DNA of 64,000 nt, taken from positions 1 through 64,000 of IMG/VR virus record IMGVR_UViG_3300033064_005393, one strand, 5' to 3'. The notes beneath the pieces were generated by a model that saw only the letters and a list, made by a program, of their open reading frames with translations, had not been told where the DNA came from and ran no database searches. The DNA is from a virus. Below are positions 1 through 64,000 of this stretch, in pieces; positions within the stretch are counted from its first letter, which is position 1, and each line of letters starts with the position of its first letter. The translations under genes were made by a program, and so were the position numbers.

Positions 1-50
1 CCACTGATTTCTTGATTTTCAGATGTACCACTGATTTCGTCAGTTAACAT
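1..50 (-). CDS. partial unknown protein, 5' end only
   Basis: An ATG on the minus strand at 50-48 overlaps the TAA stop of the glycosyltransferase upstream of it (TAATG), the same coupling used by other gene pairs in this operon. The 16 complete codons to the window edge stay open and read MLTDEISGTSENQEISG with an incomplete last codon. The octamer ATCAGTGG occurs twice in this short stretch. Nothing can be said of function; the coupling suggests one more gene of the surface-sugar operon. It could also be a chance short open frame. Confidence 0.4.
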   Translation of the reverse strand, partial: MLTDEISGTSENQEIS

Positions 51-859
51 TAATCGATTGTCTCTTGGTAGTTTATGTTTCTGTCTTCTGTAAAAAAGTA
101 TTCTTTTTTTGCAGATTCAATCCAAAAACTAACTTCGTTGGGTGATATTTTTTGTTCACCATTTTTATAATTCCAAAATATAGAACCAGTTCTCAAGTTG
201 ATATGTTTGTATCCAATTTTTGGTATTGTCATAAGTTTTGCAGAGTTGTATGTCATTCTCAATAGAAATTCATAAACAAAAGTTAATTTCATTGAGGACT
301 TAAATCCTCCAAAATCTTGGAAAGTTTGTTTCTTGATAACCATTCCTGAAGTTTGGAAATTTTGGTAGTTAATCAAAAGTTCATTTGTTAGATAACCAAT
401 TTCGTTGTTCATTGACGCTGCGAATGTTGCTTCGTTGGTAAATCCTGCGAAAGCACCTTTTTCATCAACATCAACAACCAAAGGTAAAAACCCTTCGTGA
501 TTGGGATATGCTTCGATGTAATTTTTAACATTCTTAAACCAAATATTTGCATATTCATCATCGAATTCTAAAAATGAAACATACTTACTTTTAGCATTTT
601 CCACACCCAAATTTATTTGTGATGAAAAATCAAATTTACCTTTATTGTGAATTAAATTTACAGTAAGACCGCTGTAGTCATAACCTTCTAAAATTGTCTT
701 TAGTGTTTCTTCACCCGAGTGTACGATTACAACCTCATTTGGTGTGATTGATTGGTTTATCAATGATGTTATACATCTTTCCAAATACATAGAAAAATCC
801 AAATGCTTGGAACTTTCAATTGGAATGATTACCGAAATATCTATAGTTTCTTTTTCCAT
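50..859 (-). CDS. family 2 (GT-A) glycosyltransferase
   Basis: The N-terminus DISVIIPIE followed by a helix-rich Rossmann-like half is typical of GT2 nucleotide-sugar transferases, and FLEFDDEY (near residue 100) sits where the metal-binding DxD-like motif is expected. The later GMVIKKQTFQDFGGF segment matches the acceptor-side part of GT2 enzymes. I place the start at ATG 859, one base after the stop of the upstream gene, rather than at a TTG six codons earlier (877) that would overlap it. The donor and acceptor sugars cannot be told from sequence. It lies in an operon with nucleotide-sugar enzymes, so it probably decorates a phage or host glycan. Confidence 0.75.
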   Translation of the reverse strand: MEKETIDISVIIPIESSKHLDFSMYLERCITSLINQSITPNEVVIVHSGEETLKTILEGYDYSGLTVNLIHNKGKFDFSSQINLGVENAKSKYVSFLEFDDEYANIWFKNVKNYIEAYPNHEGFLPLVVDVDEKGAFAGFTNEATFAASMNNEIGYLTNELLINYQNFQTSGMVIKKQTFQDFGGFKSSMKLTFVYEFLLRMTYNSAKLMTIPKIGYKHINLRTGSIFWNYKNGEQKISPNEVSFWIESAKKEYFFTEDRNINYQETID

Positions 860-860
860 T

Positions 861-1925
861 TTAGTTATTTTCTTCAATTTTTAATTTCTCTAATTGTTCT
901 GAGAATGATTCTTTTCGTGTGTTAAGGTATTCTTGAAATATGTTGTTTACGTGATCGTCAAAAACTATTTCATCTTGATATCTACCTGCGGTTTCGTATC
1001 CCGATTGGTATAATTTTTCAGATATATTATCTTCCAACCAATTTTGAATAAACTCAGCTAAAACATCGACGACTTGATTAAAATCAAAAGTCCAAATACC
1101 ATTATGGTCATTCATCCATTCGGGTTTAAGATTTGGTACTTTACCAATAACAGGGGTACCGACAGCCATAGATTCAATAGGGTATGTACCGAAAGCTGAT
1201 TCGACATCCACCCACACTGAAACAAAACTTTCTTTTAAAACTCCTGTCAAATCTTTTTGTGACACTCCACGAATATCTCTAAAAGTAATCCATCTAAATT
1301 GAGGAAACTTCAAGTAGAAAGTTTTCACAATTTTTGCAGTATCACGTGGCTCACGACACTGAATAGAAATAATAGGTTTTGCGGGCTTATCCTTTTTTTC
1401 AAAAATACTTGGAATCAATGGTTCAACAACATCGAACGTAACTCCTCGTTGAACTGTTTCAATATATTGTTTTTGTTCGATTGAAGTTGTAATACATTTT
1501 AAGAATCCAAATTGAGACCAATTTGAGCCTGGTGGTAGTGTTTCCAACATATGATCGTATGCCTGACAAAGAATAATTTTACCAGATGCAATATTGGACA
1601 GCTGTTCTAATACGTGTCCGTAAAGTTCAGGTATTACTACAAAATCTTCAGGTGCGATTTGAAGTTCTTGACCTTCAATTGCCGTGTGTGGGATTTTCAT
1701 ATATTCTTCACCCAACCAATCACCTACTCCTTTGTAGTCTTTAGCTTCGTGTAGGATTATTGAGTTATATCCTTGTTTTAGTAGTGAGTTAGCCATTTGA
1801 TAAATGTATCTAACACCACCTTTTGGGTTGCCTTTTGTGTCTTGTACTAGGAAATAAATTCTTGATTTTTTATTGCCTAAATTTTCAATAGCTCTTTCAA
1901 CCTTTTTTATAGTTTCTGCGTCCAT
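861..1925 (-). CDS. GT-B fold glycosyltransferase (group 1/GT4-like)
   Basis: The 354-residue protein starts with a Rossmann-type strand RIYFLVQD and a glycine-containing loop (KGGVRYIYQMANSL), as in GT4 enzymes. The C-terminal half carries FGTYPIESMAVGTPVIG (near residues 245-261), the conserved donor-binding region in which the Glu contacts the nucleotide sugar. It should transfer a sugar from an activated donor in the cytoplasm. Its stop is one base from the start of the downstream GT2 gene, indicating translational coupling. The final 25 residues are charged and probably form a helix. Substrate is unknown. Confidence 0.75.
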   Translation of the reverse strand: MDAETIKKVERAIENLGNKKSRIYFLVQDTKGNPKGGVRYIYQMANSLLKQGYNSIILHEAKDYKGVGDWLGEEYMKIPHTAIEGQELQIAPEDFVVIPELYGHVLEQLSNIASGKIILCQAYDHMLETLPPGSNWSQFGFLKCITTSIEQKQYIETVQRGVTFDVVEPLIPSIFEKKDKPAKPIISIQCREPRDTAKIVKTFYLKFPQFRWITFRDIRGVSQKDLTGVLKESFVSVWVDVESAFGTYPIESMAVGTPVIGKVPNLKPEWMNDHNGIWTFDFNQVVDVLAEFIQNWLEDNISEKLYQSGYETAGRYQDEIVFDDHVNNIFQEYLNTRKESFSEQLEKLKIEENN

Positions 1926-1926
1926 T

Positions 1927-2196
1927 TTAAAATTTTGTTAATATGTTATGTTTTAATAAGGTATTAAAAGCCAATTTAAAAGGAATACTTAAGTCCGATT
2001 GGTTAGTAATACCTAAAGTTTCGTCGAGTTCTTTATGTTCACTCATTATAACTTCAACCATCAATTTTGACATTTCATATTTGATTGTACTGAATTGATT
2101 GTCAGAATTTTCTTCACCATCTTTAGGTGGAATGGATAAGTAAGTTTCGAATCTTTCTAAATCCAAGTAGTAATATTCGTTAAAAATTTTGATCAT
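1927..2196 (-). CDS. hypothetical protein, 89 aa
   Basis: A small protein with no family I recognise. It starts MIKIFNEYYYLDLERFETYL and has a mixed charged, probably helical C-terminal half (residues 35-89) with no membrane segment. It sits two bases from both neighbours, between the HAD-like gene and a glycosyltransferase, so it is a real cotranscribed gene rather than a chance frame. A role as accessory subunit to a neighbour is possible but not shown. Confidence 0.6.
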   Translation of the reverse strand: MIKIFNEYYYLDLERFETYLSIPPKDGEENSDNQFSTIKYEMSKLMVEVIMSEHKELDETLGITNQSDLSIPFKLAFNTLLKHNILTKF

Positions 2197-2198
2197 AA

Positions 2199-2798
2199 TT
2201 ATAAATTTAGTTGTTGGTATAATTTTGTGAATTCCTCTAAACTTTCGATTGTGTAATCTGAAGGAGAATTTATGTTGTAAGTGGTTAAAAACTTGACGGT
2301 TTTTTTGTCTGATGGTTTCGATGATAAAATTTTTGGATTAGAAGTTAATACTAAGTCAAAATTATCCCAAACTCTATCGAAGGTTACCTCAGAATAAAAA
2401 AGGTAATTCTCAATTAAACAACCATATTTTGAAAGAAAGAATAAAGTTGCTGGTTTTGATTTTTGTATTTCTTCAGAGATAATCCAAATTTCCTGATTGT
2501 TTCTTAAATCCTGATATATGTCATTTAGGGTTGCGAATGTATTTGGAACTGTTGACCCTGCGTGACCAAATATGTTCATAGGAAAATCCACAAATAAAAA
2601 ATCATAAAATGAGTCTTTTGATGGGAATTTAAAATGATCCATCATATTTTCAGAAGTTACTGGTAATTCCAGAGAGTATTCAAACTTTTCTTCACCTTCT
2701 TCCATTACGTAGTCATCTATAAAAAATTTTTGGTAAACCTGTCCCATTTTACCGATAGTATCTCTTAAAACTCCATTTACGTCTATTGCTATTTTCAT
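2199..2798 (-). CDS. HAD-like protein with variant motif I
   Basis: The N-terminus MKIAIDVNGVLRDT matches HAD motif I (DxDGVxxD/T), but the second Asp is Asn (D6, N8), which in many HAD members lowers or abolishes phosphatase activity. A Ser/Thr motif II candidate lies in EIWIISEE (near 118-125) and Lys residues follow (QKSKPATLF). At 199 residues it has room for a small cap domain. The start codon overlaps the stop of phoH by four bases (ATGA). It could be a nucleotidase-like protein or a non-catalytic binding protein; substrate unknown. Confidence 0.55.
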   Translation of the reverse strand: MKIAIDVNGVLRDTIGKMGQVYQKFFIDDYVMEEGEEKFEYSLELPVTSENMMDHFKFPSKDSFYDFLFVDFPMNIFGHAGSTVPNTFATLNDIYQDLRNNQEIWIISEEIQKSKPATLFFLSKYGCLIENYLFYSEVTFDRVWDNFDLVLTSNPKILSSKPSDKKTVKFLTTYNINSPSDYTIESLEEFTKLYQQLNL

Positions 2799-3517
2799 TC
2801 CTCGTATCTTTTTAAAATTTCACTTATCAGTGGGTTACGGATAATATCATCAACACTAAAGTTGAATATACCAATATTTTTAATATTTCTAAATCTTTCG
2901 ATTGCATCGTATAGTCCTGAGTGTGTTATATCTTTATATCTGTCAGTTTGTTCCAAATCACCTGATATAAAAAATTTGGAATTGTGACCTATTCTAGTCA
3001 TCAAAAGTTTCATTTGTTTCGGTGTACAGTTTTGAGCTTCTTCAAAAATTAAAATAGAATTATCAATGTTCATTCCTCTCATATATGCCAAAGCGAATAC
3101 CTCAACAATGTCATACTCTTTTAATTTTTCTTTAACGTCTTTTCCGACAATTTTATTCAAAAGATAGTAGGATGGGAAAATGTAAGGATCAAGTTTTTCT
3201 TCTACATTTCCTGGTAGTGATCCTAACTTTTCTTCCGCTTCAACTGCAGGTCTTACTATAATGATTTTTTCGTATGGTGTATCAGGGTTGACTAATAAAT
3301 CTATCGCAGCTTTCATTGAGATATAAGATTTACCAACACCTGCAGGTCCACTACAAATTGTTATTTCATTTTTTTCTAAAGTTTCAAAATAATGTCTTTG
3401 ATTGTCAGTTAAAAAATTTTTCCTGATTGGTTTGTTTATGATATTTTGTATTAATTCTTTTCTTGATTGACGAGGGTTACTCGTCGGAGTTACCTCAGGT
3501 TTTCTTCTAACTGCCAT
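2795..3517 (-). CDS. phoH: PhoH-family ATPase
   Basis: PhoH proteins are P-loop NTPases related to the helicase-like half of RNases and common in phages. Here Walker A is GPAGVGKS (residues 57-64), followed by IIIVRPAVEAEEKLGSLPG, a PhoH signature, and the Walker B region LIFEEAQN (156-163) and FISGDLEQTDR, which is the sensor-like motif of the family. The first 35 residues are a basic extension. It is coupled to the HAD-like gene downstream. PhoH is often used as a phage marker gene; its actual role in infection (RNA handling or phosphate stress) is not settled. Confidence 0.9.
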   Translation of the reverse strand: MAVRRKPEVTPTSNPRQSRKELIQNIINKPIRKNFLTDNQRHYFETLEKNEITICSGPAGVGKSYISMKAAIDLLVNPDTPYEKIIIVRPAVEAEEKLGSLPGNVEEKLDPYIFPSYYLLNKIVGKDVKEKLKEYDIVEVFALAYMRGMNIDNSILIFEEAQNCTPKQMKLLMTRIGHNSKFFISGDLEQTDRYKDITHSGLYDAIERFRNIKNIGIFNFSVDDIIRNPLISEILKRYEE

Positions 3518-3533
3518 ATTTTTATTTCTTAGA

Positions 3534-4667
3534 TTAATTTTTTACTAGTTCTCTAGTTGTTGGTTTCTGCATAAATTCACGTCTGTAAATTGTTTTTCCG
3601 TGATCGGGACTTTCATAGATGTAAACTTTGTCTTCTTGTTCTTTTTGAACTTGTTCGTTAATCCATTGATACGTTTTTTTCATACCTTCAATTAATTTAG
3701 ATTTAGACTCCCATCCGACTTTTTCTTTGAATAGTTTGTTGTCAGAGTTTCTACCTCTAACGCCAATTGGACACTTAAAACCATACTTGTTTAAAAAGTC
3801 TTCTCCGTCTAAATTTTTTATGGTAATACTCTTACCTGAAATATCAATTACCATCTGAGCCAATTGATTTATTGTTACCATTTCTTCAGATCCAATATTA
3901 ACAGGCCCAATAAAATCTGATTCCATAAGTCTGAGTACTGATTCAACACACTCATCAACATATAGGAATGAACGTGTCTGTTGACCGTCTCCCCACACTT
4001 CTAATTCGTATTCAGGTCTTGGTTGATTGGGAATTTTATCCCGATCATTAACCTCCGCCGATTTTCTACACATCGCAGCTGGTGATTTTTCTTTACCACC
4101 TTTCCAAGTTCCCTGTGGTCCGAATATATTGTGGAATCTGGCAATTCTTACATCCAACCCATAGTTTTTATGGAATGCAAGATATACCCTTTCCGAAAAT
4201 AGTTTTTCCCATCCATATTCTGAATCGGGATTTGCTGGGTATGCCGATGACTCCTCAAGATTTAGATTGTTTGGGTCCATTTGATTGTGTTCAGGGTACA
4301 TACAAGCGGATGAAGAATAGAACACTTTTTTAACACCTTTATTTGAACATTCTTTAACCACGTTTAGATTAATGAGAGAGGAGTTGTGCATCACGTTAGC
4401 GTCATTTTCACCGGTAAAAATATAACCAGCACCACCCATATCTGCCGCCAATTGATATACCTCTTCAATCGTATCGTCTATAACTAAAGAAACAACATTT
4501 GGGTCTTTTAAATCTCCAATAATAAACTCATTACAGATATCATCTTGATTGAAATATTCGTGCCTTTTTATGTCGCACACACGAACCCAATGTCCTTCAG
4601 ACTTTAATCTTTTTGCTAAGTGACCGCCAATAAAACCACCACCGCCTAAAACTACTACTTTTTTCAT
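3534..4667 (-). CDS. GDP-mannose 3,5-epimerase-like SDR enzyme
   Basis: This extended short-chain dehydrogenase/epimerase has the NAD-binding motif GGGGFIGGH (residues 8-16) and the YxxxK pair Y151/K155. Residues matching the two acid/base catalysts of plant GDP-mannose 3,5-epimerase are present: Cys122 in SSSACMYP and Lys202 in CRKSAE. The AADMGGAGYIF segment is likewise typical of that enzyme. It would convert GDP-mannose to GDP-galactose or GDP-gulose for surface glycans. It overlaps the dehydrogenase gene by four bases (ATGA). A different NDP-sugar specificity cannot be ruled out, but the Cys/Lys pair favours the GME group. Confidence 0.75.
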   Translation of the reverse strand: MKKVVVLGGGGFIGGHLAKRLKSEGHWVRVCDIKRHEYFNQDDICNEFIIGDLKDPNVVSLVIDDTIEEVYQLAADMGGAGYIFTGENDANVMHNSSLINLNVVKECSNKGVKKVFYSSSACMYPEHNQMDPNNLNLEESSAYPANPDSEYGWEKLFSERVYLAFHKNYGLDVRIARFHNIFGPQGTWKGGKEKSPAAMCRKSAEVNDRDKIPNQPRPEYELEVWGDGQQTRSFLYVDECVESVLRLMESDFIGPVNIGSEEMVTINQLAQMVIDISGKSITIKNLDGEDFLNKYGFKCPIGVRGRNSDNKLFKEKVGWESKSKLIEGMKKTYQWINEQVQKEQEDKVYIYESPDHGKTIYRREFMQKPTTRELVKN

Positions 4668-5818
4668 ATTTTAACTTTTTGACCTAATATTAATGTTTTT
4701 TCTTCCACAAATCTCACCTTGTTTCCATACTTAGAGATCAATTCTTTTTCTAAACTATTTCTAACCAAATCGGTTTCATATATAAAACAAGTATACCCCT
4801 CATCCAACAAAGAATAAAGTAATAATAATTGTTGGGAATCTGTGGTTATGTTTATACCCTTTTTGTATGTAATAGAATCAAATATGAGAGGAAAATTTTT
4901 GTTTGGATTTTCTGTAATAACTTTATTGGTTAAAAATTTAAGATGATTGTTATTGAATTCGTCAATAACATTTGGGATATTGAAATGTAGTCCAATCTTA
5001 TCTGCGTGTTTTCCGAGTGCTCTGTTGTCACGTGGGAGACAAGGTCCACCAAACCCATAACCAAATTTCAGAAACTTATTTCCAACTCTCGAATCTGAAC
5101 CAATAGTGTCCAACACTGTTGATATTTCGTCTTTAATACCAGTATTATGACAAATTTGACCGATCATATTTGCAAAACTAATTTTTGTCGTGAGGTAACA
5201 GTTTATACCTATTTTGGTAATTTCTGCCGCTGTTGGTGTCATCTCTTTAAACACAACATCTTGGGTGAACTTCCTATAAACCTCTTTAATGTCTGAGGTA
5301 TCGTCTGTAGGTCTGTTACCCAAAAGGATGAAGTCACAATTCATAAGGTCCTCGATAATGTTACCTTGACGTATAAACTCAGGATTATAAAAGACTTTTA
5401 TTCCATACTGATTTAATTTTTCTTGGACCGTATCTGTATAACCTGGATTTACTGTACAACCGATAACAAACTTTTTGTTTGATAAATCTATTTGATGTGA
5501 TAAATTGATAAAGTCGTTTACTACCATATCCACAAAAGCGTGGTCGTAGTCTCCGTCGGGGAGAGATGGTGTTGCAACAAATGTAAAAATTAGATCGGTA
5601 TTTCGGATAATTTCCGAATTGTGTGTTGTAAATTGTATTTTACGAGACACCTCAAGATATTCCTCAATAAGAGGTTCGTCCGTTTTATATGTTCTGTTGT
5701 TCAAACTATCAATATAAGATTGATTAAAGTCCGAACCAATTACCTCAAATCCTTTATTTTCTGCCAATAAAGAAAAAGATAATCCTAATTTACCAATACC
5801 GATTACTCCAATTTTCAT
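4664..5818 (-). CDS. UDP-glucose/GDP-mannose dehydrogenase family enzyme
   Basis: Members oxidise a nucleotide sugar to its uronic acid in two NAD-dependent steps. The Rossmann motif is GIGKLG (residues 7-12); NPEFIRQGNIIED (145-157), the central helix with Lys202 (AEITKIGIN), and GFGGPCLPRD with catalytic Cys260 are all present. At 384 residues it is a little shorter than the usual 390-450. It could act on UDP-glucose, UDP-N-acetylmannosamine or GDP-mannose; sequence alone does not decide. It is followed by the epimerase with a four-base overlap, so the pair probably feeds the glycosyltransferases around it. Confidence 0.85.
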   Translation of the reverse strand: MKIGVIGIGKLGLSFSLLAENKGFEVIGSDFNQSYIDSLNNRTYKTDEPLIEEYLEVSRKIQFTTHNSEIIRNTDLIFTFVATPSLPDGDYDHAFVDMVVNDFINLSHQIDLSNKKFVIGCTVNPGYTDTVQEKLNQYGIKVFYNPEFIRQGNIIEDLMNCDFILLGNRPTDDTSDIKEVYRKFTQDVVFKEMTPTAAEITKIGINCYLTTKISFANMIGQICHNTGIKDEISTVLDTIGSDSRVGNKFLKFGYGFGGPCLPRDNRALGKHADKIGLHFNIPNVIDEFNNNHLKFLTNKVITENPNKNFPLIFDSITYKKGINITTDSQQLLLLYSLLDEGYTCFIYETDLVRNSLEKELISKYGNKVRFVEEKTLILGQKVKI

Positions 5819-5901
5819 AGTATAAATTATTAACTAATCTAAACAATTTTGACACTAAATAAAGTTATATCAAATAGGGGGTTTTAATTATAAAAATAGT
5901 A

Positions 5902-7416
5902 TCAAACATTTTTAAAAATGTTTTGCCATATTGATAGTAACTTTGGTTTGTGTTGATTAACAAAGGTTAACAGGGATTGAAAATCCTTTTGAAAAAGTGA
6001 TATTTTTTCAGGGTTTTCATTTCTTGTGACTGACTCATAATGATATGCTACGGAATTACCTAATGTTACGTTTTTGAATCCACTAATGAGACATTTTAAA
6101 TTTAGTTCAACATCCTCTAAGCAATCTTCGTAGTTTGTATTAAATCCCCCAAAGTTTTTAAATGTGGTGGTCCTCATCATTAAGAATGCACCTGTATTAC
6201 CTACAAGGTTCTTTTTAAAATTCCAAAAGTTATGGTGACTTTTAAAATGATGGTGACCAACCTGAAGGTTTGTATTACTGTCTGTATATGCAAAGACACC
6301 GGCGTGTTGAACGGTGTTATCTTCAAAGTGTAATCTAATTCCTACAGTACCTGCGGTTTTGTTTATTTTAAATTCTTTTACACATTCACTAATCGCATCG
6401 TTCAAAATTTTTACATCATTGTTCAAAAACAAAACCAACTCTTCATTATTGAGGTGATTAAAGATGACTTCATTATTGATCTTAGCGAAGTTGTAATAAT
6501 CAAATTCAATTAAATTTATTTTCAAATTATCTTTGTACCTATCCTTAATCTCATTCAATTTTTCAAATTCTGATCCTGTGTCGGCAATATAAATTTTGTA
6601 GTTTTCGTACCTTGAAATTTCTGTTATTGAATCAACACAATCAAATAACAAATTGTTATGATTTTTATGTGGTATTACTATAGCCAACGAAGGGTCGTTT
6701 TTCGATGGTTTAATATTAATTGGATTAAAATTAACTTTGTCAGGATAGATGGTCAATGGTAAATGTTCACCATATTTGTCTTTGAATTTTACTTTATTGA
6801 ATTCAAATTCCTGATTTGTTTGACCTACAGATTCGTGAACCAATTCAAATGAATTTGTTACTCCAATCTTAACACCTTTAATGTAATTTGGGACGCAAAA
6901 TGCGTGATCATAAAAGTGAAAACCCTCAATGTATTCATCAAACCTCTCAACAATTTTTGTTTTATTCACTGCAATAAAAACACCATCAACAGTAACAACA
7001 GGTATTATCCCGAACGAAGTGTCTGAATATCTTGAAAGAAATTTCGGTTTGTCTTTTGGTTTGTGCCAAACCTCACCAACCATATGTATATGTAGTTTTT
7101 CCCAATAAACACAAGACTCAGGAAAATGGACACTTCCGGCTTTTCCTAATATACCATACTCAGGGTTATCTTGAAAATCTTTTAAAAGTTTTTTACCCCA
7201 ATTTTTACTCAATTTAACGTCGTTATGAACGAATACCACAATATCGTGAATAGATTCATCTAAACCCATATTATATATTTGGGATAGGGAAAACTGTCTC
7301 ATATTAACACTCATTAGGACCTGAATGTCTTTAAGTCCTGAAGTATCTTTTAAATGTTTGATAAACTCATCGTTTTGTTCGGGAGTTCTATGGGTGGAAA
7401 AAACAACACTTATCAT
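5902..7416 (-). CDS. bifunctional glycosyltransferase with two GT-A domains
   Basis: The protein has two GT2-type domains in a row. Domain 1 (about 1-220) starts MISVVFSTH and has the DxD-like VFVHNDV (N65-D66). Domain 2 (about 240-504) starts SLAIVIPHKN and has LFLNNDVKIL (332-334), followed by GFNTNYEDCLEDVELNLK, the ED-type catalytic-base region of GT2 enzymes. Such double enzymes often build a disaccharide repeat or extend a chain. The start overlaps the stop of the preceding gene by four bases. Sugar specificity is unknown. Confidence 0.8.
   Translation of the reverse strand: MISVVFSTHRTPEQNDEFIKHLKDTSGLKDIQVLMSVNMRQFSLSQIYNMGLDESIHDIVVFVHNDVKLSKNWGKKLLKDFQDNPEYGILGKAGSVHFPESCVYWEKLHIHMVGEVWHKPKDKPKFLSRYSDTSFGIIPVVTVDGVFIAVNKTKIVERFDEYIEGFHFYDHAFCVPNYIKGVKIGVTNSFELVHESVGQTNQEFEFNKVKFKDKYGEHLPLTIYPDKVNFNPINIKPSKNDPSLAIVIPHKNHNNLLFDCVDSITEISRYENYKIYIADTGSEFEKLNEIKDRYKDNLKINLIEFDYYNFAKINNEVIFNHLNNEELVLFLNNDVKILNDAISECVKEFKINKTAGTVGIRLHFEDNTVQHAGVFAYTDSNTNLQVGHHHFKSHHNFWNFKKNLVGNTGAFLMMRTTTFKNFGGFNTNYEDCLEDVELNLKCLISGFKNVTLGNSVAYHYESVTRNENPEKISLFQKDFQSLLTFVNQHKPKLLSIWQNIFKNV
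5904..5923. repeat. 20-bp perfect palindrome at the end of a glycosyltransferase gene
   Basis: AAACATTTTTAAAAATGTTT is a perfect inverted repeat covering the last codons and stop of the two-domain glycosyltransferase. On the minus-strand transcript it could form an AT-only hairpin followed by an imperfect U-rich stretch, so it may be a weak terminator or mRNA 3'-end stabiliser ahead of the 83-base gap before the dehydrogenase gene. Being all A/T apart from two pairs, it could also be chance. Confidence 0.35.
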
Positions 7417-8144
7417 ACTACAAAATTAAAAAAGTTTTTGGCAGATAAATCTTCCACCTCATTAAAATTATGATTGTCAAAATCTTGCCAAGTTCTGATA
7501 CCTTGTCCTTTTTTTGTGTCGGCTCTACCCCTTTTAATTTTTTCTTCAAACTCGATTTTTGTCTTACAAAAGTAGTGGTTAATTTGTGCCACTTCATCTT
7601 TACCTTCGGGGTTAAATGGTCCTGAACCAAGTTTGTTTTCAGGACTTACCCACATACCGTCTGTGTTATGTGGAGTCGTAAAATTGTGTTTGGAGGTAAC
7701 TTTAGAAATTGTTTTAATGTGCCTATTGATTGATTTTTGTCTTTTTGTAAATCTGTTTACAACACTTGACTCACTCTGAGAAAACTCATCAATATTATTA
7801 TCACCAAATAAAACCCAATTAATTGCAATATTGTTGAACATCGAATAGTCTTTGATAAAAGATTTGATGTTGTCGTGTTTTTTTAAAACCAAGTATTCAT
7901 CCACATCGAAGAAAGCCGCCCAGTCGTATATTCCATCATAATTCTTCAAAAAGTGATTGTACTTGGGTACTTGAATATTTTCTCCTATAATTTTATATGT
8001 TTTTACTTGCGGGTGTTTGATTTCAAAATCCCACTCGTGTTGGAAAATAATAATATCATCAAATCCTAATTTTAGGTTATAATCGATCCACTCTTGGATA
8101 TATAAATCTTCATTTTTAGCGACACAAACTAATGCAACTTTCAT
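7413..8144 (-). CDS. GT92/GT2-like glycosyltransferase
   Basis: KVALVCVAKNEDLYIQEWIDYNLKLGFDDIIIF-type N-termini and the metal-binding FFDVDEYL (D80, D82) are the signature of the DUF23/GT92-like group of GT-A enzymes. The C-terminal part INHYFCKTKIEFEEKIKRGRAD is also typical of this group, where it closes the active site. At 243 residues it is a minimal catalytic domain without membrane segments. It is coupled by four-base overlaps to the HAD gene upstream and the double-domain glycosyltransferase downstream. Confidence 0.75.
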   Translation of the reverse strand: MKVALVCVAKNEDLYIQEWIDYNLKLGFDDIIIFQHEWDFEIKHPQVKTYKIIGENIQVPKYNHFLKNYDGIYDWAAFFDVDEYLVLKKHDNIKSFIKDYSMFNNIAINWVLFGDNNIDEFSQSESSVVNRFTKRQKSINRHIKTISKVTSKHNFTTPHNTDGMWVSPENKLGSGPFNPEGKDEVAQINHYFCKTKIEFEEKIKRGRADTKKGQGIRTWQDFDNHNFNEVEDLSAKNFFNFVV

Positions 8145-8557
8145 TGGAATACTTGTATTTTGTGTTCTTTATCGGTTAGTGGTGTCCACTTTCCTTCATA
8201 TCTTGTGGCTCTAACAATGTGATTATCAATCCAATGATAGTTTCCACCTCTTGGTTTATTCATTAATAAATTATGGTACAAATATCCTTGGTTCTTTAAC
8301 CAAATTTCGGTAACCTCACGATGTGATTCTGTTATAGAGGTGAAGAAAGTTATAATGTGTCCCTTACTATACCACTCATTAATCATTTCAATGGATCCTA
8401 CATATGGAACACAAGTTTCCATTCTCGAAGGTTCTTCATTAGGAACGTCTTCGGTGATTGTCCCATCTATATCAATAAGATAATTTTTTAGACCATCAGG
8501 TAATACAGGACTAATGGTATTTCCAAGTAAATTACTTCCCTGTAGATCCAAATCCAT
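8141..8557 (-). CDS. small HAD-family phosphatase
   Basis: Motif I is complete, LIDIDGTITED (D29, D31), motif II is FFTSITESH (near 71-79), and WIDNHIV near residue 109 fits the acidic motif IV region. At 138 residues it has no cap domain, like the small phosphatases found in capsule and heptose pathways. It probably removes phosphate from a sugar phosphate in the surrounding glycan pathway, but this is inferred from context. Its ATG lies inside the dUTPase gene (26-base overlap); no other ATG lies upstream of motif I. Confidence 0.7.
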   Translation of the reverse strand: MDLDLQGSNLLGNTISPVLPDGLKNYLIDIDGTITEDVPNEEPSRMETCVPYVGSIEMINEWYSKGHIITFFTSITESHREVTEIWLKNQGYLYHNLLMNKPRGGNYHWIDNHIVRATRYEGKWTPLTDKEHKIQVFQ

Positions 8558-9137
8558 TTTCGTTTCTATCTTTATCGTTGATGTTTAGAACTCTTTTTAG
8601 ATTTACATTTTTACCTTGAACTACAGGACACAAAACTGCTTGTGCAATTTTTTGACCATTTGAAAGGTTGATCGGCAAATTGTTCATATTCATCAAAATC
8701 ACTTTAATTTCACCGGTGTATCCTTGATCTACAGTACCAGGACTGTTCAAAACAACTAACCCTTGATTAATAGCTACACCACTTTTGGTTCTAACTTGTA
8801 TTTCAAAACCTTCGGGTATGTTAACAAACAATCCAGTGGAGACTAATTTCCTTTCAAAACCTGCAAAACGAACTTCTCCTAAAGAATACAGGTCAAATCC
8901 TGAGTCAGTGGGATGTGCATATGAAGGTTCAGGATTTACAGACTTATAAACATACTCTAACTCAACACTGACATCGGGTGTCATCATCTTTTGGAAGTCA
9001 TCTTCAAAATCTTTGAAATCTACACCAAGGGATTCCATTAATTTTTCAGGTGACTGATTGGCGGGATCACTCATCATCTTGCGTAACTCTTTTATGTTAC
9101 GGAGTCCGTCATTTAAGTTTTTAATATTTTCAAACAT
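8532..9137 (-). CDS. dut: dUTPase with N-terminal extension
   Basis: Trimeric dUTPase hydrolyses dUTP to dUMP and pyrophosphate, keeping uracil out of DNA and feeding dTMP synthesis. All five motifs are visible: PTDSGFDLYS (76-85), RTKSGVA (116-122), GTVDQGYTGEI (134-144), GQKIAQAVL (161-169) and NENGFGSTGK (192-201, the flexible C-terminal arm). The first 55 residues form a charged, probably helical extension absent from standard 140-150 residue enzymes. The start codon overlaps the exonuclease stop (TAATG). The extension might be a protein-interaction module. Confidence 0.92.
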   Translation of the reverse strand: MFENIKNLNDGLRNIKELRKMMSDPANQSPEKLMESLGVDFKDFEDDFQKMMTPDVSVELEYVYKSVNPEPSYAHPTDSGFDLYSLGEVRFAGFERKLVSTGLFVNIPEGFEIQVRTKSGVAINQGLVVLNSPGTVDQGYTGEIKVILMNMNNLPINLSNGQKIAQAVLCPVVQGKNVNLKRVLNINDKDRNENGFGSTGK

Positions 9138-9838
9138 TACGATAAGGTATAAAATTTTTCTACGACTTTTATAAGAACTTCAACGTCCTTTTCACAATAA
9201 TCTTTAATTTGTTCAATCTTCTGATCTTTCCAATATGCTTCGTGAACTTTGTTACCAACAACTTCCATATTTTTAGAAGACTCAACACCCATACAAACAC
9301 ACATAAGTTCTAGTGAACCGATTGTTGAGAAACTACCAAACTGCCACAATTCCTTCGTATCAAGTGCTTTAATTTCCCAAGGTTTAGTATCGTATGAAGG
9401 AAGAATTGGTGGTGGTACAAGACCATTAATGACCATTCTTTTTGCCAAGACCGGAACGTCAAATCCTTTAACATTGTGTCCACAAAGATGAAAATCTAAC
9501 TTACCGATTCTTTTTAATAGTGTTTGAGTATCCTCAAGGATTTGTTTTTCGTTGTCTCCATAAAAACTTTGCATTTTTATATCACCATCTGGCCCAACAA
9601 AACCAACACTAACACATACAATTTTTAAGAATTCAGCAACTAATGCAGACTTGTTATAGAACATTTCTTCAGGTCCTTTTCCCTGATGTTCAGGAAATCT
9701 TTTTTCAAACCAATCCAAGTAATGTTCAAATTGGTATGCTAACTCAGGGTGGAATTGTTGGAGAGTATCGAAGTCAGGTGTAACACCGACAGTTTCGATA
9801 TCAATGAATAATAATTTTGATATAGGTAAACGTATCAT
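9137..9838 (-). CDS. DEDD-family 3'-5' exonuclease
   Basis: The protein resembles the stand-alone exonucleases related to the proofreading domain of family B DNA polymerases. Exo I is FIDIETVG (D13, E15), exo II is GHNVKGFDVPVLAKR (D127) and exo III is YCEKDVEVL (D217), giving the four acidic residues that bind two metals. Length (233) is what a single catalytic domain needs. It probably trims DNA or RNA 3' ends during phage nucleotide metabolism. It sits between dUTPase and a glycosyltransferase with overlapping start and stop codons. Confidence 0.8.
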   Translation of the reverse strand: MIRLPISKLLFIDIETVGVTPDFDTLQQFHPELAYQFEHYLDWFEKRFPEHQGKGPEEMFYNKSALVAEFLKIVCVSVGFVGPDGDIKMQSFYGDNEKQILEDTQTLLKRIGKLDFHLCGHNVKGFDVPVLAKRMVINGLVPPPILPSYDTKPWEIKALDTKELWQFGSFSTIGSLELMCVCMGVESSKNMEVVGNKVHEAYWKDQKIEQIKDYCEKDVEVLIKVVEKFYTLS

Positions 9839-11043
9839 TTGATTAGGGATTTATAAAATTCTGCTCTTGTTTTTGTCACATTTTGAAGACTGTAAGTGTC
9901 TTTGACTGTTTCATATAGTCTTTCACCCAATTCTTTTGCCCAAGACGGATTTTGAATTAATTTTTTGATGTTGTACGCCCAGTCACTGTGATTTTTTTTC
10001 TCTTCAACGAGAAGAGCGTTACCATCAGTAAACTCACCTTGTTTTAGTGCGTGTTTTAGGTCGATCGTATATGGACCCAAGTCCGATGCAATAATGGCCT
10101 TCTTGTAAAAACCAGCCTCAATAACTTTCAGTTGTGACTTCATTCTATTAAAAATATGATTTTTAATTGGGACCAAAGATACATCAAAAAGTGAGTAGTT
10201 TCTAGCGTATGAAGTTACAGGTTTAGTCCAAACACGATTGTAGAACTGATATCCACCTGAATATTGTTCGTCCTTCCATTGTAGAAGAAACTCTTTGTGT
10301 TTGGGATCTACTAAATTATAGTTGTTGGTAAAAATAGCTTCATATTTTGACCATACAGTTTCGTGTGGAATTATAGGTCTATTCCTTTGTTCTTTTGTTT
10401 GTTGGTTAATTTCTGTAACGGTACCTCTTAAATCAAAACCACACAAATAGAGCTGATAGTCATTTTTAAATTGTGATAATTTACTAAAAGTACCTGAAAA
10501 TAATTCAATATCGTGAAGGTGAGAAGATCCACCTAACCATCCAAATCTTAATTTGTCAGACTCTAAAGTTGGTTCTTTGAATTGTAGTTCTTCAGGATTA
10601 ACGGCATTTGGAAATACAAATACGTTTTTATTTAATTTTTTAATTTCATCTGCAAATATGGATGTTGTTGTGGTAACATACTGCACAGCAACAAGGTTAT
10701 TTTTGATGAGAGTGTCAAGACCTTTAGAAATGACTAATTGGTATACTGGATGTTCTTTGGTCGGTAACCAGAAATCGTCGATGTCCATAATTGTAATGAT
10801 ACCCATATTTTTCAATACCTCTAACAATTGTGGACATTGTTCATATGGTCCTAATGTTCTGTGAAAATGCACAATTTGATATTTCTTCCAAAAGTTTACA
10901 TCTGTGATTTTTGGTTCATAGTCAATATCTATGTGGAATTCGTCACCATATAATGTTTGGAGCATCGTGTGAGGGTCAACCGACCTAAATTTACCCACAC
11001 CAAATCTATCTGAGGGCACTACTAAAACATTAATTTTGGGCAT
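9835..11043 (-). CDS. GT-B glycosyltransferase (group 1-like)
   Basis: The N-terminal part INVLVVPSDRFGVGKFR and the central FGWLGGSSHLHDIE strand-loop (near 166-180) match the two Rossmann halves of GT4 enzymes; FNRMKSQLKVIEAGFYKKAIIASDLGP carries the conserved Glu of the donor site (E-A-G, near 318-320). It is the first gene of the run that ends at the left window edge, preceded by a 57-base gap containing a candidate promoter. It overlaps the exonuclease gene by four bases. Substrate unknown. Confidence 0.75.
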   Translation of the reverse strand: MPKINVLVVPSDRFGVGKFRSVDPHTMLQTLYGDEFHIDIDYEPKITDVNFWKKYQIVHFHRTLGPYEQCPQLLEVLKNMGIITIMDIDDFWLPTKEHPVYQLVISKGLDTLIKNNLVAVQYVTTTTSIFADEIKKLNKNVFVFPNAVNPEELQFKEPTLESDKLRFGWLGGSSHLHDIELFSGTFSKLSQFKNDYQLYLCGFDLRGTVTEINQQTKEQRNRPIIPHETVWSKYEAIFTNNYNLVDPKHKEFLLQWKDEQYSGGYQFYNRVWTKPVTSYARNYSLFDVSLVPIKNHIFNRMKSQLKVIEAGFYKKAIIASDLGPYTIDLKHALKQGEFTDGNALLVEEKKNHSDWAYNIKKLIQNPSWAKELGERLYETVKDTYSLQNVTKTRAEFYKSLIK

Positions 11044-11063
11044 ATAATAAAGAAAATTTCTCT

Positions 11064-11094
11064 AAAGTATAACCAAAATTAATTGAAATGAAAA
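11064..11094 (-). promoter_or_regulatory. candidate sigma70-like early promoter for the glycan operon
   Basis: On the minus strand TTTTCA (11094-11089) is followed after 17 bases by TATACT (11071-11066), about 22 bases before the ATG at 11043. The octamer TTATACTT is shared with the promoters before the DNA polymerase and SSB genes. The upstream hexamer is only 4/6 to TTGACA, so this is the weakest of the set. Confidence 0.4.
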
Positions 11095-11100
11095 GTGACC

Positions 11101-11685
11101 TTATCTAATTTTTTTGATTTTTGTAACCTTACCTTCAAATATGTGAGAACCAACTTTTAGTTGTAGTGAATCGTTAGATATGGTTTCAGATATTACACCT
11201 GAAGATTTTAATTCTTCTCTTACTACGTCTCTTACGGTGTCTCTTACAACATCCCTAAGCATTTGTTTCAATTCACTCATATCAAAAGAATTGTTGTGTT
11301 GAGGAGTGTGGGATTCTTGAACTTGTTGTTTTTTTGTTCCCATCAATCTTGTTGCTCCCTGAATTATCTCATCAGACAAAACGGAGTCACCTCCACCTAT
11401 ACCATTTTGTTGAACGATAGGATTTTCTATCATTAGTTTTTTAATATCCTCCGGTAATTTTGAACCCAATATTCTATCCTGTGATGCGGGTCTTGAAACA
11501 TTCATCTGTGACGGTTGTTTTGTTTCAAGAACCATTTCTTGTGGTATATTGTATCTAGCTTCAGGAATTGACTTATCCATAGACATAGGCATTTCACCGT
11601 TAGATGCGATACCACCGCGTGGGATTTTATTTTGTGCGTCCATTATCTCTTTAGATAAGGCTAATTTTTGCATTAAATCACTCAT
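11101..11685 (-). CDS. unknown protein with RDVVRDTVRDVVREEL repeat
   Basis: No family recognised. Residues 1-130 are polar, rich in Met, Pro, Gln and Asn and probably disordered. Residues 133-157 carry a heptad-like repeat (RDVVRDTVRDVVREEL) that should form an amphipathic helix, and the last 25 residues (LKVGSHIFEGKVTKIKKIR) look like a small beta hairpin. Its start overlaps the stop of the gene upstream by four bases. It belongs to a block driven by a late-type promoter at 13533-13539, which suggests a head or assembly role; this is inference only. Confidence 0.6.
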   Translation of the reverse strand: MSDLMQKLALSKEIMDAQNKIPRGGIASNGEMPMSMDKSIPEARYNIPQEMVLETKQPSQMNVSRPASQDRILGSKLPEDIKKLMIENPIVQQNGIGGGDSVLSDEIIQGATRLMGTKKQQVQESHTPQHNNSFDMSELKQMLRDVVRDTVRDVVREELKSSGVISETISNDSLQLKVGSHIFEGKVTKIKKIR

Positions 11686-12071
11686 TGATTATCAAATTTT
11701 GCGTTTAGTATAACTCGAGTCATACTTTTATCTCCGTCAAAGTTATACCCAGTTCTCGCAGATGTAAACTTTTCCGGTGTAATACGATATGATAATATTT
11801 TATCAGCTCGGAATAACCTCCATCCTGGTAGAGGTTGTTCACCTGTTGTTGCTGTGTGAGATGAACCTTCTTCATCCCAAGCTCTTAATACTAGATTACC
11901 CGCTTTACTATATCCAACACAGACCGGTTCGATAGTTCTAAGTCCTTTACCACCTGGTTCATCACCCTCATAGTATATAATAGTAATAGATTTATCCCTG
12001 ATTGATTTTTGAATATCATTCAGAGATGCAATCTCAACAATTAAGGACTTAATACTTTCGAGTAGTTTCAT
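11682..12071 (-). CDS. WYL-like domain protein
   Basis: The 129-residue protein has the pattern of a WYL domain, a small SH3-like fold that binds ligands or nucleic acids and is best known from bacterial transcription and defence regulators: TIIYYEGDE, then RTIEPVCVGY, then GNLVLRAW, and at the end GWRLFRADKILSY. There is no helix-turn-helix in front of it, so on its own it would be a sensor or binding module. It is coupled to its neighbours (start shares a base with the stop of the gene before). The WYL assignment is by eye and moderately secure. Confidence 0.55.
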   Translation of the reverse strand: MKLLESIKSLIVEIASLNDIQKSIRDKSITIIYYEGDEPGGKGLRTIEPVCVGYSKAGNLVLRAWDEEGSSHTATTGEQPLPGWRLFRADKILSYRITPEKFTSARTGYNFDGDKSMTRVILNAKFDNQ

Positions 12072-12367
12072 TATGCTGGCACGTAATACGGTTTACTTGA
12101 GTTATATTTGTTAACTTTGATGTCTTCCTTTCTTTCAGATTTATCAGTTTGTGTACCTGCGTTAGTGTTATTCACATCTAAGAAGTTACCCGTACCACGT
12201 CCGATTAAGTCACCATCAGCATTTGCGTCAGGATGTGTTGCAGAGTAATTGTCAGACAAAGGAGAATAGTCGTTTCTTGGAAACAATCTTGATCTTTGTG
12301 CGTCTGCAATGGCAGACAACTCATTTTCTGGTTGTGAGAAGTCTAATTTATCGTTTTGAATTGCCAT
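12071..12367 (-). CDS. hypothetical protein, 98 aa
   Basis: No family recognised. It is polar and low in hydrophobic residues, with Asn, Asp and Ser-rich stretches (LSDNYSATHPDANADGD, residues 37-53) that suggest an intrinsically disordered protein. It lies three bases after its upstream neighbour and overlaps the WYL-like gene, so it is part of the same late operon. A virion or scaffold linker role is conceivable but unsupported. Confidence 0.55.
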   Translation of the reverse strand: MAIQNDKLDFSQPENELSAIADAQRSRLFPRNDYSPLSDNYSATHPDANADGDLIGRGTGNFLDVNNTNAGTQTDKSERKEDIKVNKYNSSKPYYVPA

Positions 12368-12370
12368 AGT

Positions 12371-12826
12371 TTAAATCATTAATTTGTTTATTTTTCTTAT
12401 TTCTAATGTCACCGCAGTATTGTATTTATTGATACCTTTTTCGTGTTTGGAACCTGGAGTGACATTTATTCCTGTTTTTTCGTGGCTGTCTATGTATTGG
12501 TTTTCCATCCCCGAATCAGCCTTAATTTTTTTTCCTTTTTCTAATGTGGTTCTCCAATGATTCAAAACTGTTTTACACCAGTTGTTCATTCTATTACCTC
12601 CATTTAAAATGAATGGGGCATCTTCCTTATTACCATTGTAAGTGTCAAACCAATTTTTAACTCTTTTTAGTTGTTGATAAGTGATAATTCCATTTTCTCT
12701 TAATTCTTTGTTTCTGTTAAAACCTTCTGTGTTAGAATCTCCTTGAATAGAATTAAAAGAGTCCTCAAGGTGTTTAATCAAAGACTCAGGTAATTTTGAT
12801 TTTTTATCGTATAGACTTTTATTCAC
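12371..12826 (-). CDS. hypothetical protein, GTG start
   Basis: No family recognised. The start codon is GTG at 12826-12824, overlapping the end of the previous gene, and no ATG lies near the beginning. The protein is basic and helical, with ITYQQLKRVKNWFDTYNGN (49-67) and MNNWCKTVLNHWRTTLEKGKK (79-99) as the most structured parts. It might bind DNA or another virion protein, but nothing specific supports this. Confidence 0.55.
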   Translation of the reverse strand: MNKSLYDKKSKLPESLIKHLEDSFNSIQGDSNTEGFNRNKELRENGIITYQQLKRVKNWFDTYNGNKEDAPFILNGGNRMNNWCKTVLNHWRTTLEKGKKIKADSGMENQYIDSHEKTGINVTPGSKHEKGINKYNTAVTLEIRKINKLMI

Positions 12827-13517
12827 GTGAAATCATTTTAAAAAGTTCTCTTATGGATATACCTTCTTTTTTGGCCATTTTTTTCAGTGATTTTGCATTT
12901 CTCAATAAAATATCAGATGCCTGTCCGTTAGATCGTATATCCAAATTATTAGATCTTTTTGTTAGAATATCTTCTTCTAGTTCTTTTTCTTGTAAAACCG
13001 GTCTACCTACAAAGTTTTTATCATCCTTATATTTTGAATTTTCATCTCTTTCTTCAGTCTTACCCATCTCAAGAGCTCTTTCTTTTGCATTTTCTGAATC
13101 CATACCAAACTCTTTTTCCAAGTACTCGATAGTTTCGTCAGCTGTCATATCTTTAGTTTCTTCATAACCAAAGGCGCCTGACATATCTACCTCAGCAAGT
13201 TCACTTTCACCATAGTAAAATCTCATACCTTTGGTTCTTGGATCAAGAGGGATTCTTGTTGCGGCAACAGTTTGGTCTATTGTTTTTTTAGGGTGTAACG
13301 CAGGATCTAAAATTGGAATTTTGGAATTTGATAAGTTTCCATCAAAATCAATAAATTCTTCAATTTCACCTTTAGGTTCTTGAAAAACTTTTTCAAATTC
13401 CTTGTGTGAGGAGCAAGGCATAAAACCATCGTCCATTTTATGGAATCCTTTACATCCCAATTCCTTGGCTTTTTTCTCAGCGTTTTCCTGTTTTCTAAAT
13501 AGATTATACTCTATCAT
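12819..13517 (-). CDS. hypothetical protein, first gene of a late minus operon
   Basis: No family recognised. Residues 1-50 (NLFRKQENAEKKAKELGCKGFHKMDDGFMPC split by two Cys) look like a small alpha/beta module with Cys22 and Cys35. The rest is acidic and helical, ending in KKMAKKEGISIREL, a helix-turn-helix-like tail. It is preceded by a TATTTAT element 15 bases before its ATG, back to back with the one for the plus-strand gene at 13574. Its expression with structural genes suggests a virion or assembly function. Confidence 0.6.
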   Translation of the reverse strand: MIEYNLFRKQENAEKKAKELGCKGFHKMDDGFMPCSSHKEFEKVFQEPKGEIEEFIDFDGNLSNSKIPILDPALHPKKTIDQTVAATRIPLDPRTKGMRFYYGESELAEVDMSGAFGYEETKDMTADETIEYLEKEFGMDSENAKERALEMGKTEERDENSKYKDDKNFVGRPVLQEKELEEDILTKRSNNLDIRSNGQASDILLRNAKSLKKMAKKEGISIRELFKMISRE

Positions 13518-13532
13518 TTCGGATTTTTATCT

Positions 13533-13539
13533 ATAAATA
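13533..13539 (-). promoter_or_regulatory. late-promoter-like TATTTAT, 15 nt before ATG 13517
   Basis: TATTTAT on the minus strand, followed by an A-rich leader (AGATAAAAATCCGAA) and the ATG of the 232-residue protein. Spacing equals that of the divergent copy at 13552. Confidence 0.6.
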
Positions 13540-13551
13540 CCATCAATAAAC

Positions 13552-13558
13552 TATTTAT
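13552..13558 (+). promoter_or_regulatory. late-promoter-like TATTTAT, 15 nt before ATG 13574
   Basis: TATTTAT followed by the leader CTTAAAAATCTGTTG and ATG 13574. Only 12 bases separate it from the divergent element, so two polymerases probably compete for this 55-base gap. Confidence 0.6.
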
Positions 13559-13573
13559 CTTAAAAATCTGTTG

Positions 13574-15724
13574 ATGGCCACCCAAAGCATTAATAATTAT
13601 TACTTCAATCGGTACGATATTAGACTTGATAGTAGTTCATATTTTGACATAACATTGGCGTCCGATGCTCGTGGTTTTGATGAAGAAGTAGTATATTCAC
13701 AAAAACTAATTGCTGAGGATAATGGTGATAGATTGCCTATTAACATCGATCTGAATAGTTTTTATTGTAACCCCAAACAGGATTTGAAGTGGGGTGTTTA
13801 TTATTCTGCCAATACTTTGGTATCAAAAAACTACTTTGATGTGGGTAATTTGGATCAATCTTGTTTACCTGGTTATCAACCATTATGTGATGTTGGTTTG
13901 ACTGCAACAGACAATGGTTTATATGATTTTATGACCGGACAAACTCTGTATTTCACAATGAAAGTAGAAAATGATCCTAATTCACAATATTATTTTGATC
14001 CACATTATTACAACAGAAGGATGAAATTACATCCCGTGAAAAGTGTAATAGATCAACTACCGAATCAAAAGTTTTCAGGAATAACCGCAAATACCGTATA
14101 TAATATTGTTTCAAAAAAAGATGACAGGGTTGGTTATTATAATGAACTTTATGGTGGATTTTATCAAGGATTTTACAAACTGTTTGGTTGGGATTATGAA
14201 GTTTTTCCTGAAAGAGTAAATAAAGGTTGGACTGCGGAGTTCTTGTTAAAACCAAGACAGAGAGACGAATTTACAATCAATCCGTCACAAAAATACTTGA
14301 ATGACATATACCCTGATAATTCCGGTACTTTCTTCTTTTTTGGTACGCGAGCGGAAAACAAATATTACCATCCTGCTTCAGGTTCTGTCGAAAATGCAAT
14401 TGGATTTTCTTGCGACTTTGATATTAAAATAAGTGGTGGGACACTTTGGCAATATGACAGAGTAACCTCAGGATTGACTTGTATCTCTGCTTGTTCCTGT
14501 TCATCGACCGCAGTCACAAACTCTAATTGTTTTGCGATTTATCCATATTCTTCTACTACCGTTCTTCACAGAATAGGTCCTTGTGAGGTATATGAAACAG
14601 TACAAGATATCAAACCATATGATCCTGCTTGGGATGTTGTTTCAAACGCACTTTCACTACGATTTGAAGGGGATCCAAAAGATCCTCACCTGTGTGTAAA
14701 ATATATTAAACTGACTGGTGATTGTGTAACTACGGGTGTTTGTACTACAGGTTTAACATATGAGTCAGGATATACCATAAATGAGATATGTTCTTCAAGA
14801 GGTATCTATTTTGATTGTGACTATGACTCTTTGACTTGTTTGACGGCAAATACCAAAGAAAGATGGGTTTATATAAGTGCGGTATTCGATAGGTATGAAA
14901 CTTTGGAAGGGTGTGATTTATTGAATGCCGGTGGTCTTGGTGATATTAGAAAAGAAGTTTACCCATCCGAACTTAACGGTACATCGTATAATCTTATTAT
15001 GCCACCACAAACACACTACACTGGCGATACTGGTGTTTTAGCAGATTATAACTATTGCACTGACACAATATCAGGAATAACAATAGATTGTTCTAAAAAT
15101 CAGGGTGTTGAGCAAAAAGAGTCTATCATTCAATTGAATAGAAGATGGTTGGATGATGTTAGAAATAGAAGAGGGTTATTGAAGTTATACGTTAACGGAT
15201 ATCTTTTTATGATTATTGAAGATTTCGAAGAGATTATACCAAGGGAATTGAATACCCAAAAAGAAAAACAAATAGGCGTTCCATTTAATATATCCATAGG
15301 CGGAGGAACTCAAGGTTTGAGAGAAAACACTATATTCCCAAATTGCGAAGACAAATATGGTCCGTATATTCAAGATCCTGAATTATTTCCAAATAATGTT
15401 TTGTCAGGGACATCCTTATCAGGTTTGAGTACCGAAATATTAATTGAACAAAATTTTGGTGGAACATTTATGGGTGGTCTCTCCCAATTCAGAATGTATG
15501 TCGAACCACTCACATCTGCACAAATTCAACATAACGCAAGGATTTTACAACCTTGGTTTGATTTATATGATTTTTGGTGTTCCAATTGCTATGATTGTCT
15601 ATTGGAGTGTTTCTTCGATTTTTCAATTGGAGAAATTGCCTGTAATTTTGATTGGGTGTTGAGTGAAATTACTTGTGATTTTGGGTTTGTTGCATTTGAC
15701 CCTGAGTATCCTAATGAATCTTAA
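13574..15724 (+). CDS. cysteine-rich virion structural protein candidate
   Basis: The 716-residue protein has no catalytic motif and the make-up of a tail or fibre protein: many Gly, Asn, Tyr and beta-strand patterns, and at least 20 Cys concentrated in residues 290-440 and 670-710. The part TILIEQNFGGTFMGGLSQFRMYVEPLTSAQI resembles the last strands of a concanavalin/LamG-like jelly roll. The C-terminus repeats a short unit (CFFDFSIGEIACNFDW, then SEITCDFGFVAFD). I choose ATG 13574 over the TTG one codon earlier. It heads a three-gene structural unit under a late-type promoter. Role in host binding is an inference. Confidence 0.6.
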   Translation: MATQSINNYYFNRYDIRLDSSSYFDITLASDARGFDEEVVYSQKLIAEDNGDRLPINIDLNSFYCNPKQDLKWGVYYSANTLVSKNYFDVGNLDQSCLPGYQPLCDVGLTATDNGLYDFMTGQTLYFTMKVENDPNSQYYFDPHYYNRRMKLHPVKSVIDQLPNQKFSGITANTVYNIVSKKDDRVGYYNELYGGFYQGFYKLFGWDYEVFPERVNKGWTAEFLLKPRQRDEFTINPSQKYLNDIYPDNSGTFFFFGTRAENKYYHPASGSVENAIGFSCDFDIKISGGTLWQYDRVTSGLTCISACSCSSTAVTNSNCFAIYPYSSTTVLHRIGPCEVYETVQDIKPYDPAWDVVSNALSLRFEGDPKDPHLCVKYIKLTGDCVTTGVCTTGLTYESGYTINEICSSRGIYFDCDYDSLTCLTANTKERWVYISAVFDRYETLEGCDLLNAGGLGDIRKEVYPSELNGTSYNLIMPPQTHYTGDTGVLADYNYCTDTISGITIDCSKNQGVEQKESIIQLNRRWLDDVRNRRGLLKLYVNGYLFMIIEDFEEIIPRELNTQKEKQIGVPFNISIGGGTQGLRENTIFPNCEDKYGPYIQDPELFPNNVLSGTSLSGLSTEILIEQNFGGTFMGGLSQFRMYVEPLTSAQIQHNARILQPWFDLYDFWCSNCYDCLLECFFDFSIGEIACNFDWVLSEITCDFGFVAFDPEYPNES

Positions 15725-15740
15725 TGAATATATATAAAAA

Positions 15741-16505
15741 ATGAATTTCTTCATCAGACAACACAGCAATCTTCCTGTACTTAAAGTTCAACTTTTCAAG
15801 GACAGTAGAAACAATTTTAGGGAATTTGCAAATGATTTGTTAGATGCAACTATTACATTTTCAATGGTCGATGAGATAACAGGGACATACGTTATTATAG
15901 ATCAACCAGCATATTTGGAAGAAAATGTTGGATATCCTGGTGAATACTTTATAGTTTATCAGTTTACTAAAAAACAAACCAAAAAAACAGGTGGTTACAT
16001 AGGACAATTCAAAGTAAAAAATAATCAGGGTGAGATTATAGTACCTGTAAGGGAAATATTACAGATAAACATTACAGATTCTTTTAAGTTAGGTGATGCA
16101 TCTGCAAGTTCATCTTGTTGTAAAGTTAATGGGGGATTTGTACCAACACCAAAACCATCAGAGACACCAAATCCTGATTTTGTAACGCCTACGCCAACCG
16201 TCACACCAACTGTTACGACGACTCCTACAAATACTCCAACCCCAACTCCGAGTACGCCCTTTTACTATCTTAGTTTTAAATATAGTAACACCTCTTTCAA
16301 TGATACTTGTTTAAATTCAGAAGATGGTGATACCTATTTTTCAAATAGTGTCCCACCTCTTGGTCTCGGGGAACTAATTTATATTAGTACTATTACAGGT
16401 AATGAGCCGGCACCTGATGGATATTACATATTGGATGATGATTCTATTGGTTATAGAGTTGTTTCGTCACAAATTTTGGAAGTCAATATAAACCCTTGTA
16501 TATAA
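15741..16505 (+). CDS. virion-like protein with Pro/Thr linker and extra C-terminal domain
   Basis: Residues 1-118 are a beta-rich domain (FFIRQHSNLPVLKVQLF ... GGYIGQFKVKNNQGEIIVPVREIL) clearly paralogous to the next gene. It is followed by a Cys pair (SSCCK), a Pro/Thr linker (about 133-173, TPTPTVTPTVTTTP-type) and a second domain of about 80 residues ending NPCI. Such linkers usually separate folded modules in exported or surface proteins, so the last domain may be a displayed head or fibre tip. No family recognised for either domain. Confidence 0.6.
   Translation: MNFFIRQHSNLPVLKVQLFKDSRNNFREFANDLLDATITFSMVDEITGTYVIIDQPAYLEENVGYPGEYFIVYQFTKKQTKKTGGYIGQFKVKNNQGEIIVPVREILQINITDSFKLGDASASSSCCKVNGGFVPTPKPSETPNPDFVTPTPTVTPTVTTTPTNTPTPTPSTPFYYLSFKYSNTSFNDTCLNSEDGDTYFSNSVPPLGLGELIYISTITGNEPAPDGYYILDDDSIGYRVVSSQILEVNINPCI
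16136..16260 (+). repeat. Pro/Thr codon-repeat linker
   Basis: Degenerate ACN-CCN codon repeats within the preceding gene, giving about 40 residues of alternating Thr and Pro. The varied codons argue for selection on the peptide rather than recent DNA slippage. Confidence 0.75.
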
Positions 16506-16514
16506 AATTTAGAT

Positions 16515-16868
16515 ATGGAATTCTTTATCAACCAAAATAGTGAATCTCCCCTCCTTTTAATGCAGGTGGTAAACGATGGAAGGACAAATGCCTATCAGGT
16601 GTACAATGCGGAGTTGGACAATGCGGTTATTCGTTTTTCTATGAAGGAAGAAGCTACGGGTATTATCAAGATTTTAGGTGGTAATGCATATATTACCAAT
16701 GTGACACTTACGAATCCTGATGCACCAACACAATATTACATTTACTACAAGTGGACCAAAAGGGACACGGCAAAAAAGGGTAGATACATCGGGGAGTTTT
16801 CAATTACAAACTCATTTGGTGAGTTGATTGCACCGATCAGAGAGACCCTTTATATCAACATCATTTGA
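16515..16868 (+). CDS. paralogue of the preceding N-terminal domain
   Basis: This 117-residue protein aligns end to end with residues 1-118 of the gene before it: FFINQNSESPLLLMQ against FFIRQHSNLPVLKVQ, IRFSMKEEATG against ITFSMVDEITG, and GRYIGEFSITNSFGELIAPIRETL against GGYIGQFKVKNNQGEIIVPVREIL. It lacks the linker and second domain. The pair is a tandem duplication with one copy extended. Context suggests a small virion protein, for example one attached to the neighbouring Cys-rich protein. Confidence 0.6.
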   Translation: MEFFINQNSESPLLLMQVVNDGRTNAYQVYNAELDNAVIRFSMKEEATGIIKILGGNAYITNVTLTNPDAPTQYYIYYKWTKRDTAKKGRYIGEFSITNSFGELIAPIRETLYINII

Positions 16869-16893
16869 CATCCTAAGGGATACTTCTTATACT
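16865..16893 (+). promoter_or_regulatory. sigma70-like promoter for DNA polymerase
   Basis: TTGACA (16865-16870), a 17-base spacer and TATACT (16888-16893) make a near-consensus promoter. Its -35 overlaps the stop of the preceding structural gene. Transcripts would begin about 16900, leaving a leader of roughly 55 bases. Confidence 0.65.
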
Positions 16894-16910
16894 TATTGGA
16901 CAAGAGTAAT

Positions 16911-16925
16911 CTCAACTTAGTTGAG
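16911..16925 (+). promoter_or_regulatory. hairpin in the DNA polymerase leader
   Basis: CTCAAC TTA GTTGAG is a perfect 6-bp stem with a 3-base loop, 29 bases upstream of the polymerase ATG and downstream of its promoter. There is no U tract, so it is not a terminator. T4 DNA polymerase represses its own translation by binding a leader hairpin; this may be an equivalent. Confidence 0.4.
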
Positions 16926-16954
16926 AGTATAATGTCTCAAGAAAAAGTAATATT

Positions 16955-19777
16955 ATGGTATCACAACAAGAAATCGAAGAATTCCTCTTAGGTGAGGACC
17001 CTGAAAAATATATAGTAGCTCTCGAATACGATTACGCTACATCAAAGATTTACAAGATTATTCAGGACCCTGAAAAGGGAAAGATGATTAAACCCGATAC
17101 ATTTATTCCGTTTGCTTGGGTTGGTGATCTTCATAGTAAAAACTTTTATGGACGTGATAAGTATCGTCAGAAACAAGCAATCACAGAACACGGGATTATA
17201 ATTGAGAAGTTAGAGACACACGGAGACCCTCGTTTGGAGTTGGGTCTTCGTTTTTTTATCAAAACAACCAAGACATATCAGAACCTTGTGAACTTTTTTA
17301 AGAATGGTGGTTTGGATCCTTGGGATCGTGATAATTCGGGCGTTATATCCATTTTACCTCCTGTTGAACAATATCTCGTGCAAAAACAGAAAAGATTGTT
17401 CAAGGGTTTTGAAGAATACGATGAGGTTCACCGATTTGTATTTGATATTGAGACCACGGGTCTTAACCCGAAGGTCGACAAGATATTCCTTATCGGTATG
17501 AAAGATAACAAGGGATTTGTTCACCTGTTGTCTGCACAGAATGAAGATGAAGAACGTGAGATGATTAAGGACTTCTTTAGGACAATCGATGTATTGAAAC
17601 CAACACTTGTTGGTGGTTATAACTCGGCATTCTTTGACTTTCCCTTTATTCTTACTCGAGCTCAGATTCTTGGATTGGACATTAAGAAGATTTCAAAAAC
17701 CCTCCATCCCGATCACCCGTTAAAACAAAAAGAGGGTATTTTAAAACTTGCCAACGAGATGGAACCTTATACTCAAACACAGATGTGGGGTTATAACATT
17801 GTTGATATTGCTCACGCAGTTAGACGTGCTCAGGCAATCAATTCTGACATCAAGAGTTGGGGTCTGAAATACATTACTCAATTTATTGGGGCAGAGAAAG
17901 AAAACCGAGTTTACGTTCAGGGTGATAAGATAGGTAAGATTTATTTTGAAAAGGAGGACTATTACTTTAATCCCCTTTCGGGTGGATTCAAAAAAGTTGG
18001 CGATCGTGGAACTGAAGACTTGCAAACCAGATTCCCTGGTAAATTTGAAATAGTAAAAGGTTCATACCTTATCGAACGATACCTTGATGATGACTTGTAT
18101 GAAACGATGATTGTTGATGGAGAGTTCAATCAAGCAAACTTCCTTCTTGCAAAATTAGTTCCAACAACTTATGAGCGTCTTTCTACTATGGGTACTGCAA
18201 CTCTGTGGAAAATGATTATGGCATCTTGGTCTTACAAACACAATTTGGCAATTCCAGCAAAGGGTGAGAAACGACCATTTACAGGTGGTCTTTCAAGATT
18301 ACTACAGGTAGGATACTCGAGAGATGTATTAAAACTTGACTATTCTTCCCTGTATCCTTCTATTCAGTTGGTTCACGATGTATTCCCAAAGTGTGATGTG
18401 ACAGGTGCGATGAAAAGTATGTTAAAGTACTTCCGTGATACCCGTATTAAATACAAAAACCTTGCTGAAGAATACTCAAAGACCGACCCAAAACTATCAT
18501 CACAATATGGACGTAAACAGTTACCTATCAAAATTTTTATCAATGCGTTATTCGGTTCTCTATCAGCACCTCACGTATTCCCTTGGGGTGATATGGATAT
18601 GGGTGAACAGATTACTTGTACTGGTCGCCAGTATCTGCGTCAGATGATTATGTGGTTTGGTAATCGTGGTTATGAATCATTGGTTATGGATACGGATGGT
18701 GTAAACTTTGCAGTCCCTGAAGAAAGATATTCTTACAAATACATCGGTAAAGGACTAAATGGTCTTGTAACAAAAGGAAAGGAATATGTTGGGACTGAGG
18801 CGGATGTTGCGGAATACAACGACATTTTTATGAGGGATGAGATGGGTCTTGATACAGATGGACAATGGCCAGCAACTATTAACGTTGCTCGTAAAAACTA
18901 TGCCCTTTTGACCGATAAGGGTAAGGTAAAACTTATAGGTAATACCATCAAATCAAAGAGACTTCAGACCTACGTTGCGGAGTTCTTGGATTCAGGTCTA
19001 CGTATGTTGTTGGATGGTAAGGGTCACGAATTCTTGGATTCATACTATGATTATGTAGACAAACTTTACAACAAAAAAATTCCAATAGCAAAAATTGCGA
19101 ATAAAGCACGTGTAAAACAATCTGTTCAGGAATACAAACAACATATCACAAAAAAAACCAAATCCGGTTCTTTTATGTCTCGTCAAGCTCATATGGAATT
19201 GTTATTGAAATCAGGTGTAAATGTAGGATTGGGTGATACGGTTTTCTATGTGAACAATGGTGAAAGAAAATCACACGGGGATGTTCAAAAAAAGGGTGAT
19301 GTACTTCTCTTGAATTGTTATTTGGTAAACGAAAAAGACATTGAACAAAATCCTGATATGTTGGGTGAATATAATGTTCCTCGGTACCTGACGGCCTTCA
19401 ACAAAAGAATAGAACCTTTGTTGGTTGTATTTTCTCCAAAAATCAGAGATGAAATTTTGGTCGAAGATCCTGAAAAGAGACCATATTTTACTAAGACACA
19501 GACACAACTTGTTCGTGGGTTCCCTCGACGCGATGGTGATCAAGATAATATTGATGAAGTATTAACTTTGTCCGATGGTGAAATTGCTTTTTGGAGACAC
19601 CGAGAAATCGACCCGTATTATATGTATCTTGATTCTACTATGGAACTAGTAAATGGTGAGTATATTGCAAAAAATAAAGACCTGATATATGGAGATTATG
19701 AGGTCAAAACGCAAATTCCTAAGGATGAGTTGTATGAGATGGACGAAAACGGTGACTATTTAATTTACTCTTTATGA
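16955..19777 (+). CDS. family B DNA polymerase with proofreading (T4 gp43-like)
   Basis: The replicative polymerase of the phage. The 3'-5' exonuclease part shows FDIETTG (D164, E166), GGYNSAFFDFPF (D228) and a Y-L-D-D-D exo III candidate. The polymerase part shows motif A LDYSSLYPSIQ (D462), motif B KIFINALFGS (the Lys and Gly of KxxxNxxYG, with Phe for Tyr) and motif C VMDTDGVNF (D579, D581). At 940 residues it is the size of T4 gp43 (898). Its stop codon overlaps that of the convergent gene by six bases. It is preceded by a sigma70-like promoter and a hairpin, so it is likely early and possibly autoregulated. Confidence 0.95.
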   Translation: MVSQQEIEEFLLGEDPEKYIVALEYDYATSKIYKIIQDPEKGKMIKPDTFIPFAWVGDLHSKNFYGRDKYRQKQAITEHGIIIEKLETHGDPRLELGLRFFIKTTKTYQNLVNFFKNGGLDPWDRDNSGVISILPPVEQYLVQKQKRLFKGFEEYDEVHRFVFDIETTGLNPKVDKIFLIGMKDNKGFVHLLSAQNEDEEREMIKDFFRTIDVLKPTLVGGYNSAFFDFPFILTRAQILGLDIKKISKTLHPDHPLKQKEGILKLANEMEPYTQTQMWGYNIVDIAHAVRRAQAINSDIKSWGLKYITQFIGAEKENRVYVQGDKIGKIYFEKEDYYFNPLSGGFKKVGDRGTEDLQTRFPGKFEIVKGSYLIERYLDDDLYETMIVDGEFNQANFLLAKLVPTTYERLSTMGTATLWKMIMASWSYKHNLAIPAKGEKRPFTGGLSRLLQVGYSRDVLKLDYSSLYPSIQLVHDVFPKCDVTGAMKSMLKYFRDTRIKYKNLAEEYSKTDPKLSSQYGRKQLPIKIFINALFGSLSAPHVFPWGDMDMGEQITCTGRQYLRQMIMWFGNRGYESLVMDTDGVNFAVPEERYSYKYIGKGLNGLVTKGKEYVGTEADVAEYNDIFMRDEMGLDTDGQWPATINVARKNYALLTDKGKVKLIGNTIKSKRLQTYVAEFLDSGLRMLLDGKGHEFLDSYYDYVDKLYNKKIPIAKIANKARVKQSVQEYKQHITKKTKSGSFMSRQAHMELLLKSGVNVGLGDTVFYVNNGERKSHGDVQKKGDVLLLNCYLVNEKDIEQNPDMLGEYNVPRYLTAFNKRIEPLLVVFSPKIRDEILVEDPEKRPYFTKTQTQLVRGFPRRDGDQDNIDEVLTLSDGEIAFWRHREIDPYYMYLDSTMELVNGEYIAKNKDLIYGDYEVKTQIPKDELYEMDENGDYLIYSL

Positions 19778-20113
19778 GTTTTTCAAACCATCAGATGACA
19801 TAATATACCATTTATCGATGATGTATCTTAACTCAACACAAGCACCGATTGATAGTTCAATCTCATCATAGAGATCATCAATGGACGAGTCTTCATTATT
19901 ATCCAAAATAATTACTTTTGTCATCGCTTTGATTGTTATGTGGTCGGTTGTATTGTGATCCAAATAGACCTTACATTCGGGAATATCTCGGCACACAACC
20001 ACAGATTCTCCATTTGTGGTGTATTCAGAGTTGTTTGTAACCACTAAGTCGGAAGTTTTAATCTCTCTACCCGCGATAATTTTTATGCTCGGTACAGATT
20101 TAAATGTTGTCAT
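19772..20113 (-). CDS. small beta-rich virion protein candidate
   Basis: No family recognised. The C-terminal half (KVYLDHNTTDHITIKAM ... IELSIGACVELRYIIDKWYIMSSDG) has the strand pattern often seen in the C-terminal beta domains of phage head and fibre proteins, ending in a WYI-type strand. It is one base from the neck-like gene upstream and shares its promoter, supporting a structural role. Its 3' end overlaps the polymerase gene on the opposite strand by six bases. Confidence 0.5.
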   Translation of the reverse strand: MTTFKSVPSIKIIAGREIKTSDLVVTNNSEYTTNGESVVVCRDIPECKVYLDHNTTDHITIKAMTKVIILDNNEDSSIDDLYDEIELSIGACVELRYIIDKWYIMSSDGLKNS

Positions 20114-20114
20114 T

Positions 20115-21221
20115 TTATATTACCATTATACTTGCTGGAAGTGCTCTGTATTGTAGTGACTTATTTAGTGCTTCTGCTTGATTGGCTTTCACTTCCATCA
20201 TTTTATCCGGTCTCAGTCTCTCTAACCTTGCTGAAAGTTCCTCAAGAAGTTTCATCTTTTCGTCTTTTGCTTCGGTAAGAAGTGAGTCGTATTCCAATTG
20301 TAGTTCAGAATCTGGAGTTTTCAAGTTTCCACTATACTTTCCTCTTACACGACCCAAAGTTTCCTTAACATATGATGTAAACCAACGTCTTACCCAGTTT
20401 TGTGCAGGTGAGTTAAGTTCATCCCACCTTGTTTCATCAATAGGAATATCAGATGGAAGTCTAACTACGTCAGGATTTTTTGATAAACAATCTTCTCTGT
20501 CTTCGGTATCGTAGTACCAATACCAAACACGATAGTCGTTTGTTGCAATATTTCCAAAGTCAAATTTACCACCAGGTACGTTGTATAAATGAAGTGCTTT
20601 TGCGCCACCTGGTAATGCTGTGATTCTGTAAGTCAAATCACCTGTGATCAGTCTTCTCTTCATTGTGATGTCTTGCATTCTCAACAAAATATCAAATGCT
20701 GGCGTGATAAAGTAATTACCCGTTGTACCCATTTGTGAGAAACCTGCGCCACCACCCAAACCAATACCTCCAAATCCACCCATAAATGGATCAAAGTAAG
20801 CAGCACTAAGTTCTGATCTCGCAAACCACAAAAGTTCGTTTACTTCACGACCTTTCGGAATTTCATAAATCTGTTGGTCAGTTACAAGATCAATATAGTC
20901 TTTTTTCAAGACACTATCACCACCTGCTTGTAGTCCTACTATTTTAGAGTATGCATAAGTATATTTGGTTTCCCAGTCCAAACTGCGGGTTAGAAAGGCT
21001 TTGGTTAAAGACTGAGTATCTAAGTCTAATCCGTATAATGAAGTCCACTGAGATTCGATTAACCAATCATTTACATATTGTGCATAATCCTGAATTGCAA
21101 ACTCCAACAAAGAGTCCATCATCTCATCTTCAACCTCTACACTACGAATTGGGGCACCTAAAAGGTGTTTGATTCTTGTGTATAATTTGGTCCTACCAGG
21201 TTCAGCAATTAGTACAGCCAT
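20115..21221 (-). CDS. neck/connector protein candidate (gp13-like)
   Basis: The layout fits head-tail neck proteins of T4-like phages: an N-terminal helix with acidic residues (VEDEMMDSLLEFAIQDYAQYVNDW, split here at 29-53), then a strand DLVTDQQIYEIPKGREVNELLWF (111-133) like the region of gp13 that follows a similar helix. An odd Gly-rich segment (148-160) interrupts the domain. The C-terminus is a long helix with many Arg and Leu. A TATTTAT element lies 15 bases before its ATG. The gp13 assignment is by pattern only. Confidence 0.45.
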   Translation of the reverse strand: MAVLIAEPGRTKLYTRIKHLLGAPIRSVEVEDEMMDSLLEFAIQDYAQYVNDWLIESQWTSLYGLDLDTQSLTKAFLTRSLDWETKYTYAYSKIVGLQAGGDSVLKKDYIDLVTDQQIYEIPKGREVNELLWFARSELSAAYFDPFMGGFGGIGLGGGAGFSQMGTTGNYFITPAFDILLRMQDITMKRRLITGDLTYRITALPGGAKALHLYNVPGGKFDFGNIATNDYRVWYWYYDTEDREDCLSKNPDVVRLPSDIPIDETRWDELNSPAQNWVRRWFTSYVKETLGRVRGKYSGNLKTPDSELQLEYDSLLTEAKDEKMKLLEELSARLERLRPDKMMEVKANQAEALNKSLQYRALPASIMVI

Positions 21222-21236
21222 TCAAGTAATTTCTAT

Positions 21237-21243
21237 ATAAATA
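21237..21243 (-). promoter_or_regulatory. late-promoter-like TATTTAT, 15 nt before ATG 21221
   Basis: TATTTAT on the minus strand with leader ATAGAAATTACTTGA to the ATG of the neck-like gene. It lies in the 26-base gap after the stop of the superoxide dismutase fusion. Confidence 0.6.
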
Positions 21244-21247
21244 TCAT

Positions 21248-22807
21248 TTAACCTTTAATTTGGTCTTCTGCGTGAAAAACATAATTTCCATAAACAATTT
21301 CAGTTCTGTTGTTTTGAAAAACCATTGTTTCTCTGTTGTTGTGGAAAACCAAATAGTCGGTTTTGTAAGGTTTTACTTGTGCGGTTTTGTATACCGTAAT
21401 TTTACCATCCTTTTCTTCATAACTCCCAAATGGTTTGATTTGCATTGTTTTGGTTCCTTCGGGTGTTTGCATAAATGCGTCCACACCTTTCAACATATCT
21501 TCACCACTTCCGAGTTCACCAGTTTTGAATATCTCGTCAGTATTAAAAATCTTTTTTAGTTGAACCACAGCATCAAATTCACGTTGATCTCCCTGTTTGT
21601 GTTTTGCATCCAAAGTAGACATAATCGCACTAAATGTTCCTGAGTTTGTGTCAAAAATTCTAAATTGAAGATCTCTTATAACTTTGACCAATCTTTGAGT
21701 TTCTTTAATTTGAATATCAGAATTTTGACCAACTATATTGATGGCATCTAACCCTTGATGACGTAGGTATGTGTTTATATCATTTACTATTGTACAAAAC
21801 AAAGTGTAGTTGGTATTCAATTTGTTGATAACAGATCTACCTGGTTGTTCAAAGTCATAAACGCCATAAAAAGAACCAGGTTCGTATTGGTTTTGATCGT
21901 ACCAATATTCTTTATACACAGTTTTTAGGATTGAATCAATACCTCTACGATATGTTGCCTTAACATCGGGATTTGTGTTGAATACTTCTCTGAATGCCTC
22001 AAGTTGATTTCTGTTACAACCTCTTGATTGACCTTCAGAAATTATTTGTTTGAATTTTACACTTTCTTTCAACTTTTTTTCTGTTCTTTCAATATATATT
22101 TTGTTAACAAATTTCCAATTTACAACCCGCCAAAAGTTTTTTATGTATTGATCTCTTCTGTTACGATATTTTAAGTAGTAGGCGTGTTCCCATATATCAA
22201 GACCTAATAGTGGGTATCCACCGTCCTTAATGGTGTCCATCAGGGGATTATCTTGATTAGTTGTTGTCATAATTTTTAGTTTACCTGAATTGGTGAGAAC
22301 CAACCAAACCCAACCTGATCCAAACTTCTTTGTTGCTTCTTCATTGAATTTTGTTTTAAAGTCCTCCATAGAACCAAAATCCTTTTTTATTCTTTGGATT
22401 ACTGGACCTATTGCTCTTGATTCGGTTGGTGTCAACATCTTCCAAAATAATGCGTGGTTAAAAGCACCACCTGCATTATTTCTAATGTCATCGGTAAATC
22501 TGTTTATTGATTGAACTATTTGTTCAAGTTCCATATCGGAACCTTTTCTCTTTTCTAAGGCTTTGTTGAGTTTGTCTACGTATCCTTTGTAGTGTTTGTT
22601 GTAGTGAGTTGACATTGTTTCTTGGTCAATGAAAACCTCAAGGGCAGAAAAGGAGTATGGTAATCTATCTATACCTACTTTCTTCATTTCTAATAAGATT
22701 GGTTTGTTAATTCCTTCGGATTCTTCAATCTGACGAGAGATAACCTCATCAAATTCCATCATTTCTTCGAGTTTGGAAATCCTTTTGTGGAGTTTAGAAA
22801 ATTTCAT
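21248..22807 (-). CDS. Mn-type superoxide dismutase fused to an unknown, nuclease-like C-terminal domain
   Basis: Residues 45-245 are a complete Fe/Mn superoxide dismutase. All four metal ligands are present: H68 in MSTHYNKHY, H118 in AFNHALFW, D204 and H208 in GLDIWEHAY. G113/G114 before the second His and Q185 in TTNQDNPL are as in Mn enzymes such as SodA. Residues 1-44 are a helical extension. Residues 250-519 are not part of any dismutase; within them E410, D443 (KGVDAF) and Q456-K458 (MQIKPF) fit the spacing of a PD-(D/E)XK nuclease core, a tentative reading. A TATTTAT element 15 bases upstream implies late expression, possibly as a virion protein. It follows the SNF2 helicase gene. Confidence 0.85.
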   Translation of the reverse strand: MKFSKLHKRISKLEEMMEFDEVISRQIEESEGINKPILLEMKKVGIDRLPYSFSALEVFIDQETMSTHYNKHYKGYVDKLNKALEKRKGSDMELEQIVQSINRFTDDIRNNAGGAFNHALFWKMLTPTESRAIGPVIQRIKKDFGSMEDFKTKFNEEATKKFGSGWVWLVLTNSGKLKIMTTTNQDNPLMDTIKDGGYPLLGLDIWEHAYYLKYRNRRDQYIKNFWRVVNWKFVNKIYIERTEKKLKESVKFKQIISEGQSRGCNRNQLEAFREVFNTNPDVKATYRRGIDSILKTVYKEYWYDQNQYEPGSFYGVYDFEQPGRSVINKLNTNYTLFCTIVNDINTYLRHQGLDAINIVGQNSDIQIKETQRLVKVIRDLQFRIFDTNSGTFSAIMSTLDAKHKQGDQREFDAVVQLKKIFNTDEIFKTGELGSGEDMLKGVDAFMQTPEGTKTMQIKPFGSYEEKDGKITVYKTAQVKPYKTDYLVFHNNRETMVFQNNRTEIVYGNYVFHAEDQIKG

Positions 22808-22822
22808 TCTGTTATTTTAAAG

Positions 22823-22829
22823 ATAAATA
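22823..22829 (-). promoter_or_regulatory. late-promoter-like TATTTAT, 15 nt before ATG 22807
   Basis: TATTTAT on the minus strand with leader CTTTAAAATAACAGA to the dismutase fusion start. It sits in the 30-base gap after the helicase stop codon, so the fusion has its own late unit although it is downstream of an early-type gene. Confidence 0.6.
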
Positions 22830-22837
22830 CATAGAAA

Positions 22838-24604
22838 TTATAAGTTTCTCCGCATCGATATCTCATTTAATATTTGTTCGAGGATATCACCCTTTTGTGG
22901 GTTGTCCCCCATCACGATTTCAAATATGTTCTTTTTGTTTTGGAGTATATCATAAATAATAGACTCTATAGTATTTTCAAAAATAGGATAATACACCAAT
23001 ACGTTATTTTTTTGTCCGTATCGGTATGCCCTATCTTCTGCTTGTGAGTGATCAGAAGGCACAAAAGACAAGTCGTTCATAATAACGGCCTCTGCGGATG
23101 TCAGATTAATACCAACACCTGCAGCTTTTATATTACCAACAAACACTTGAATTTTTTCATCTGTTTGAAATCTGTCAACTGATTTCTGACGTTCATCTTT
23201 TGACATTGATCCGTCCAATTTAACCGCAGTCTTTCCAAAGTGTTCAACAATTTGGTTTAGACTATTCGTAAAGTTTGTAAAGATGATAACCTTCTTTCCT
23301 TGTTCTATAATGTTCTCGGCAATTTCACAAGTGTTCTTTATTTTTTCTTCAGCGATCACTTGTCTTACTTTCATAAGTTTACTGAACTGAACAGTGAGTG
23401 AACCCGATTCTTGTCCTTGATCAAACCACCTGTAATATTCTCCCATAAGTTCCTCATAATCCCGTGACTTGAGTTTTAAATAAATTGGAGTAACAATCTT
23501 ATCAGGGAGATCCAAAATTTCTTCTTTCAATCTTCTTAGCACCTGAGGTTTTATTCTATCACGTAATTCCTCTAAATTAGATGCCCCCTGAACATTCCAA
23601 ATTTTCTTTCTACCAACGGTGAATTGATATCCGTTACAATATCTTCTAACATAACCCATCCAATTAAAGGCAACTGGTGAATCAACCAAATTGAGTAGGT
23701 TGTAGTAGTTCATAGGTCTTGAAGTCATCGGAGTACCCGTCAACAACCAAACCTTACCGACTTTGTTAATAATATCGTTTGCTATTTTGGTTCTCGCTGC
23801 TTGTGTGTTTTGGATGTAGTGAGCTTCATCGGCAACGATTAAGTCAAACCCCTCGTTTAGGATCACAGAATTTTTTCTGTCTTGTGGGTCGTGAAAGTTT
23901 TTTAGGATGTCGTAGTTGATGATTACAAAGTCGGCAGACTCCCAAATCTTTCCCTCAACGATGGATACGCTCTTATCGGTATAGTTTGCAATTTCTCTTT
24001 TCCAGTTAATCTTTAGTGATGCGGGACATACAATCAAAACCTTTTTCAGGTTTGCCTCTAAAGCGGCAATCACCGCAGATGTTGTTTTACCAAGACCCAT
24101 ATCATCCGCCAAAATAAATTTGTCATTTCCGACAAGTTTTTCGATTGATTCTTTTTGGTGGTTCAGGGGTGGTCGTTGCGAATATTTCGAATAATCAATC
24201 TCTACCTTACGTTCTCTGTTAATAGGAATCGCGCTCTTTGGTAACCAAAAATCGTGAAGTTCTTCAGATTCAAAAATTTTACCCCAAACGTGGTAGGATT
24301 TATCTTTTTCCAACAACAATTTTTCTATGTAGACTTTTTTGGGTTCTTTGGTGTATAGTTTGTCTTCCATCATCTTCTTTGAGAAGTATGTATCAAGATC
24401 AACCCACTTACGAGCCACCTTCGGAACAACCTCGTGATAATCTATTATATAGTCACATTGGTTTCTTGTTATCTTAAAGTTTTTGTTTGTTAAGAATTTT
24501 TTCTTGAGCCGGAGTATATAATTGTTAGACCCCTCGTATGTTTCCAAAATACGATGAGCCCTAACCTCGGGAATATGTGATATTATGTTTAGATCTTGTT
24601 CCAC
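22838..24604 (-). CDS. SNF2-family helicase/translocase
   Basis: A superfamily 2 DNA translocase. The motifs run in order: ADDMGLGKTTSAV (motif I, 166-178), KVLIVCPASL (Ia), IVADEAHYIQN (II), LLTGTPMTSRP (III), then in the second lobe VGNIKAAGVGINLTSA (V) and QAEDRAYRYGQ (VI). The RAYRYGQ form marks SNF2/SMARCAL1-like enzymes rather than T4 UvsW. Residues 1-140 are a lineage-specific N-terminal region. The start is GTG at 24604; an in-frame stop lies five codons upstream. It probably remodels forks or recombination intermediates. A sigma70-like promoter precedes it. Confidence 0.9.
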   Translation of the reverse strand: MEQDLNIISHIPEVRAHRILETYEGSNNYILRLKKKFLTNKNFKITRNQCDYIIDYHEVVPKVARKWVDLDTYFSKKMMEDKLYTKEPKKVYIEKLLLEKDKSYHVWGKIFESEELHDFWLPKSAIPINRERKVEIDYSKYSQRPPLNHQKESIEKLVGNDKFILADDMGLGKTTSAVIAALEANLKKVLIVCPASLKINWKREIANYTDKSVSIVEGKIWESADFVIINYDILKNFHDPQDRKNSVILNEGFDLIVADEAHYIQNTQAARTKIANDIINKVGKVWLLTGTPMTSRPMNYYNLLNLVDSPVAFNWMGYVRRYCNGYQFTVGRKKIWNVQGASNLEELRDRIKPQVLRRLKEEILDLPDKIVTPIYLKLKSRDYEELMGEYYRWFDQGQESGSLTVQFSKLMKVRQVIAEEKIKNTCEIAENIIEQGKKVIIFTNFTNSLNQIVEHFGKTAVKLDGSMSKDERQKSVDRFQTDEKIQVFVGNIKAAGVGINLTSAEAVIMNDLSFVPSDHSQAEDRAYRYGQKNNVLVYYPIFENTIESIIYDILQNKKNIFEIVMGDNPQKGDILEQILNEISMRRNL

Positions 24605-24620
24605 AAAAATTACTTAATGA

Positions 24621-24649
24621 AATATAATTGATTTGTCAATATTTATCAA
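24621..24649 (-). promoter_or_regulatory. sigma70-like promoter for the SNF2 helicase
   Basis: On the minus strand TTGATA (24649-24644), 17 bases, then TATATT (24626-24621), about 16 bases before GTG 24604. The upstream box overlaps the plus-strand late element at 24640-24646. Confidence 0.5.
24640..24646 (+). promoter_or_regulatory. late-promoter-like TATTTAT, 4 nt before ATG 24651
   Basis: TATTTATCAAT is followed at once by ATG. If transcription starts about seven bases downstream of the element the mRNA would be leaderless or nearly so. Confidence 0.5.
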
Positions 24650-24650
24650 T

Positions 24651-25169
24651 ATGAGTGTAAATCGTAAAAATCCTATTACTCGTTTAAATAAATTCTTCGG
24701 CGGTGAAGATTATATTTTGGATATCTCAATGGGTCGTGAATGGCTTAATGGGGATATGAATTTTACTTTGGTATTATATTCTGTTGATATTGCACGAACA
24801 ATAAAGGATGATGTCTACGGTGAAGTAACCTCTGATGGTATTCAATACAAAGCACCTGTGGAGTTTAAGGCATATGTAAAAATTGCAGAGGCAACCAACG
24901 ATTTTATCAACGGATCAAGAATTTTGCAAAATGAACCAGGTAATATGACTTTCTCAGTATACCATAAAGAACTTGAAGAATTAAAAACCAACATCAAACT
25001 CGGTGACTACATTGGTTACTGGATCGATGAGAATGAAATGAGATTTTATTCCGTCGTTGATGCTGCAACACCTGACTACGATAACAAACACACCTATGGA
25101 GGTTATAAATCTTTCTATTATTCTTACACGGCAACACCGGTAAGTGCAACGGAATTTGACGGATTCTAA
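24651..25169 (+). CDS. neck/tail-completion protein candidate
   Basis: No exact family recognised. The 172-residue protein is beta-rich (FTLVLYSVDIARTIKDD, YKAPVEFKAYVKIAE, GDYIGYWIDENEMRFYSVVDA) and reads like a small portal-proximal adaptor. It is coupled to the next gene (TAATG) and stands just before the tail sheath, where T4-like phages place neck and tail-terminator genes. I start it at ATG 24651; a TTG six codons earlier lies across the promoter element. Confidence 0.45.
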   Translation: MSVNRKNPITRLNKFFGGEDYILDISMGREWLNGDMNFTLVLYSVDIARTIKDDVYGEVTSDGIQYKAPVEFKAYVKIAEATNDFINGSRILQNEPGNMTFSVYHKELEELKTNIKLGDYIGYWIDENEMRFYSVVDAATPDYDNKHTYGGYKSFYYSYTATPVSATEFDGF

Positions 25170-32337: not shown

Positions 32338-34167
32338 ATGTTTTTACAAGATTCAGGAACTTCCTCTGAAAAGAGTTTTTCAAGTTTAAGTGTATTATTA
32401 GGTCAGTTCAAGGAGGCCGCATCTGAGGCGTTAAGTCCAAACAGACTTGCTGTTAGATATGCACAAATAGAGGATCTTACAAAAAAAACAACTAAAAGTA
32501 TTTCAGGTATGTTTGGAGCAAGTGCGGACGCGCTCCAAAAGGCTTCTGTAAAGGCGTACTTGACAACATTAAACATTGGTGCTTCATATGAAGAAGTACT
32601 GTCTATTCAACAAGAAATAGCGACACAACAACAAAAAGCATTAAGTTTAACCGAAGCTGAGGTTAGTGCAGCAGTTGAGTTCTCAAAGGCAACTGGTGTG
32701 GCGGCAAAGGATGTCGGTAGTATAGTTTTGGCTTTTGCCGATTTGGGTCAGTCTACATCTACTGCTTTAGAGAGTATGTCTGGTATGGCGGCAGAGGCAC
32801 GTAAGTACGGTCTGAATGTGGGACAGTTTATGAGCACTGTTGCTAAAAACTTAACTTTAGTAAACGCATATGGATTCAAAAATGGTGTAGAAGGATTTAC
32901 CAAAATGGTTGCAAGATCACAGGCGCTTAGGATTGATATGGCTCAGACAACAAAGTTGGCTGAAAAATTATTGAATCCCGAAGACGCGATTGAGTTGGCA
33001 GCAAACTTCCAAATGTTAGGAGGAGCCATAGGAGATCTTGGAGACCCATTTAAGCTAATGCATATGGCTCAGAATGATATGGAGGGTCTTCAAGAAGCGG
33101 TAGTACAGGCGGCTAAATCATCTGTTATGTTCAACAAAGAAACCGGATCATTTAAAATATCCGGTACAGAAATGTACCGTTTAAGGGCTCAAGCAACGGC
33201 TCTCGGAATATCTTATGAAGAGTTAGCTAACACTGCGGTAAAAGCCGCCAAAGAAACGGAAATTTTATCAAGGATAAGATTTTCGGGATTAGACGAAGAA
33301 ACTCAACAATTAGTTGCTAACTTAGGTGAAATTAAAGACGGACAGGTTCAAATAAAACTACCCACGATGGATAAGGCCATCACTGATTTTTCTAAGTTAC
33401 AAGATAAAAATAGTACAGAATTTAAAGCTCTTGAAGAGTATCAAAAAAGTACTCAAATGTCTGATAGACAGATAGCTGAGAGTCAGTTGTCTGTTTTACA
33501 AAATATCAGTAATAGTTTACAAGGATTAAAGGATCTCACGGTAACACAACCTAACTTTCAGAAGTTAGGTAAAGAAGCAGCAGAAGGGTTTAAACAAGGT
33601 TTTGAAAATGTTGGAGGTAAAATAAAAGGTGTTGCTAAGAATCCTGAGTATCAAAAAGCCCTTAGTGGTACCACCAATGCTATTACCTCAGGATTTAGTG
33701 ATGTCTTAAAAGAATTAGGAAAAGGTAATTTTGTTGGTGCCACTTCTGCTGTTGCTGAAATAGGTACAAAGTTAATAGAAACAACTGGTATTTTAGATAT
33801 TGTCAACGAAGGACTTAAGAAAGTATCAGATAAGATCAAACAGGGTTTGCCGATACCATTTAGACAAGGTAATGATAATCTTATGAGTTCATCTAAAAAT
33901 GCCGTACTTTCGGCACCACAGGGTACATTTAAATTGAATGAAAAAGAAAAAGTGATTGCGGGTACAAATTTATTTGACAAAGGACAATCACAAATACAAA
34001 AATTGGAGTTTGCAAATGCGGCGGAAGTAAGAGTAGGTGGTTCCATTCAAATAAATGGAATTCAACCTGGAACTATCGGTGATATGTTGTTACGTGATCC
34101 TGATTTTCAATCAGGTGTCAAGAATTTGTTCAGTAAGAGTTTCAAAGAACAATTGGGAACTGCTTAA
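32338..34167 (+). CDS. tail tape measure protein
   Basis: Tape measure proteins fill the tail lumen and fix tail length. This 609-residue protein is almost wholly helical and rich in Ala, Leu, Lys and Gln (for example ALQKASVKAYLTTLNIGASY and TAVKAAKETEILSRI), with small-residue helices such as AAEGFKQGFENVGGKIKG. It lies directly after the chaperone-like gene and before the hub genes. T4 gp29 has 590 residues, so a tail of about T4 length (near 90-100 nm) is expected. The C-terminus (VRVGGSIQINGI) is a short beta segment that may dock to the hub. Confidence 0.75.
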   Translation: MFLQDSGTSSEKSFSSLSVLLGQFKEAASEALSPNRLAVRYAQIEDLTKKTTKSISGMFGASADALQKASVKAYLTTLNIGASYEEVLSIQQEIATQQQKALSLTEAEVSAAVEFSKATGVAAKDVGSIVLAFADLGQSTSTALESMSGMAAEARKYGLNVGQFMSTVAKNLTLVNAYGFKNGVEGFTKMVARSQALRIDMAQTTKLAEKLLNPEDAIELAANFQMLGGAIGDLGDPFKLMHMAQNDMEGLQEAVVQAAKSSVMFNKETGSFKISGTEMYRLRAQATALGISYEELANTAVKAAKETEILSRIRFSGLDEETQQLVANLGEIKDGQVQIKLPTMDKAITDFSKLQDKNSTEFKALEEYQKSTQMSDRQIAESQLSVLQNISNSLQGLKDLTVTQPNFQKLGKEAAEGFKQGFENVGGKIKGVAKNPEYQKALSGTTNAITSGFSDVLKELGKGNFVGATSAVAEIGTKLIETTGILDIVNEGLKKVSDKIKQGLPIPFRQGNDNLMSSSKNAVLSAPQGTFKLNEKEKVIAGTNLFDKGQSQIQKLEFANAAEVRVGGSIQINGIQPGTIGDMLLRDPDFQSGVKNLFSKSFKEQLGTA

Positions 34168-34185
34168 AAAATTGGTTGAGTATCT

Positions 34186-34192
34186 ATTTATC
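34186..34192 (+). promoter_or_regulatory. late-promoter-like TATTTAT, 15 nt before ATG 34208
   Basis: TATTTAT with leader CAATAAAACGCATAG before the large baseplate gene. Confidence 0.6.
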
Positions 34193-34207
34193 AATAAAAC
34201 CGCATAG

Positions 34208-37200
34208 ATGTCAAGTCCTCTATCATTTAATTCAACAGAAGTATTCAGAAAGAAACTACTCGTAAGAAACTTAAAGGCTTACGGAAATGGAAACTTTACT
34301 GCAAATTCAAATGCGGGAACAACAGAATATAATGTCAACGATTACTCAGTTGTCGATACTCCGAGTTTAGAAGACACTGGTAGAGTAGAGGCTAAAAACT
34401 TATATAAAATTAATGAGTTTGGACCTGAAGGTGGTTATAATAGTTTTGTTGATGTTAATATTAATCAACAGACCACCGCAAACTTAGGTGAGTTTGATTA
34501 TGCATCATCTTCACCGTCTAAAACAATACCTCAATCTCAAAAAGATGCGTTTATTCAAAACGTGTACGGACCCTCAGATGGTTTTAATGATTTAATTTCA
34601 ATTAATGATGTTCAAAGGATAATTGGTGTAAGAGACACCTATTATAAGTTTGTTGCTTCAACATATTCACCTGGTAACATTTTATTACAAATTGACCCAT
34701 TAGGTTCAGACGGATTAGTATCACAAGATTCTGAACTTGCTCAAATAGCGGCAGCAAGTCTTAAGAGAGAGTTTTTAGCAAGAATTGCACAAGAAACATA
34801 TGAGGAAACTTTGGGTAGAGCAAACTTTCTACCAGGTAATAATCCAGCATATGGTCCTTTAGGTGTTTTAACAGGTAGAGTCCCACTTATAGAACCGAAC
34901 TGGGAGATATCAGTACCTTCAAGTATTATAGGTAAGGGTTTAAATTTCATCAGTAGAATTACTGGTGTTTACTCTCCATTTTCTTGGATACCTGGTGATT
35001 ACTTTGCGGCTGAAGATAAAAAAAGTTTTCTAAACCAAGCGGCAAACAAGTTACTTGGTAAATTTTACAAAAAGGGTACTTTAAAGTTACCTGAAAATAG
35101 AAGTTCTTCTGATATATTTTTAGCAAATAGTGGTGGTGGAACAAGACAAACATTGTTCAGAAATTTAACATTCAATGATTACAGACCTGACTATAAAGGT
35201 AATTTTATTGGCGAAATTAATTTAGCGGCACCTACAGGAAATTATTACGTTGGTAGTAGAACTTCCGATCCAATTGATATCGTATCACCAAACAACGAGT
35301 TACCACAAGATAAGGATGGAAATAAAATTCAGACTGCGATTAGAGGTTATGGTGAACTTGGTAAGTTGTATGAAAATAACCAACAATTTGGGTTTGGTTT
35401 AAATACTACCGCACTTTATGATGACGGTGGACTACAGGGTGGATTTACTTGGATAAGTCAACAAAATTCTCCTATCGGTCTTCGATTAGGTCAGGGAGGT
35501 CAACCTGAAGGTGAAGATGGTGAATTTAATCAGATTGCAGCAACATTTCAGGCAGGACAATCAACTAATTATTCTGAAAACTTCAGAGAGGGTTCTATTC
35601 TTTACGATACACAGAATCTCATTGATGCAGCAGAAAGATTACAAGGAGATGCCAGATTACAACACGTAGGAAATGCCATAAATCAGGTTTCGAAAGTTTT
35701 TAATGATGGATATAAAGAACTTACGAAAGGTTCAAGAGTAATTCGTTATAGTCAAGACAATGGATATGAAGTTGGGTTTGAATACTGTCGGGTTTTTGCA
35801 AAAGACATACCTTACTACACAAACGCTGATTTACAAAAAAGTAGTGGTAACATTAGGAACTTTGATTACTCCGTTTTATCTAACACATATAATTTAAACA
35901 TTGCTCCTACATCTGGAAATGAGTCTACTACTTTGGATGTACAAAATGGTAGAGTAAAAAAATATATGTTTTCATTGGAAAACTTAGCTTGGAGAACTTC
36001 TAATCGTGATGGATTTACATTTGAAGATCTACCGACTTGTGAAAAAGGACCGAATGGTGGAAGAATTATGTGGTTTCCACCCTATGATTTGGCCGTTTCG
36101 GAACAAGTTTCCGCCCGTTGGACTGATACGTCATTTTTAGGTAGACCTGAACCAATATATACATATAATAATACGACACGAACTGGTAATATATCTTGGA
36201 CTATTTTGGTAGACAATCCGTCAATTATGAATTTGATAGTGGACAGAGAATTAGAAAAAATTACACCTGACTCAAAAGTTACAAAAATTATGGACTCCTT
36301 TTTTGCTGGTTGTTTGACCTATGATATCTACGAATTAGCAGCAAAGTTTCCTCAGTTTTCACTAAAAGATATTTATGAAATTGTTGAAACTACTCAGAGT
36401 TTGTCCGACTACGAAGAGGCGGTCAATGAAATACCACAGGCAAACCCTCAAACCGCTCAGTCTTCTTTTACTAGTCAATTGAGTCAGTTTACTAACTTGG
36501 CCTTTTATTATGATAATGCACAACCAACGTCTCCAACCAACACGGCAATAGCACCAAATGCATTTAATGTATATTATAACAATTACATTACATTACAAGG
36601 AACAACATATACGACGCAACCAACAGATGCTCAAAAACAACCAATACAAAACTTCTTTAACACTGAAATAAAAGGAAGCTTTGATAATACGAACAATTTT
36701 TTAATTCAACTTTCAAAAGAATTAAACCAAGGTGCAACTATCAATGTGTCCATTGCCTCTTCGGCTTCTTCACCTGGTAATGCAAGTGCAAACCAAAAAC
36801 TTTCTGAAAGACGAGCTGATAGTGTCAAAAAATATATTTTAGGTTACAATTTAGGTCCTGATACCAAGTCATTTCAACAATGGAATAACGAAGGTAAATT
36901 AAACATCAATATGAATGCCACAGGTGAGTTGACTCAAGTTGGTGGTACGGATTGTTCACAAAATTTACCAATACCTGATAACGAATACTCGGTCCAAGCG
37001 ATGGGATGTAGAAGAGCGTATATATCAAATATTGCGGTTACCCCACCAGTTAATGAACAACCTGCACCTGACCCTGAAATTATTTCAGAATTAAATCAGG
37101 ATGTACCAAACACACCACAGACACAACAGACTTTTCTTCAAACAAACGTCAAGCCTGATATCGCAAAAAGAGTATTGAGAAGAATATTGAGTGAGTGTAG

Positions 37201-38968
37201 TTACTTTGAATTAATGAAGGAGGATTCTCCGTTTTTATACAACAGTATCAAAGAAAAGATTAAATACTTTCAACCCGCCTTTCACTCAATAACACCAGAA
37301 GGTTTAAACTCAAGATTAACGTTCCTTCAACAGTGTATGAGACCTGGTGACACTATTCCGACAATTCAAAAAGATGAGTCAGGAAGGGTCACAAAAGTTT
37401 ATAACGATGCATACAACACTGCGTTCGGTGCACCACCCGTTTGTATCCTTAGGGTTGGTGATTTTTACCATACCAAGATTGTAATTGATAGTTTGGATAT
37501 CAGATATGAGCCATTTTTGTTGGACTTAAACCCTGAGGGTATTGGAGTTCAACCGATGTTAGCTAAGGTAAGTATGACATTCAAATTCATCGGAGGACAA
37601 GGACTAAAAGAACCTGTAGCTAAATTACAAAACGCATTATCCTTTAATTATTATGCTAATACCGAAATGTATGATGAAAGGGCTGACGTAACTGAGGACG
37701 TAAAACAAAAGTATAATTCTCAGGTATTACAGGCGATTGAAAATATTATCGGATTTTCATCTTCTGATTCGAGAAATCAACAAGGTAGGGAAGGTGGAAA
37801 TACTATAGGTACCGTAACCTCTGAAGTTATATCAGGTGCCAGTACAGGTTCAACAATTGATTCAGTTACAGGTCAAATCAATTATAAACAATTTTTTGCA
37901 GATTTACTTAACACAACAAAAAATACCACAGGAACGATATTGGGTCAGTTAGAGGAGGTAAACAACAACTATTATGTTGGTGGTTTAAGAATGTTTACAT
38001 CGTTGAGATCATATACGAGTGGTACTTTTGGTGGTGGATCTTTATTAGTGAGTCCACCATTGTTTGGTAAACCTGAAAACTTAGAAACAAAAATTCAAAA
38101 TTTGTTTCAATTGGCGGTACAGGATGTTGAAAACAACACAAATCCTTATTTAGGTAGCGACTTTAATAATCAAAACTTCAAAGAGATTGATATTAAATCT
38201 TTCAAGAGAACTATTACTGATTTGATTGTTGCCAAGAGAACAGATTATCAACAATTCTTTGATAGTGCGATTCAAACTATGGTAATTGCAGAACAGGATT
38301 TGGTTAGATATATTGACAAGACAAACCTTGTTTTAAATGAAAGTGAAGGTGCGAATACAGGATCCGATGGATATATTTTATCTAAAGGTAGTCCTGTGGT
38401 TTATGCTCTGACGGGTACTACACAAGTTGCGCCAACATCAACAGCGGCTAATACTTTAGCTGAGTTATCTGATGACTATACGACCGTTGGAAACGATTTG
38501 ACCTCGTTTGCAACTAGTTTGATTCAATACCAAATTGATTTAGACGACTTCAACGATTCATTCACTTTTGATTGTTTAGATCCAAGTATTAGCACACCTG
38601 CTCAAGTTAGATTTTTTATGATTTTTGCAAAAGAGATTGTGGAAAACAGTGAAGAATTTTTGGTTAAGTTGACAAGAGGAGGTACACTTGAATCTATGGT
38701 TGATTATCTTAGAAATGTGACTAACAATTTAAAAAAAGATTATATAGATTCTAAAAAAGTCTCAGACAAATATTTTGTGGACTTCAAACAAAAATATTAT
38801 GAAAAAACTTTTTCATCAAATTACGGAAAAAACCTGGCGGATAAACAAAGAAACTTTGATTTTAGTAAAGTTGACAATCCTACCATAGGTGAAAATCTTC
38901 AAAACTTATATGCTAACAAAAATCAGGGTCCAAAAACCGATTACAATCAAAAAGTTAAATTTAACTAA
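34208..38968 (+). CDS. giant baseplate protein with OmpA-like domain
   Basis: The 1586-residue protein is a structural component of tail tip or baseplate, judged by its position between tape measure and gp53. Around residues 815-890 it contains an OmpA/MotB-like peptidoglycan-binding domain: GATINVSIASSASSPGNAS then NQKLSERRADSVKKYIL, matching the family pattern of a G-x-AS-x-x-x-G-x-x-x-x-N turn followed by LSxRRAxxV. About residues 660-690 (TGNISWTILVDNPSIMN) look like baseplate fold, and 1090-1140 (VCILRVGDFYHTKIVIDSL) like hub. It may anchor the tail to the cell wall. It is coupled to gp53 (TAATG). Confidence 0.7.
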   Translation: MSSPLSFNSTEVFRKKLLVRNLKAYGNGNFTANSNAGTTEYNVNDYSVVDTPSLEDTGRVEAKNLYKINEFGPEGGYNSFVDVNINQQTTANLGEFDYASSSPSKTIPQSQKDAFIQNVYGPSDGFNDLISINDVQRIIGVRDTYYKFVASTYSPGNILLQIDPLGSDGLVSQDSELAQIAAASLKREFLARIAQETYEETLGRANFLPGNNPAYGPLGVLTGRVPLIEPNWEISVPSSIIGKGLNFISRITGVYSPFSWIPGDYFAAEDKKSFLNQAANKLLGKFYKKGTLKLPENRSSSDIFLANSGGGTRQTLFRNLTFNDYRPDYKGNFIGEINLAAPTGNYYVGSRTSDPIDIVSPNNELPQDKDGNKIQTAIRGYGELGKLYENNQQFGFGLNTTALYDDGGLQGGFTWISQQNSPIGLRLGQGGQPEGEDGEFNQIAATFQAGQSTNYSENFREGSILYDTQNLIDAAERLQGDARLQHVGNAINQVSKVFNDGYKELTKGSRVIRYSQDNGYEVGFEYCRVFAKDIPYYTNADLQKSSGNIRNFDYSVLSNTYNLNIAPTSGNESTTLDVQNGRVKKYMFSLENLAWRTSNRDGFTFEDLPTCEKGPNGGRIMWFPPYDLAVSEQVSARWTDTSFLGRPEPIYTYNNTTRTGNISWTILVDNPSIMNLIVDRELEKITPDSKVTKIMDSFFAGCLTYDIYELAAKFPQFSLKDIYEIVETTQSLSDYEEAVNEIPQANPQTAQSSFTSQLSQFTNLAFYYDNAQPTSPTNTAIAPNAFNVYYNNYITLQGTTYTTQPTDAQKQPIQNFFNTEIKGSFDNTNNFLIQLSKELNQGATINVSIASSASSPGNASANQKLSERRADSVKKYILGYNLGPDTKSFQQWNNEGKLNINMNATGELTQVGGTDCSQNLPIPDNEYSVQAMGCRRAYISNIAVTPPVNEQPAPDPEIISELNQDVPNTPQTQQTFLQTNVKPDIAKRVLRRILSECSYFELMKEDSPFLYNSIKEKIKYFQPAFHSITPEGLNSRLTFLQQCMRPGDTIPTIQKDESGRVTKVYNDAYNTAFGAPPVCILRVGDFYHTKIVIDSLDIRYEPFLLDLNPEGIGVQPMLAKVSMTFKFIGGQGLKEPVAKLQNALSFNYYANTEMYDERADVTEDVKQKYNSQVLQAIENIIGFSSSDSRNQQGREGGNTIGTVTSEVISGASTGSTIDSVTGQINYKQFFADLLNTTKNTTGTILGQLEEVNNNYYVGGLRMFTSLRSYTSGTFGGGSLLVSPPLFGKPENLETKIQNLFQLAVQDVENNTNPYLGSDFNNQNFKEIDIKSFKRTITDLIVAKRTDYQQFFDSAIQTMVIAEQDLVRYIDKTNLVLNESEGANTGSDGYILSKGSPVVYALTGTTQVAPTSTAANTLAELSDDYTTVGNDLTSFATSLIQYQIDLDDFNDSFTFDCLDPSISTPAQVRFFMIFAKEIVENSEEFLVKLTRGGTLESMVDYLRNVTNNLKKDYIDSKKVSDKYFVDFKQKYYEKTFSSNYGKNLADKQRNFDFSKVDNPTIGENLQNLYANKNQGPKTDYNQKVKFN

Positions 38969-39285
38969 TGCAATACTACAATAGATACCAAAACTTTTTA
39001 TTGAACGGAGAACAGACAGTTGTCCCTTATGTAACTTTACCTACAAAACCGACAGACAAAAGATTTATATATCGTCAAGGTAGAAGTAGATTGGACAAGA
39101 TTAGCCAAGAATATTACGGTACGCCATATTTTGGTTGGTTAATTATGATTGCAAATCCTAACTACGGTGGGTTGGAACAAAATATTCCTGACAATACAAA
39201 ATTGGTTGTACCATTTCCGTTAGTTGCGTCTTTACAAGACTATAAATCGGCATTAGATAACCATTTCTTGTATTATGGCAGATAA
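38968..39285 (+). CDS. baseplate wedge protein gp53-like, LysM-like
   Basis: The 105-residue protein matches the gp53/LysM-like baseplate group: FIYRQGRSRLDKISQEYYGTPYFGWLIMIANPNYGG has the LysM layout of a first strand, helix with I-S-x-x-Y-Y-G, and helix W-L-I-x-x-A-N-P, followed by IPDNTKLVVPFPL for the second strand. In T4 gp53 clamps the baseplate wedges together. Its start overlaps the stop of the preceding gene and its end overlaps the next gene by 11 bases. Confidence 0.75.
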   Translation: MQYYNRYQNFLLNGEQTVVPYVTLPTKPTDKRFIYRQGRSRLDKISQEYYGTPYFGWLIMIANPNYGGLEQNIPDNTKLVVPFPLVASLQDYKSALDNHFLYYGR

Positions 39286-42200
39286 TAGATTTGCTTCAAA
39301 AAACATTTATGTTGAAGAGGATTACCAAAACATTATTTTGGTTGACCCTAATAAGGTTGTTTTACCCGATGGTAGTGTGCAAGAAAGACTCGTCGATCAC
39401 GAGGATTTGGTATATTATGCTAATTTACAAGCAAGAGTTCTTCCTCGTACAAAATTAGCGGTAGGTGCCGATTTGGATAATGTGGTTCAAAATACCATAG
39501 TTGCAGAATTCAGAAGTCCTGACAACTACGGGATTGATTTTTTAAACCCACAAAATTCTACAAATGCTCTTGACACCAGTTGGTCTGATCAGATAACAGG
39601 ACAGGGATCAAGAGAGGGTCAAGGAAGAGGTCAAACACAAGAAAGTATAACTAACTCAAAACAATTTATTAGAAGACAAAGACAAGATTTACAGGTGGAT
39701 TCACAGGGATTTGGGATTAAATCTATTTCTATAAAATTGAATCAAGCCTACATTCCTCAGGTCACCATTGATATGGTAGACGTTCAGGGAAGAACTTTAT
39801 TTGAGCAAGGTGAAAATTCACCATACGCCGCGTTTTTCAATCTACCATATCCTATTTTCTTTTTGACAGTGAAAGGATACTACGGTAAGGCTGTCAGATA
39901 TGAGTTAATGTTAAAAAGTTTCAACGCCTCTTTTGATCCTGGTACGGGTAACTACAATGTAACTACAGAGTTTATTGGTAGAACTGCGGCAATTTTATCG
40001 GACCTGATCATTTCACATTTGTTTACACTACCACATATGTATAACTCAATTTTAACGGTTGAGGGACAAACTGCGGGTAACACACAACAACAAATTGGTG
40101 CAACAGCAACCACAGGAATACCAACTAATAGTAATTTGAGAATAAACACCACAAAGGGTATTCAAAAACTTAATGAGGTTTATTCGATTTATGAATCGAA
40201 AGGTTTGATTGAAAAAGGATTTCCACGATTAACACTGAATGCTCTTGTTTATAAATTACAAACCTTAGATAAATTAATAAATGAATCTTTTGGTAAACAA
40301 GATATGTCTGTATTAAGTGATATTGAAGAATACGGAAAAATAATCACAGATTTCAGAGCTAATGTTTATGGTAATTTTGACGGAAACTGGTACACAAAAT
40401 ATATTGATCCGACAGATGTTATAATCATAGGAAACAAAAAGTTTTACGGTTTGAAGAAAACTCTTCAGGATGGTTTGAGCCAACAAACGGCGTTGACAGA
40501 TTTAGACAAAATTATAACTGAAAATAAAAAAGAGTTGTTAAATAATAAAACATTTGGTAACAACGGAAGTTATACTATAAATGGTAAAACTCAACAATCT
40601 GAACTTTCGTTTAACTTAAGTATTGGAAATTTGGTTGGGACAATTAATCCTGACGAGTTGACACCACAGGATATTGAACAAACTTTTATTATAAGGAAAA
40701 ATAGACTTCCAAGTCCAAATGATAATTTAGAATTATTCGGGAATGAACTTAAGACTGAGTTAAGTTTTTCTGCAAAATACTTGGACCCAAAAACCTCACA
40801 AGTTGTTGATGAACCAAAACGTTTTTATATTTTTGGTGAACCAGCATTAAATGGATCATCACCACCTAATACCTTTTTACCAATATTAGATGCGTTACAA
40901 AAAAATTTTTCAACTCAATCACAAAGAATTGAGGAAGCCTTGTCTAAAGCTCTTGCAGAAAAAATTAAGAACAGTGAAACTGGTTTAGGATTCAATCCAA
41001 CTATAAGAAACGTAATGGCGGTTCTTATGGCCAGTGGTGATGCTTTTTTGAGATTGATGGATGAAGTCCACAGAAACGCTTGGGAGGTAAGGAAAAACCC
41101 CAACAGATTACAGGCGATAATTTCAGGTAGTAAAAATTTTGGTGTTGATAACAAAGATGTTGTACAAAAAGACGTTTCAAGTACTGAAAGTTTGAGTGAT
41201 AACAACATTGTATACCCTTGGCCACAATACTTTGAAGAAGAACAAGACAATAAAGGTAATGTTAAGTTTACTGTAAAATACCCTGGTGACCCTGAAGTGA
41301 TTAATAGAACCAAAGGTTACCTTTGGGATATATGGCCTGAAGTAGAATTCACAGAGCAATACATCACGGGATCAATTCAAAAACAAGAAATACCAGATCC
41401 AATTGATTACAATAACGAATTGGAGTTTACACAATATATTGGTGTTAATGCTGTTGAATTTCCTAACGTAAATCAACCATATCTTAACTTGACAGAAGTA
41501 TCATTCTTTTATGAGATGTGGGAAAGACAGTATTTGGGTACTAACTATACAAAGCTGTTTAAGGAAACAGGATACGAAAATGAACTGTATGCTGCTTTAG
41601 GTGACTTCGAGTTTTACAATATCAAACAAGCGGTTGAAGAATCCCCCCAACTACAAGGGATACTGAAAAGATTTAAGTTCAATTACAACAATTTTATCAA
41701 TTTCCTTAAGAATATATCTTTGGGTGGTGAGGGACAAAATTGGAACTTATTTGTAAGAGATGAGTTTGTAACTCCCTATATCAAAGAATATATCACTCAG
41801 GATTTTGAACTTTATAGTGTTGCGACTTTAAGTGAAAACTCACCATCGGTTCAGGGTCTTGAGAGTTCGACCAAAAAGATTCAGGATTATATTTCAAGTA
41901 CCAAGTCCAATAGTGTGTCGTTTATTGACTCACCACCTTTTACAAATTTGAATTGGGTTAAGACAAATCTTGCAAACGGTCAGTCTATTGGTGTATTGGA
42001 AGATGCGAACCAAACAACAAAGTCACTATCTTTTTATCAGGACAAGAAAGCTATTTCGAACATATTTGATGATCCATACTATAATAATTTTTGGACTTCT
42101 ATTGATTGGTTAAATAATGATGGGTCTAATGTTGCTCAGTCAATATTGAACATCAATACATTCCTTCAGTCAAATGGACAAGCATATCCAACACAATCTT

Positions 42201-45200
42201 TGGGTGGACTGTCCACTCAAACACAACTTGCCGATTTTTATCAAAATAGAGAACATAAGAACTTTTTCCCAACGGAATCTACATTGAACTATGGAAATGA
42301 CTATGTAATTACCAGTGGGAATGTAAGTTCAATACAGACAACGTCACTATTCAATACCCCTTATTTTGCAAATGCGATTAACGTTGGTGCTGAAAAACAA
42401 AAGCAAGATGATGTAAATCCTTATGTTGGGTTGGGTTATCTTGCATTGAATTCATTACCACTTATCACCCTACGTGAAAAGTTGAAGGAGGTTAATTTAA
42501 CCAACAAGACAATCACAGATTTGGATTATCTGTATGCTGCATTTACTAAGTTTGCTGCGATTCACAGGATACCCTACGCTTGGATGTTAAAATACGGATC
42601 GATATGGTATCGTTACAAAACATTTATCAATAATCAAACTGACATCTTGGATGACATTTGGACTGATTTCCCTTATTTGGAAAACTACGATCCAATCAGC
42701 CAAAATCCATCCACACAATACACGGTGAAGGATTATAATGGTGGTAATACAAATATATCACTTCAGTTATCCTTGAATGTTACGACACCAATTAACTTAA
42801 ATCACGATTCAATCAGTGCGGGATTCTACCCACAACTGATTAATAATTTTTATTATTTCTTTGCTAATGAGGATTTGGTATCGGGATATACCGCTTCTGA
42901 TTGGTCCAATGCGTATTCACAATCTTTTAGGATTGCAAAAACAAACCAATCAACAATTACCTTCGGACCTGGTAGTGATTTAAATGACACCGGTAAAACT
43001 TTCTCACAGGTTAACTGGTATCAGTTTTATGATACGACTAACGATCCTTACTTGAAGTATAACTTATCTCAGGGTTATATGTTATTTCCCTCGACAGGAG
43101 CATTAAACTTCAACCAAGCCAAGTTTGAGTGTACAAATTCTACAGGACAGATTGTGAAACCATTCTTAAACAACCCTGCGGTTTACAACGGAACAACAAG
43201 AGGGGTTTGGTTGGCACCACAATTTGGTTATTACGACAACTCGTTGATTGAAAGACCGACACCATTACAATACTTAAAGGTTGTATATTCTGCCACTTCA
43301 CAACAAGAGGCGTTCAGTATTCAAAGTGAGAGTGTGTATTCTTCAATCGAAGAGGTGTTAGCAGTTTTCAAACCTGAGGTTCTTGATTTGTTTGAACAAT
43401 ACTTCTTGAATTGGTGTGAACCATTAAACAAACTTATTGAGGTTAGGGATCCATTTGAATTATTAAAATCTGCATCATCATTCTTCTCATCTGAGGATTT
43501 GGGTAACGATTTATATTATTCAAATTTATATACCCTGATGATGAACTTCTTTATTGTGCCCAAAGTACAACTTACGGGGCAAGAAAATAAGGATGGATCT
43601 ATTTTGGCGACAAGTCAAATGGGTAGTATAGTAACATACTTGAAAGGATTTTTTAATAAGGATATTGTCTTAAAGTTGGGTAACCCAAGTAACTTTAGTA
43701 GAAGAACATTCGGTAGTTTCACCAACAACAGAAACCTACAACCTGTAGATAAAATTAACTTTGGTCCTTATGTGAATGGTTCTGTACCTGGTGATGCGGG
43801 CACCACATTGGCTCAGAGCATCGGAACATTCCCTGAGGTGTGGTCCGCACTACAAAACAAAATTGGATTCTCATCAATACCTGATCTACAATATACAAAC
43901 AGCGGATCATACTATACCAACTTCTTTAAAGATTTTGGAATTGCCTTTACTGAAACAAACGTAAATGAGTTGTATCAGATTATCAAAATGTACGCAGGGG
44001 CAAAATTGGCAGACAACTCCCTGACACCTGCACAATTCTATAGTGCGTTCTCTGATTTCTTAACCCTTCAGGAAAAGTTCCAATTCAATGCTATGAACCA
44101 CACGTTCATCCAACTGAACAAGAACCTACCAAATGTAACGGAAACTAGAGTTAACAACACAATATCATCTGTTGATGGTAAAACAACCAAGGTGGAATTA
44201 TGGGAAACATTCAAAAATTTAAACGATAAATGGATCGCTGGTGGTGACTTCGAAACAAGAACACTATTTGAGGATTTCTTGTTTATGGATAGAGGTAACA
44301 GAGATGTTGGTAACCAAATAATCGTTGATGTAATGTCACTATTAGGATATCTACAATCGAAATCAGCAACTTTCTCAATGTATAACTTAATAGGGGAACT
44401 ATTAGGTAAAAACAATTTTATATTCTTTGCCCTTCCGTCATACGTAAACTTCTACGGAATACAAAACGCAGTAAAAACGGCAGGAAGACAACTTGATCCC
44501 GAAATCGCAAACTCAGCCTTTGGAACATTCTTAACGGTAGATTATCAAAACTCCAAACCAAAGTTCCTTTGTATGTATGTCGACAAACCATCAGAACACC
44601 TTGATTTAAAAGAAAATCAAAGTGTTAGATTCAAGACAGATACATTTGATCTGAGACGAGGGGTCAATAATCCAATTTTAGAAAATCAGGAAAATAAAAC
44701 TGACTGGGCGTTTTCAAATAAGGTTGTCGGATTCAATTTGGATTTTGGTATAAGAAATCAGAATATGTTTCAATCGATTAGTTTGAATCAGAACCAATAC
44801 AAAAATACTGCAGAGACCTTCCAAGTTTACACAAATTTGGGTAATCAGGCTAGTGGTGATAAAGTTGCTCAACAATCACAATCGTTGTATAATGTCTACA
44901 GATCAAGAAGTTATACTTGTGAAGTGGTTTCAATGGGTAATGTAATGATTCAACCTACGATGTATTTTAACTTGAGACACGTTCCGATGTTCACAGGTCC
45001 ATATCTAATTACAAACGTATCACATAATATCACCGAAAATGGGTTTAACACTCAATTTACTGGTGTCAGAGTTCCAATTTATTCGTTTCCTGATATCGAT
45101 TCGTTGGTTGTTTCAGTAAATAAGGATTTGCTAAAGAGATACAAAGAAAGGTATAAAACTAAAGCGTCATCATCGGTAAGTGCTGAAAACGCAAGTAATA

Positions 45201-45850
45201 CTACGAATTCGGGAACTACAGCAAATGGACAAGGATCTGCTATGGGTGTCAACCAACCTTGTAGGGATCTTACAAAATACCAAAATCTTGATTTCGTTGA
45301 TACTCAAAAAGTATTGATACATAAAGCTGAAATCAAAAATTATTTAGATACTTTGACAACTACTACTCAAAACCTCAAGATTTATGCCTATGGAGTTGTC
45401 AACATTAAAAATGGAACGGCAAGTAATGTTGTAGTTCAGGCAAATAATAACAACTTATTTGGTGTTGGTACTAATGCTGAGTGGAAGGGTAGTGCTTCTA
45501 CATTTATATCGGCACAAACCTGTATTCAAATTTCAAACGGACAAACACAACCAATTGCGGTATTTGAGAATTTTACAGATTCAATAGATTTCTTTATATC
45601 TTACAATAATAACTTTACTGGTATGATAAGTAATCTTGTTAATTTAAATGCTAATATCATAGAGGCTCAGAGTATTGCGGACGCATTGACACAACTATAC
45701 CTATCGACTTGGGTTAACCGATATGGGTATGGTAAGTCGGCAGTACAAATCCAACAGGAAGTTATAGGACAAATTGGCACGAAAATTACTCAAAAGGAGT
45801 ATGATGAAATAAAAACCGCATTTTACAACGCTGTGGTATATCTACAGTGA
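39275..45850 (+). CDS. giant baseplate hub protein with glucosaminidase-like C-terminus
   Basis: At 2191 residues this is the largest gene of the window. Residues 150-250 (ISIKLNQAYIPQVTIDMVDVQ then FFLTVKGYYGKAVRYELML and FIGRTAAILSDL) resemble the first domain of gpD/gp27-type hubs. Residues 1880-1945 (SYTCEVVSMGNVMIQPTMYF then HVPMFTGPYLITNVSH) resemble the hub's closing domain. After a Ser/Asn linker, residues 1990-2191 include NNNLFGVGTNAEWKGS (from 2057) and IAVFENFTDSIDFFISY, which recall GH73 glucosaminidases; I cannot place the catalytic Glu. The long middle may form hub arms. It probably digests or binds peptidoglycan at infection. Confidence 0.7.
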   Translation: MADNRFASKNIYVEEDYQNIILVDPNKVVLPDGSVQERLVDHEDLVYYANLQARVLPRTKLAVGADLDNVVQNTIVAEFRSPDNYGIDFLNPQNSTNALDTSWSDQITGQGSREGQGRGQTQESITNSKQFIRRQRQDLQVDSQGFGIKSISIKLNQAYIPQVTIDMVDVQGRTLFEQGENSPYAAFFNLPYPIFFLTVKGYYGKAVRYELMLKSFNASFDPGTGNYNVTTEFIGRTAAILSDLIISHLFTLPHMYNSILTVEGQTAGNTQQQIGATATTGIPTNSNLRINTTKGIQKLNEVYSIYESKGLIEKGFPRLTLNALVYKLQTLDKLINESFGKQDMSVLSDIEEYGKIITDFRANVYGNFDGNWYTKYIDPTDVIIIGNKKFYGLKKTLQDGLSQQTALTDLDKIITENKKELLNNKTFGNNGSYTINGKTQQSELSFNLSIGNLVGTINPDELTPQDIEQTFIIRKNRLPSPNDNLELFGNELKTELSFSAKYLDPKTSQVVDEPKRFYIFGEPALNGSSPPNTFLPILDALQKNFSTQSQRIEEALSKALAEKIKNSETGLGFNPTIRNVMAVLMASGDAFLRLMDEVHRNAWEVRKNPNRLQAIISGSKNFGVDNKDVVQKDVSSTESLSDNNIVYPWPQYFEEEQDNKGNVKFTVKYPGDPEVINRTKGYLWDIWPEVEFTEQYITGSIQKQEIPDPIDYNNELEFTQYIGVNAVEFPNVNQPYLNLTEVSFFYEMWERQYLGTNYTKLFKETGYENELYAALGDFEFYNIKQAVEESPQLQGILKRFKFNYNNFINFLKNISLGGEGQNWNLFVRDEFVTPYIKEYITQDFELYSVATLSENSPSVQGLESSTKKIQDYISSTKSNSVSFIDSPPFTNLNWVKTNLANGQSIGVLEDANQTTKSLSFYQDKKAISNIFDDPYYNNFWTSIDWLNNDGSNVAQSILNINTFLQSNGQAYPTQSLGGLSTQTQLADFYQNREHKNFFPTESTLNYGNDYVITSGNVSSIQTTSLFNTPYFANAINVGAEKQKQDDVNPYVGLGYLALNSLPLITLREKLKEVNLTNKTITDLDYLYAAFTKFAAIHRIPYAWMLKYGSIWYRYKTFINNQTDILDDIWTDFPYLENYDPISQNPSTQYTVKDYNGGNTNISLQLSLNVTTPINLNHDSISAGFYPQLINNFYYFFANEDLVSGYTASDWSNAYSQSFRIAKTNQSTITFGPGSDLNDTGKTFSQVNWYQFYDTTNDPYLKYNLSQGYMLFPSTGALNFNQAKFECTNSTGQIVKPFLNNPAVYNGTTRGVWLAPQFGYYDNSLIERPTPLQYLKVVYSATSQQEAFSIQSESVYSSIEEVLAVFKPEVLDLFEQYFLNWCEPLNKLIEVRDPFELLKSASSFFSSEDLGNDLYYSNLYTLMMNFFIVPKVQLTGQENKDGSILATSQMGSIVTYLKGFFNKDIVLKLGNPSNFSRRTFGSFTNNRNLQPVDKINFGPYVNGSVPGDAGTTLAQSIGTFPEVWSALQNKIGFSSIPDLQYTNSGSYYTNFFKDFGIAFTETNVNELYQIIKMYAGAKLADNSLTPAQFYSAFSDFLTLQEKFQFNAMNHTFIQLNKNLPNVTETRVNNTISSVDGKTTKVELWETFKNLNDKWIAGGDFETRTLFEDFLFMDRGNRDVGNQIIVDVMSLLGYLQSKSATFSMYNLIGELLGKNNFIFFALPSYVNFYGIQNAVKTAGRQLDPEIANSAFGTFLTVDYQNSKPKFLCMYVDKPSEHLDLKENQSVRFKTDTFDLRRGVNNPILENQENKTDWAFSNKVVGFNLDFGIRNQNMFQSISLNQNQYKNTAETFQVYTNLGNQASGDKVAQQSQSLYNVYRSRSYTCEVVSMGNVMIQPTMYFNLRHVPMFTGPYLITNVSHNITENGFNTQFTGVRVPIYSFPDIDSLVVSVNKDLLKRYKERYKTKASSSVSAENASNTTNSGTTANGQGSAMGVNQPCRDLTKYQNLDFVDTQKVLIHKAEIKNYLDTLTTTTQNLKIYAYGVVNIKNGTASNVVVQANNNNLFGVGTNAEWKGSASTFISAQTCIQISNGQTQPIAVFENFTDSIDFFISYNNNFTGMISNLVNLNANIIEAQSIADALTQLYLSTWVNRYGYGKSAVQIQQEVIGQIGTKITQKEYDEIKTAFYNAVVYLQ

Positions 45851-45875
45851 TATGTATTATTTTGGTTTTTTAATA

Positions 45876-45882
45876 TATTTAT
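45876..45882 (+). promoter_or_regulatory. late-promoter-like TATTTAT, 14 nt before ATG 45897
   Basis: TATTTAT with leader AAGAAAAAAGTTTT before the two small genes. Confidence 0.6.
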
Positions 45883-45896
45883 AAGAAAAAAGTTTT

Positions 45897-46121
45897 ATGA
45901 ACTTAAAAAATTTATTAGATAATTATCTTAGAAAAGATACGAGAATCTCTGAAAAACAAATTTCTCAGGAATATAAAGAGGTTTGTGATTTAGACACCGG
46001 TGATTGCTACACCGTAAGAATGAAAGACGGACTTATTGAAAGAGTTGATAATTCTATGAAAATAAACAGAACATTAAAAGTTGAAACACCACACGGTGTT
46101 AAAACACTTTTAAATGGTTAA
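45897..46121 (+). CDS. hypothetical protein, 74 aa
   Basis: No family recognised. The first helix (NLKNLLDNYLRKD) is followed by a strand hairpin (DTGDCYTVRMKDGLIERVD) and a second strand pair (TLKVETPHGVKTLL), a compact alpha/beta layout with two Cys. It is 12 bases before the acidic protein and shares its late-type promoter and terminator, so a structural or assembly role is likely. Confidence 0.55.
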   Translation: MNLKNLLDNYLRKDTRISEKQISQEYKEVCDLDTGDCYTVRMKDGLIERVDNSMKINRTLKVETPHGVKTLLNG

Positions 46122-46133
46122 AAAAATTACAAA

Positions 46134-46769
46134 ATGAAGATTGACGAAAAAATCATTTCAGAATTAAGAAGACATAATGAAATTAATTCATACATCATAG
46201 AGCAAGAGGTTACTGACCCCTTAGCTGAACCAACAGGAACAGAAGAGGCACCTGCTGACGATACTGCTGCTGATTTAACTGCAGATGAGGTTCCCGAACC
46301 TGTAGATGTTGCTACCGATCCTGATGTTGAGGTTGTTAATAATTCTGTAGACTCTGTGGATGATACTGGAACCGAAGAATTAGATATTACAGATTTGGTT
46401 ACAACACAGAAAAAAGTTTCAGAGAAGCAGGATGAGTATATGGATATGATGATTTCTAAGTTGGAAGATTTGGAAAACAAACTATCCACAATGGATTTAA
46501 TCTTAGACAAAATTAATTCTTTGGAGAATAAAATTGAAAAATATAGAGAGAAAACTCCTGAAGAAAAATTACATCTTAGAAGTTTAGACTCATATCCATA
46601 TAATCAGAAGTTAACTGATTTCTTTGTGGATAAGCAAGATGAGATGGAAAAATCTGGCAAACACGAATATGTTTTGACCGATGAGGATGTGGAAAACTAT
46701 TCACCAAATGAGATCAAAACCACTTTCAATTCTTATTTACAGAATAAGAATCAAAATCAAATGAGATAA
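46134..46769 (+). CDS. acidic coiled-coil protein, scaffold-like
   Basis: Residues 22-90 are very acidic and Ala/Pro/Thr-rich (TGTEEAPADDTAADLTADE and more), almost surely disordered. Residues 88-140 form a coiled coil (ISKLEDLENKLSTMDLILDK then INSLENKIEKYREK). The last 60 residues are mixed and end in a helix. This composition is common in scaffold or internal head proteins, but no family match is evident. It closes a late unit before a strong terminator. Confidence 0.6.
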   Translation: MKIDEKIISELRRHNEINSYIIEQEVTDPLAEPTGTEEAPADDTAADLTADEVPEPVDVATDPDVEVVNNSVDSVDDTGTEELDITDLVTTQKKVSEKQDEYMDMMISKLEDLENKLSTMDLILDKINSLENKIEKYREKTPEEKLHLRSLDSYPYNQKLTDFFVDKQDEMEKSGKHEYVLTDEDVENYSPNEIKTTFNSYLQNKNQNQMR

Positions 46770-46796
46770 ATAATCGTTCAGATTATAACCAAACAA

Positions 46797-46821
46797 ACTC
46801 TCACCTCGGTGAGAGTTTTTT
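46797..46821 (+). terminator. intrinsic terminator before the SSB unit
   Basis: Stem ACTCTCACC / GGTGAGAGT with loop TC and a run of T, separating the late unit from the early SSB promoter 13 bases on. Confidence 0.85.
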
Positions 46822-46833
46822 GTTTAGGGTAGT

Positions 46834-46861
46834 TTGACTCTTCTATGTTTTCACTTATACT
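46834..46861 (+). promoter_or_regulatory. sigma70-like promoter for SSB and replication genes
   Basis: TTGACT (46834-46839), 16 bases, TATACT (46856-46861). It also fits the Bacteroidota pattern: TTTG at 46833, 19 bases, then TATACTTG against TAnnTTTG. The leader to ATG 46888 is about 20 bases. Confidence 0.65.
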
Positions 46862-46887
46862 TGATAAAGATAAAAGAGTAAATAATT

Positions 46888-47736
46888 ATGACAAATTCAA
46901 GTTTAGACGCGGTACTCGCTCAATATGAGAAGAATACCACAAGGTACGACTCTGGTAACCAGATGTCACAGGAAGAACGTATGAAGAAATACTTCACCAC
47001 GATTCTTGATAAGAACAACAAATCAGGACAAAAAAGAGTTCGGATCCTCCCAACCAAGGATGGTTCTTCTCCTTTTGTTGAGGTATGGTATCACGAAATT
47101 CAAGTTAATGGACAATGGGTTAAATTATACGATCCAGGTCAAAACGATAATGAGCGTTCACCACTAACCGAGGTTTATGAGGCGCTTATTTCAACAGGTA
47201 AGGAATCAGATAAAGATTTGAGTCGTCAATACAAACCCCGAAAGTTTTACATTGTAAAAGTTGTAGACCGTGATGCTGAAGATGATGGTGTTAAGTTTTG
47301 GAGATTCAAAGACAACTACAAACAAGAAGGTATCCTTGATAAAATTATACCAATTTGGAGAGCAAAAGGTGATGTTACTGATTCAGAAAATGGTCGTGAC
47401 CTTATCATAGAATTGACAAAGTCTAAGACACCTGCAGGTAAGGAATATACTGTTGTTCAGACTATTATGTATGATGATCCTTCACCTCTTCACACAGACA
47501 AAGTATTAATGAAGGAATGGATGGAAGATGAAATGACTTGGTCAAATGTATACTCCAAAAAAGCAGTAGAATACTTGGAAGCTATTGCTCGTGGAGAAAC
47601 TCCAATTTGGGATAATGAAACTAAAAAGTATATTTACGGTGATGACGTAGAAATTAGTATGGGTGGTAAATCAGAATCAAAACAAATTGTTGACCCACAA
47701 GCGAATGCTACGGTCGACGAAGACCTTCCATTTTAA
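46888..47736 (+). CDS. single-stranded DNA-binding protein (gp32-like)
   Basis: gp32-type proteins coat ssDNA at the fork and organise recombination and repair. Residues 1-20 (SSLDAVLAQYEKN) match the basic N-terminal cooperativity domain; the core (RVRILPTKDGSSPFVEVWYHEI, then RKFYIVKVVDRDAED and KFWRFKDNY) is the OB fold. The C-terminus ends DEDLPF, which is like the acidic tip of bacterial SSB that binds partner enzymes. It has its own promoter and terminator, consistent with a need for high amounts. Confidence 0.88.
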   Translation: MTNSSLDAVLAQYEKNTTRYDSGNQMSQEERMKKYFTTILDKNNKSGQKRVRILPTKDGSSPFVEVWYHEIQVNGQWVKLYDPGQNDNERSPLTEVYEALISTGKESDKDLSRQYKPRKFYIVKVVDRDAEDDGVKFWRFKDNYKQEGILDKIIPIWRAKGDVTDSENGRDLIIELTKSKTPAGKEYTVVQTIMYDDPSPLHTDKVLMKEWMEDEMTWSNVYSKKAVEYLEAIARGETPIWDNETKKYIYGDDVEISMGGKSESKQIVDPQANATVDEDLPF

Positions 47737-47743
47737 TTAATAA

Positions 47744-47771
47744 GGTGCAGGAAATACCTGCACCTTTTTTT
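47744..47771 (+). terminator. intrinsic terminator after SSB
   Basis: Stem GGTGCAGG / CCTGCACC, loop AAATA, seven T. Downstream recombination genes would be made by read-through or an unseen promoter. Confidence 0.88.
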
Positions 47772-47794
47772 AACTTTCAAAACTCCAAAAAAAT

Positions 47795-48007
47795 ATGAAC
47801 AAAAGACTTAATGACGCGCTAGTCAAAAAATACGAAGCTCAGATCGCTGAAGCTGAGGCCACACTCGAAATATACTTTACTAATTCAGTGGGTATTGGAG
47901 AACATCCACAACACTTGGAAGAAATGGATAAGTTTGTTACACAACTTACGGATGCTATAGATAAGAAAAAAGTTCTTGAAGAATTTTGGAAATACAATCA
48001 AAAGTAA
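47795..48007 (+). CDS. hypothetical helical protein, 70 aa
   Basis: No family recognised. The protein is two amphipathic helices (LNDALVKKYEAQIAEAEATL and MDKFVTQLTDAIDKKKVLEEF) joined by a Gly/His loop. Its stop overlaps the uvsX start (TAATG), so it is translated with the recombinase and may be a partner, in the position where T4 has small recombination mediators, but no similarity to UvsY can be claimed. Confidence 0.6.
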   Translation: MNKRLNDALVKKYEAQIAEAEATLEIYFTNSVGIGEHPQHLEEMDKFVTQLTDAIDKKKVLEEFWKYNQK

Positions 48008-49014
48008 TGGCACTCAAGAAAAAAGATTTTGGAGATATTAAAAAGAAGTTCTCAACTTCTGCAAAATACAAACCACAAAGATTTTTTGATTTAGGTCAGG
48101 ATTTCTTAGAGGCTGTTGGACTTCCTGGTCCTGCGATTGGTCACTTGAATATGCTCTTGGGACACTCAGATACGGGTAAAACAACTGCATTAATCAAGAA
48201 TGCAGTTGATGCTCAAAAAAAAGGAATACTACCTGTCTTTATTATCACTGAGCAGAAATGGAGTTTTGAACACGCAAGACTTATGGGTTTTGAGTGTGAA
48301 GAAGTTGTAGATAAAGAAACGGGTGAACTTGATTGGGATGGTTTCTTTATATTCAACAATAATTTTACTTATATTGAACAGATTACGGATTATATTAACG
48401 AGTTGTTAGATGCTCAAAAAAATGGAGAAATCGAGTACGACCTTTTGTTTATGTGGGACTCTGTTGGTTCGGTACCTTGTAAGATGACTTATGAAGGTAA
48501 AGGGGGTAAACAACACAATGCAGCTGTATTAGCGGACAAAATTGGTATGGGTATCAACCAAAGAATATCAGGGTCACGTAAAGCAGATTCAAAGTGGGAA
48601 AACACTTTGGTTATTGTAAACCAACCTTGGGTAGAATTACCAGACAACCCCTTCGGACAACCCAAAATTAAAGCAAAGGGTGGGGAAGCAATTTGGTTGA
48701 ACTCGTCTTTGGTATTCTTATTTGGTAATCAGAAAGGTGCAGGTACGACTAAAATCACAGCAACAAAAGACAAAAGAACTGTTAAGTTTGCAAGTCGTAC
48801 TAAAGTATCGGTGTTGAAAAATCACATTAATGGTTTGGGTTATGAAGACGGTAAGATTATTGTGACACCTCACGGTTTCTTGGCGGGTAAGGAAGCATCC
48901 GAGGAAAAAACTTCGATTGAGGCTTACAAGAAAGAATACTCTGAGTATTGGAAAAGTATCATCGGAGCTGATGGTGATTTTGATTTGAAGGAAGAAAGAG
49001 AAGTTATTGAATAA
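48007..49014 (+). CDS. uvsX: UvsX/RecA-like recombinase
   Basis: UvsX forms filaments on ssDNA and drives strand exchange and recombination-dependent replication. The P-loop is LLGHSDTGKTT (50-60); then VFIITEQKWSFEHARLMGF with the catalytic Glu, LLFMWDSVGSVP as Walker B, and the L2-type LVIVNQPWVELPDNPFG. The start is ATG 48007 in a TAATG overlap; an upstream in-frame TTG would lie inside the previous gene. At 335 residues it is shorter than T4 UvsX (391) and close to RecA. The acidic C-terminus (DGDFDLKEEREVIE) is as in RecA. Confidence 0.88.
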   Translation: MALKKKDFGDIKKKFSTSAKYKPQRFFDLGQDFLEAVGLPGPAIGHLNMLLGHSDTGKTTALIKNAVDAQKKGILPVFIITEQKWSFEHARLMGFECEEVVDKETGELDWDGFFIFNNNFTYIEQITDYINELLDAQKNGEIEYDLLFMWDSVGSVPCKMTYEGKGGKQHNAAVLADKIGMGINQRISGSRKADSKWENTLVIVNQPWVELPDNPFGQPKIKAKGGEAIWLNSSLVFLFGNQKGAGTTKITATKDKRTVKFASRTKVSVLKNHINGLGYEDGKIIVTPHGFLAGKEASEEKTSIEAYKKEYSEYWKSIIGADGDFDLKEEREVIE

Positions 49015-49030
49015 CATTAACTAAACATAG

Positions 49031-50035
49031 GTGATTCGTACATTAATTGTTGATGCAGACAATCTGTTTAAAATAGGTTTCCACGGGGTAAGAGAATTTT
49101 ACCACGACGGTAAACATATTGGAGGTATTTTTCATTTTTTGAATGTTGTTCGTAAACTTTTAATTAACCAAGAATACGATAAGGTTTTCGTGGTATGGGA
49201 TGGTCCTAACAATTCCATTCAGCGTAAAGCCATTTATTCGGAATATAAAAACAATAGGACTTCTTCTTTGACTGAATCAAAGAGGGAGTCCTTTTATTTT
49301 CAAAAGAACCGAGTCAAACAATATTTGGAAGAAATGTTTGTGCGACAGGTTTGTTTGGAAGGATGTGAATCGGATGATGTTATTGCCTATTATTGTCAAA
49401 TATCACTTGATGAACAAAAAACTATTTTTTCATCCGATAAGGATTTAACACAACTTATTTCTGATAAGGTTATGATATATTCACCGATTCATCGGGAGAC
49501 TTATGGGTATGGAGAAAAAGTTAAAATTGGTCAATTAATTATACCAATCGAAAATGTCGTAACACTCAAGGTTTTCTTGGGTGACAAATCCGATAACATT
49601 CCTGGTATTGATCGTTTAGGTGAGAAAACTTTTGTTAAATTCTTTCCTGAGATTTTGGACAAACCTGTTTCTGTTGATTACATTATAGAACGGACCAAGG
49701 AGATCCTTTCTGAGGACAATTCCTTGACCGTGTTAAACAATGTAATCAATGGTAAGACAAAGACACAAACACTCGGAGAAGAGTTCGTTAAAACGAATAT
49801 TTCACTTATTGATCTTAGTCGACCACTATTATCAGAAGAAAACAAAGAGGAAATTAGAAACTATTATTCTGAGGAGTTAGACCCCGAAGATAGAGGGTAT
49901 AGAAATATACTTAGATTTATGGAAGAAGATGGGATCTTTAAGTATCTTCCAAAAACAAACGACGGGTGGGTAGAGTTTGTACAGCCGTTTTTAAAGCTCA
50001 CCAGAAAAGAAAAAAGAAGAACTAAAAAAAATTAA
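49031..50035 (+). CDS. 5'-3' exonuclease, T4 RNase H/FEN family
   Basis: The enzyme removes RNA primers and flaps. Metal-binding clusters are all visible: LIVDADNLF (D8, D10), VVWDGPNN, GCESDDVIAYY, FSSDKDLTQLI and the helix-hairpin region FLGDKSDNIPGI. The start codon is GTG at 49031; 16 bases separate it from uvsX. Length 334 is close to T4 RNase H (305). The last 12 residues are very basic (RKEKRRTKKN) and may contact DNA or SSB. Confidence 0.9.
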   Translation: MIRTLIVDADNLFKIGFHGVREFYHDGKHIGGIFHFLNVVRKLLINQEYDKVFVVWDGPNNSIQRKAIYSEYKNNRTSSLTESKRESFYFQKNRVKQYLEEMFVRQVCLEGCESDDVIAYYCQISLDEQKTIFSSDKDLTQLISDKVMIYSPIHRETYGYGEKVKIGQLIIPIENVVTLKVFLGDKSDNIPGIDRLGEKTFVKFFPEILDKPVSVDYIIERTKEILSEDNSLTVLNNVINGKTKTQTLGEEFVKTNISLIDLSRPLLSEENKEEIRNYYSEELDPEDRGYRNILRFMEEDGIFKYLPKTNDGWVEFVQPFLKLTRKEKRRTKKN

Positions 50036-50038
50036 ACT

Positions 50039-50491
50039 ATGAAAGAAATTAATGATGTAACGAAGATGGAGTTTTTGTTGACCCTCAATGACAATATTGT
50101 GGTACAACGATACTTTAACGTTAAGAATTACAATCCGAGAGCTCGTAACAGCTACACTATGGTTGAACTTATGAATCAGATTAAAGAACAGATCCACGAG
50201 GACTTAAAAGCGAAATCTTGTTACTTTTTGCTCGACAACTACCATCAAATTTTGATGGACCCAAGTGTACTTTCCACCTCAAATACCGACGATCCCGAGT
50301 CGTTTAATATGTATTTGAAGCTCGGAGACCTGACAATTTGTCAATCAGGGTGGGATGCTAAAATATACCCGCCTAAAATAAGATACACCGTAGATGTGCG
50401 TCCACACCTAAAAAGTGTACTTTCACACCTAACTGACATTTTTTCAAATCAAAATTTAGTATACAACTACTTGAATATTCAGCTAGTATAA
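50039..50491 (+). CDS. hypothetical protein, 150 aa
   Basis: No family recognised. The protein has strand-helix pattern EFLLTLNDNIVVQRYFNV, a helix (YTMVELMNQIKEQIHEDLKAK) and a two-strand part (LGDLTICQSGWDAKIYPPKIRYTVD). It starts three bases after the exonuclease and precedes the helicase, so a replication role is likely; a loader or accessory factor is possible but nothing specific shows it. Confidence 0.6.
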   Translation: MKEINDVTKMEFLLTLNDNIVVQRYFNVKNYNPRARNSYTMVELMNQIKEQIHEDLKAKSCYFLLDNYHQILMDPSVLSTSNTDDPESFNMYLKLGDLTICQSGWDAKIYPPKIRYTVDVRPHLKSVLSHLTDIFSNQNLVYNYLNIQLV

Positions 50492-50494
50492 ATG

Positions 50495-50501
50495 TATTTA
50501 T
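50495..50501 (+). promoter_or_regulatory. TATTTAT element, 30 nt before the helicase
   Basis: TATTTAT followed by AAAACACGAAAAAC, upstream of ATG 50532. It is the only copy before a replication gene, so it may give a late boost or be coincidental. Confidence 0.4.
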
Positions 50502-50531
50502 AAAACACGAAAAACGTATTAACGATAGACT

Positions 50532-51905
50532 ATGAGCGACGAAAAAAACTTTGGATACCTTGGAAACACATTTCAAATACAATTACTTAATAACATTATA
50601 CTTTACAAGGACTTCGCAGCATCAATCGTTGATGTAATAGATCCCAAGTACTTCGATAACCAATACTTCCGTTTGATTATGCAAATAATCAAAGAATATT
50701 ATGTCAAGTATGAACACGTCCCAAATTTTGATACACTTGATCAACTTACTAAAAGTGAAATAAGTGCACCTATGGCTCAAAAAATGGTTTTGGATATGGT
50801 CAAACAGGTAAAGGACGCACCATTCGAAGGTCATAATTTTGTACAAGAAAAATCCCTGAAGTTTTGTAAACAACAAGAGCTACAGAAGGTAATGACAAAG
50901 GCACAAAAGATTATCGATAAAGGTGATTTTGAAAGTTACGACCATTTGGAAGAGATGGTTCGTGAAGCCCTAATGGTCGGTGAAATTGATCCAGGAACTA
51001 ACGATGTGTTCAGTAATTTAGATGAGGTGTTACAAGACGATTACCGACATCCAATTCCAATTGGAATTACTGGTATTGACAACCTTCTTAAAGGTGGATT
51101 GGCTAAAGGTGAGATCGGAGTAATTCTTGCACCTACCGGTGTTGGTAAAACAACAGTTCTTACAAAATTTGCTAATCACGCTTTTAATTTGGGTTATAAC
51201 GTACTTCAAGTATTTTTTGAGGACAATCCAAAAATCATTCAAAGAAAACACTTCACATTGTGGACAGGTATTGCACCTGACAATCTATCACAATGTAGGG
51301 ATGAAGTAATGGAAAAAGTTAGAAGAGTTCAGGATACTATGCAAAATAAATTGACACTAAAGAAATTACCCTCAGATACGTTGACACTAAATCAGATCAA
51401 AAATCAGGTTAGAAAGTTAATTGCTGAAGGAACAAAAGTTGATTTGATTGTATTAGACTACATTGACTGTATTATGCCTGATAAAAACTTAGGTGATGAA
51501 TGGAAAAGTGAAGGATCTGTGATGAGAGGTTTTGAGTCGATGTGTCACGAACTTGGTTTAGTAGGATGGACAGCAACACAAGGTAACCGATCTTCCATAT
51601 CATCTGACGTGGTAACTAATGACCAAATGGGAGGTTCAATTAAAAAAGCTCAAGTTGGTCACGTAATTATAACTGTTGCAAAATCTCTCCAACAAAAAGA
51701 GATGAATTTAGCAACTATTGCCATCACAAAATCTCGTATTGGAAAGGATGGAATCGTATTCGAAAACTGCAAATTTGATAACGAAATGATTGTTATAGAT
51801 ACTGAACAAAGTGTCACCTTCTTAGGTCTTGAAGAACAAAAGGAAGAAAAAAACAAACTACGTATCAAAGAACTGTTGGAGAGAAGAAAACAACAAACAA
51901 CTTAA
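50532..51905 (+). CDS. replicative DNA helicase (DnaB/gp41-like)
   Basis: The hexameric 5'-3' helicase unwinds the fork ahead of the polymerase. The helical N-terminal domain covers about residues 1-150; the RecA-like domain starts GITGIDNLLKGGLAKGEIGVI and has Walker A APTGVGKTT (200-208), Walker B LIVLDYIDC, and the GWTATQGNRSS motif H-3 like region, followed by DQMGGSIKKAQVGHVIITVAK. At 457 residues it matches T4 gp41 (475). It precedes the reductase genes by 18 bases. Confidence 0.92.
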   Translation: MSDEKNFGYLGNTFQIQLLNNIILYKDFAASIVDVIDPKYFDNQYFRLIMQIIKEYYVKYEHVPNFDTLDQLTKSEISAPMAQKMVLDMVKQVKDAPFEGHNFVQEKSLKFCKQQELQKVMTKAQKIIDKGDFESYDHLEEMVREALMVGEIDPGTNDVFSNLDEVLQDDYRHPIPIGITGIDNLLKGGLAKGEIGVILAPTGVGKTTVLTKFANHAFNLGYNVLQVFFEDNPKIIQRKHFTLWTGIAPDNLSQCRDEVMEKVRRVQDTMQNKLTLKKLPSDTLTLNQIKNQVRKLIAEGTKVDLIVLDYIDCIMPDKNLGDEWKSEGSVMRGFESMCHELGLVGWTATQGNRSSISSDVVTNDQMGGSIKKAQVGHVIITVAKSLQQKEMNLATIAITKSRIGKDGIVFENCKFDNEMIVIDTEQSVTFLGLEEQKEEKNKLRIKELLERRKQQTT

Positions 51906-51923
51906 TTAAAATAAATAAAAAAT

Positions 51924-53207
51924 ATGAATAACAACATTTTTAGTATGGCACTAAAAGATCACCGATATGTGATCAAAAGAAGTGGTGAAAAAGTCTTCTT
52001 TGAATCTGAAAAAATAAAAAACGCAGTCACTAAAGCAATGGCTTCAGTTGGAAAAGTTGACTTAGAGATGGCTGAAAAAATTGCAAGAATTGCAAAAAGA
52101 AGTCTTTTCAAAGGAGATAAGGATAGAGTTCCTCACGTGGACGAAGTTCACGATATGGTGGAGAACAAACTTATGGACAATGGTTTAAATGACGTTGCTA
52201 AGGAATACATCATTTATAGATTGAAACACAGGCCAAATATTTTTCAAAAAAGAGTAAATTTGAAACCTTATGAATACCCTCAATTAGTTGAATATGTTGA
52301 TGCGATAAGACACTCATATTGGGTTCACACGGAGTTTAATTTTACTTCCGATATTCAGGACTTTAAAGTTCACCTTTCCGAAAAAGAACAAAGTGCGGTA
52401 CAAAGAGCAATGTTGGCGATTTCACAAATTGAAATAGCGGTAAAATCTTTTTGGGGAGACATCTTCAAGAAACTACCGAAACCTGAAATCGGAAATGTTG
52501 GGGCTACCTTTGCAGAATCAGAAGTAAGACACGCGGACGCGTACTCACATTTGATCCAACTTCTTGGTTTAAATAAAGAGTTTGAAAATATCCTTGAAGT
52601 ACCAGCAATTCGCAGAAGAATCAAATACTTGGAAAAAACAATTCACAATTCTAAATCTGTTGAAAATCAAGATTATTTTGAATCTGTAGTATTGTTCTCG
52701 ATGTTTGTCGAGAATGTATCACTATTTTCTCAGTTTTTGATTATTATGTCCTTCAACAAACATAAAAATGTTTTGAAAGGGATAAGTAACGCAGTTGAGG
52801 CTACGTCTAAAGAAGAAAATATTCACGCAAGTTTTGGATTCGACTTGGTTAATTTAATCAAGGAAGAAAATCCAACTTGGTGGAATGAAGAATTAATTGA
52901 AGATCTGATTGATGCAACAAAAGATGCTTACGAAGCGGAATCTGAAATTGTTGATTGGATTTTTGAAAAAGGAGATCTTTCTTTCCTAACGAAGGCACAA
53001 ACAATGGAATTTATCAAACATAGATTTAATACCTCCTTGAATTCTATTGGAATTGATAGTATATTTGAAATCAATCACCCTTTGTTGGAAACAACTGAAT
53101 GGTTTGATGATGAAATTTTAACCACGAAACACACCGATTTCTTTAATAAGAGAAGTATCAATTACAGTAAGAAATCGAAATCGATAACAATGAATGATTT
53201 ATTTTAA
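51924..53207 (+). CDS. nrdB: ribonucleotide reductase small subunit with N-terminal ATP-cone
   Basis: NrdB makes the radical used by NrdA. Residues 13-103 are an ATP-cone (YVIKRSGEKVFFESEKIKNA, HVDEVHDMVENKL, YIIYRLKHRP), a regulatory dATP/ATP sensor normally on NrdA. The metal ligands are E170, E200 and H203 (ESEVRH), E263 and E298/H301 (EENIH); Tyr207 is where the radical Tyr sits. An ATP-cone on NrdB is known from the flavobacterium Leeuwenhoekiella blandensis, whose dATP form is inactive. A Glu first ligand also recalls class Id, manganese-using enzymes; the metal cannot be proven from sequence. Confidence 0.88.
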   Translation: MNNNIFSMALKDHRYVIKRSGEKVFFESEKIKNAVTKAMASVGKVDLEMAEKIARIAKRSLFKGDKDRVPHVDEVHDMVENKLMDNGLNDVAKEYIIYRLKHRPNIFQKRVNLKPYEYPQLVEYVDAIRHSYWVHTEFNFTSDIQDFKVHLSEKEQSAVQRAMLAISQIEIAVKSFWGDIFKKLPKPEIGNVGATFAESEVRHADAYSHLIQLLGLNKEFENILEVPAIRRRIKYLEKTIHNSKSVENQDYFESVVLFSMFVENVSLFSQFLIIMSFNKHKNVLKGISNAVEATSKEENIHASFGFDLVNLIKEENPTWWNEELIEDLIDATKDAYEAESEIVDWIFEKGDLSFLTKAQTMEFIKHRFNTSLNSIGIDSIFEINHPLLETTEWFDDEILTTKHTDFFNKRSINYSKKSKSITMNDLF

Positions 53208-53216
53208 TATATAGAT

Positions 53217-54923
53217 ATGGAAGATAAAAAACCTTTTGATTGGATTAACGAAGAGTCTATTACTTTTCTTCGTAGAGGATATTTGAGTGAGGGTGAAGAA
53301 CCTTTAGAAAGAATTATGACGATAGCAAAACACGCTGAAGAACTTTTGGGTATGAAGGGTTTTGCCGATAAGTTTTATGAGTATATGGGTAAAGGTTGGT
53401 ATTCTTTATCTTCACCTGTATGGGCTAACTTCGGTAAAAAAAGAGGTCTACCGGTTAGTTGTTTTGGATCAAACATCGGAGATAATATTGAGTCTATTCT
53501 TTACACTCAGGCCGAAGTTGGTGAAATGAGTAAAATGGGTGGAGGTACCTCAGGATATTTTGGGAACATTCGTGGTAGAGGTGCAAAAATCACCGACAAT
53601 GGACAAGCACCAGGATCAGTTCACTTTATGAACCTATTCCAAAGTGTGGTTGATAACATTTCACAGGGGTCTACCCGTAGAGGTCGTTTTTCACCGTACC
53701 TACCAGTGGAACATCCCGATATTATGGAGTTCTTGGAAATAGGAACAGAAGGGTTTCCAATTCAAGAGTTGACTCACGCGGTTACTGTTACTGATGAGTT
53801 TATGAATGATATGATTGATGGTGACAAAAAGAAAAGAGCTATTTGGGCTAAGATCATTCAACGCAGAGGTGAGATTGGTTATCCATACATTATGTTCACC
53901 GATACAATGAACAAAAATGCTCCCGAGGTTTACAAGGACAAAGAAATGAAAATTTATAACTCTAACTTGTGTTCCGAGATTGCATTACATAACTCTGAAG
54001 AAGAATCTTTTGTGTGTGTATTGTCATCTATGAATCTCCTTCACTATGATGAGTGGAAGGACACAGACGCGATTGAGTTGATGGTTTACTTTCTTGATGT
54101 TGTTGTAACAGAATTCATCACCAAAATTGATGACATTAGAAATAATGGGACTATTGAGGGACAAAGAGCATTCTTCTACCTTGAAAAGGCATACAATTTT
54201 GCTAAAAGACAAAGAGCACTCGGTTTGGGTGTATTGGGATGGCACTCACTTCTTCAGTCTAAGGGACTTCCCTTTGATAGTAAGGACAGTGCGAGATTGA
54301 ATGTAGAAGTTTTTAAACTAATAAAAGAAAAGTCGTATGAAGCTTCTGCTACTTTGGCTAAAATGTTTGGAGAACCCGAACATTTGATAGGATACGGGAG
54401 AAGAAATGTTACCTTGAATGCAATTGCACCGACAACATCTTCAGCATTTATCTTAGGACAGGTATCTCAGTCAATTGAACCAATTTGGTCTAACGCTTAT
54501 GTTAAGGACGTGGCTAAATTGAAAGTCACCATTAAGAACCGAGTACTTCAGAAGTTGTTGGCATCTATGAAAAAGGATACCAAAGCGACTTGGGATAGTA
54601 TTAAAAAACACGATGGTTCGGTTCAACACTTAGATTTCTTAACACAAGAAGAAAAAGATGTATTCAGAACTTTTTCGGAAGTCACCCAATCAACAATCAT
54701 CAATCAAGCTGCGGTTAGACAGGATTTCATTGACCAATCACAGTCATTGAACTTAATGATTTCACCTGATATGCCAACCAAAGATGTTAACAAACTTCTT
54801 ATAGATGCTTGGCAGTTAGGAGTCAAAACATTATACTACCAACACTCAATGAACTCAGCACAGGCATTCGCGAGAAAAAAACTCAATCTAAATGATTTGG
54901 TTTGTACTTCCTGTGAAGCGTAA
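53217..54923 (+). CDS. nrdA: ribonucleotide reductase large subunit lacking the ATP-cone
   Basis: NrdA reduces ribonucleotides to deoxyribonucleotides. C82 (PVSCFGS) and C267 (FVCVLSS) are the redox pair, NLCSEI with N250, C252 and E254 is the active site, and C563/C566 (CTSC) form the C-terminal relay pair. The two Tyr of the radical path (YYQHS region) are present. At 568 residues it lacks the ATP-cone and is near the minimal size known for class Id enzymes of Flavobacterium; the sensor is on NrdB instead. It is 9 bases after nrdB and is followed by a terminator. Confidence 0.92.
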   Translation: MEDKKPFDWINEESITFLRRGYLSEGEEPLERIMTIAKHAEELLGMKGFADKFYEYMGKGWYSLSSPVWANFGKKRGLPVSCFGSNIGDNIESILYTQAEVGEMSKMGGGTSGYFGNIRGRGAKITDNGQAPGSVHFMNLFQSVVDNISQGSTRRGRFSPYLPVEHPDIMEFLEIGTEGFPIQELTHAVTVTDEFMNDMIDGDKKKRAIWAKIIQRRGEIGYPYIMFTDTMNKNAPEVYKDKEMKIYNSNLCSEIALHNSEEESFVCVLSSMNLLHYDEWKDTDAIELMVYFLDVVVTEFITKIDDIRNNGTIEGQRAFFYLEKAYNFAKRQRALGLGVLGWHSLLQSKGLPFDSKDSARLNVEVFKLIKEKSYEASATLAKMFGEPEHLIGYGRRNVTLNAIAPTTSSAFILGQVSQSIEPIWSNAYVKDVAKLKVTIKNRVLQKLLASMKKDTKATWDSIKKHDGSVQHLDFLTQEEKDVFRTFSEVTQSTIINQAAVRQDFIDQSQSLNLMISPDMPTKDVNKLLIDAWQLGVKTLYYQHSMNSAQAFARKKLNLNDLVCTSCEA

Positions 54924-54948
54924 TATTTGAAATAGTAGATATAAAGAA

Positions 54949-54975
54949 ACTCGACAAAACTTGTCGGGTTTTTTT
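54949..54975 (+). terminator. intrinsic terminator after nrdA
   Basis: Stem ACTCGACAA / TTGTCGGGT (one G-T pair), loop AAC, seven T. Confidence 0.85.
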
Positions 54976-55000
54976 ATTTCAAAAAAAAATATCAGGAATA

Positions 55001-55007
55001 TATTTAT
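55001..55007 (+). promoter_or_regulatory. late-promoter-like TATTTAT, 5 nt before ATG 55013
   Basis: TATTTATGAAAT and ATG, again the short-leader form, directly after the nrdA terminator. Confidence 0.5.
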
Positions 55008-55012
55008 GAAAT

Positions 55013-55477
55013 ATGGCAGACGGTCAAACATACGGTATTAATTTTCCATTCAGAGATAGCCCTGTTGGGGATTACCTTTCTTTATCTGTAACAACTGAGG
55101 AAGAGATTAGAAGTAATCTTCTTCATCTATTGTTAACAAGAAGAGGTAGTAGATATTATCTACCTACATTTGGTACAAGGTTGTATGAGTTTATTTTCGA
55201 ACCATTGGATGGACCTTCTTTTGAGGCTATTAAATCAGACATTAAAGACGCGGTCGGGGAATTTATTCCTAACCTTACGATAAACAATATTTCAATTACA
55301 CCATACACTGACGATGCTGAACTGATCGGAGATCTAAACGTCACTAATTTAGGTGTGGGGGGTGTTTACAGAGTACCTGGTAGAGGGACTGAAGAATATA
55401 CTGCAAAAATAAGAATAGATTTCACAGCAGACGATATTGCTTTCGGACAACGAGATTTCGTAATTATAAATATTTAA
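55013..55477 (+). CDS. baseplate wedge protein gp25-like
   Basis: gp25 starts sheath assembly at the baseplate and is related to GpW and type VI secretion TssE. The 154-residue protein has INFPFRDSPVGDYLSLSVT, then TEEEIRSNLLHLLLTRRGSRYYLPTFGTRLYEFIFEP, the lysozyme-related conserved core with E-x-x-x-R, and GFxxP-like TIP segment near IPNLTINNISITP. Length is close to T4 gp25 (132). It begins the second baseplate unit, 7 bases before gp6. Confidence 0.92.
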   Translation: MADGQTYGINFPFRDSPVGDYLSLSVTTEEEIRSNLLHLLLTRRGSRYYLPTFGTRLYEFIFEPLDGPSFEAIKSDIKDAVGEFIPNLTINNISITPYTDDAELIGDLNVTNLGVGGVYRVPGRGTEEYTAKIRIDFTADDIAFGQRDFVIINI

Positions 55478-55483
55478 TACCAA

Positions 55484-57322
55484 ATGGCAAACAGAAGAAT
55501 TTCCTATACTGAAAGAGACTTTGAAGGATTACGTCAGGATCTTATCAACTATACTCAACAATACTATCCAGATACTATTGATAACTTCAATGATGCTTCT
55601 GTGTATTCAGTATTTTTGGATTTAAATGCTGCTATCGGTGACAACCTACACTACCATATTGACAGAAGTATTCAGGAGACTGTCCTTCAATATGCACAAC
55701 AAAGATCATCAATCTATAATATCGCAAGGACTTACGGACTTAAAATACCTGGAAACAGACCATCAGTCGCTTTGGTTGACTTATCAATTACAGTTCCTGC
55801 ATTTGGCGACAAAGAAGACACACGTTATTTGGGGATCTTGAGATCAGGTTCACAATTTCTTGGTGCAGGTCAAGTATTTGAGAATGTATACGACATTGAC
55901 TTCTCATCACAATACAACAATCAGGGGTTTCCAAACCAAACAAAGATTCCAAATTTTGATTCAAACAACAGACTAATCAACTACACGATAACCAAAAGAG
56001 AAGTGGTTGTTAACGGTGTCACCAAAATATTCAAAAAGGTTATCAACCCGTCAGATGTGAGACCATTCTACGAATTTTTCCTCCCCGACAGAAATGTGTT
56101 GTCGGTAAGTGCTATTATTCAAAAAGACGGAACAACTTATCAAACCACACCGACATATCAGGAGTTTCTTAATCCATTGAATAGATGGTATGAAGTGGAT
56201 GCGTTAGCTGAAAATACCATATTTGTAGAAGATCCAACAAAACCAAGTGACAGAGCCGGTATCAAAGTTGGAAGATACATCGAGACAGATACAAGATTTA
56301 TAACAGAATTCACACCTGAAGGTTTCTTAAAATTGACCTTTGGTAATGGAACCACAACTCCTGAACAACAATTGTCTCAGTTTTCTAGAACAGGAGTTCC
56401 TTTAAGAATTCAGGATTACCAAAACAATATTGGATTAGGTACAACCGTAAAACCAAATACCACTTTGTTTGTTCAATATAGAATTGGTGGTGGATTGGCA
56501 TCTAACGTGGGGGTTAATGTAATCAATCAGGTTGGAACAATTAACTTTTTTGTTAATGGACCGTCAGAGAATCTTAACCAAACAGTTAATGGTTCACTAC
56601 AGGTAAACAACGTAACAGCTGCGATAGGAGGGGCAAACCAACCAACAATTGAAGAGGCAAGACAGATGGTAAGTTTTAACTTTGCTGCACAGAAGAGAGC
56701 GGTAACAATCAACGATTATAAGTCATTGATTTCTACAATGCCTGGTAAGTTTGGTGCACCTGCTAAGGTATCAATTACAGAACAAAACAACAAAATTTTA
56801 ATTCAAATTTTATCTTACGATACAAATGGTTCTTTGACTGCTAATGTGTCAAATACTTTAGCTCAAAATATCGCAACCTATTTGTCAAACTATCGTATGA
56901 TAAATGATTATATTCAAGTTGAAGCGGCACAAGTTATTGACTTGGAATTTGAATATTCAATTGTATTTGATTCAACACAAAATCAGGGTCAAGTTATTAC
57001 ACAAGTTATCGATCAAACTCAAACATTTATGAGTCCACAAGTCAGAGATTTAGGTGAGAATGTTAATATATCAAATTTACGAAGAATCATTCAAGATATA
57101 CCAGGTGTTGTATCGGTTGCAGATATCAAAGTTTTTAATAAAGTTGGGGGACAATATTCATCAAGTGAAACATCTCAAAGATACTCAAACAATGAGACAA
57201 AACAGATTCAATTAATTGACGAAACGATTTACGCACAACCAAATCAAATTTATCAGGTTAGATTCCCTAACAAAGACATCAAAGTTAGAATCAAAAATCT
57301 CAAAACAGTAGATTTCACCTAA
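55484..57322 (+). CDS. baseplate wedge protein gp6-like (gpJ family)
   Basis: gp6 forms the iris ring of the baseplate. ISYTERDFEGLRQDLINYTQQYYPD with FNDASVYSVFLDLNAAIGDNLHYHIDRSIQETVL is the conserved start of the gp6/gpJ/TssF-like group; the second half includes EEARQMVSFNFAAQKRAVTINDYKSLI and LISTMPGKFG, the hinge found in this family. At 612 residues it equals T4 gp6 (660) in size. It is next to gp25, as in T4-like and T6SS clusters. Confidence 0.9.
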   Translation: MANRRISYTERDFEGLRQDLINYTQQYYPDTIDNFNDASVYSVFLDLNAAIGDNLHYHIDRSIQETVLQYAQQRSSIYNIARTYGLKIPGNRPSVALVDLSITVPAFGDKEDTRYLGILRSGSQFLGAGQVFENVYDIDFSSQYNNQGFPNQTKIPNFDSNNRLINYTITKREVVVNGVTKIFKKVINPSDVRPFYEFFLPDRNVLSVSAIIQKDGTTYQTTPTYQEFLNPLNRWYEVDALAENTIFVEDPTKPSDRAGIKVGRYIETDTRFITEFTPEGFLKLTFGNGTTTPEQQLSQFSRTGVPLRIQDYQNNIGLGTTVKPNTTLFVQYRIGGGLASNVGVNVINQVGTINFFVNGPSENLNQTVNGSLQVNNVTAAIGGANQPTIEEARQMVSFNFAAQKRAVTINDYKSLISTMPGKFGAPAKVSITEQNNKILIQILSYDTNGSLTANVSNTLAQNIATYLSNYRMINDYIQVEAAQVIDLEFEYSIVFDSTQNQGQVITQVIDQTQTFMSPQVRDLGENVNISNLRRIIQDIPGVVSVADIKVFNKVGGQYSSSETSQRYSNNETKQIQLIDETIYAQPNQIYQVRFPNKDIKVRIKNLKTVDFT

Positions 57323-57369
57323 CCTTATATTCAGTTTAATTTACTACCACCTAAAATTTGATAAATAAC

Positions 57370-57376
57370 TATTTAT
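57370..57376 (+). promoter_or_regulatory. late-promoter-like TATTTAT, 15 nt before ATG 57392
   Basis: TATTTAT with leader CACAAAAGGATAACT before the 1688-residue gene. Confidence 0.6.
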
Positions 57377-57391
57377 CACAAAAGGATAACT

Positions 57392-60300
57392 ATGCCGAAA
57401 TCTTATAGAATTAGAACACAACCTGGTGTTGATAAGTCGATACAAGTACAAGTAGAACAAGATTTTGATTTTCTTGAAATTCTTTCCTTGAAATTAAGAC
57501 AGGAAGATGTTTATACTAGATTCTGTGCGGACTATGGTGTTGTTGTTGGACGAGTTTTTGCTAATGGGGGAACAGGTGTACCGAATGCAAGGATATCTAT
57601 TTTTATTCCTTTAGACAATTTAGATGTTGAGGATCCGATTATATCGACGCTATATCCTTATACTTCTGTTGATCAAAAAAATGAAGATGGTTATAGATAT
57701 AATCTTCTACCTTATCGTCCATCTTATCGTGGACACTCAGCCACAGGAACGTTTCCTGACGTTCAAGATGTATTAACAAGAAGTGAGGTTCTTGAAGTTT
57801 ACGAAAAATATTACAAATACACCACGAAAACAAATGAGTCAGGTGACTTTATGATTGTTGGTGTACCTCTTGGACAACAACAAATTTTTATGGATTTGGA
57901 TTTGTCAGATATGGGTTGTTTTTCATTAAGACCACAGGATTTGATCCGTACTGGTTTGGGGGTTGTAGAACAATTTGATGGAACACAATTTAGATCATCT
58001 CAGGATTTGGCATCACTTCCACAGATCGTAACAAGTGCTGCTGACATCGATGTGGGTAGTTTTTGGGGTCAGGAAGACTTATGTAATATCGGAATTACAA
58101 GACTTGATTTTGATTTGGAGGGTTTGGGTGTAAAGATAGAACCAACTGCCGTGTTTATGGGTTCTATTTTTTCTTCAGAAGATGCCGATTCAATTAGGAA
58201 AAATTGTAAACCCACAAGTGAAGGTGGTAACTTATGTGACTTAATAACAGGGGAAGGTACAATTCAATCCATTAGACAAACAATACTTGTTGATGAAAAC
58301 GGAGACCCTGTATTGGAGGAATTTAAATTAGCTAATGGTGGTAAGATTATCGATACTGATGGTGCGTTCTTGGTGGAAGTGCCTATGAATATGGATTATG
58401 TTATTACCAATGAATTTGGTGAACAAATTTTATCAAACGACCCGTCAGTGGGAATTCCAACTACCGGTAAGTACAGATTCAAAGTTAAGTTTCAAGCGGA
58501 AGTTGAAAGTGTACCCACACCATTTCAACAATTCTTACCGATTTTAGGAACGGCACAAAGGGCCAATTTTATCATACCTCAAATCAGAGAATATGGGTGG
58601 AGTGGAACTTCTGCAAATCCAGGTATAGATCCTGATTCACTTTCTGATTCCGACAGCCCAAATTATAATGTCAACTATACTGCGAATACTCAGTGGCAAC
58701 AATACAATAAATCGTATTCTTTTTCAGTAGATTGGAATGATTACGCTGACAAACCAGCGGCAATTGCCTGTGAGGATTTTTTCTATAAAATGAAATACAA
58801 CAAGGTTTATACTCCATCTGTTCTAATTGACGAGTATAGAAAAGGTTCAGGAAGAGCTAAATTCATTGGAATCAAAGAAATAACAGAAAGAAGTTGTCGT
58901 ACAACAAACAACCCTTTTCCGGTTACAGAAGGATTAAGAAATTTTGATTTAATATTCTTTTTGTTCAATATTCTTTTAACAATTTTTACACCTGTAATTT
59001 TGTCTTTAATTTTAATTGGTCACATCATTTGTTTCATATGGCCAGTATTACGATTTATTTTGAATGTCGTAATAAATGCTGTTATAGGTGTTATTTTCCT
59101 TATATGTTTGGCTATAAGGGCAATAACCTTTGGTTTATTAAAACTAAAATGTTCTCGAATAAGAACAGTAAATATACCAAAAAATTGTCCGTTAACATCT
59201 ATACCGTTACCCAATTTATCATATCCAGATTGTGATGCTTGTGATTGTGAATCAAGACCTGCCGGACAAGCTGAAAATTTACCTGAAGGTGTAGATAACT
59301 CGACAGTATTGTTTAATGCCAATCAATACGAATTTTATGACAGATTGATCGCACTTGATGGTGATGATGAAATCAAAGAAAGTTGGATGGCAAAATATCA
59401 GTATGGTTTTCAATCATCAATGGCTGGATTCGATGATGGTGAAAATAACTATGATTTCACAAAGGCTCCATTTATGGATGACGATAGAGATGCTGGTGGA
59501 AACCCATTCACAAAATATAAAACTTGGTCTGCCGATTTACCGTTACCTGAAAGGATGAACTTATTTAACGTAAAGTCAAAGTATCACACCAATGGGGGTT
59601 GGAATCAAATTACTGTAAAGGTAAACCCTAACAATCCTTCTAATGCTGCTTTGTTTCACAAAGATAATGTATTGGCGATTGTTTGTGACCCTGAAACCTT
59701 AAATCTTTTTCCTACTGGTCAAATACTGACATTCCAAAATGTTGATAATTCTGTTGATCCTAATATTAGTGGATTTACTACAGGATATACAAAAACAGGT
59801 ACATTTGGAGCAACAGTAGTTAATGCTAACGCATCTAATGTCGGTTTAGCAGCAACAAGAACATATCAAATTACAGGGACGACAGAAGGTTTGGTTCAGG
59901 ATGGGACAGGTCAATATATTGTTCAGTATAAATTTCCTTCTGATGTTGAATACTACCAAGTTATAACGGCTCAGACTGTTTCATCATATACTGATGTGAC
60001 TCAATCTGTTGGTGGGCCGATGCCATTTGCTGGTACCGAAAGTGCTTACAATAATATTTCTAATACAACTCAGAACAATACGTTTATGAGGAGATTCTTA
60101 TTTGGATATCAAAGAATTAGAAGATTTGGTACAGCAGTAAACGATCCATATGAATACCCTGATGATAACACTACAGGTTTTGGTGATACAGGTATGTTTG
60201 AACAAAACGGACCTAACTTTCAATTGAATTCAGATTATCGTAATCACATTGTTGTTTTCTTGGTTAGGGGTGTTGATATGTACACTGACAGACAAGATAT

Positions 60301-62458
60301 TGAATATGACCTATCTCGTCTTTACGGGTTGTCCAGTGGAGGACCTAAGGTTAGAGGTTACTATAAAATGAACGTACCGATACAACCTTACACTTCAGGT
60401 ACGGATTGGAGATTACCCAGACACAATTTGATACCAAACAACGCTGGTACGTCAAATGGATTTTTATTTTTCGGTAGTTACAGTTTTACACCAGGAAGTA
60501 ACTATCAAAGTTATTTAACTAAAAATCACTTAGATTATTCTTGTTTAGATACATCAAACACAAGATTGGGTAATGGAAATAACAATAATTACTCATCTTT
60601 ATTTAGTTCAACGAACCAATCATTGACCTTAAATAGTTCGGTAACATCTTGGGATAAAATGATAAATTTTGGATCTCCGTCTAATGATTTCAGAAATGGT
60701 TATTCTAATTTAGAAATTATTGAAGGTGGTACGGTGATAATGTCAGACGACTCATCCCCAAGTTTGATTGCAAGTGATAATCCTGATAGAAATAATTACA
60801 AGTATTTTTCACCAACATATTTTACACAATATCCAACTGATACTTTACCAATGACAAGCTCATCCAAAATCGTTATGAGAGCTGAGAGACTGCCAAGTTC
60901 AGATGTTAGGGACAGAAGATTTGTTTTACATCAAAATGGTGCATTTGCGATGTATCAATTGAGTGATGGTGGTGAGTCATCTTTATTGGTCCCAACATAT
61001 ACAACAGGAACTGAAACTAACGGGGATCTATCAGATGATTTTGCAGAAGACGGAGGAAATGTTGCACAAACTGTTTTAGCGACATTTAATTGTGAAAGTA
61101 TGGTTCCGTTAAAATGTTACTCAGGAGACGGAGAAAATTTTGACGTAAGACCGTTGACTGACGATTGTTATTACGTTGGTGATGCTCAACAAGGAGTCAC
61201 AAAGATGTATAAGGGTTGTTACTACTTACTTCAAAGAAACTTCTTTATTGCTGCTGACTTTAACATATTCGCAGAATGGAGACAAAGGTTTAGATTTATG
61301 TTTGCACTTTGTAGGGGTGTTGTTTCTTTAACTTTCACTAATAATTGGATTAATGGTGGACTTTATATGTATAGTTTCTTCAAAGATGACATTTATAATC
61401 AACCATTAAGTGCCACAACATATAATAGTTTACCCACTTACAAATATTGTAGAAATTGTGTTGCATTTGGTGAAACAAACAACCAATTCTTCTATAGGGC
61501 AAGTCCATATAATGAAGGAACAGATCAATTCACAGGTAAACCATCACCAACTAAAAACGACGGAGATCCATATAGTGCTCAGAATCTTAGACTTTTAGGT
61601 AACCCTACAACTTTAATGGACTTAGGACCAAAGGATCAATTGTTAGCTGAGGTTTGTTTAAGTGGTGATTTTGATGGTTATGTAGCAAACCAAGTTCCGT
61701 CTACTACTTATCAAGAAACTGCGGATCTTTTACAATTATTTGCTATAAGTAGGTTGTCGAATTCAAATCTACTTGAATTATGGACTAGTACAGGTGACTC
61801 TTCGATACAAAGTTTATTTAGTAGATCGAAAGACAGATTGGATGGTGATATAGTTCAACTACTAAGTATCAATTCAGAGTTAGGTGTTAAACCATATACT
61901 GGTGACAATTATGGTGATAGTAATTTGTCATTTACAAATAACCCTGTGGGACCAACCTTAGGTTTATTTTTCTCAGCAAATACTATTACACGTGATTTAA
62001 TAACACCTGGGAGAATTACGTTCCAAGATTCTACGACAAGTTATTTAATAAATTACTATGGATTCGAAGATCAAACGGTACCATATCAGGCTTGGAAAAT
62101 AGACCCTGCAGGTGGAACAATTTTCGGTACACAATTAAACGATTGGAGTGCTAAATACAGTACCGATATTACAGTAATAAAATATCAGAGTGTTGATAGA
62201 CTATTGGGTGGAAATACATCATCTCAACAACCAACATTCCCATCTGAAGTAACTACACCTACCACTCAAATTCCTGGATTTATTTATAATACTCAATCTA
62301 CAGGGGGAATAAATCCGACAATCACACCTAAGAATACTTTGAGTGGTCCATTACCCGGATCAATGATTACGGGGGCACCTTTCTTCTTCTATTTTGGATT
62401 AAGAAGAGGTAAGACTGCTATGAATAAATTTATAACTACTTATCTGATAGGTGCATAA
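57392..62458 (+). CDS. large virion protein with membrane-spanning segment
   Basis: No exact family recognised. Residues 1-180 have two regulatory-like beta folds, GRVFANGGTGVPNARISIFIP (49-69) and SGDFMIVGVPLGQQQIFMDL (149-169), as in carboxypeptidase-regulatory domains. Residues 520-586 are a long hydrophobic stretch of about three helices (IFFLFNILLTIFTPVILSLI through VINAVIGVIFLICLAIRAI), and a Cys-rich patch follows (CDACDC near 614). The rest is beta-rich and aromatic. A virion protein with true membrane helices would be unusual and could enter the host envelope. Position after gp6 suggests baseplate or fibre. It is coupled to the next gene (TAATG). Confidence 0.6.
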   Translation: MPKSYRIRTQPGVDKSIQVQVEQDFDFLEILSLKLRQEDVYTRFCADYGVVVGRVFANGGTGVPNARISIFIPLDNLDVEDPIISTLYPYTSVDQKNEDGYRYNLLPYRPSYRGHSATGTFPDVQDVLTRSEVLEVYEKYYKYTTKTNESGDFMIVGVPLGQQQIFMDLDLSDMGCFSLRPQDLIRTGLGVVEQFDGTQFRSSQDLASLPQIVTSAADIDVGSFWGQEDLCNIGITRLDFDLEGLGVKIEPTAVFMGSIFSSEDADSIRKNCKPTSEGGNLCDLITGEGTIQSIRQTILVDENGDPVLEEFKLANGGKIIDTDGAFLVEVPMNMDYVITNEFGEQILSNDPSVGIPTTGKYRFKVKFQAEVESVPTPFQQFLPILGTAQRANFIIPQIREYGWSGTSANPGIDPDSLSDSDSPNYNVNYTANTQWQQYNKSYSFSVDWNDYADKPAAIACEDFFYKMKYNKVYTPSVLIDEYRKGSGRAKFIGIKEITERSCRTTNNPFPVTEGLRNFDLIFFLFNILLTIFTPVILSLILIGHIICFIWPVLRFILNVVINAVIGVIFLICLAIRAITFGLLKLKCSRIRTVNIPKNCPLTSIPLPNLSYPDCDACDCESRPAGQAENLPEGVDNSTVLFNANQYEFYDRLIALDGDDEIKESWMAKYQYGFQSSMAGFDDGENNYDFTKAPFMDDDRDAGGNPFTKYKTWSADLPLPERMNLFNVKSKYHTNGGWNQITVKVNPNNPSNAALFHKDNVLAIVCDPETLNLFPTGQILTFQNVDNSVDPNISGFTTGYTKTGTFGATVVNANASNVGLAATRTYQITGTTEGLVQDGTGQYIVQYKFPSDVEYYQVITAQTVSSYTDVTQSVGGPMPFAGTESAYNNISNTTQNNTFMRRFLFGYQRIRRFGTAVNDPYEYPDDNTTGFGDTGMFEQNGPNFQLNSDYRNHIVVFLVRGVDMYTDRQDIEYDLSRLYGLSSGGPKVRGYYKMNVPIQPYTSGTDWRLPRHNLIPNNAGTSNGFLFFGSYSFTPGSNYQSYLTKNHLDYSCLDTSNTRLGNGNNNNYSSLFSSTNQSLTLNSSVTSWDKMINFGSPSNDFRNGYSNLEIIEGGTVIMSDDSSPSLIASDNPDRNNYKYFSPTYFTQYPTDTLPMTSSSKIVMRAERLPSSDVRDRRFVLHQNGAFAMYQLSDGGESSLLVPTYTTGTETNGDLSDDFAEDGGNVAQTVLATFNCESMVPLKCYSGDGENFDVRPLTDDCYYVGDAQQGVTKMYKGCYYLLQRNFFIAADFNIFAEWRQRFRFMFALCRGVVSLTFTNNWINGGLYMYSFFKDDIYNQPLSATTYNSLPTYKYCRNCVAFGETNNQFFYRASPYNEGTDQFTGKPSPTKNDGDPYSAQNLRLLGNPTTLMDLGPKDQLLAEVCLSGDFDGYVANQVPSTTYQETADLLQLFAISRLSNSNLLELWTSTGDSSIQSLFSRSKDRLDGDIVQLLSINSELGVKPYTGDNYGDSNLSFTNNPVGPTLGLFFSANTITRDLITPGRITFQDSTTSYLINYYGFEDQTVPYQAWKIDPAGGTIFGTQLNDWSAKYSTDITVIKYQSVDRLLGGNTSSQQPTFPSEVTTPTTQIPGFIYNTQSTGGINPTITPKNTLSGPLPGSMITGAPFFFYFGLRRGKTAMNKFITTYLIGA

Positions 62459-64000
62459 TGAGTAACACGGATTCTGGTATATTATATATTCCTGGCTCTC
62501 TTAGATTTAAGAGTAACACAAACAAATCTTTGTTTGTGCAGGTTCCTTTGCAAAATGATTTTAGAGAATTTATTGAAGGTGACAGAAGTTCTTTGATAAA
62601 TCTTGAACAAATTTTTGAGGCAGAAAGACAAGGTAGTTCGAGATTTAGAGTGGCTGGTAAAATTACTAATATTTTTGATAACACAATAACAGGTAAAACT
62701 AATTACACTCCGTTTACCAACTCCCTTTATTACGTTGATGCTGTAAATTCTGTCAACACGGGAATTTGGAAAGGTTACCCTCAGTCAAGTGAGTTTTCTT
62801 TTTTTAGAACACAAGGAATAAGTGGACATACCACATACATTCCTAAAAGTGCTGGAACATATAACTATAATGTTTACTTGTCATATAATTATAGTAGTTC
62901 CACCACACAAGTTATGAGTTATAGAGACTCAGATTTAGGTGTTAGCGTTGATAATTTTATTTCAGGTGATGGTATCCCATTTGTTATCCAAAACAATCAA
63001 TTCGATGGAAAACCATATATCTATTTTTATTGTGCTACTCCACATAATTTACAAATAGGTCAGTATGTTGAATTATCCGTAACTTCAAATAATACTAACC
63101 TATTTCAAGTTTATGATTTGGGAGATGAAAATTTTGGTTCTGCTGAAACGGTTTTTGCTTTGTATGATATTGGTTACACCGCGTTAACAAATAATATAGG
63201 TGGAACCTTCAAAAGAATTGTTGATATTCAAAATAGTGGTGAAACAAAATCAAAATATTATGTTAGACTACACAAAATTTTAACAACACCTTCACAGTCT
63301 GATGTAACCAAAATGGGATTCGAAAATTCTATTTTCGCAAGTCAAAAAAAATTAGAATATTCTGCGTTGACACCAAACAACATAGAAAGGATATCTCAAA
63401 AAAATGACACTCAAAGTTTTTCATTTTCATTTGACGAAGACATAGACATAAGTGGACTTTTGGATTCTAATAAAAAACCAATAAAAGAACTTTTTGTAAC
63501 TGTAATAGAAAAGGGTTATATGGGTTGGTTCAACAAACCATATAACTCCACATTCTCAAGTGCTATTGATATTGGGTGGTCATTTAACTTTGAAAAGGAT
63601 ATGGTTTCTAACTGGTGGAACCACTCGTCTTATGACAACAAAGATGATATTCCTGTCAGTAGTTATACGATCAATGGTAGAACTTTCTTTTACAATCAGG
63701 ACCTACCCGTTGGACACGTAATCAAAGGTGATTTTTGTGAATATAATGAAACTGAACAACAAGAATATGTTCTATCAAAAATGTCACACAAGTTTTCATA
63801 CAACCCTGATGTTTTTCAGAATAACGACACCCCTGAATTTCCTTCAGGTTATGCATACCAAACACATTATTCAATTCCGATCAGACAGTATTCAACATAT
63901 ATAGAATCTGCTGAACCTCAAGAAGTTGATAATCTTCCTGATTGGGCGTATTACTCTCAATATTATGAAGCTTGGTATTGGAGGGATATCTACACATATG
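62458..64000 (+). CDS. partial large structural protein, cut by window end
   Basis: The frame opens with ATG 62458 overlapping the previous stop and runs without a stop to the edge, at least 514 residues. It starts SNTDSGILYIPGSLRFKSNT and is rich in Ser, Tyr, Asn and Phe with beta-strand alternation (SFSFDEDIDISGLLDS, VTVIEKGYMGWFNKPYNS), typical of tail fibre or baseplate arm proteins. No family recognised. Cotranscribed with the preceding gene. Confidence 0.65.
   Translation, partial: MSNTDSGILYIPGSLRFKSNTNKSLFVQVPLQNDFREFIEGDRSSLINLEQIFEAERQGSSRFRVAGKITNIFDNTITGKTNYTPFTNSLYYVDAVNSVNTGIWKGYPQSSEFSFFRTQGISGHTTYIPKSAGTYNYNVYLSYNYSSSTTQVMSYRDSDLGVSVDNFISGDGIPFVIQNNQFDGKPYIYFYCATPHNLQIGQYVELSVTSNNTNLFQVYDLGDENFGSAETVFALYDIGYTALTNNIGGTFKRIVDIQNSGETKSKYYVRLHKILTTPSQSDVTKMGFENSIFASQKKLEYSALTPNNIERISQKNDTQSFSFSFDEDIDISGLLDSNKKPIKELFVTVIEKGYMGWFNKPYNSTFSSAIDIGWSFNFEKDMVSNWWNHSSYDNKDDIPVSSYTINGRTFFYNQDLPVGHVIKGDFCEYNETEQQEYVLSKMSHKFSYNPDVFQNNDTPEFPSGYAYQTHYSIPIRQYSTYIESAEPQEVDNLPDWAYYSQYYEAWYWRDIYTY

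Follow-up and report, generated by a model that had tools for sequence, protein, structure and literature searches.

The word TATTTAT is probably a phage-specific -7 box of a Bacteroidota-type RNA polymerase, both in the window (the whole 64-kb stretch of viral DNA analysed here) and in related viruses. Transcription would start 4-5 nt downstream of the box, genes whose ATG lies at that distance would be expressed from leaderless mRNAs, and a gp55-like protein is a likely reader. Position, conservation, spacing and flanking anatomy, all read from the DNA, give good support to the view that the TATTTAT genes share a promoter class. The viruses belong to a large family of T4-like phages that probably infect Bacteroidota.

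In the proposed mechanism, TATTTAT would replace the host -7 element (TAHHTTTG), and the host Bacteroidota-type RNA polymerase would transcribe without a clear -33/-35 element. A virus-encoded sigma-like protein, a remote relative of gp55, would direct the polymerase to the box. For genes with a gap of 4-5, the gap being the number of nucleotides between TATTTAT and the start codon, the first transcribed base (+1) would be the A of AUG, and the mRNA is thus predicted to be leaderless. For genes with a gap of 13-16, the transcript would start at a conserved AAA and carry a leader of about 10 nt.

TATTTAT boxes in the window

The word as such is not enriched in the window, which contains 24 copies versus a mean of 30.1 in shuffled sequences (93 of 100 shuffles reach 24). 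The initial annotation rightly argued that an A/T word is common by chance and that the case rests on position and spacing, which are indeed enriched over shuffles. Fourteen of the 24 sites lie directly upstream of genes, and no gene was called behind the other 10. All 14 sites that had been listed are present, one given as 34186 actually starting at 34185. The boxes and accompanying features are as follows:

13533..13539, minus strand: TATTTAT box, gap 15 to ATG 13517; 232 aa, DUF3721 match
13552..13558, plus strand: TATTTAT box, gap 15 to ATG 13574 (12 to TTG 13571); 716 aa
21237..21243, minus strand: TATTTAT box, gap 15 to ATG 21221; Ad2-like connector (family match)
22823..22829, minus strand: TATTTAT box, gap 15 to ATG 22807; 519 aa, superoxide dismutase domains
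24640..24646, plus strand: TATTTAT box, gap 4; predicted leaderless start ATG 24651, 172 aa
26441..26447, plus strand: TATTTAT box, gap 31 to ATG 26479; tail sheath (family match)
29737..29743, plus strand: TATTTAT box, gap 4; predicted leaderless start ATG 29748, 47-aa ORF
30822..30828, plus strand: TATTTAT box, gap 28 to ATG 30857; tail tube; 4/4 nonredundant relatives
32317..32323, plus strand: TATTTAT box, gap 14 to ATG 32338; 609 aa; 2/2 nonredundant relatives
34185..34191, plus strand: TATTTAT box, gap 16 to ATG 34208; 1586 aa; 3/3 nonredundant relatives
45876..45882, plus strand: TATTTAT box, gap 14 to ATG 45897; 74 aa
50495..50501, plus strand: TATTTAT box, gap 30 to ATG 50532; DnaB-like helicase; 24/24 nonredundant relatives
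54950..54976, plus strand: intrinsic-terminator-like hairpin with T-run, directly upstream of the gp25 box, as read from the sequence
55001..55007, plus strand: TATTTAT box, gap 5; predicted leaderless gp25 start ATG 55013; 36/36 nonredundant relatives
57370..57376, plus strand: TATTTAT box, gap 15 to ATG 57392; 1688 aa; 27/27 nonredundant relatives
7421..7428, minus strand: host-type -7 box TAATTTTG, gap 4 to ATG 7416; predicted leaderless, other promoter class
1..51, minus strand: start of the next gene (17 codons, MLTDEISGTSENQEIS..), which is truncated at the end of the contig and predicted to encode the virus's own gp55-like sigma

For the gene at ATG 24651, the ORF list gave TTG 24633 as the start, which precedes the TATTTAT at 24640. 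The box arrangement of ATG 24651 is repeated in three of five loci, L001-L005 (L001, L002 and L005), and that of ATG 29748 in L001 and L002. The box at 57370..57376 is located inside a near-palindrome (57360-57377), and hairpins similar to that upstream of gp25 are visible in relatives.

The spacing was evaluated with the 49 ORFs of the window that have an ATG start and at least 60 aa. The initial annotation had set enrichment over shuffles at the 14-15 nt spacing as the check, and it was found: 8 of the 49 ORFs carry TATTTAT at a gap of 13-16, as compared with a mean of 0.09 and a maximum of 2 in 500 shuffles. Eight genes on both strands had been assigned a fixed distance of 14-15 nt. This holds for seven (13517 and 13574 on the minus and plus strand, respectively, 21221 and 22807 on the minus strand, 32338, 45897 and 57392), with the gap of 13574 counted to ATG 13574 and not to TTG 13571; the eighth, 34208, has a gap of 16. 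A second spacing class comprises ATG 24651 and ATG 29748 at gap 4 and gp25 (55013) at gap 5, and 2 of the 49 ORFs fall into gaps 4-5 (shuffle mean 0.08, maximum 2 in 500 shuffles). Three further sites lie 28-31 nt before 30857, 50532 and 26479. The gap 4-5 class, which the initial annotation overlooked, is the more surprising part.

The claim that nearly all boxed genes are virion-type is not established. It agrees with the family matches of the tail sheath (26479), the tail tube (30857), gp25 (55013) and the Ad2 connector (21221), but the boxed DnaB helicase (50532) is a non-virion gene and the product of 22807 has superoxide dismutase domains. The box may act late, a label drawn from gene content only and weakened by the boxed DnaB gene of the relatives and by boxed glycosyltransferase genes in the relative G001.

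Conservation across relatives

The box is conserved at orthologous genes. TATTTAT lies upstream of gp25 in all 36 nonredundant relatives (shuffle mean 3.9), of gene 57392 in 27 of 27 (1.2) and of the DnaB gene in 24 of 24 (1.5). It was absent upstream of the gp6-like gene that follows gp25 (0 of 41 relatives), and also of NrdA (0/22), 49031 (0/16), 50039 (0/16) and 46134 (0/13).

Two gaps to the ATG predominate, 4-5 and 13-16 nt. In 1358 nonredundant ORFs, the highest and second-highest scoring pairs of 7-mer and position, among those with at least 8 counts, are TATTTAT at gap 4, with 41 occurrences for 2.0 expected, and TATTTAT at gap 5, with 38 for 2.6; many of the pooled counts take in orthologues. 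When 429 families were considered, 29 matches were found at gaps 4-5, 38 at gaps 13-16 and 22 across the seven gaps 6-12. G001 alone has 20 and 14 boxes at gaps 4-5 and 13-16, respectively, versus shuffle means of 0.5 and 0.95. In eight large relative contigs, the pattern TATTTAT-N3/4-TATG occurs 170 times and its reversed form 15 times, while the N7/8 version gave 16 and 17 matches, respectively. ATAAATA, the reverse complement of the box, has no positional peak. The box is scarce in tightly packed genes, being present in 11 of 669 codirectional ORFs at spacings of up to 5 nt versus 135 of 248 at 21-80 nt, and is rarer again at long intergenic spacings (16/49 at 81-150 nt; 10/47 at 151-400 nt).

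Flanking sequences and predicted start site

The base at -1 relative to the ATG is a T in 39 of 40 ORFs at gap 4 and in 31 of 36 at gap 5, versus 46% of 1125 box-free ORFs; in G001 alone it is a T in 19/19 boxed versus 90/196 ORFs. Across gaps 13-16, an AAA (80-100% per position) keeps a constant distance to the box and not to the ATG. When G001 and the window were scanned without gene calls, ATG peaks after TATTTAT at gaps 4 (23) and 5 (13), whereas GTG, TTG and CTG are flat. The placement is ATG-specific and puts a promoter-like box about 10-12 nt before the start codon, as in leaderless genes, since gaps of 4-5 follow a 7-nt box.

Upstream of the box, the G+C content drops to 1-12% at -28 to -25 and to 8-16% at -18/-17. 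Apart from these AT tracts, no clear TTG peak that could represent a -33/-35 element precedes TATTTAT. A TTG located 17-23 nt before TAnnTTT[AG] was found in 22 of 232 boxed upstream regions versus 9.6 in simple shuffles, which disrupt the box as well; thus, a minority of the boxed promoters may have a weak -33 element. Before called ORFs, the host-type TAHHTTTG peaks at gap 4: nine ORFs have it there, each with T at -1, and no ORF has it at gaps 0-3 or 5-9. Without gene calls, it precedes ATG 14, 5, 6, 9, 13, 0 and 11 times at gaps 0-6 in G001 and the window, with no clear gap-4 peak, and the calibration of the start site therefore rests on the nine called ORFs.

Terminator-like hairpins precede 25 of 30 gap 4-5 ORFs and 3 of 29 gap 13-16 ORFs versus 30 of 110 box-free ORFs (codirectional gaps of 41-250 nt), the family-averaged fractions being 0.59, 0.17 and 0.33, respectively.

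The candidate reader of the box

In 80 of 80 loci, a sigma-like gene lies next to the homologue of the window's edge gene, and it is syntenic across the clade. Its product is weakly to moderately indicated to be a remote relative of T4 gp55: the family matches phrog_234 with E-values of 0.003-0.04, and gp55 is the best non-family match of a broadened family HMM (E 2.5e-4; 12% and 6% in hhalign). The predicted structure contains a region-2-like fold, and a structural match to sigma region 2 is suggested with similarly weak to moderate strength, the full model having a pLDDT of 66, a pTM of 0.38 and weak Foldseek matches (best E 0.12). The protein carries an extra C-terminal domain of about 90 residues. 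By inspection of the alignments, the family ends near ..KIHNQ and lacks the hydrophobic and acidic C-terminal clamp-binding motif of gp55.

A doubtful but serious alternative is that the promoter class is real and the box is read by a phage RpoD-like sigma or, as a variant -7 box, by the host sigma. Indeed, four of seven records (G001, G003, G004 and G005) encode an RpoD-like sigma (Sigma70_r2 E down to 8e-19; 271 aa in G001) akin to Bacteroidota RpoD, which could read TATTTAT. Moreover, the box resembles TAHHTTTG at apparently the same place, and Mel-JY01 and LR756508 have distant homologues of the gp55-like gene and no TATTTAT peak in about 42 kb from each. However, no clear -33 TTG lies ahead of the box, and the cultured Flavobacterium phage immuto argues against this reading. 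Immuto encodes a homologue of the sigma-like gene (E 6.8e-19) and has TATTTAT before the terminase, portal, sheath, tube, hub and tape measure genes, yet an RpoD-like gene was not found (best E 0.11), and a separate GTTG-N~20-TATnTTTAG class precedes other genes.

The virus-encoded gp55-related sigma is the likely reader. Since immuto is cultured and combines the box before virion genes with the sigma-like homologue, the promoter and sigma steps are open to laboratory trial. Gaps of 17-26 account for 14 of its 26 CDS with TATTTAT and gaps of 4-5 for 3, and ATG shows no sharp spacing peak after the box, so the leaderless arrangement belongs mainly to the window's own clade.

RNA signals, T4 late promoters and chance

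It is improbable that UAUUUAU acts near the start codon at the RNA level, be it as a translational operator or as a signal for stability or processing. The word lies very close to AUG in many genes, and translational control near start codons in T4 provides a precedent. However, the distance to AUG ranges from 4 to more than 30 nt while that from AAA to the box is constant, and the box is preceded by AT tracts. Tightly packed genes hardly ever have it, and hairpins are frequent before gap 4-5 ORFs, though not before those at 13-16.

The initial annotation described the box as opposite to that of T4. This is literally true, because 53 typed T4 CDS (60 nt upstream) contain TATAAATA 12 times in the sense orientation at gaps of 14-28, but a substitute for the Bacteroidota -7 element is the simpler account, and the resemblance of TATTTAT to the reversed TATAAATA is probably a coincidence. 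A true T4 late promoter with an inverted box and sliding-clamp activation is very improbable. The T4-like virion genes, the remote gp55 relative and the presence of TATAAATA on the other strand speak for it, and T4 late promoters (gp55/gp33/gp45) likewise have a short A/T-rich -10-type box without a clear -35 before virion genes of T4-like myoviruses. However, the sense-strand word is TATTTAT and not TATAAATA, the T4-family box is described at -13/-12 while TATTTAT would extend from about -12/-11 to -6/-5, and the sigma-like protein differs from gp55 in its C-terminal addition and missing clamp motif. The gp45 sliding-clamp family phrog_223 had no match in seven records, but the controls were equally silent. 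TATTTAT occurs seven times in the T4 control, at gaps 12, 14, 14, 15, 22, 26 and 31, and never at 4-5.

Chance occurrence in A/T-rich intergenic DNA is practically negligible: the overall count is unenriched and T4 has three chance-like sites at gaps 14-15, but the orthologue, position, shuffle and reversed-pattern tests are all contrary, the first of them strongly.

Implications and comparison with other promoters

We tentatively propose that a widespread clade of T4-like phages infecting Bacteroidota could possess a natural one-piece late sigma, in which a gp55-type region 2 is joined to a C-terminal sigma-4-/gp33-like domain and which, together with the host core polymerase, would read TATTTAT, many viral mRNAs being leaderless. 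A review on T4 remarks on the absence of a fused late sigma (PMC2988020). If the proposal is true, the one-piece protein would be the factor missed there, and it would be linked to leaderless translation in hosts whose lineage has no Shine-Dalgarno sequences (PMC6847099). A promoter class would be defined by sequence alone, with transcription starts predicted to the base, for a large phage clade that is mostly uncultured and has contigs of up to 295 kb. Both the existence of a fused late sigma in T4-like phages and large-scale leaderless mRNA in viruses of Bacteroidota would become testable.

Other systems share parts of this anatomy. In leaderless (TA-led) bacterial genes, a -10-type signal precedes the start codon by about 10-12 nt, an arrangement that the source reads as leaderless (PMC3160421). 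TATTTAT is similarly placed at gaps 4-5, but the signal of TA-led genes is a property of bacterial genomes, whereas a viral promoter class with two sharp spacings is proposed here. In the late promoters of phiKZ, which uses its own multisubunit RNAP, the source describes a TATG with the G as start site (PMC4666361). As in phiKZ, an ATG-like sequence at the predicted start site overlaps with the promoter here, but a separate upstream box is present and transcription would start at the A. In F. johnsoniae (PMC6847099), the -7 element TAHHTTTG is separated from the start by 4-5 nt, AT-rich motifs lie at -28 and -18, and 87% of the predicted transcripts have leaders of more than 10 nt. The viral promoters are alike in the place of the box, judged from the predicted start site, in AT-rich tracts near -18/-28 and in a weak or missing -33 element; they differ from the consensus in having TTAT instead of TTTG. 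TATTTAT boxes coexist with true TAHHTTTG boxes in the same viral genomes.

Positions and spacings of TATTTAT

The window comprises 64,000 of the 65,248 bases of its IMG/VR virus record and contains T4-like virion genes (gp25-like and gp6-like baseplate wedge, tail tube, Ad2 connector and tail sheath) as well as replication genes for UvsX-like, DnaB-like, SSB and ribonucleotide reductase proteins. All 14 TATTTAT sites listed in the initial annotation are present, one of them at a position 1 base off. Counted over the whole window, neither the word (24 sites against a shuffle mean of 30) nor TATAAATA is enriched. A start codon follows on the same strand 4-31 nt downstream at 14 of the 24 sites, the gaps between box end and start codon being 4, 4, 5, 14, 14, 15 (five times), 16, 28, 30 and 31. 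The comparison of this start-proximal spacing with shuffled sequences, as proposed in the initial annotation, revealed a clear excess: of the 49 ORFs in the window that encode 60 aa or more, eight have a gap of 13-16 (shuffle mean 0.09) and two a gap of 4-5 (shuffle mean 0.08). The third site with a gap of 4-5 precedes a 47-aa ORF, an arrangement that is matched in two close relatives. A search of the window's own record for TATTTATA with a fixed 11-nt gap, a poorly chosen pattern, gave no match. The following features were noted in the window:

12819-13517, minus strand: 232-aa protein with a DUF3721 match at the N-terminus, divergent from gene 13574; TATTTAT at gap 15 before each of the two genes
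21248-22807, minus strand: 519-aa protein with N- and C-terminal Fe/Mn superoxide dismutase domains (Pfam E 4e-23 and 2e-41) and a long additional C-terminal part; adjoins the connector gene and lies under a TATTTAT box
31345-31414, plus strand: terminator-like hairpin whose T-run extends right up to the start codon of 31414, a hub-like gene lacking an exact TATTTAT within 60 nt upstream
57360-57377, plus strand: near-palindrome GATAAATAACTATTTATC, in which the box before gene 57392 is located

Relatives were gathered via the gp6-like and 609-aa window proteins. Because only the best-scoring relatives were kept (the best 80 of at least 598 for the gp6-like and the best 80 of 300 for the gp55-like protein), the counts are biased toward near relatives. 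To scan every 7-mer at every position, 2630 ORFs were reduced to 1358 nonredundant ones, which were drawn from 159 of 165 sources. Among pairs of word and position with at least 8 counts, TATTTAT at gap 4 ranks first (41 versus 2.0 expected) and at gap 5 second (38 versus 2.6), and gaps 14 and 15 are also high (21 each versus 1.8), many of these counts being orthologues. Over 429 protein families, 29 family hits fall at gaps 4-5, 38 at gaps 13-16 and 22 over gaps 6-12. The large relative contig G001 (214 kb) alone has 20 cases at gaps 4-5 and 14 at gaps 13-16, with shuffle means of 0.5 and 0.95, respectively. Moreover, eight additional large contigs (121-295 kb), among them one whose gp55-like protein is identical to the G001 protein, together contain TATTTAT-N3/4-TATG 170 times and the reversed pattern 15 times, whereas with N7/8 spacing the numbers are 16 and 17. 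The reverse-complement word ATAAATA was rejected as an upstream signal, its profile before starts being flat.

Predicted start site and putative promoter anatomy

The second spacing, which was overlooked in the initial annotation, predicts leaderless viral mRNAs, as transcription would start 4-5 nt downstream of TATTTAT. T directly precedes ATG in 39 of 40 ORFs with gap 4 and in 31 of 36 with gap 5, as compared to 46% of 1125 ORFs that lack the box; for G001 alone, the values are 19/19 for boxed and 90/196 for other ORFs. When gene calls were disregarded, ATG still peaked in G001 and the window at gaps 4 (23) and 5 (13), whereas GTG, TTG and CTG were flat after TATTTAT. At gaps 13-16, AAA occupies bases 5 to 7 downstream of the word however far away the ATG is (80-100% per position), and its constant distance from the box fits an initiation site. 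From the valley at gaps 6-12, leaders of 0 and about 10 nt would be expected to be favoured.

The box is rare between closely packed genes. It precedes 11 of 669 codirectional ORFs at a spacing of up to 5 nt and 24 of 161 at 6-20 nt, is common at 21-80 nt (135/248) and becomes less common at wider spacing (16/49 at 81-150 nt, 10/47 at 151-400 nt). In codirectional gaps of 41-250 nt, terminator-like hairpins were found upstream of 25 of 30 ORFs with gap 4-5, 3 of 29 with gap 13-16 and 30 of 110 without box. The family-averaged fractions are 0.59, 0.33 and 0.17, so that gp25 orthologues account for much of the difference in the raw counts.

Conservation among relatives

Upstream regions were compared at loci whose alignment starts at most 3 residues from the start and which have enough upstream DNA, near-identical regions being removed before counting (for gp25, 78 loci matched, 74 were used and 36 kept). 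With orthologous starts aligned, all 36 nonredundant relatives have TATTTAT within 60 nt upstream of gp25, and the same holds for gene 57392 (27/27), DnaB (24/24) and the tail tube gene (4/4). The word is absent before the gp6-like gene (0/41), which in the window starts 6 nt after gp25, and from the last 60 nt before NrdA (0/22) and genes 49031 (0/16), 50039 (0/16) and 46134 (0/13) of nonredundant relatives. The flanking sequence varies among relatives and the word is kept. Judged by such sequence comparisons, TATTTAT is a genuine, clade-wide phage promoter-like class. The upstream half of the near-palindrome before gene 57392 is also kept among 45 distinct sequences of relatives (loci L006-L085), and the element is possibly an operator.

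The initial annotation had further described nearly all genes under the box as virion-type. The functions of 20 of the 59 word-bearing G001 genes were scanned, of which 12 were without match and the other eight comprised a connector, a tail protein, a weak tape-measure match, two glycosyltransferases, a kinase-like protein, a helicase and a family without assigned function. Thus, a virion majority could not be shown in G001.

Relation to T4 and Bacteroidota promoters

In a T4 stretch used as control (53 CDS of 74 features), the 60 nt ahead of the starts contain TATAAATA 12 times, with gaps of 14-28, and TATTTAT seven times, three of these at gaps 14-15 and none at 4-5. Therefore, the gap 4-5 class is the more telling one. 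Promoters of Flavobacterium johnsoniae are described as having a −7 element TAHHTTTG, 4 or 5 nt from the start site, together with AT-rich motifs around −18 and −28 (PMC6847099). The G+C content upstream of boxed genes is as low as 1-12% between −28 and −25 and 8-16% at −18/−17. Among called ORFs, this host-type box shows an isolated peak at gap 4 consisting of nine ORFs (eight in G001, one in the window), all with T before ATG, and none at gaps 0-3 or 5-9. However, TAHHTTTG gave no clear peak in G001 and the window without gene calls, which weakens a calibration on the host box. No clear peak was found for a −33 TTG ahead of TATTTAT. Of the promoter class opposed to T4 that had been proposed initially, the class itself is supported by position and conservation; an altered Bacteroidota −7 box describes TATTTAT better than an inverted T4 box does. 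The phiKZ late promoters, given as TATG with G as the start (PMC4666361), are a looser analogue. Judged by title and abstract opening, none of the open-access PMC matches listed reports a promoter of the TATTTAT type or leaderless late genes for phages of Bacteroidota; the term leaderless appears for other phage systems (PMC10986495; PMC9004378).

A gp55-like sigma candidate

G001 encodes a 249-aa protein that weakly matches the T4 late sigma family (phrog_234, E 0.003 and 0.037). When the family HMM was broadened with three distant members, the best match outside the family was T4 gp55 (E 2.5e-4), followed by the RpoD-like protein of G001 (E 8.5e-4). By hhalign, the value for T4 gp55 was only 12%, or 6% with a narrower alignment; against 79 Bacteroidota RpoD-type proteins it was 0.5%. 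PDB sequence searches with the protein and its profile gave no relevant match, and phrog_12791 (late sigma) and phrog_223 (gp45 clamp) matched neither the seven records searched nor any control. The AlphaFold model has a pLDDT of 66 and weak Foldseek matches (best E 0.12); against viral models, one match was obtained (E 1.2e-4), an entry without name. In a further structural comparison, the 27 top-ranked entries all carry titles of sigma factors or of complexes that contain one, including RPSD, RPSB and RPSH, which by UniProt naming we take to be sigma factors. One example is E. coli sigmaE region 2 on −10 DNA (Z 7.8, rmsd 2.8, 90 residues), although such Z values may, as the tool itself warns, arise by chance for helical models.

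The sigma-like gene directly follows a homologue of window ORF 50-877 in all 80 loci (the best 80 of 300). As the window's last 51 bases on the strand of this ORF are the beginning of the next gene, which opens with MLTDEISGTSENQEIS, the virus most likely has its own gp55-like gene just past the contig end. In several of loci L106-L185 and in L098 (13721-13924), the gp55-like gene is followed by a gene of about 120 aa under a TATTTAT box at gap 4-5.

According to a T4 review, the sigma similarity of gp55 is limited to domain 2 and a clamp motif is located at the C-terminus; the review also asks why a fused late sigma has never turned up (PMC2988020). Unlike T4 gp55, the sigma-like protein has about 90 extra C-terminal residues, which were modelled alone with fair confidence (pLDDT 84). 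Foldseek found no match for this domain at E ≤ 0.001; VIA aligned it with SigA region 4 (Z 4.9, rmsd 3.6, 67 residues), with unrelated proteins scoring equally or higher (best Z 6.1). The domain may be sigma-4- or gp33-like. A natural one-piece late sigma that fires many leaderless viral genes via TATTTAT would be a rather unlikely reading.

Host and distant relatives

Relatives of the RpoD-like sigma of G001 include Bacteroidota RpoD-type proteins. Of the loci kept (the best 80 of 180 peptide-pattern loci), all are by title Bacteroidota, the genus Cacconaster among them, except for one titled only 'bacterium'. By its gp6-like protein, the nearest cultured relative is Flavobacterium phage immuto (28% identity), followed by Mel-JY01, which is labelled a Microcystis phage (27%). 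A Bacteroidota host is likely.

Immuto has a homologue of the sigma-like protein (gp118, E 6.8e-19) and no detectable RpoD-like gene. In immuto, 91 annotated CDS weighted to named and structural genes were chosen, and 26 of the 90 examined carry TATTTAT within 60 nt upstream. The terminase, portal, tail sheath, tail tube, hub and tape measure genes have it at gaps 17-31, gp23 and the prohead protease lack it within 60 nt, and sites at gap 4-5 are few. In addition, TATnTTTAG-like boxes are common to sixteen genes examined in immuto NC_055915 (67,600-75,100). These boxes lie 24-30 nt ahead of the start codon, in most cases with GTTG about 20 nt further upstream, and apparently form a distinct promoter class that resembles the host's. 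Mel-JY01 and LR756508 encode distant gp55-like homologues and show no TATTTAT peak in the stretches examined; thus, box and sigma need not co-occur, or the specificity has shifted. In Mel-JY01, two ATGs are also preceded at a distance of 3 nt by TATATTTG boxes of the Bacteroidota style, and the host label of this phage may be worth checking.
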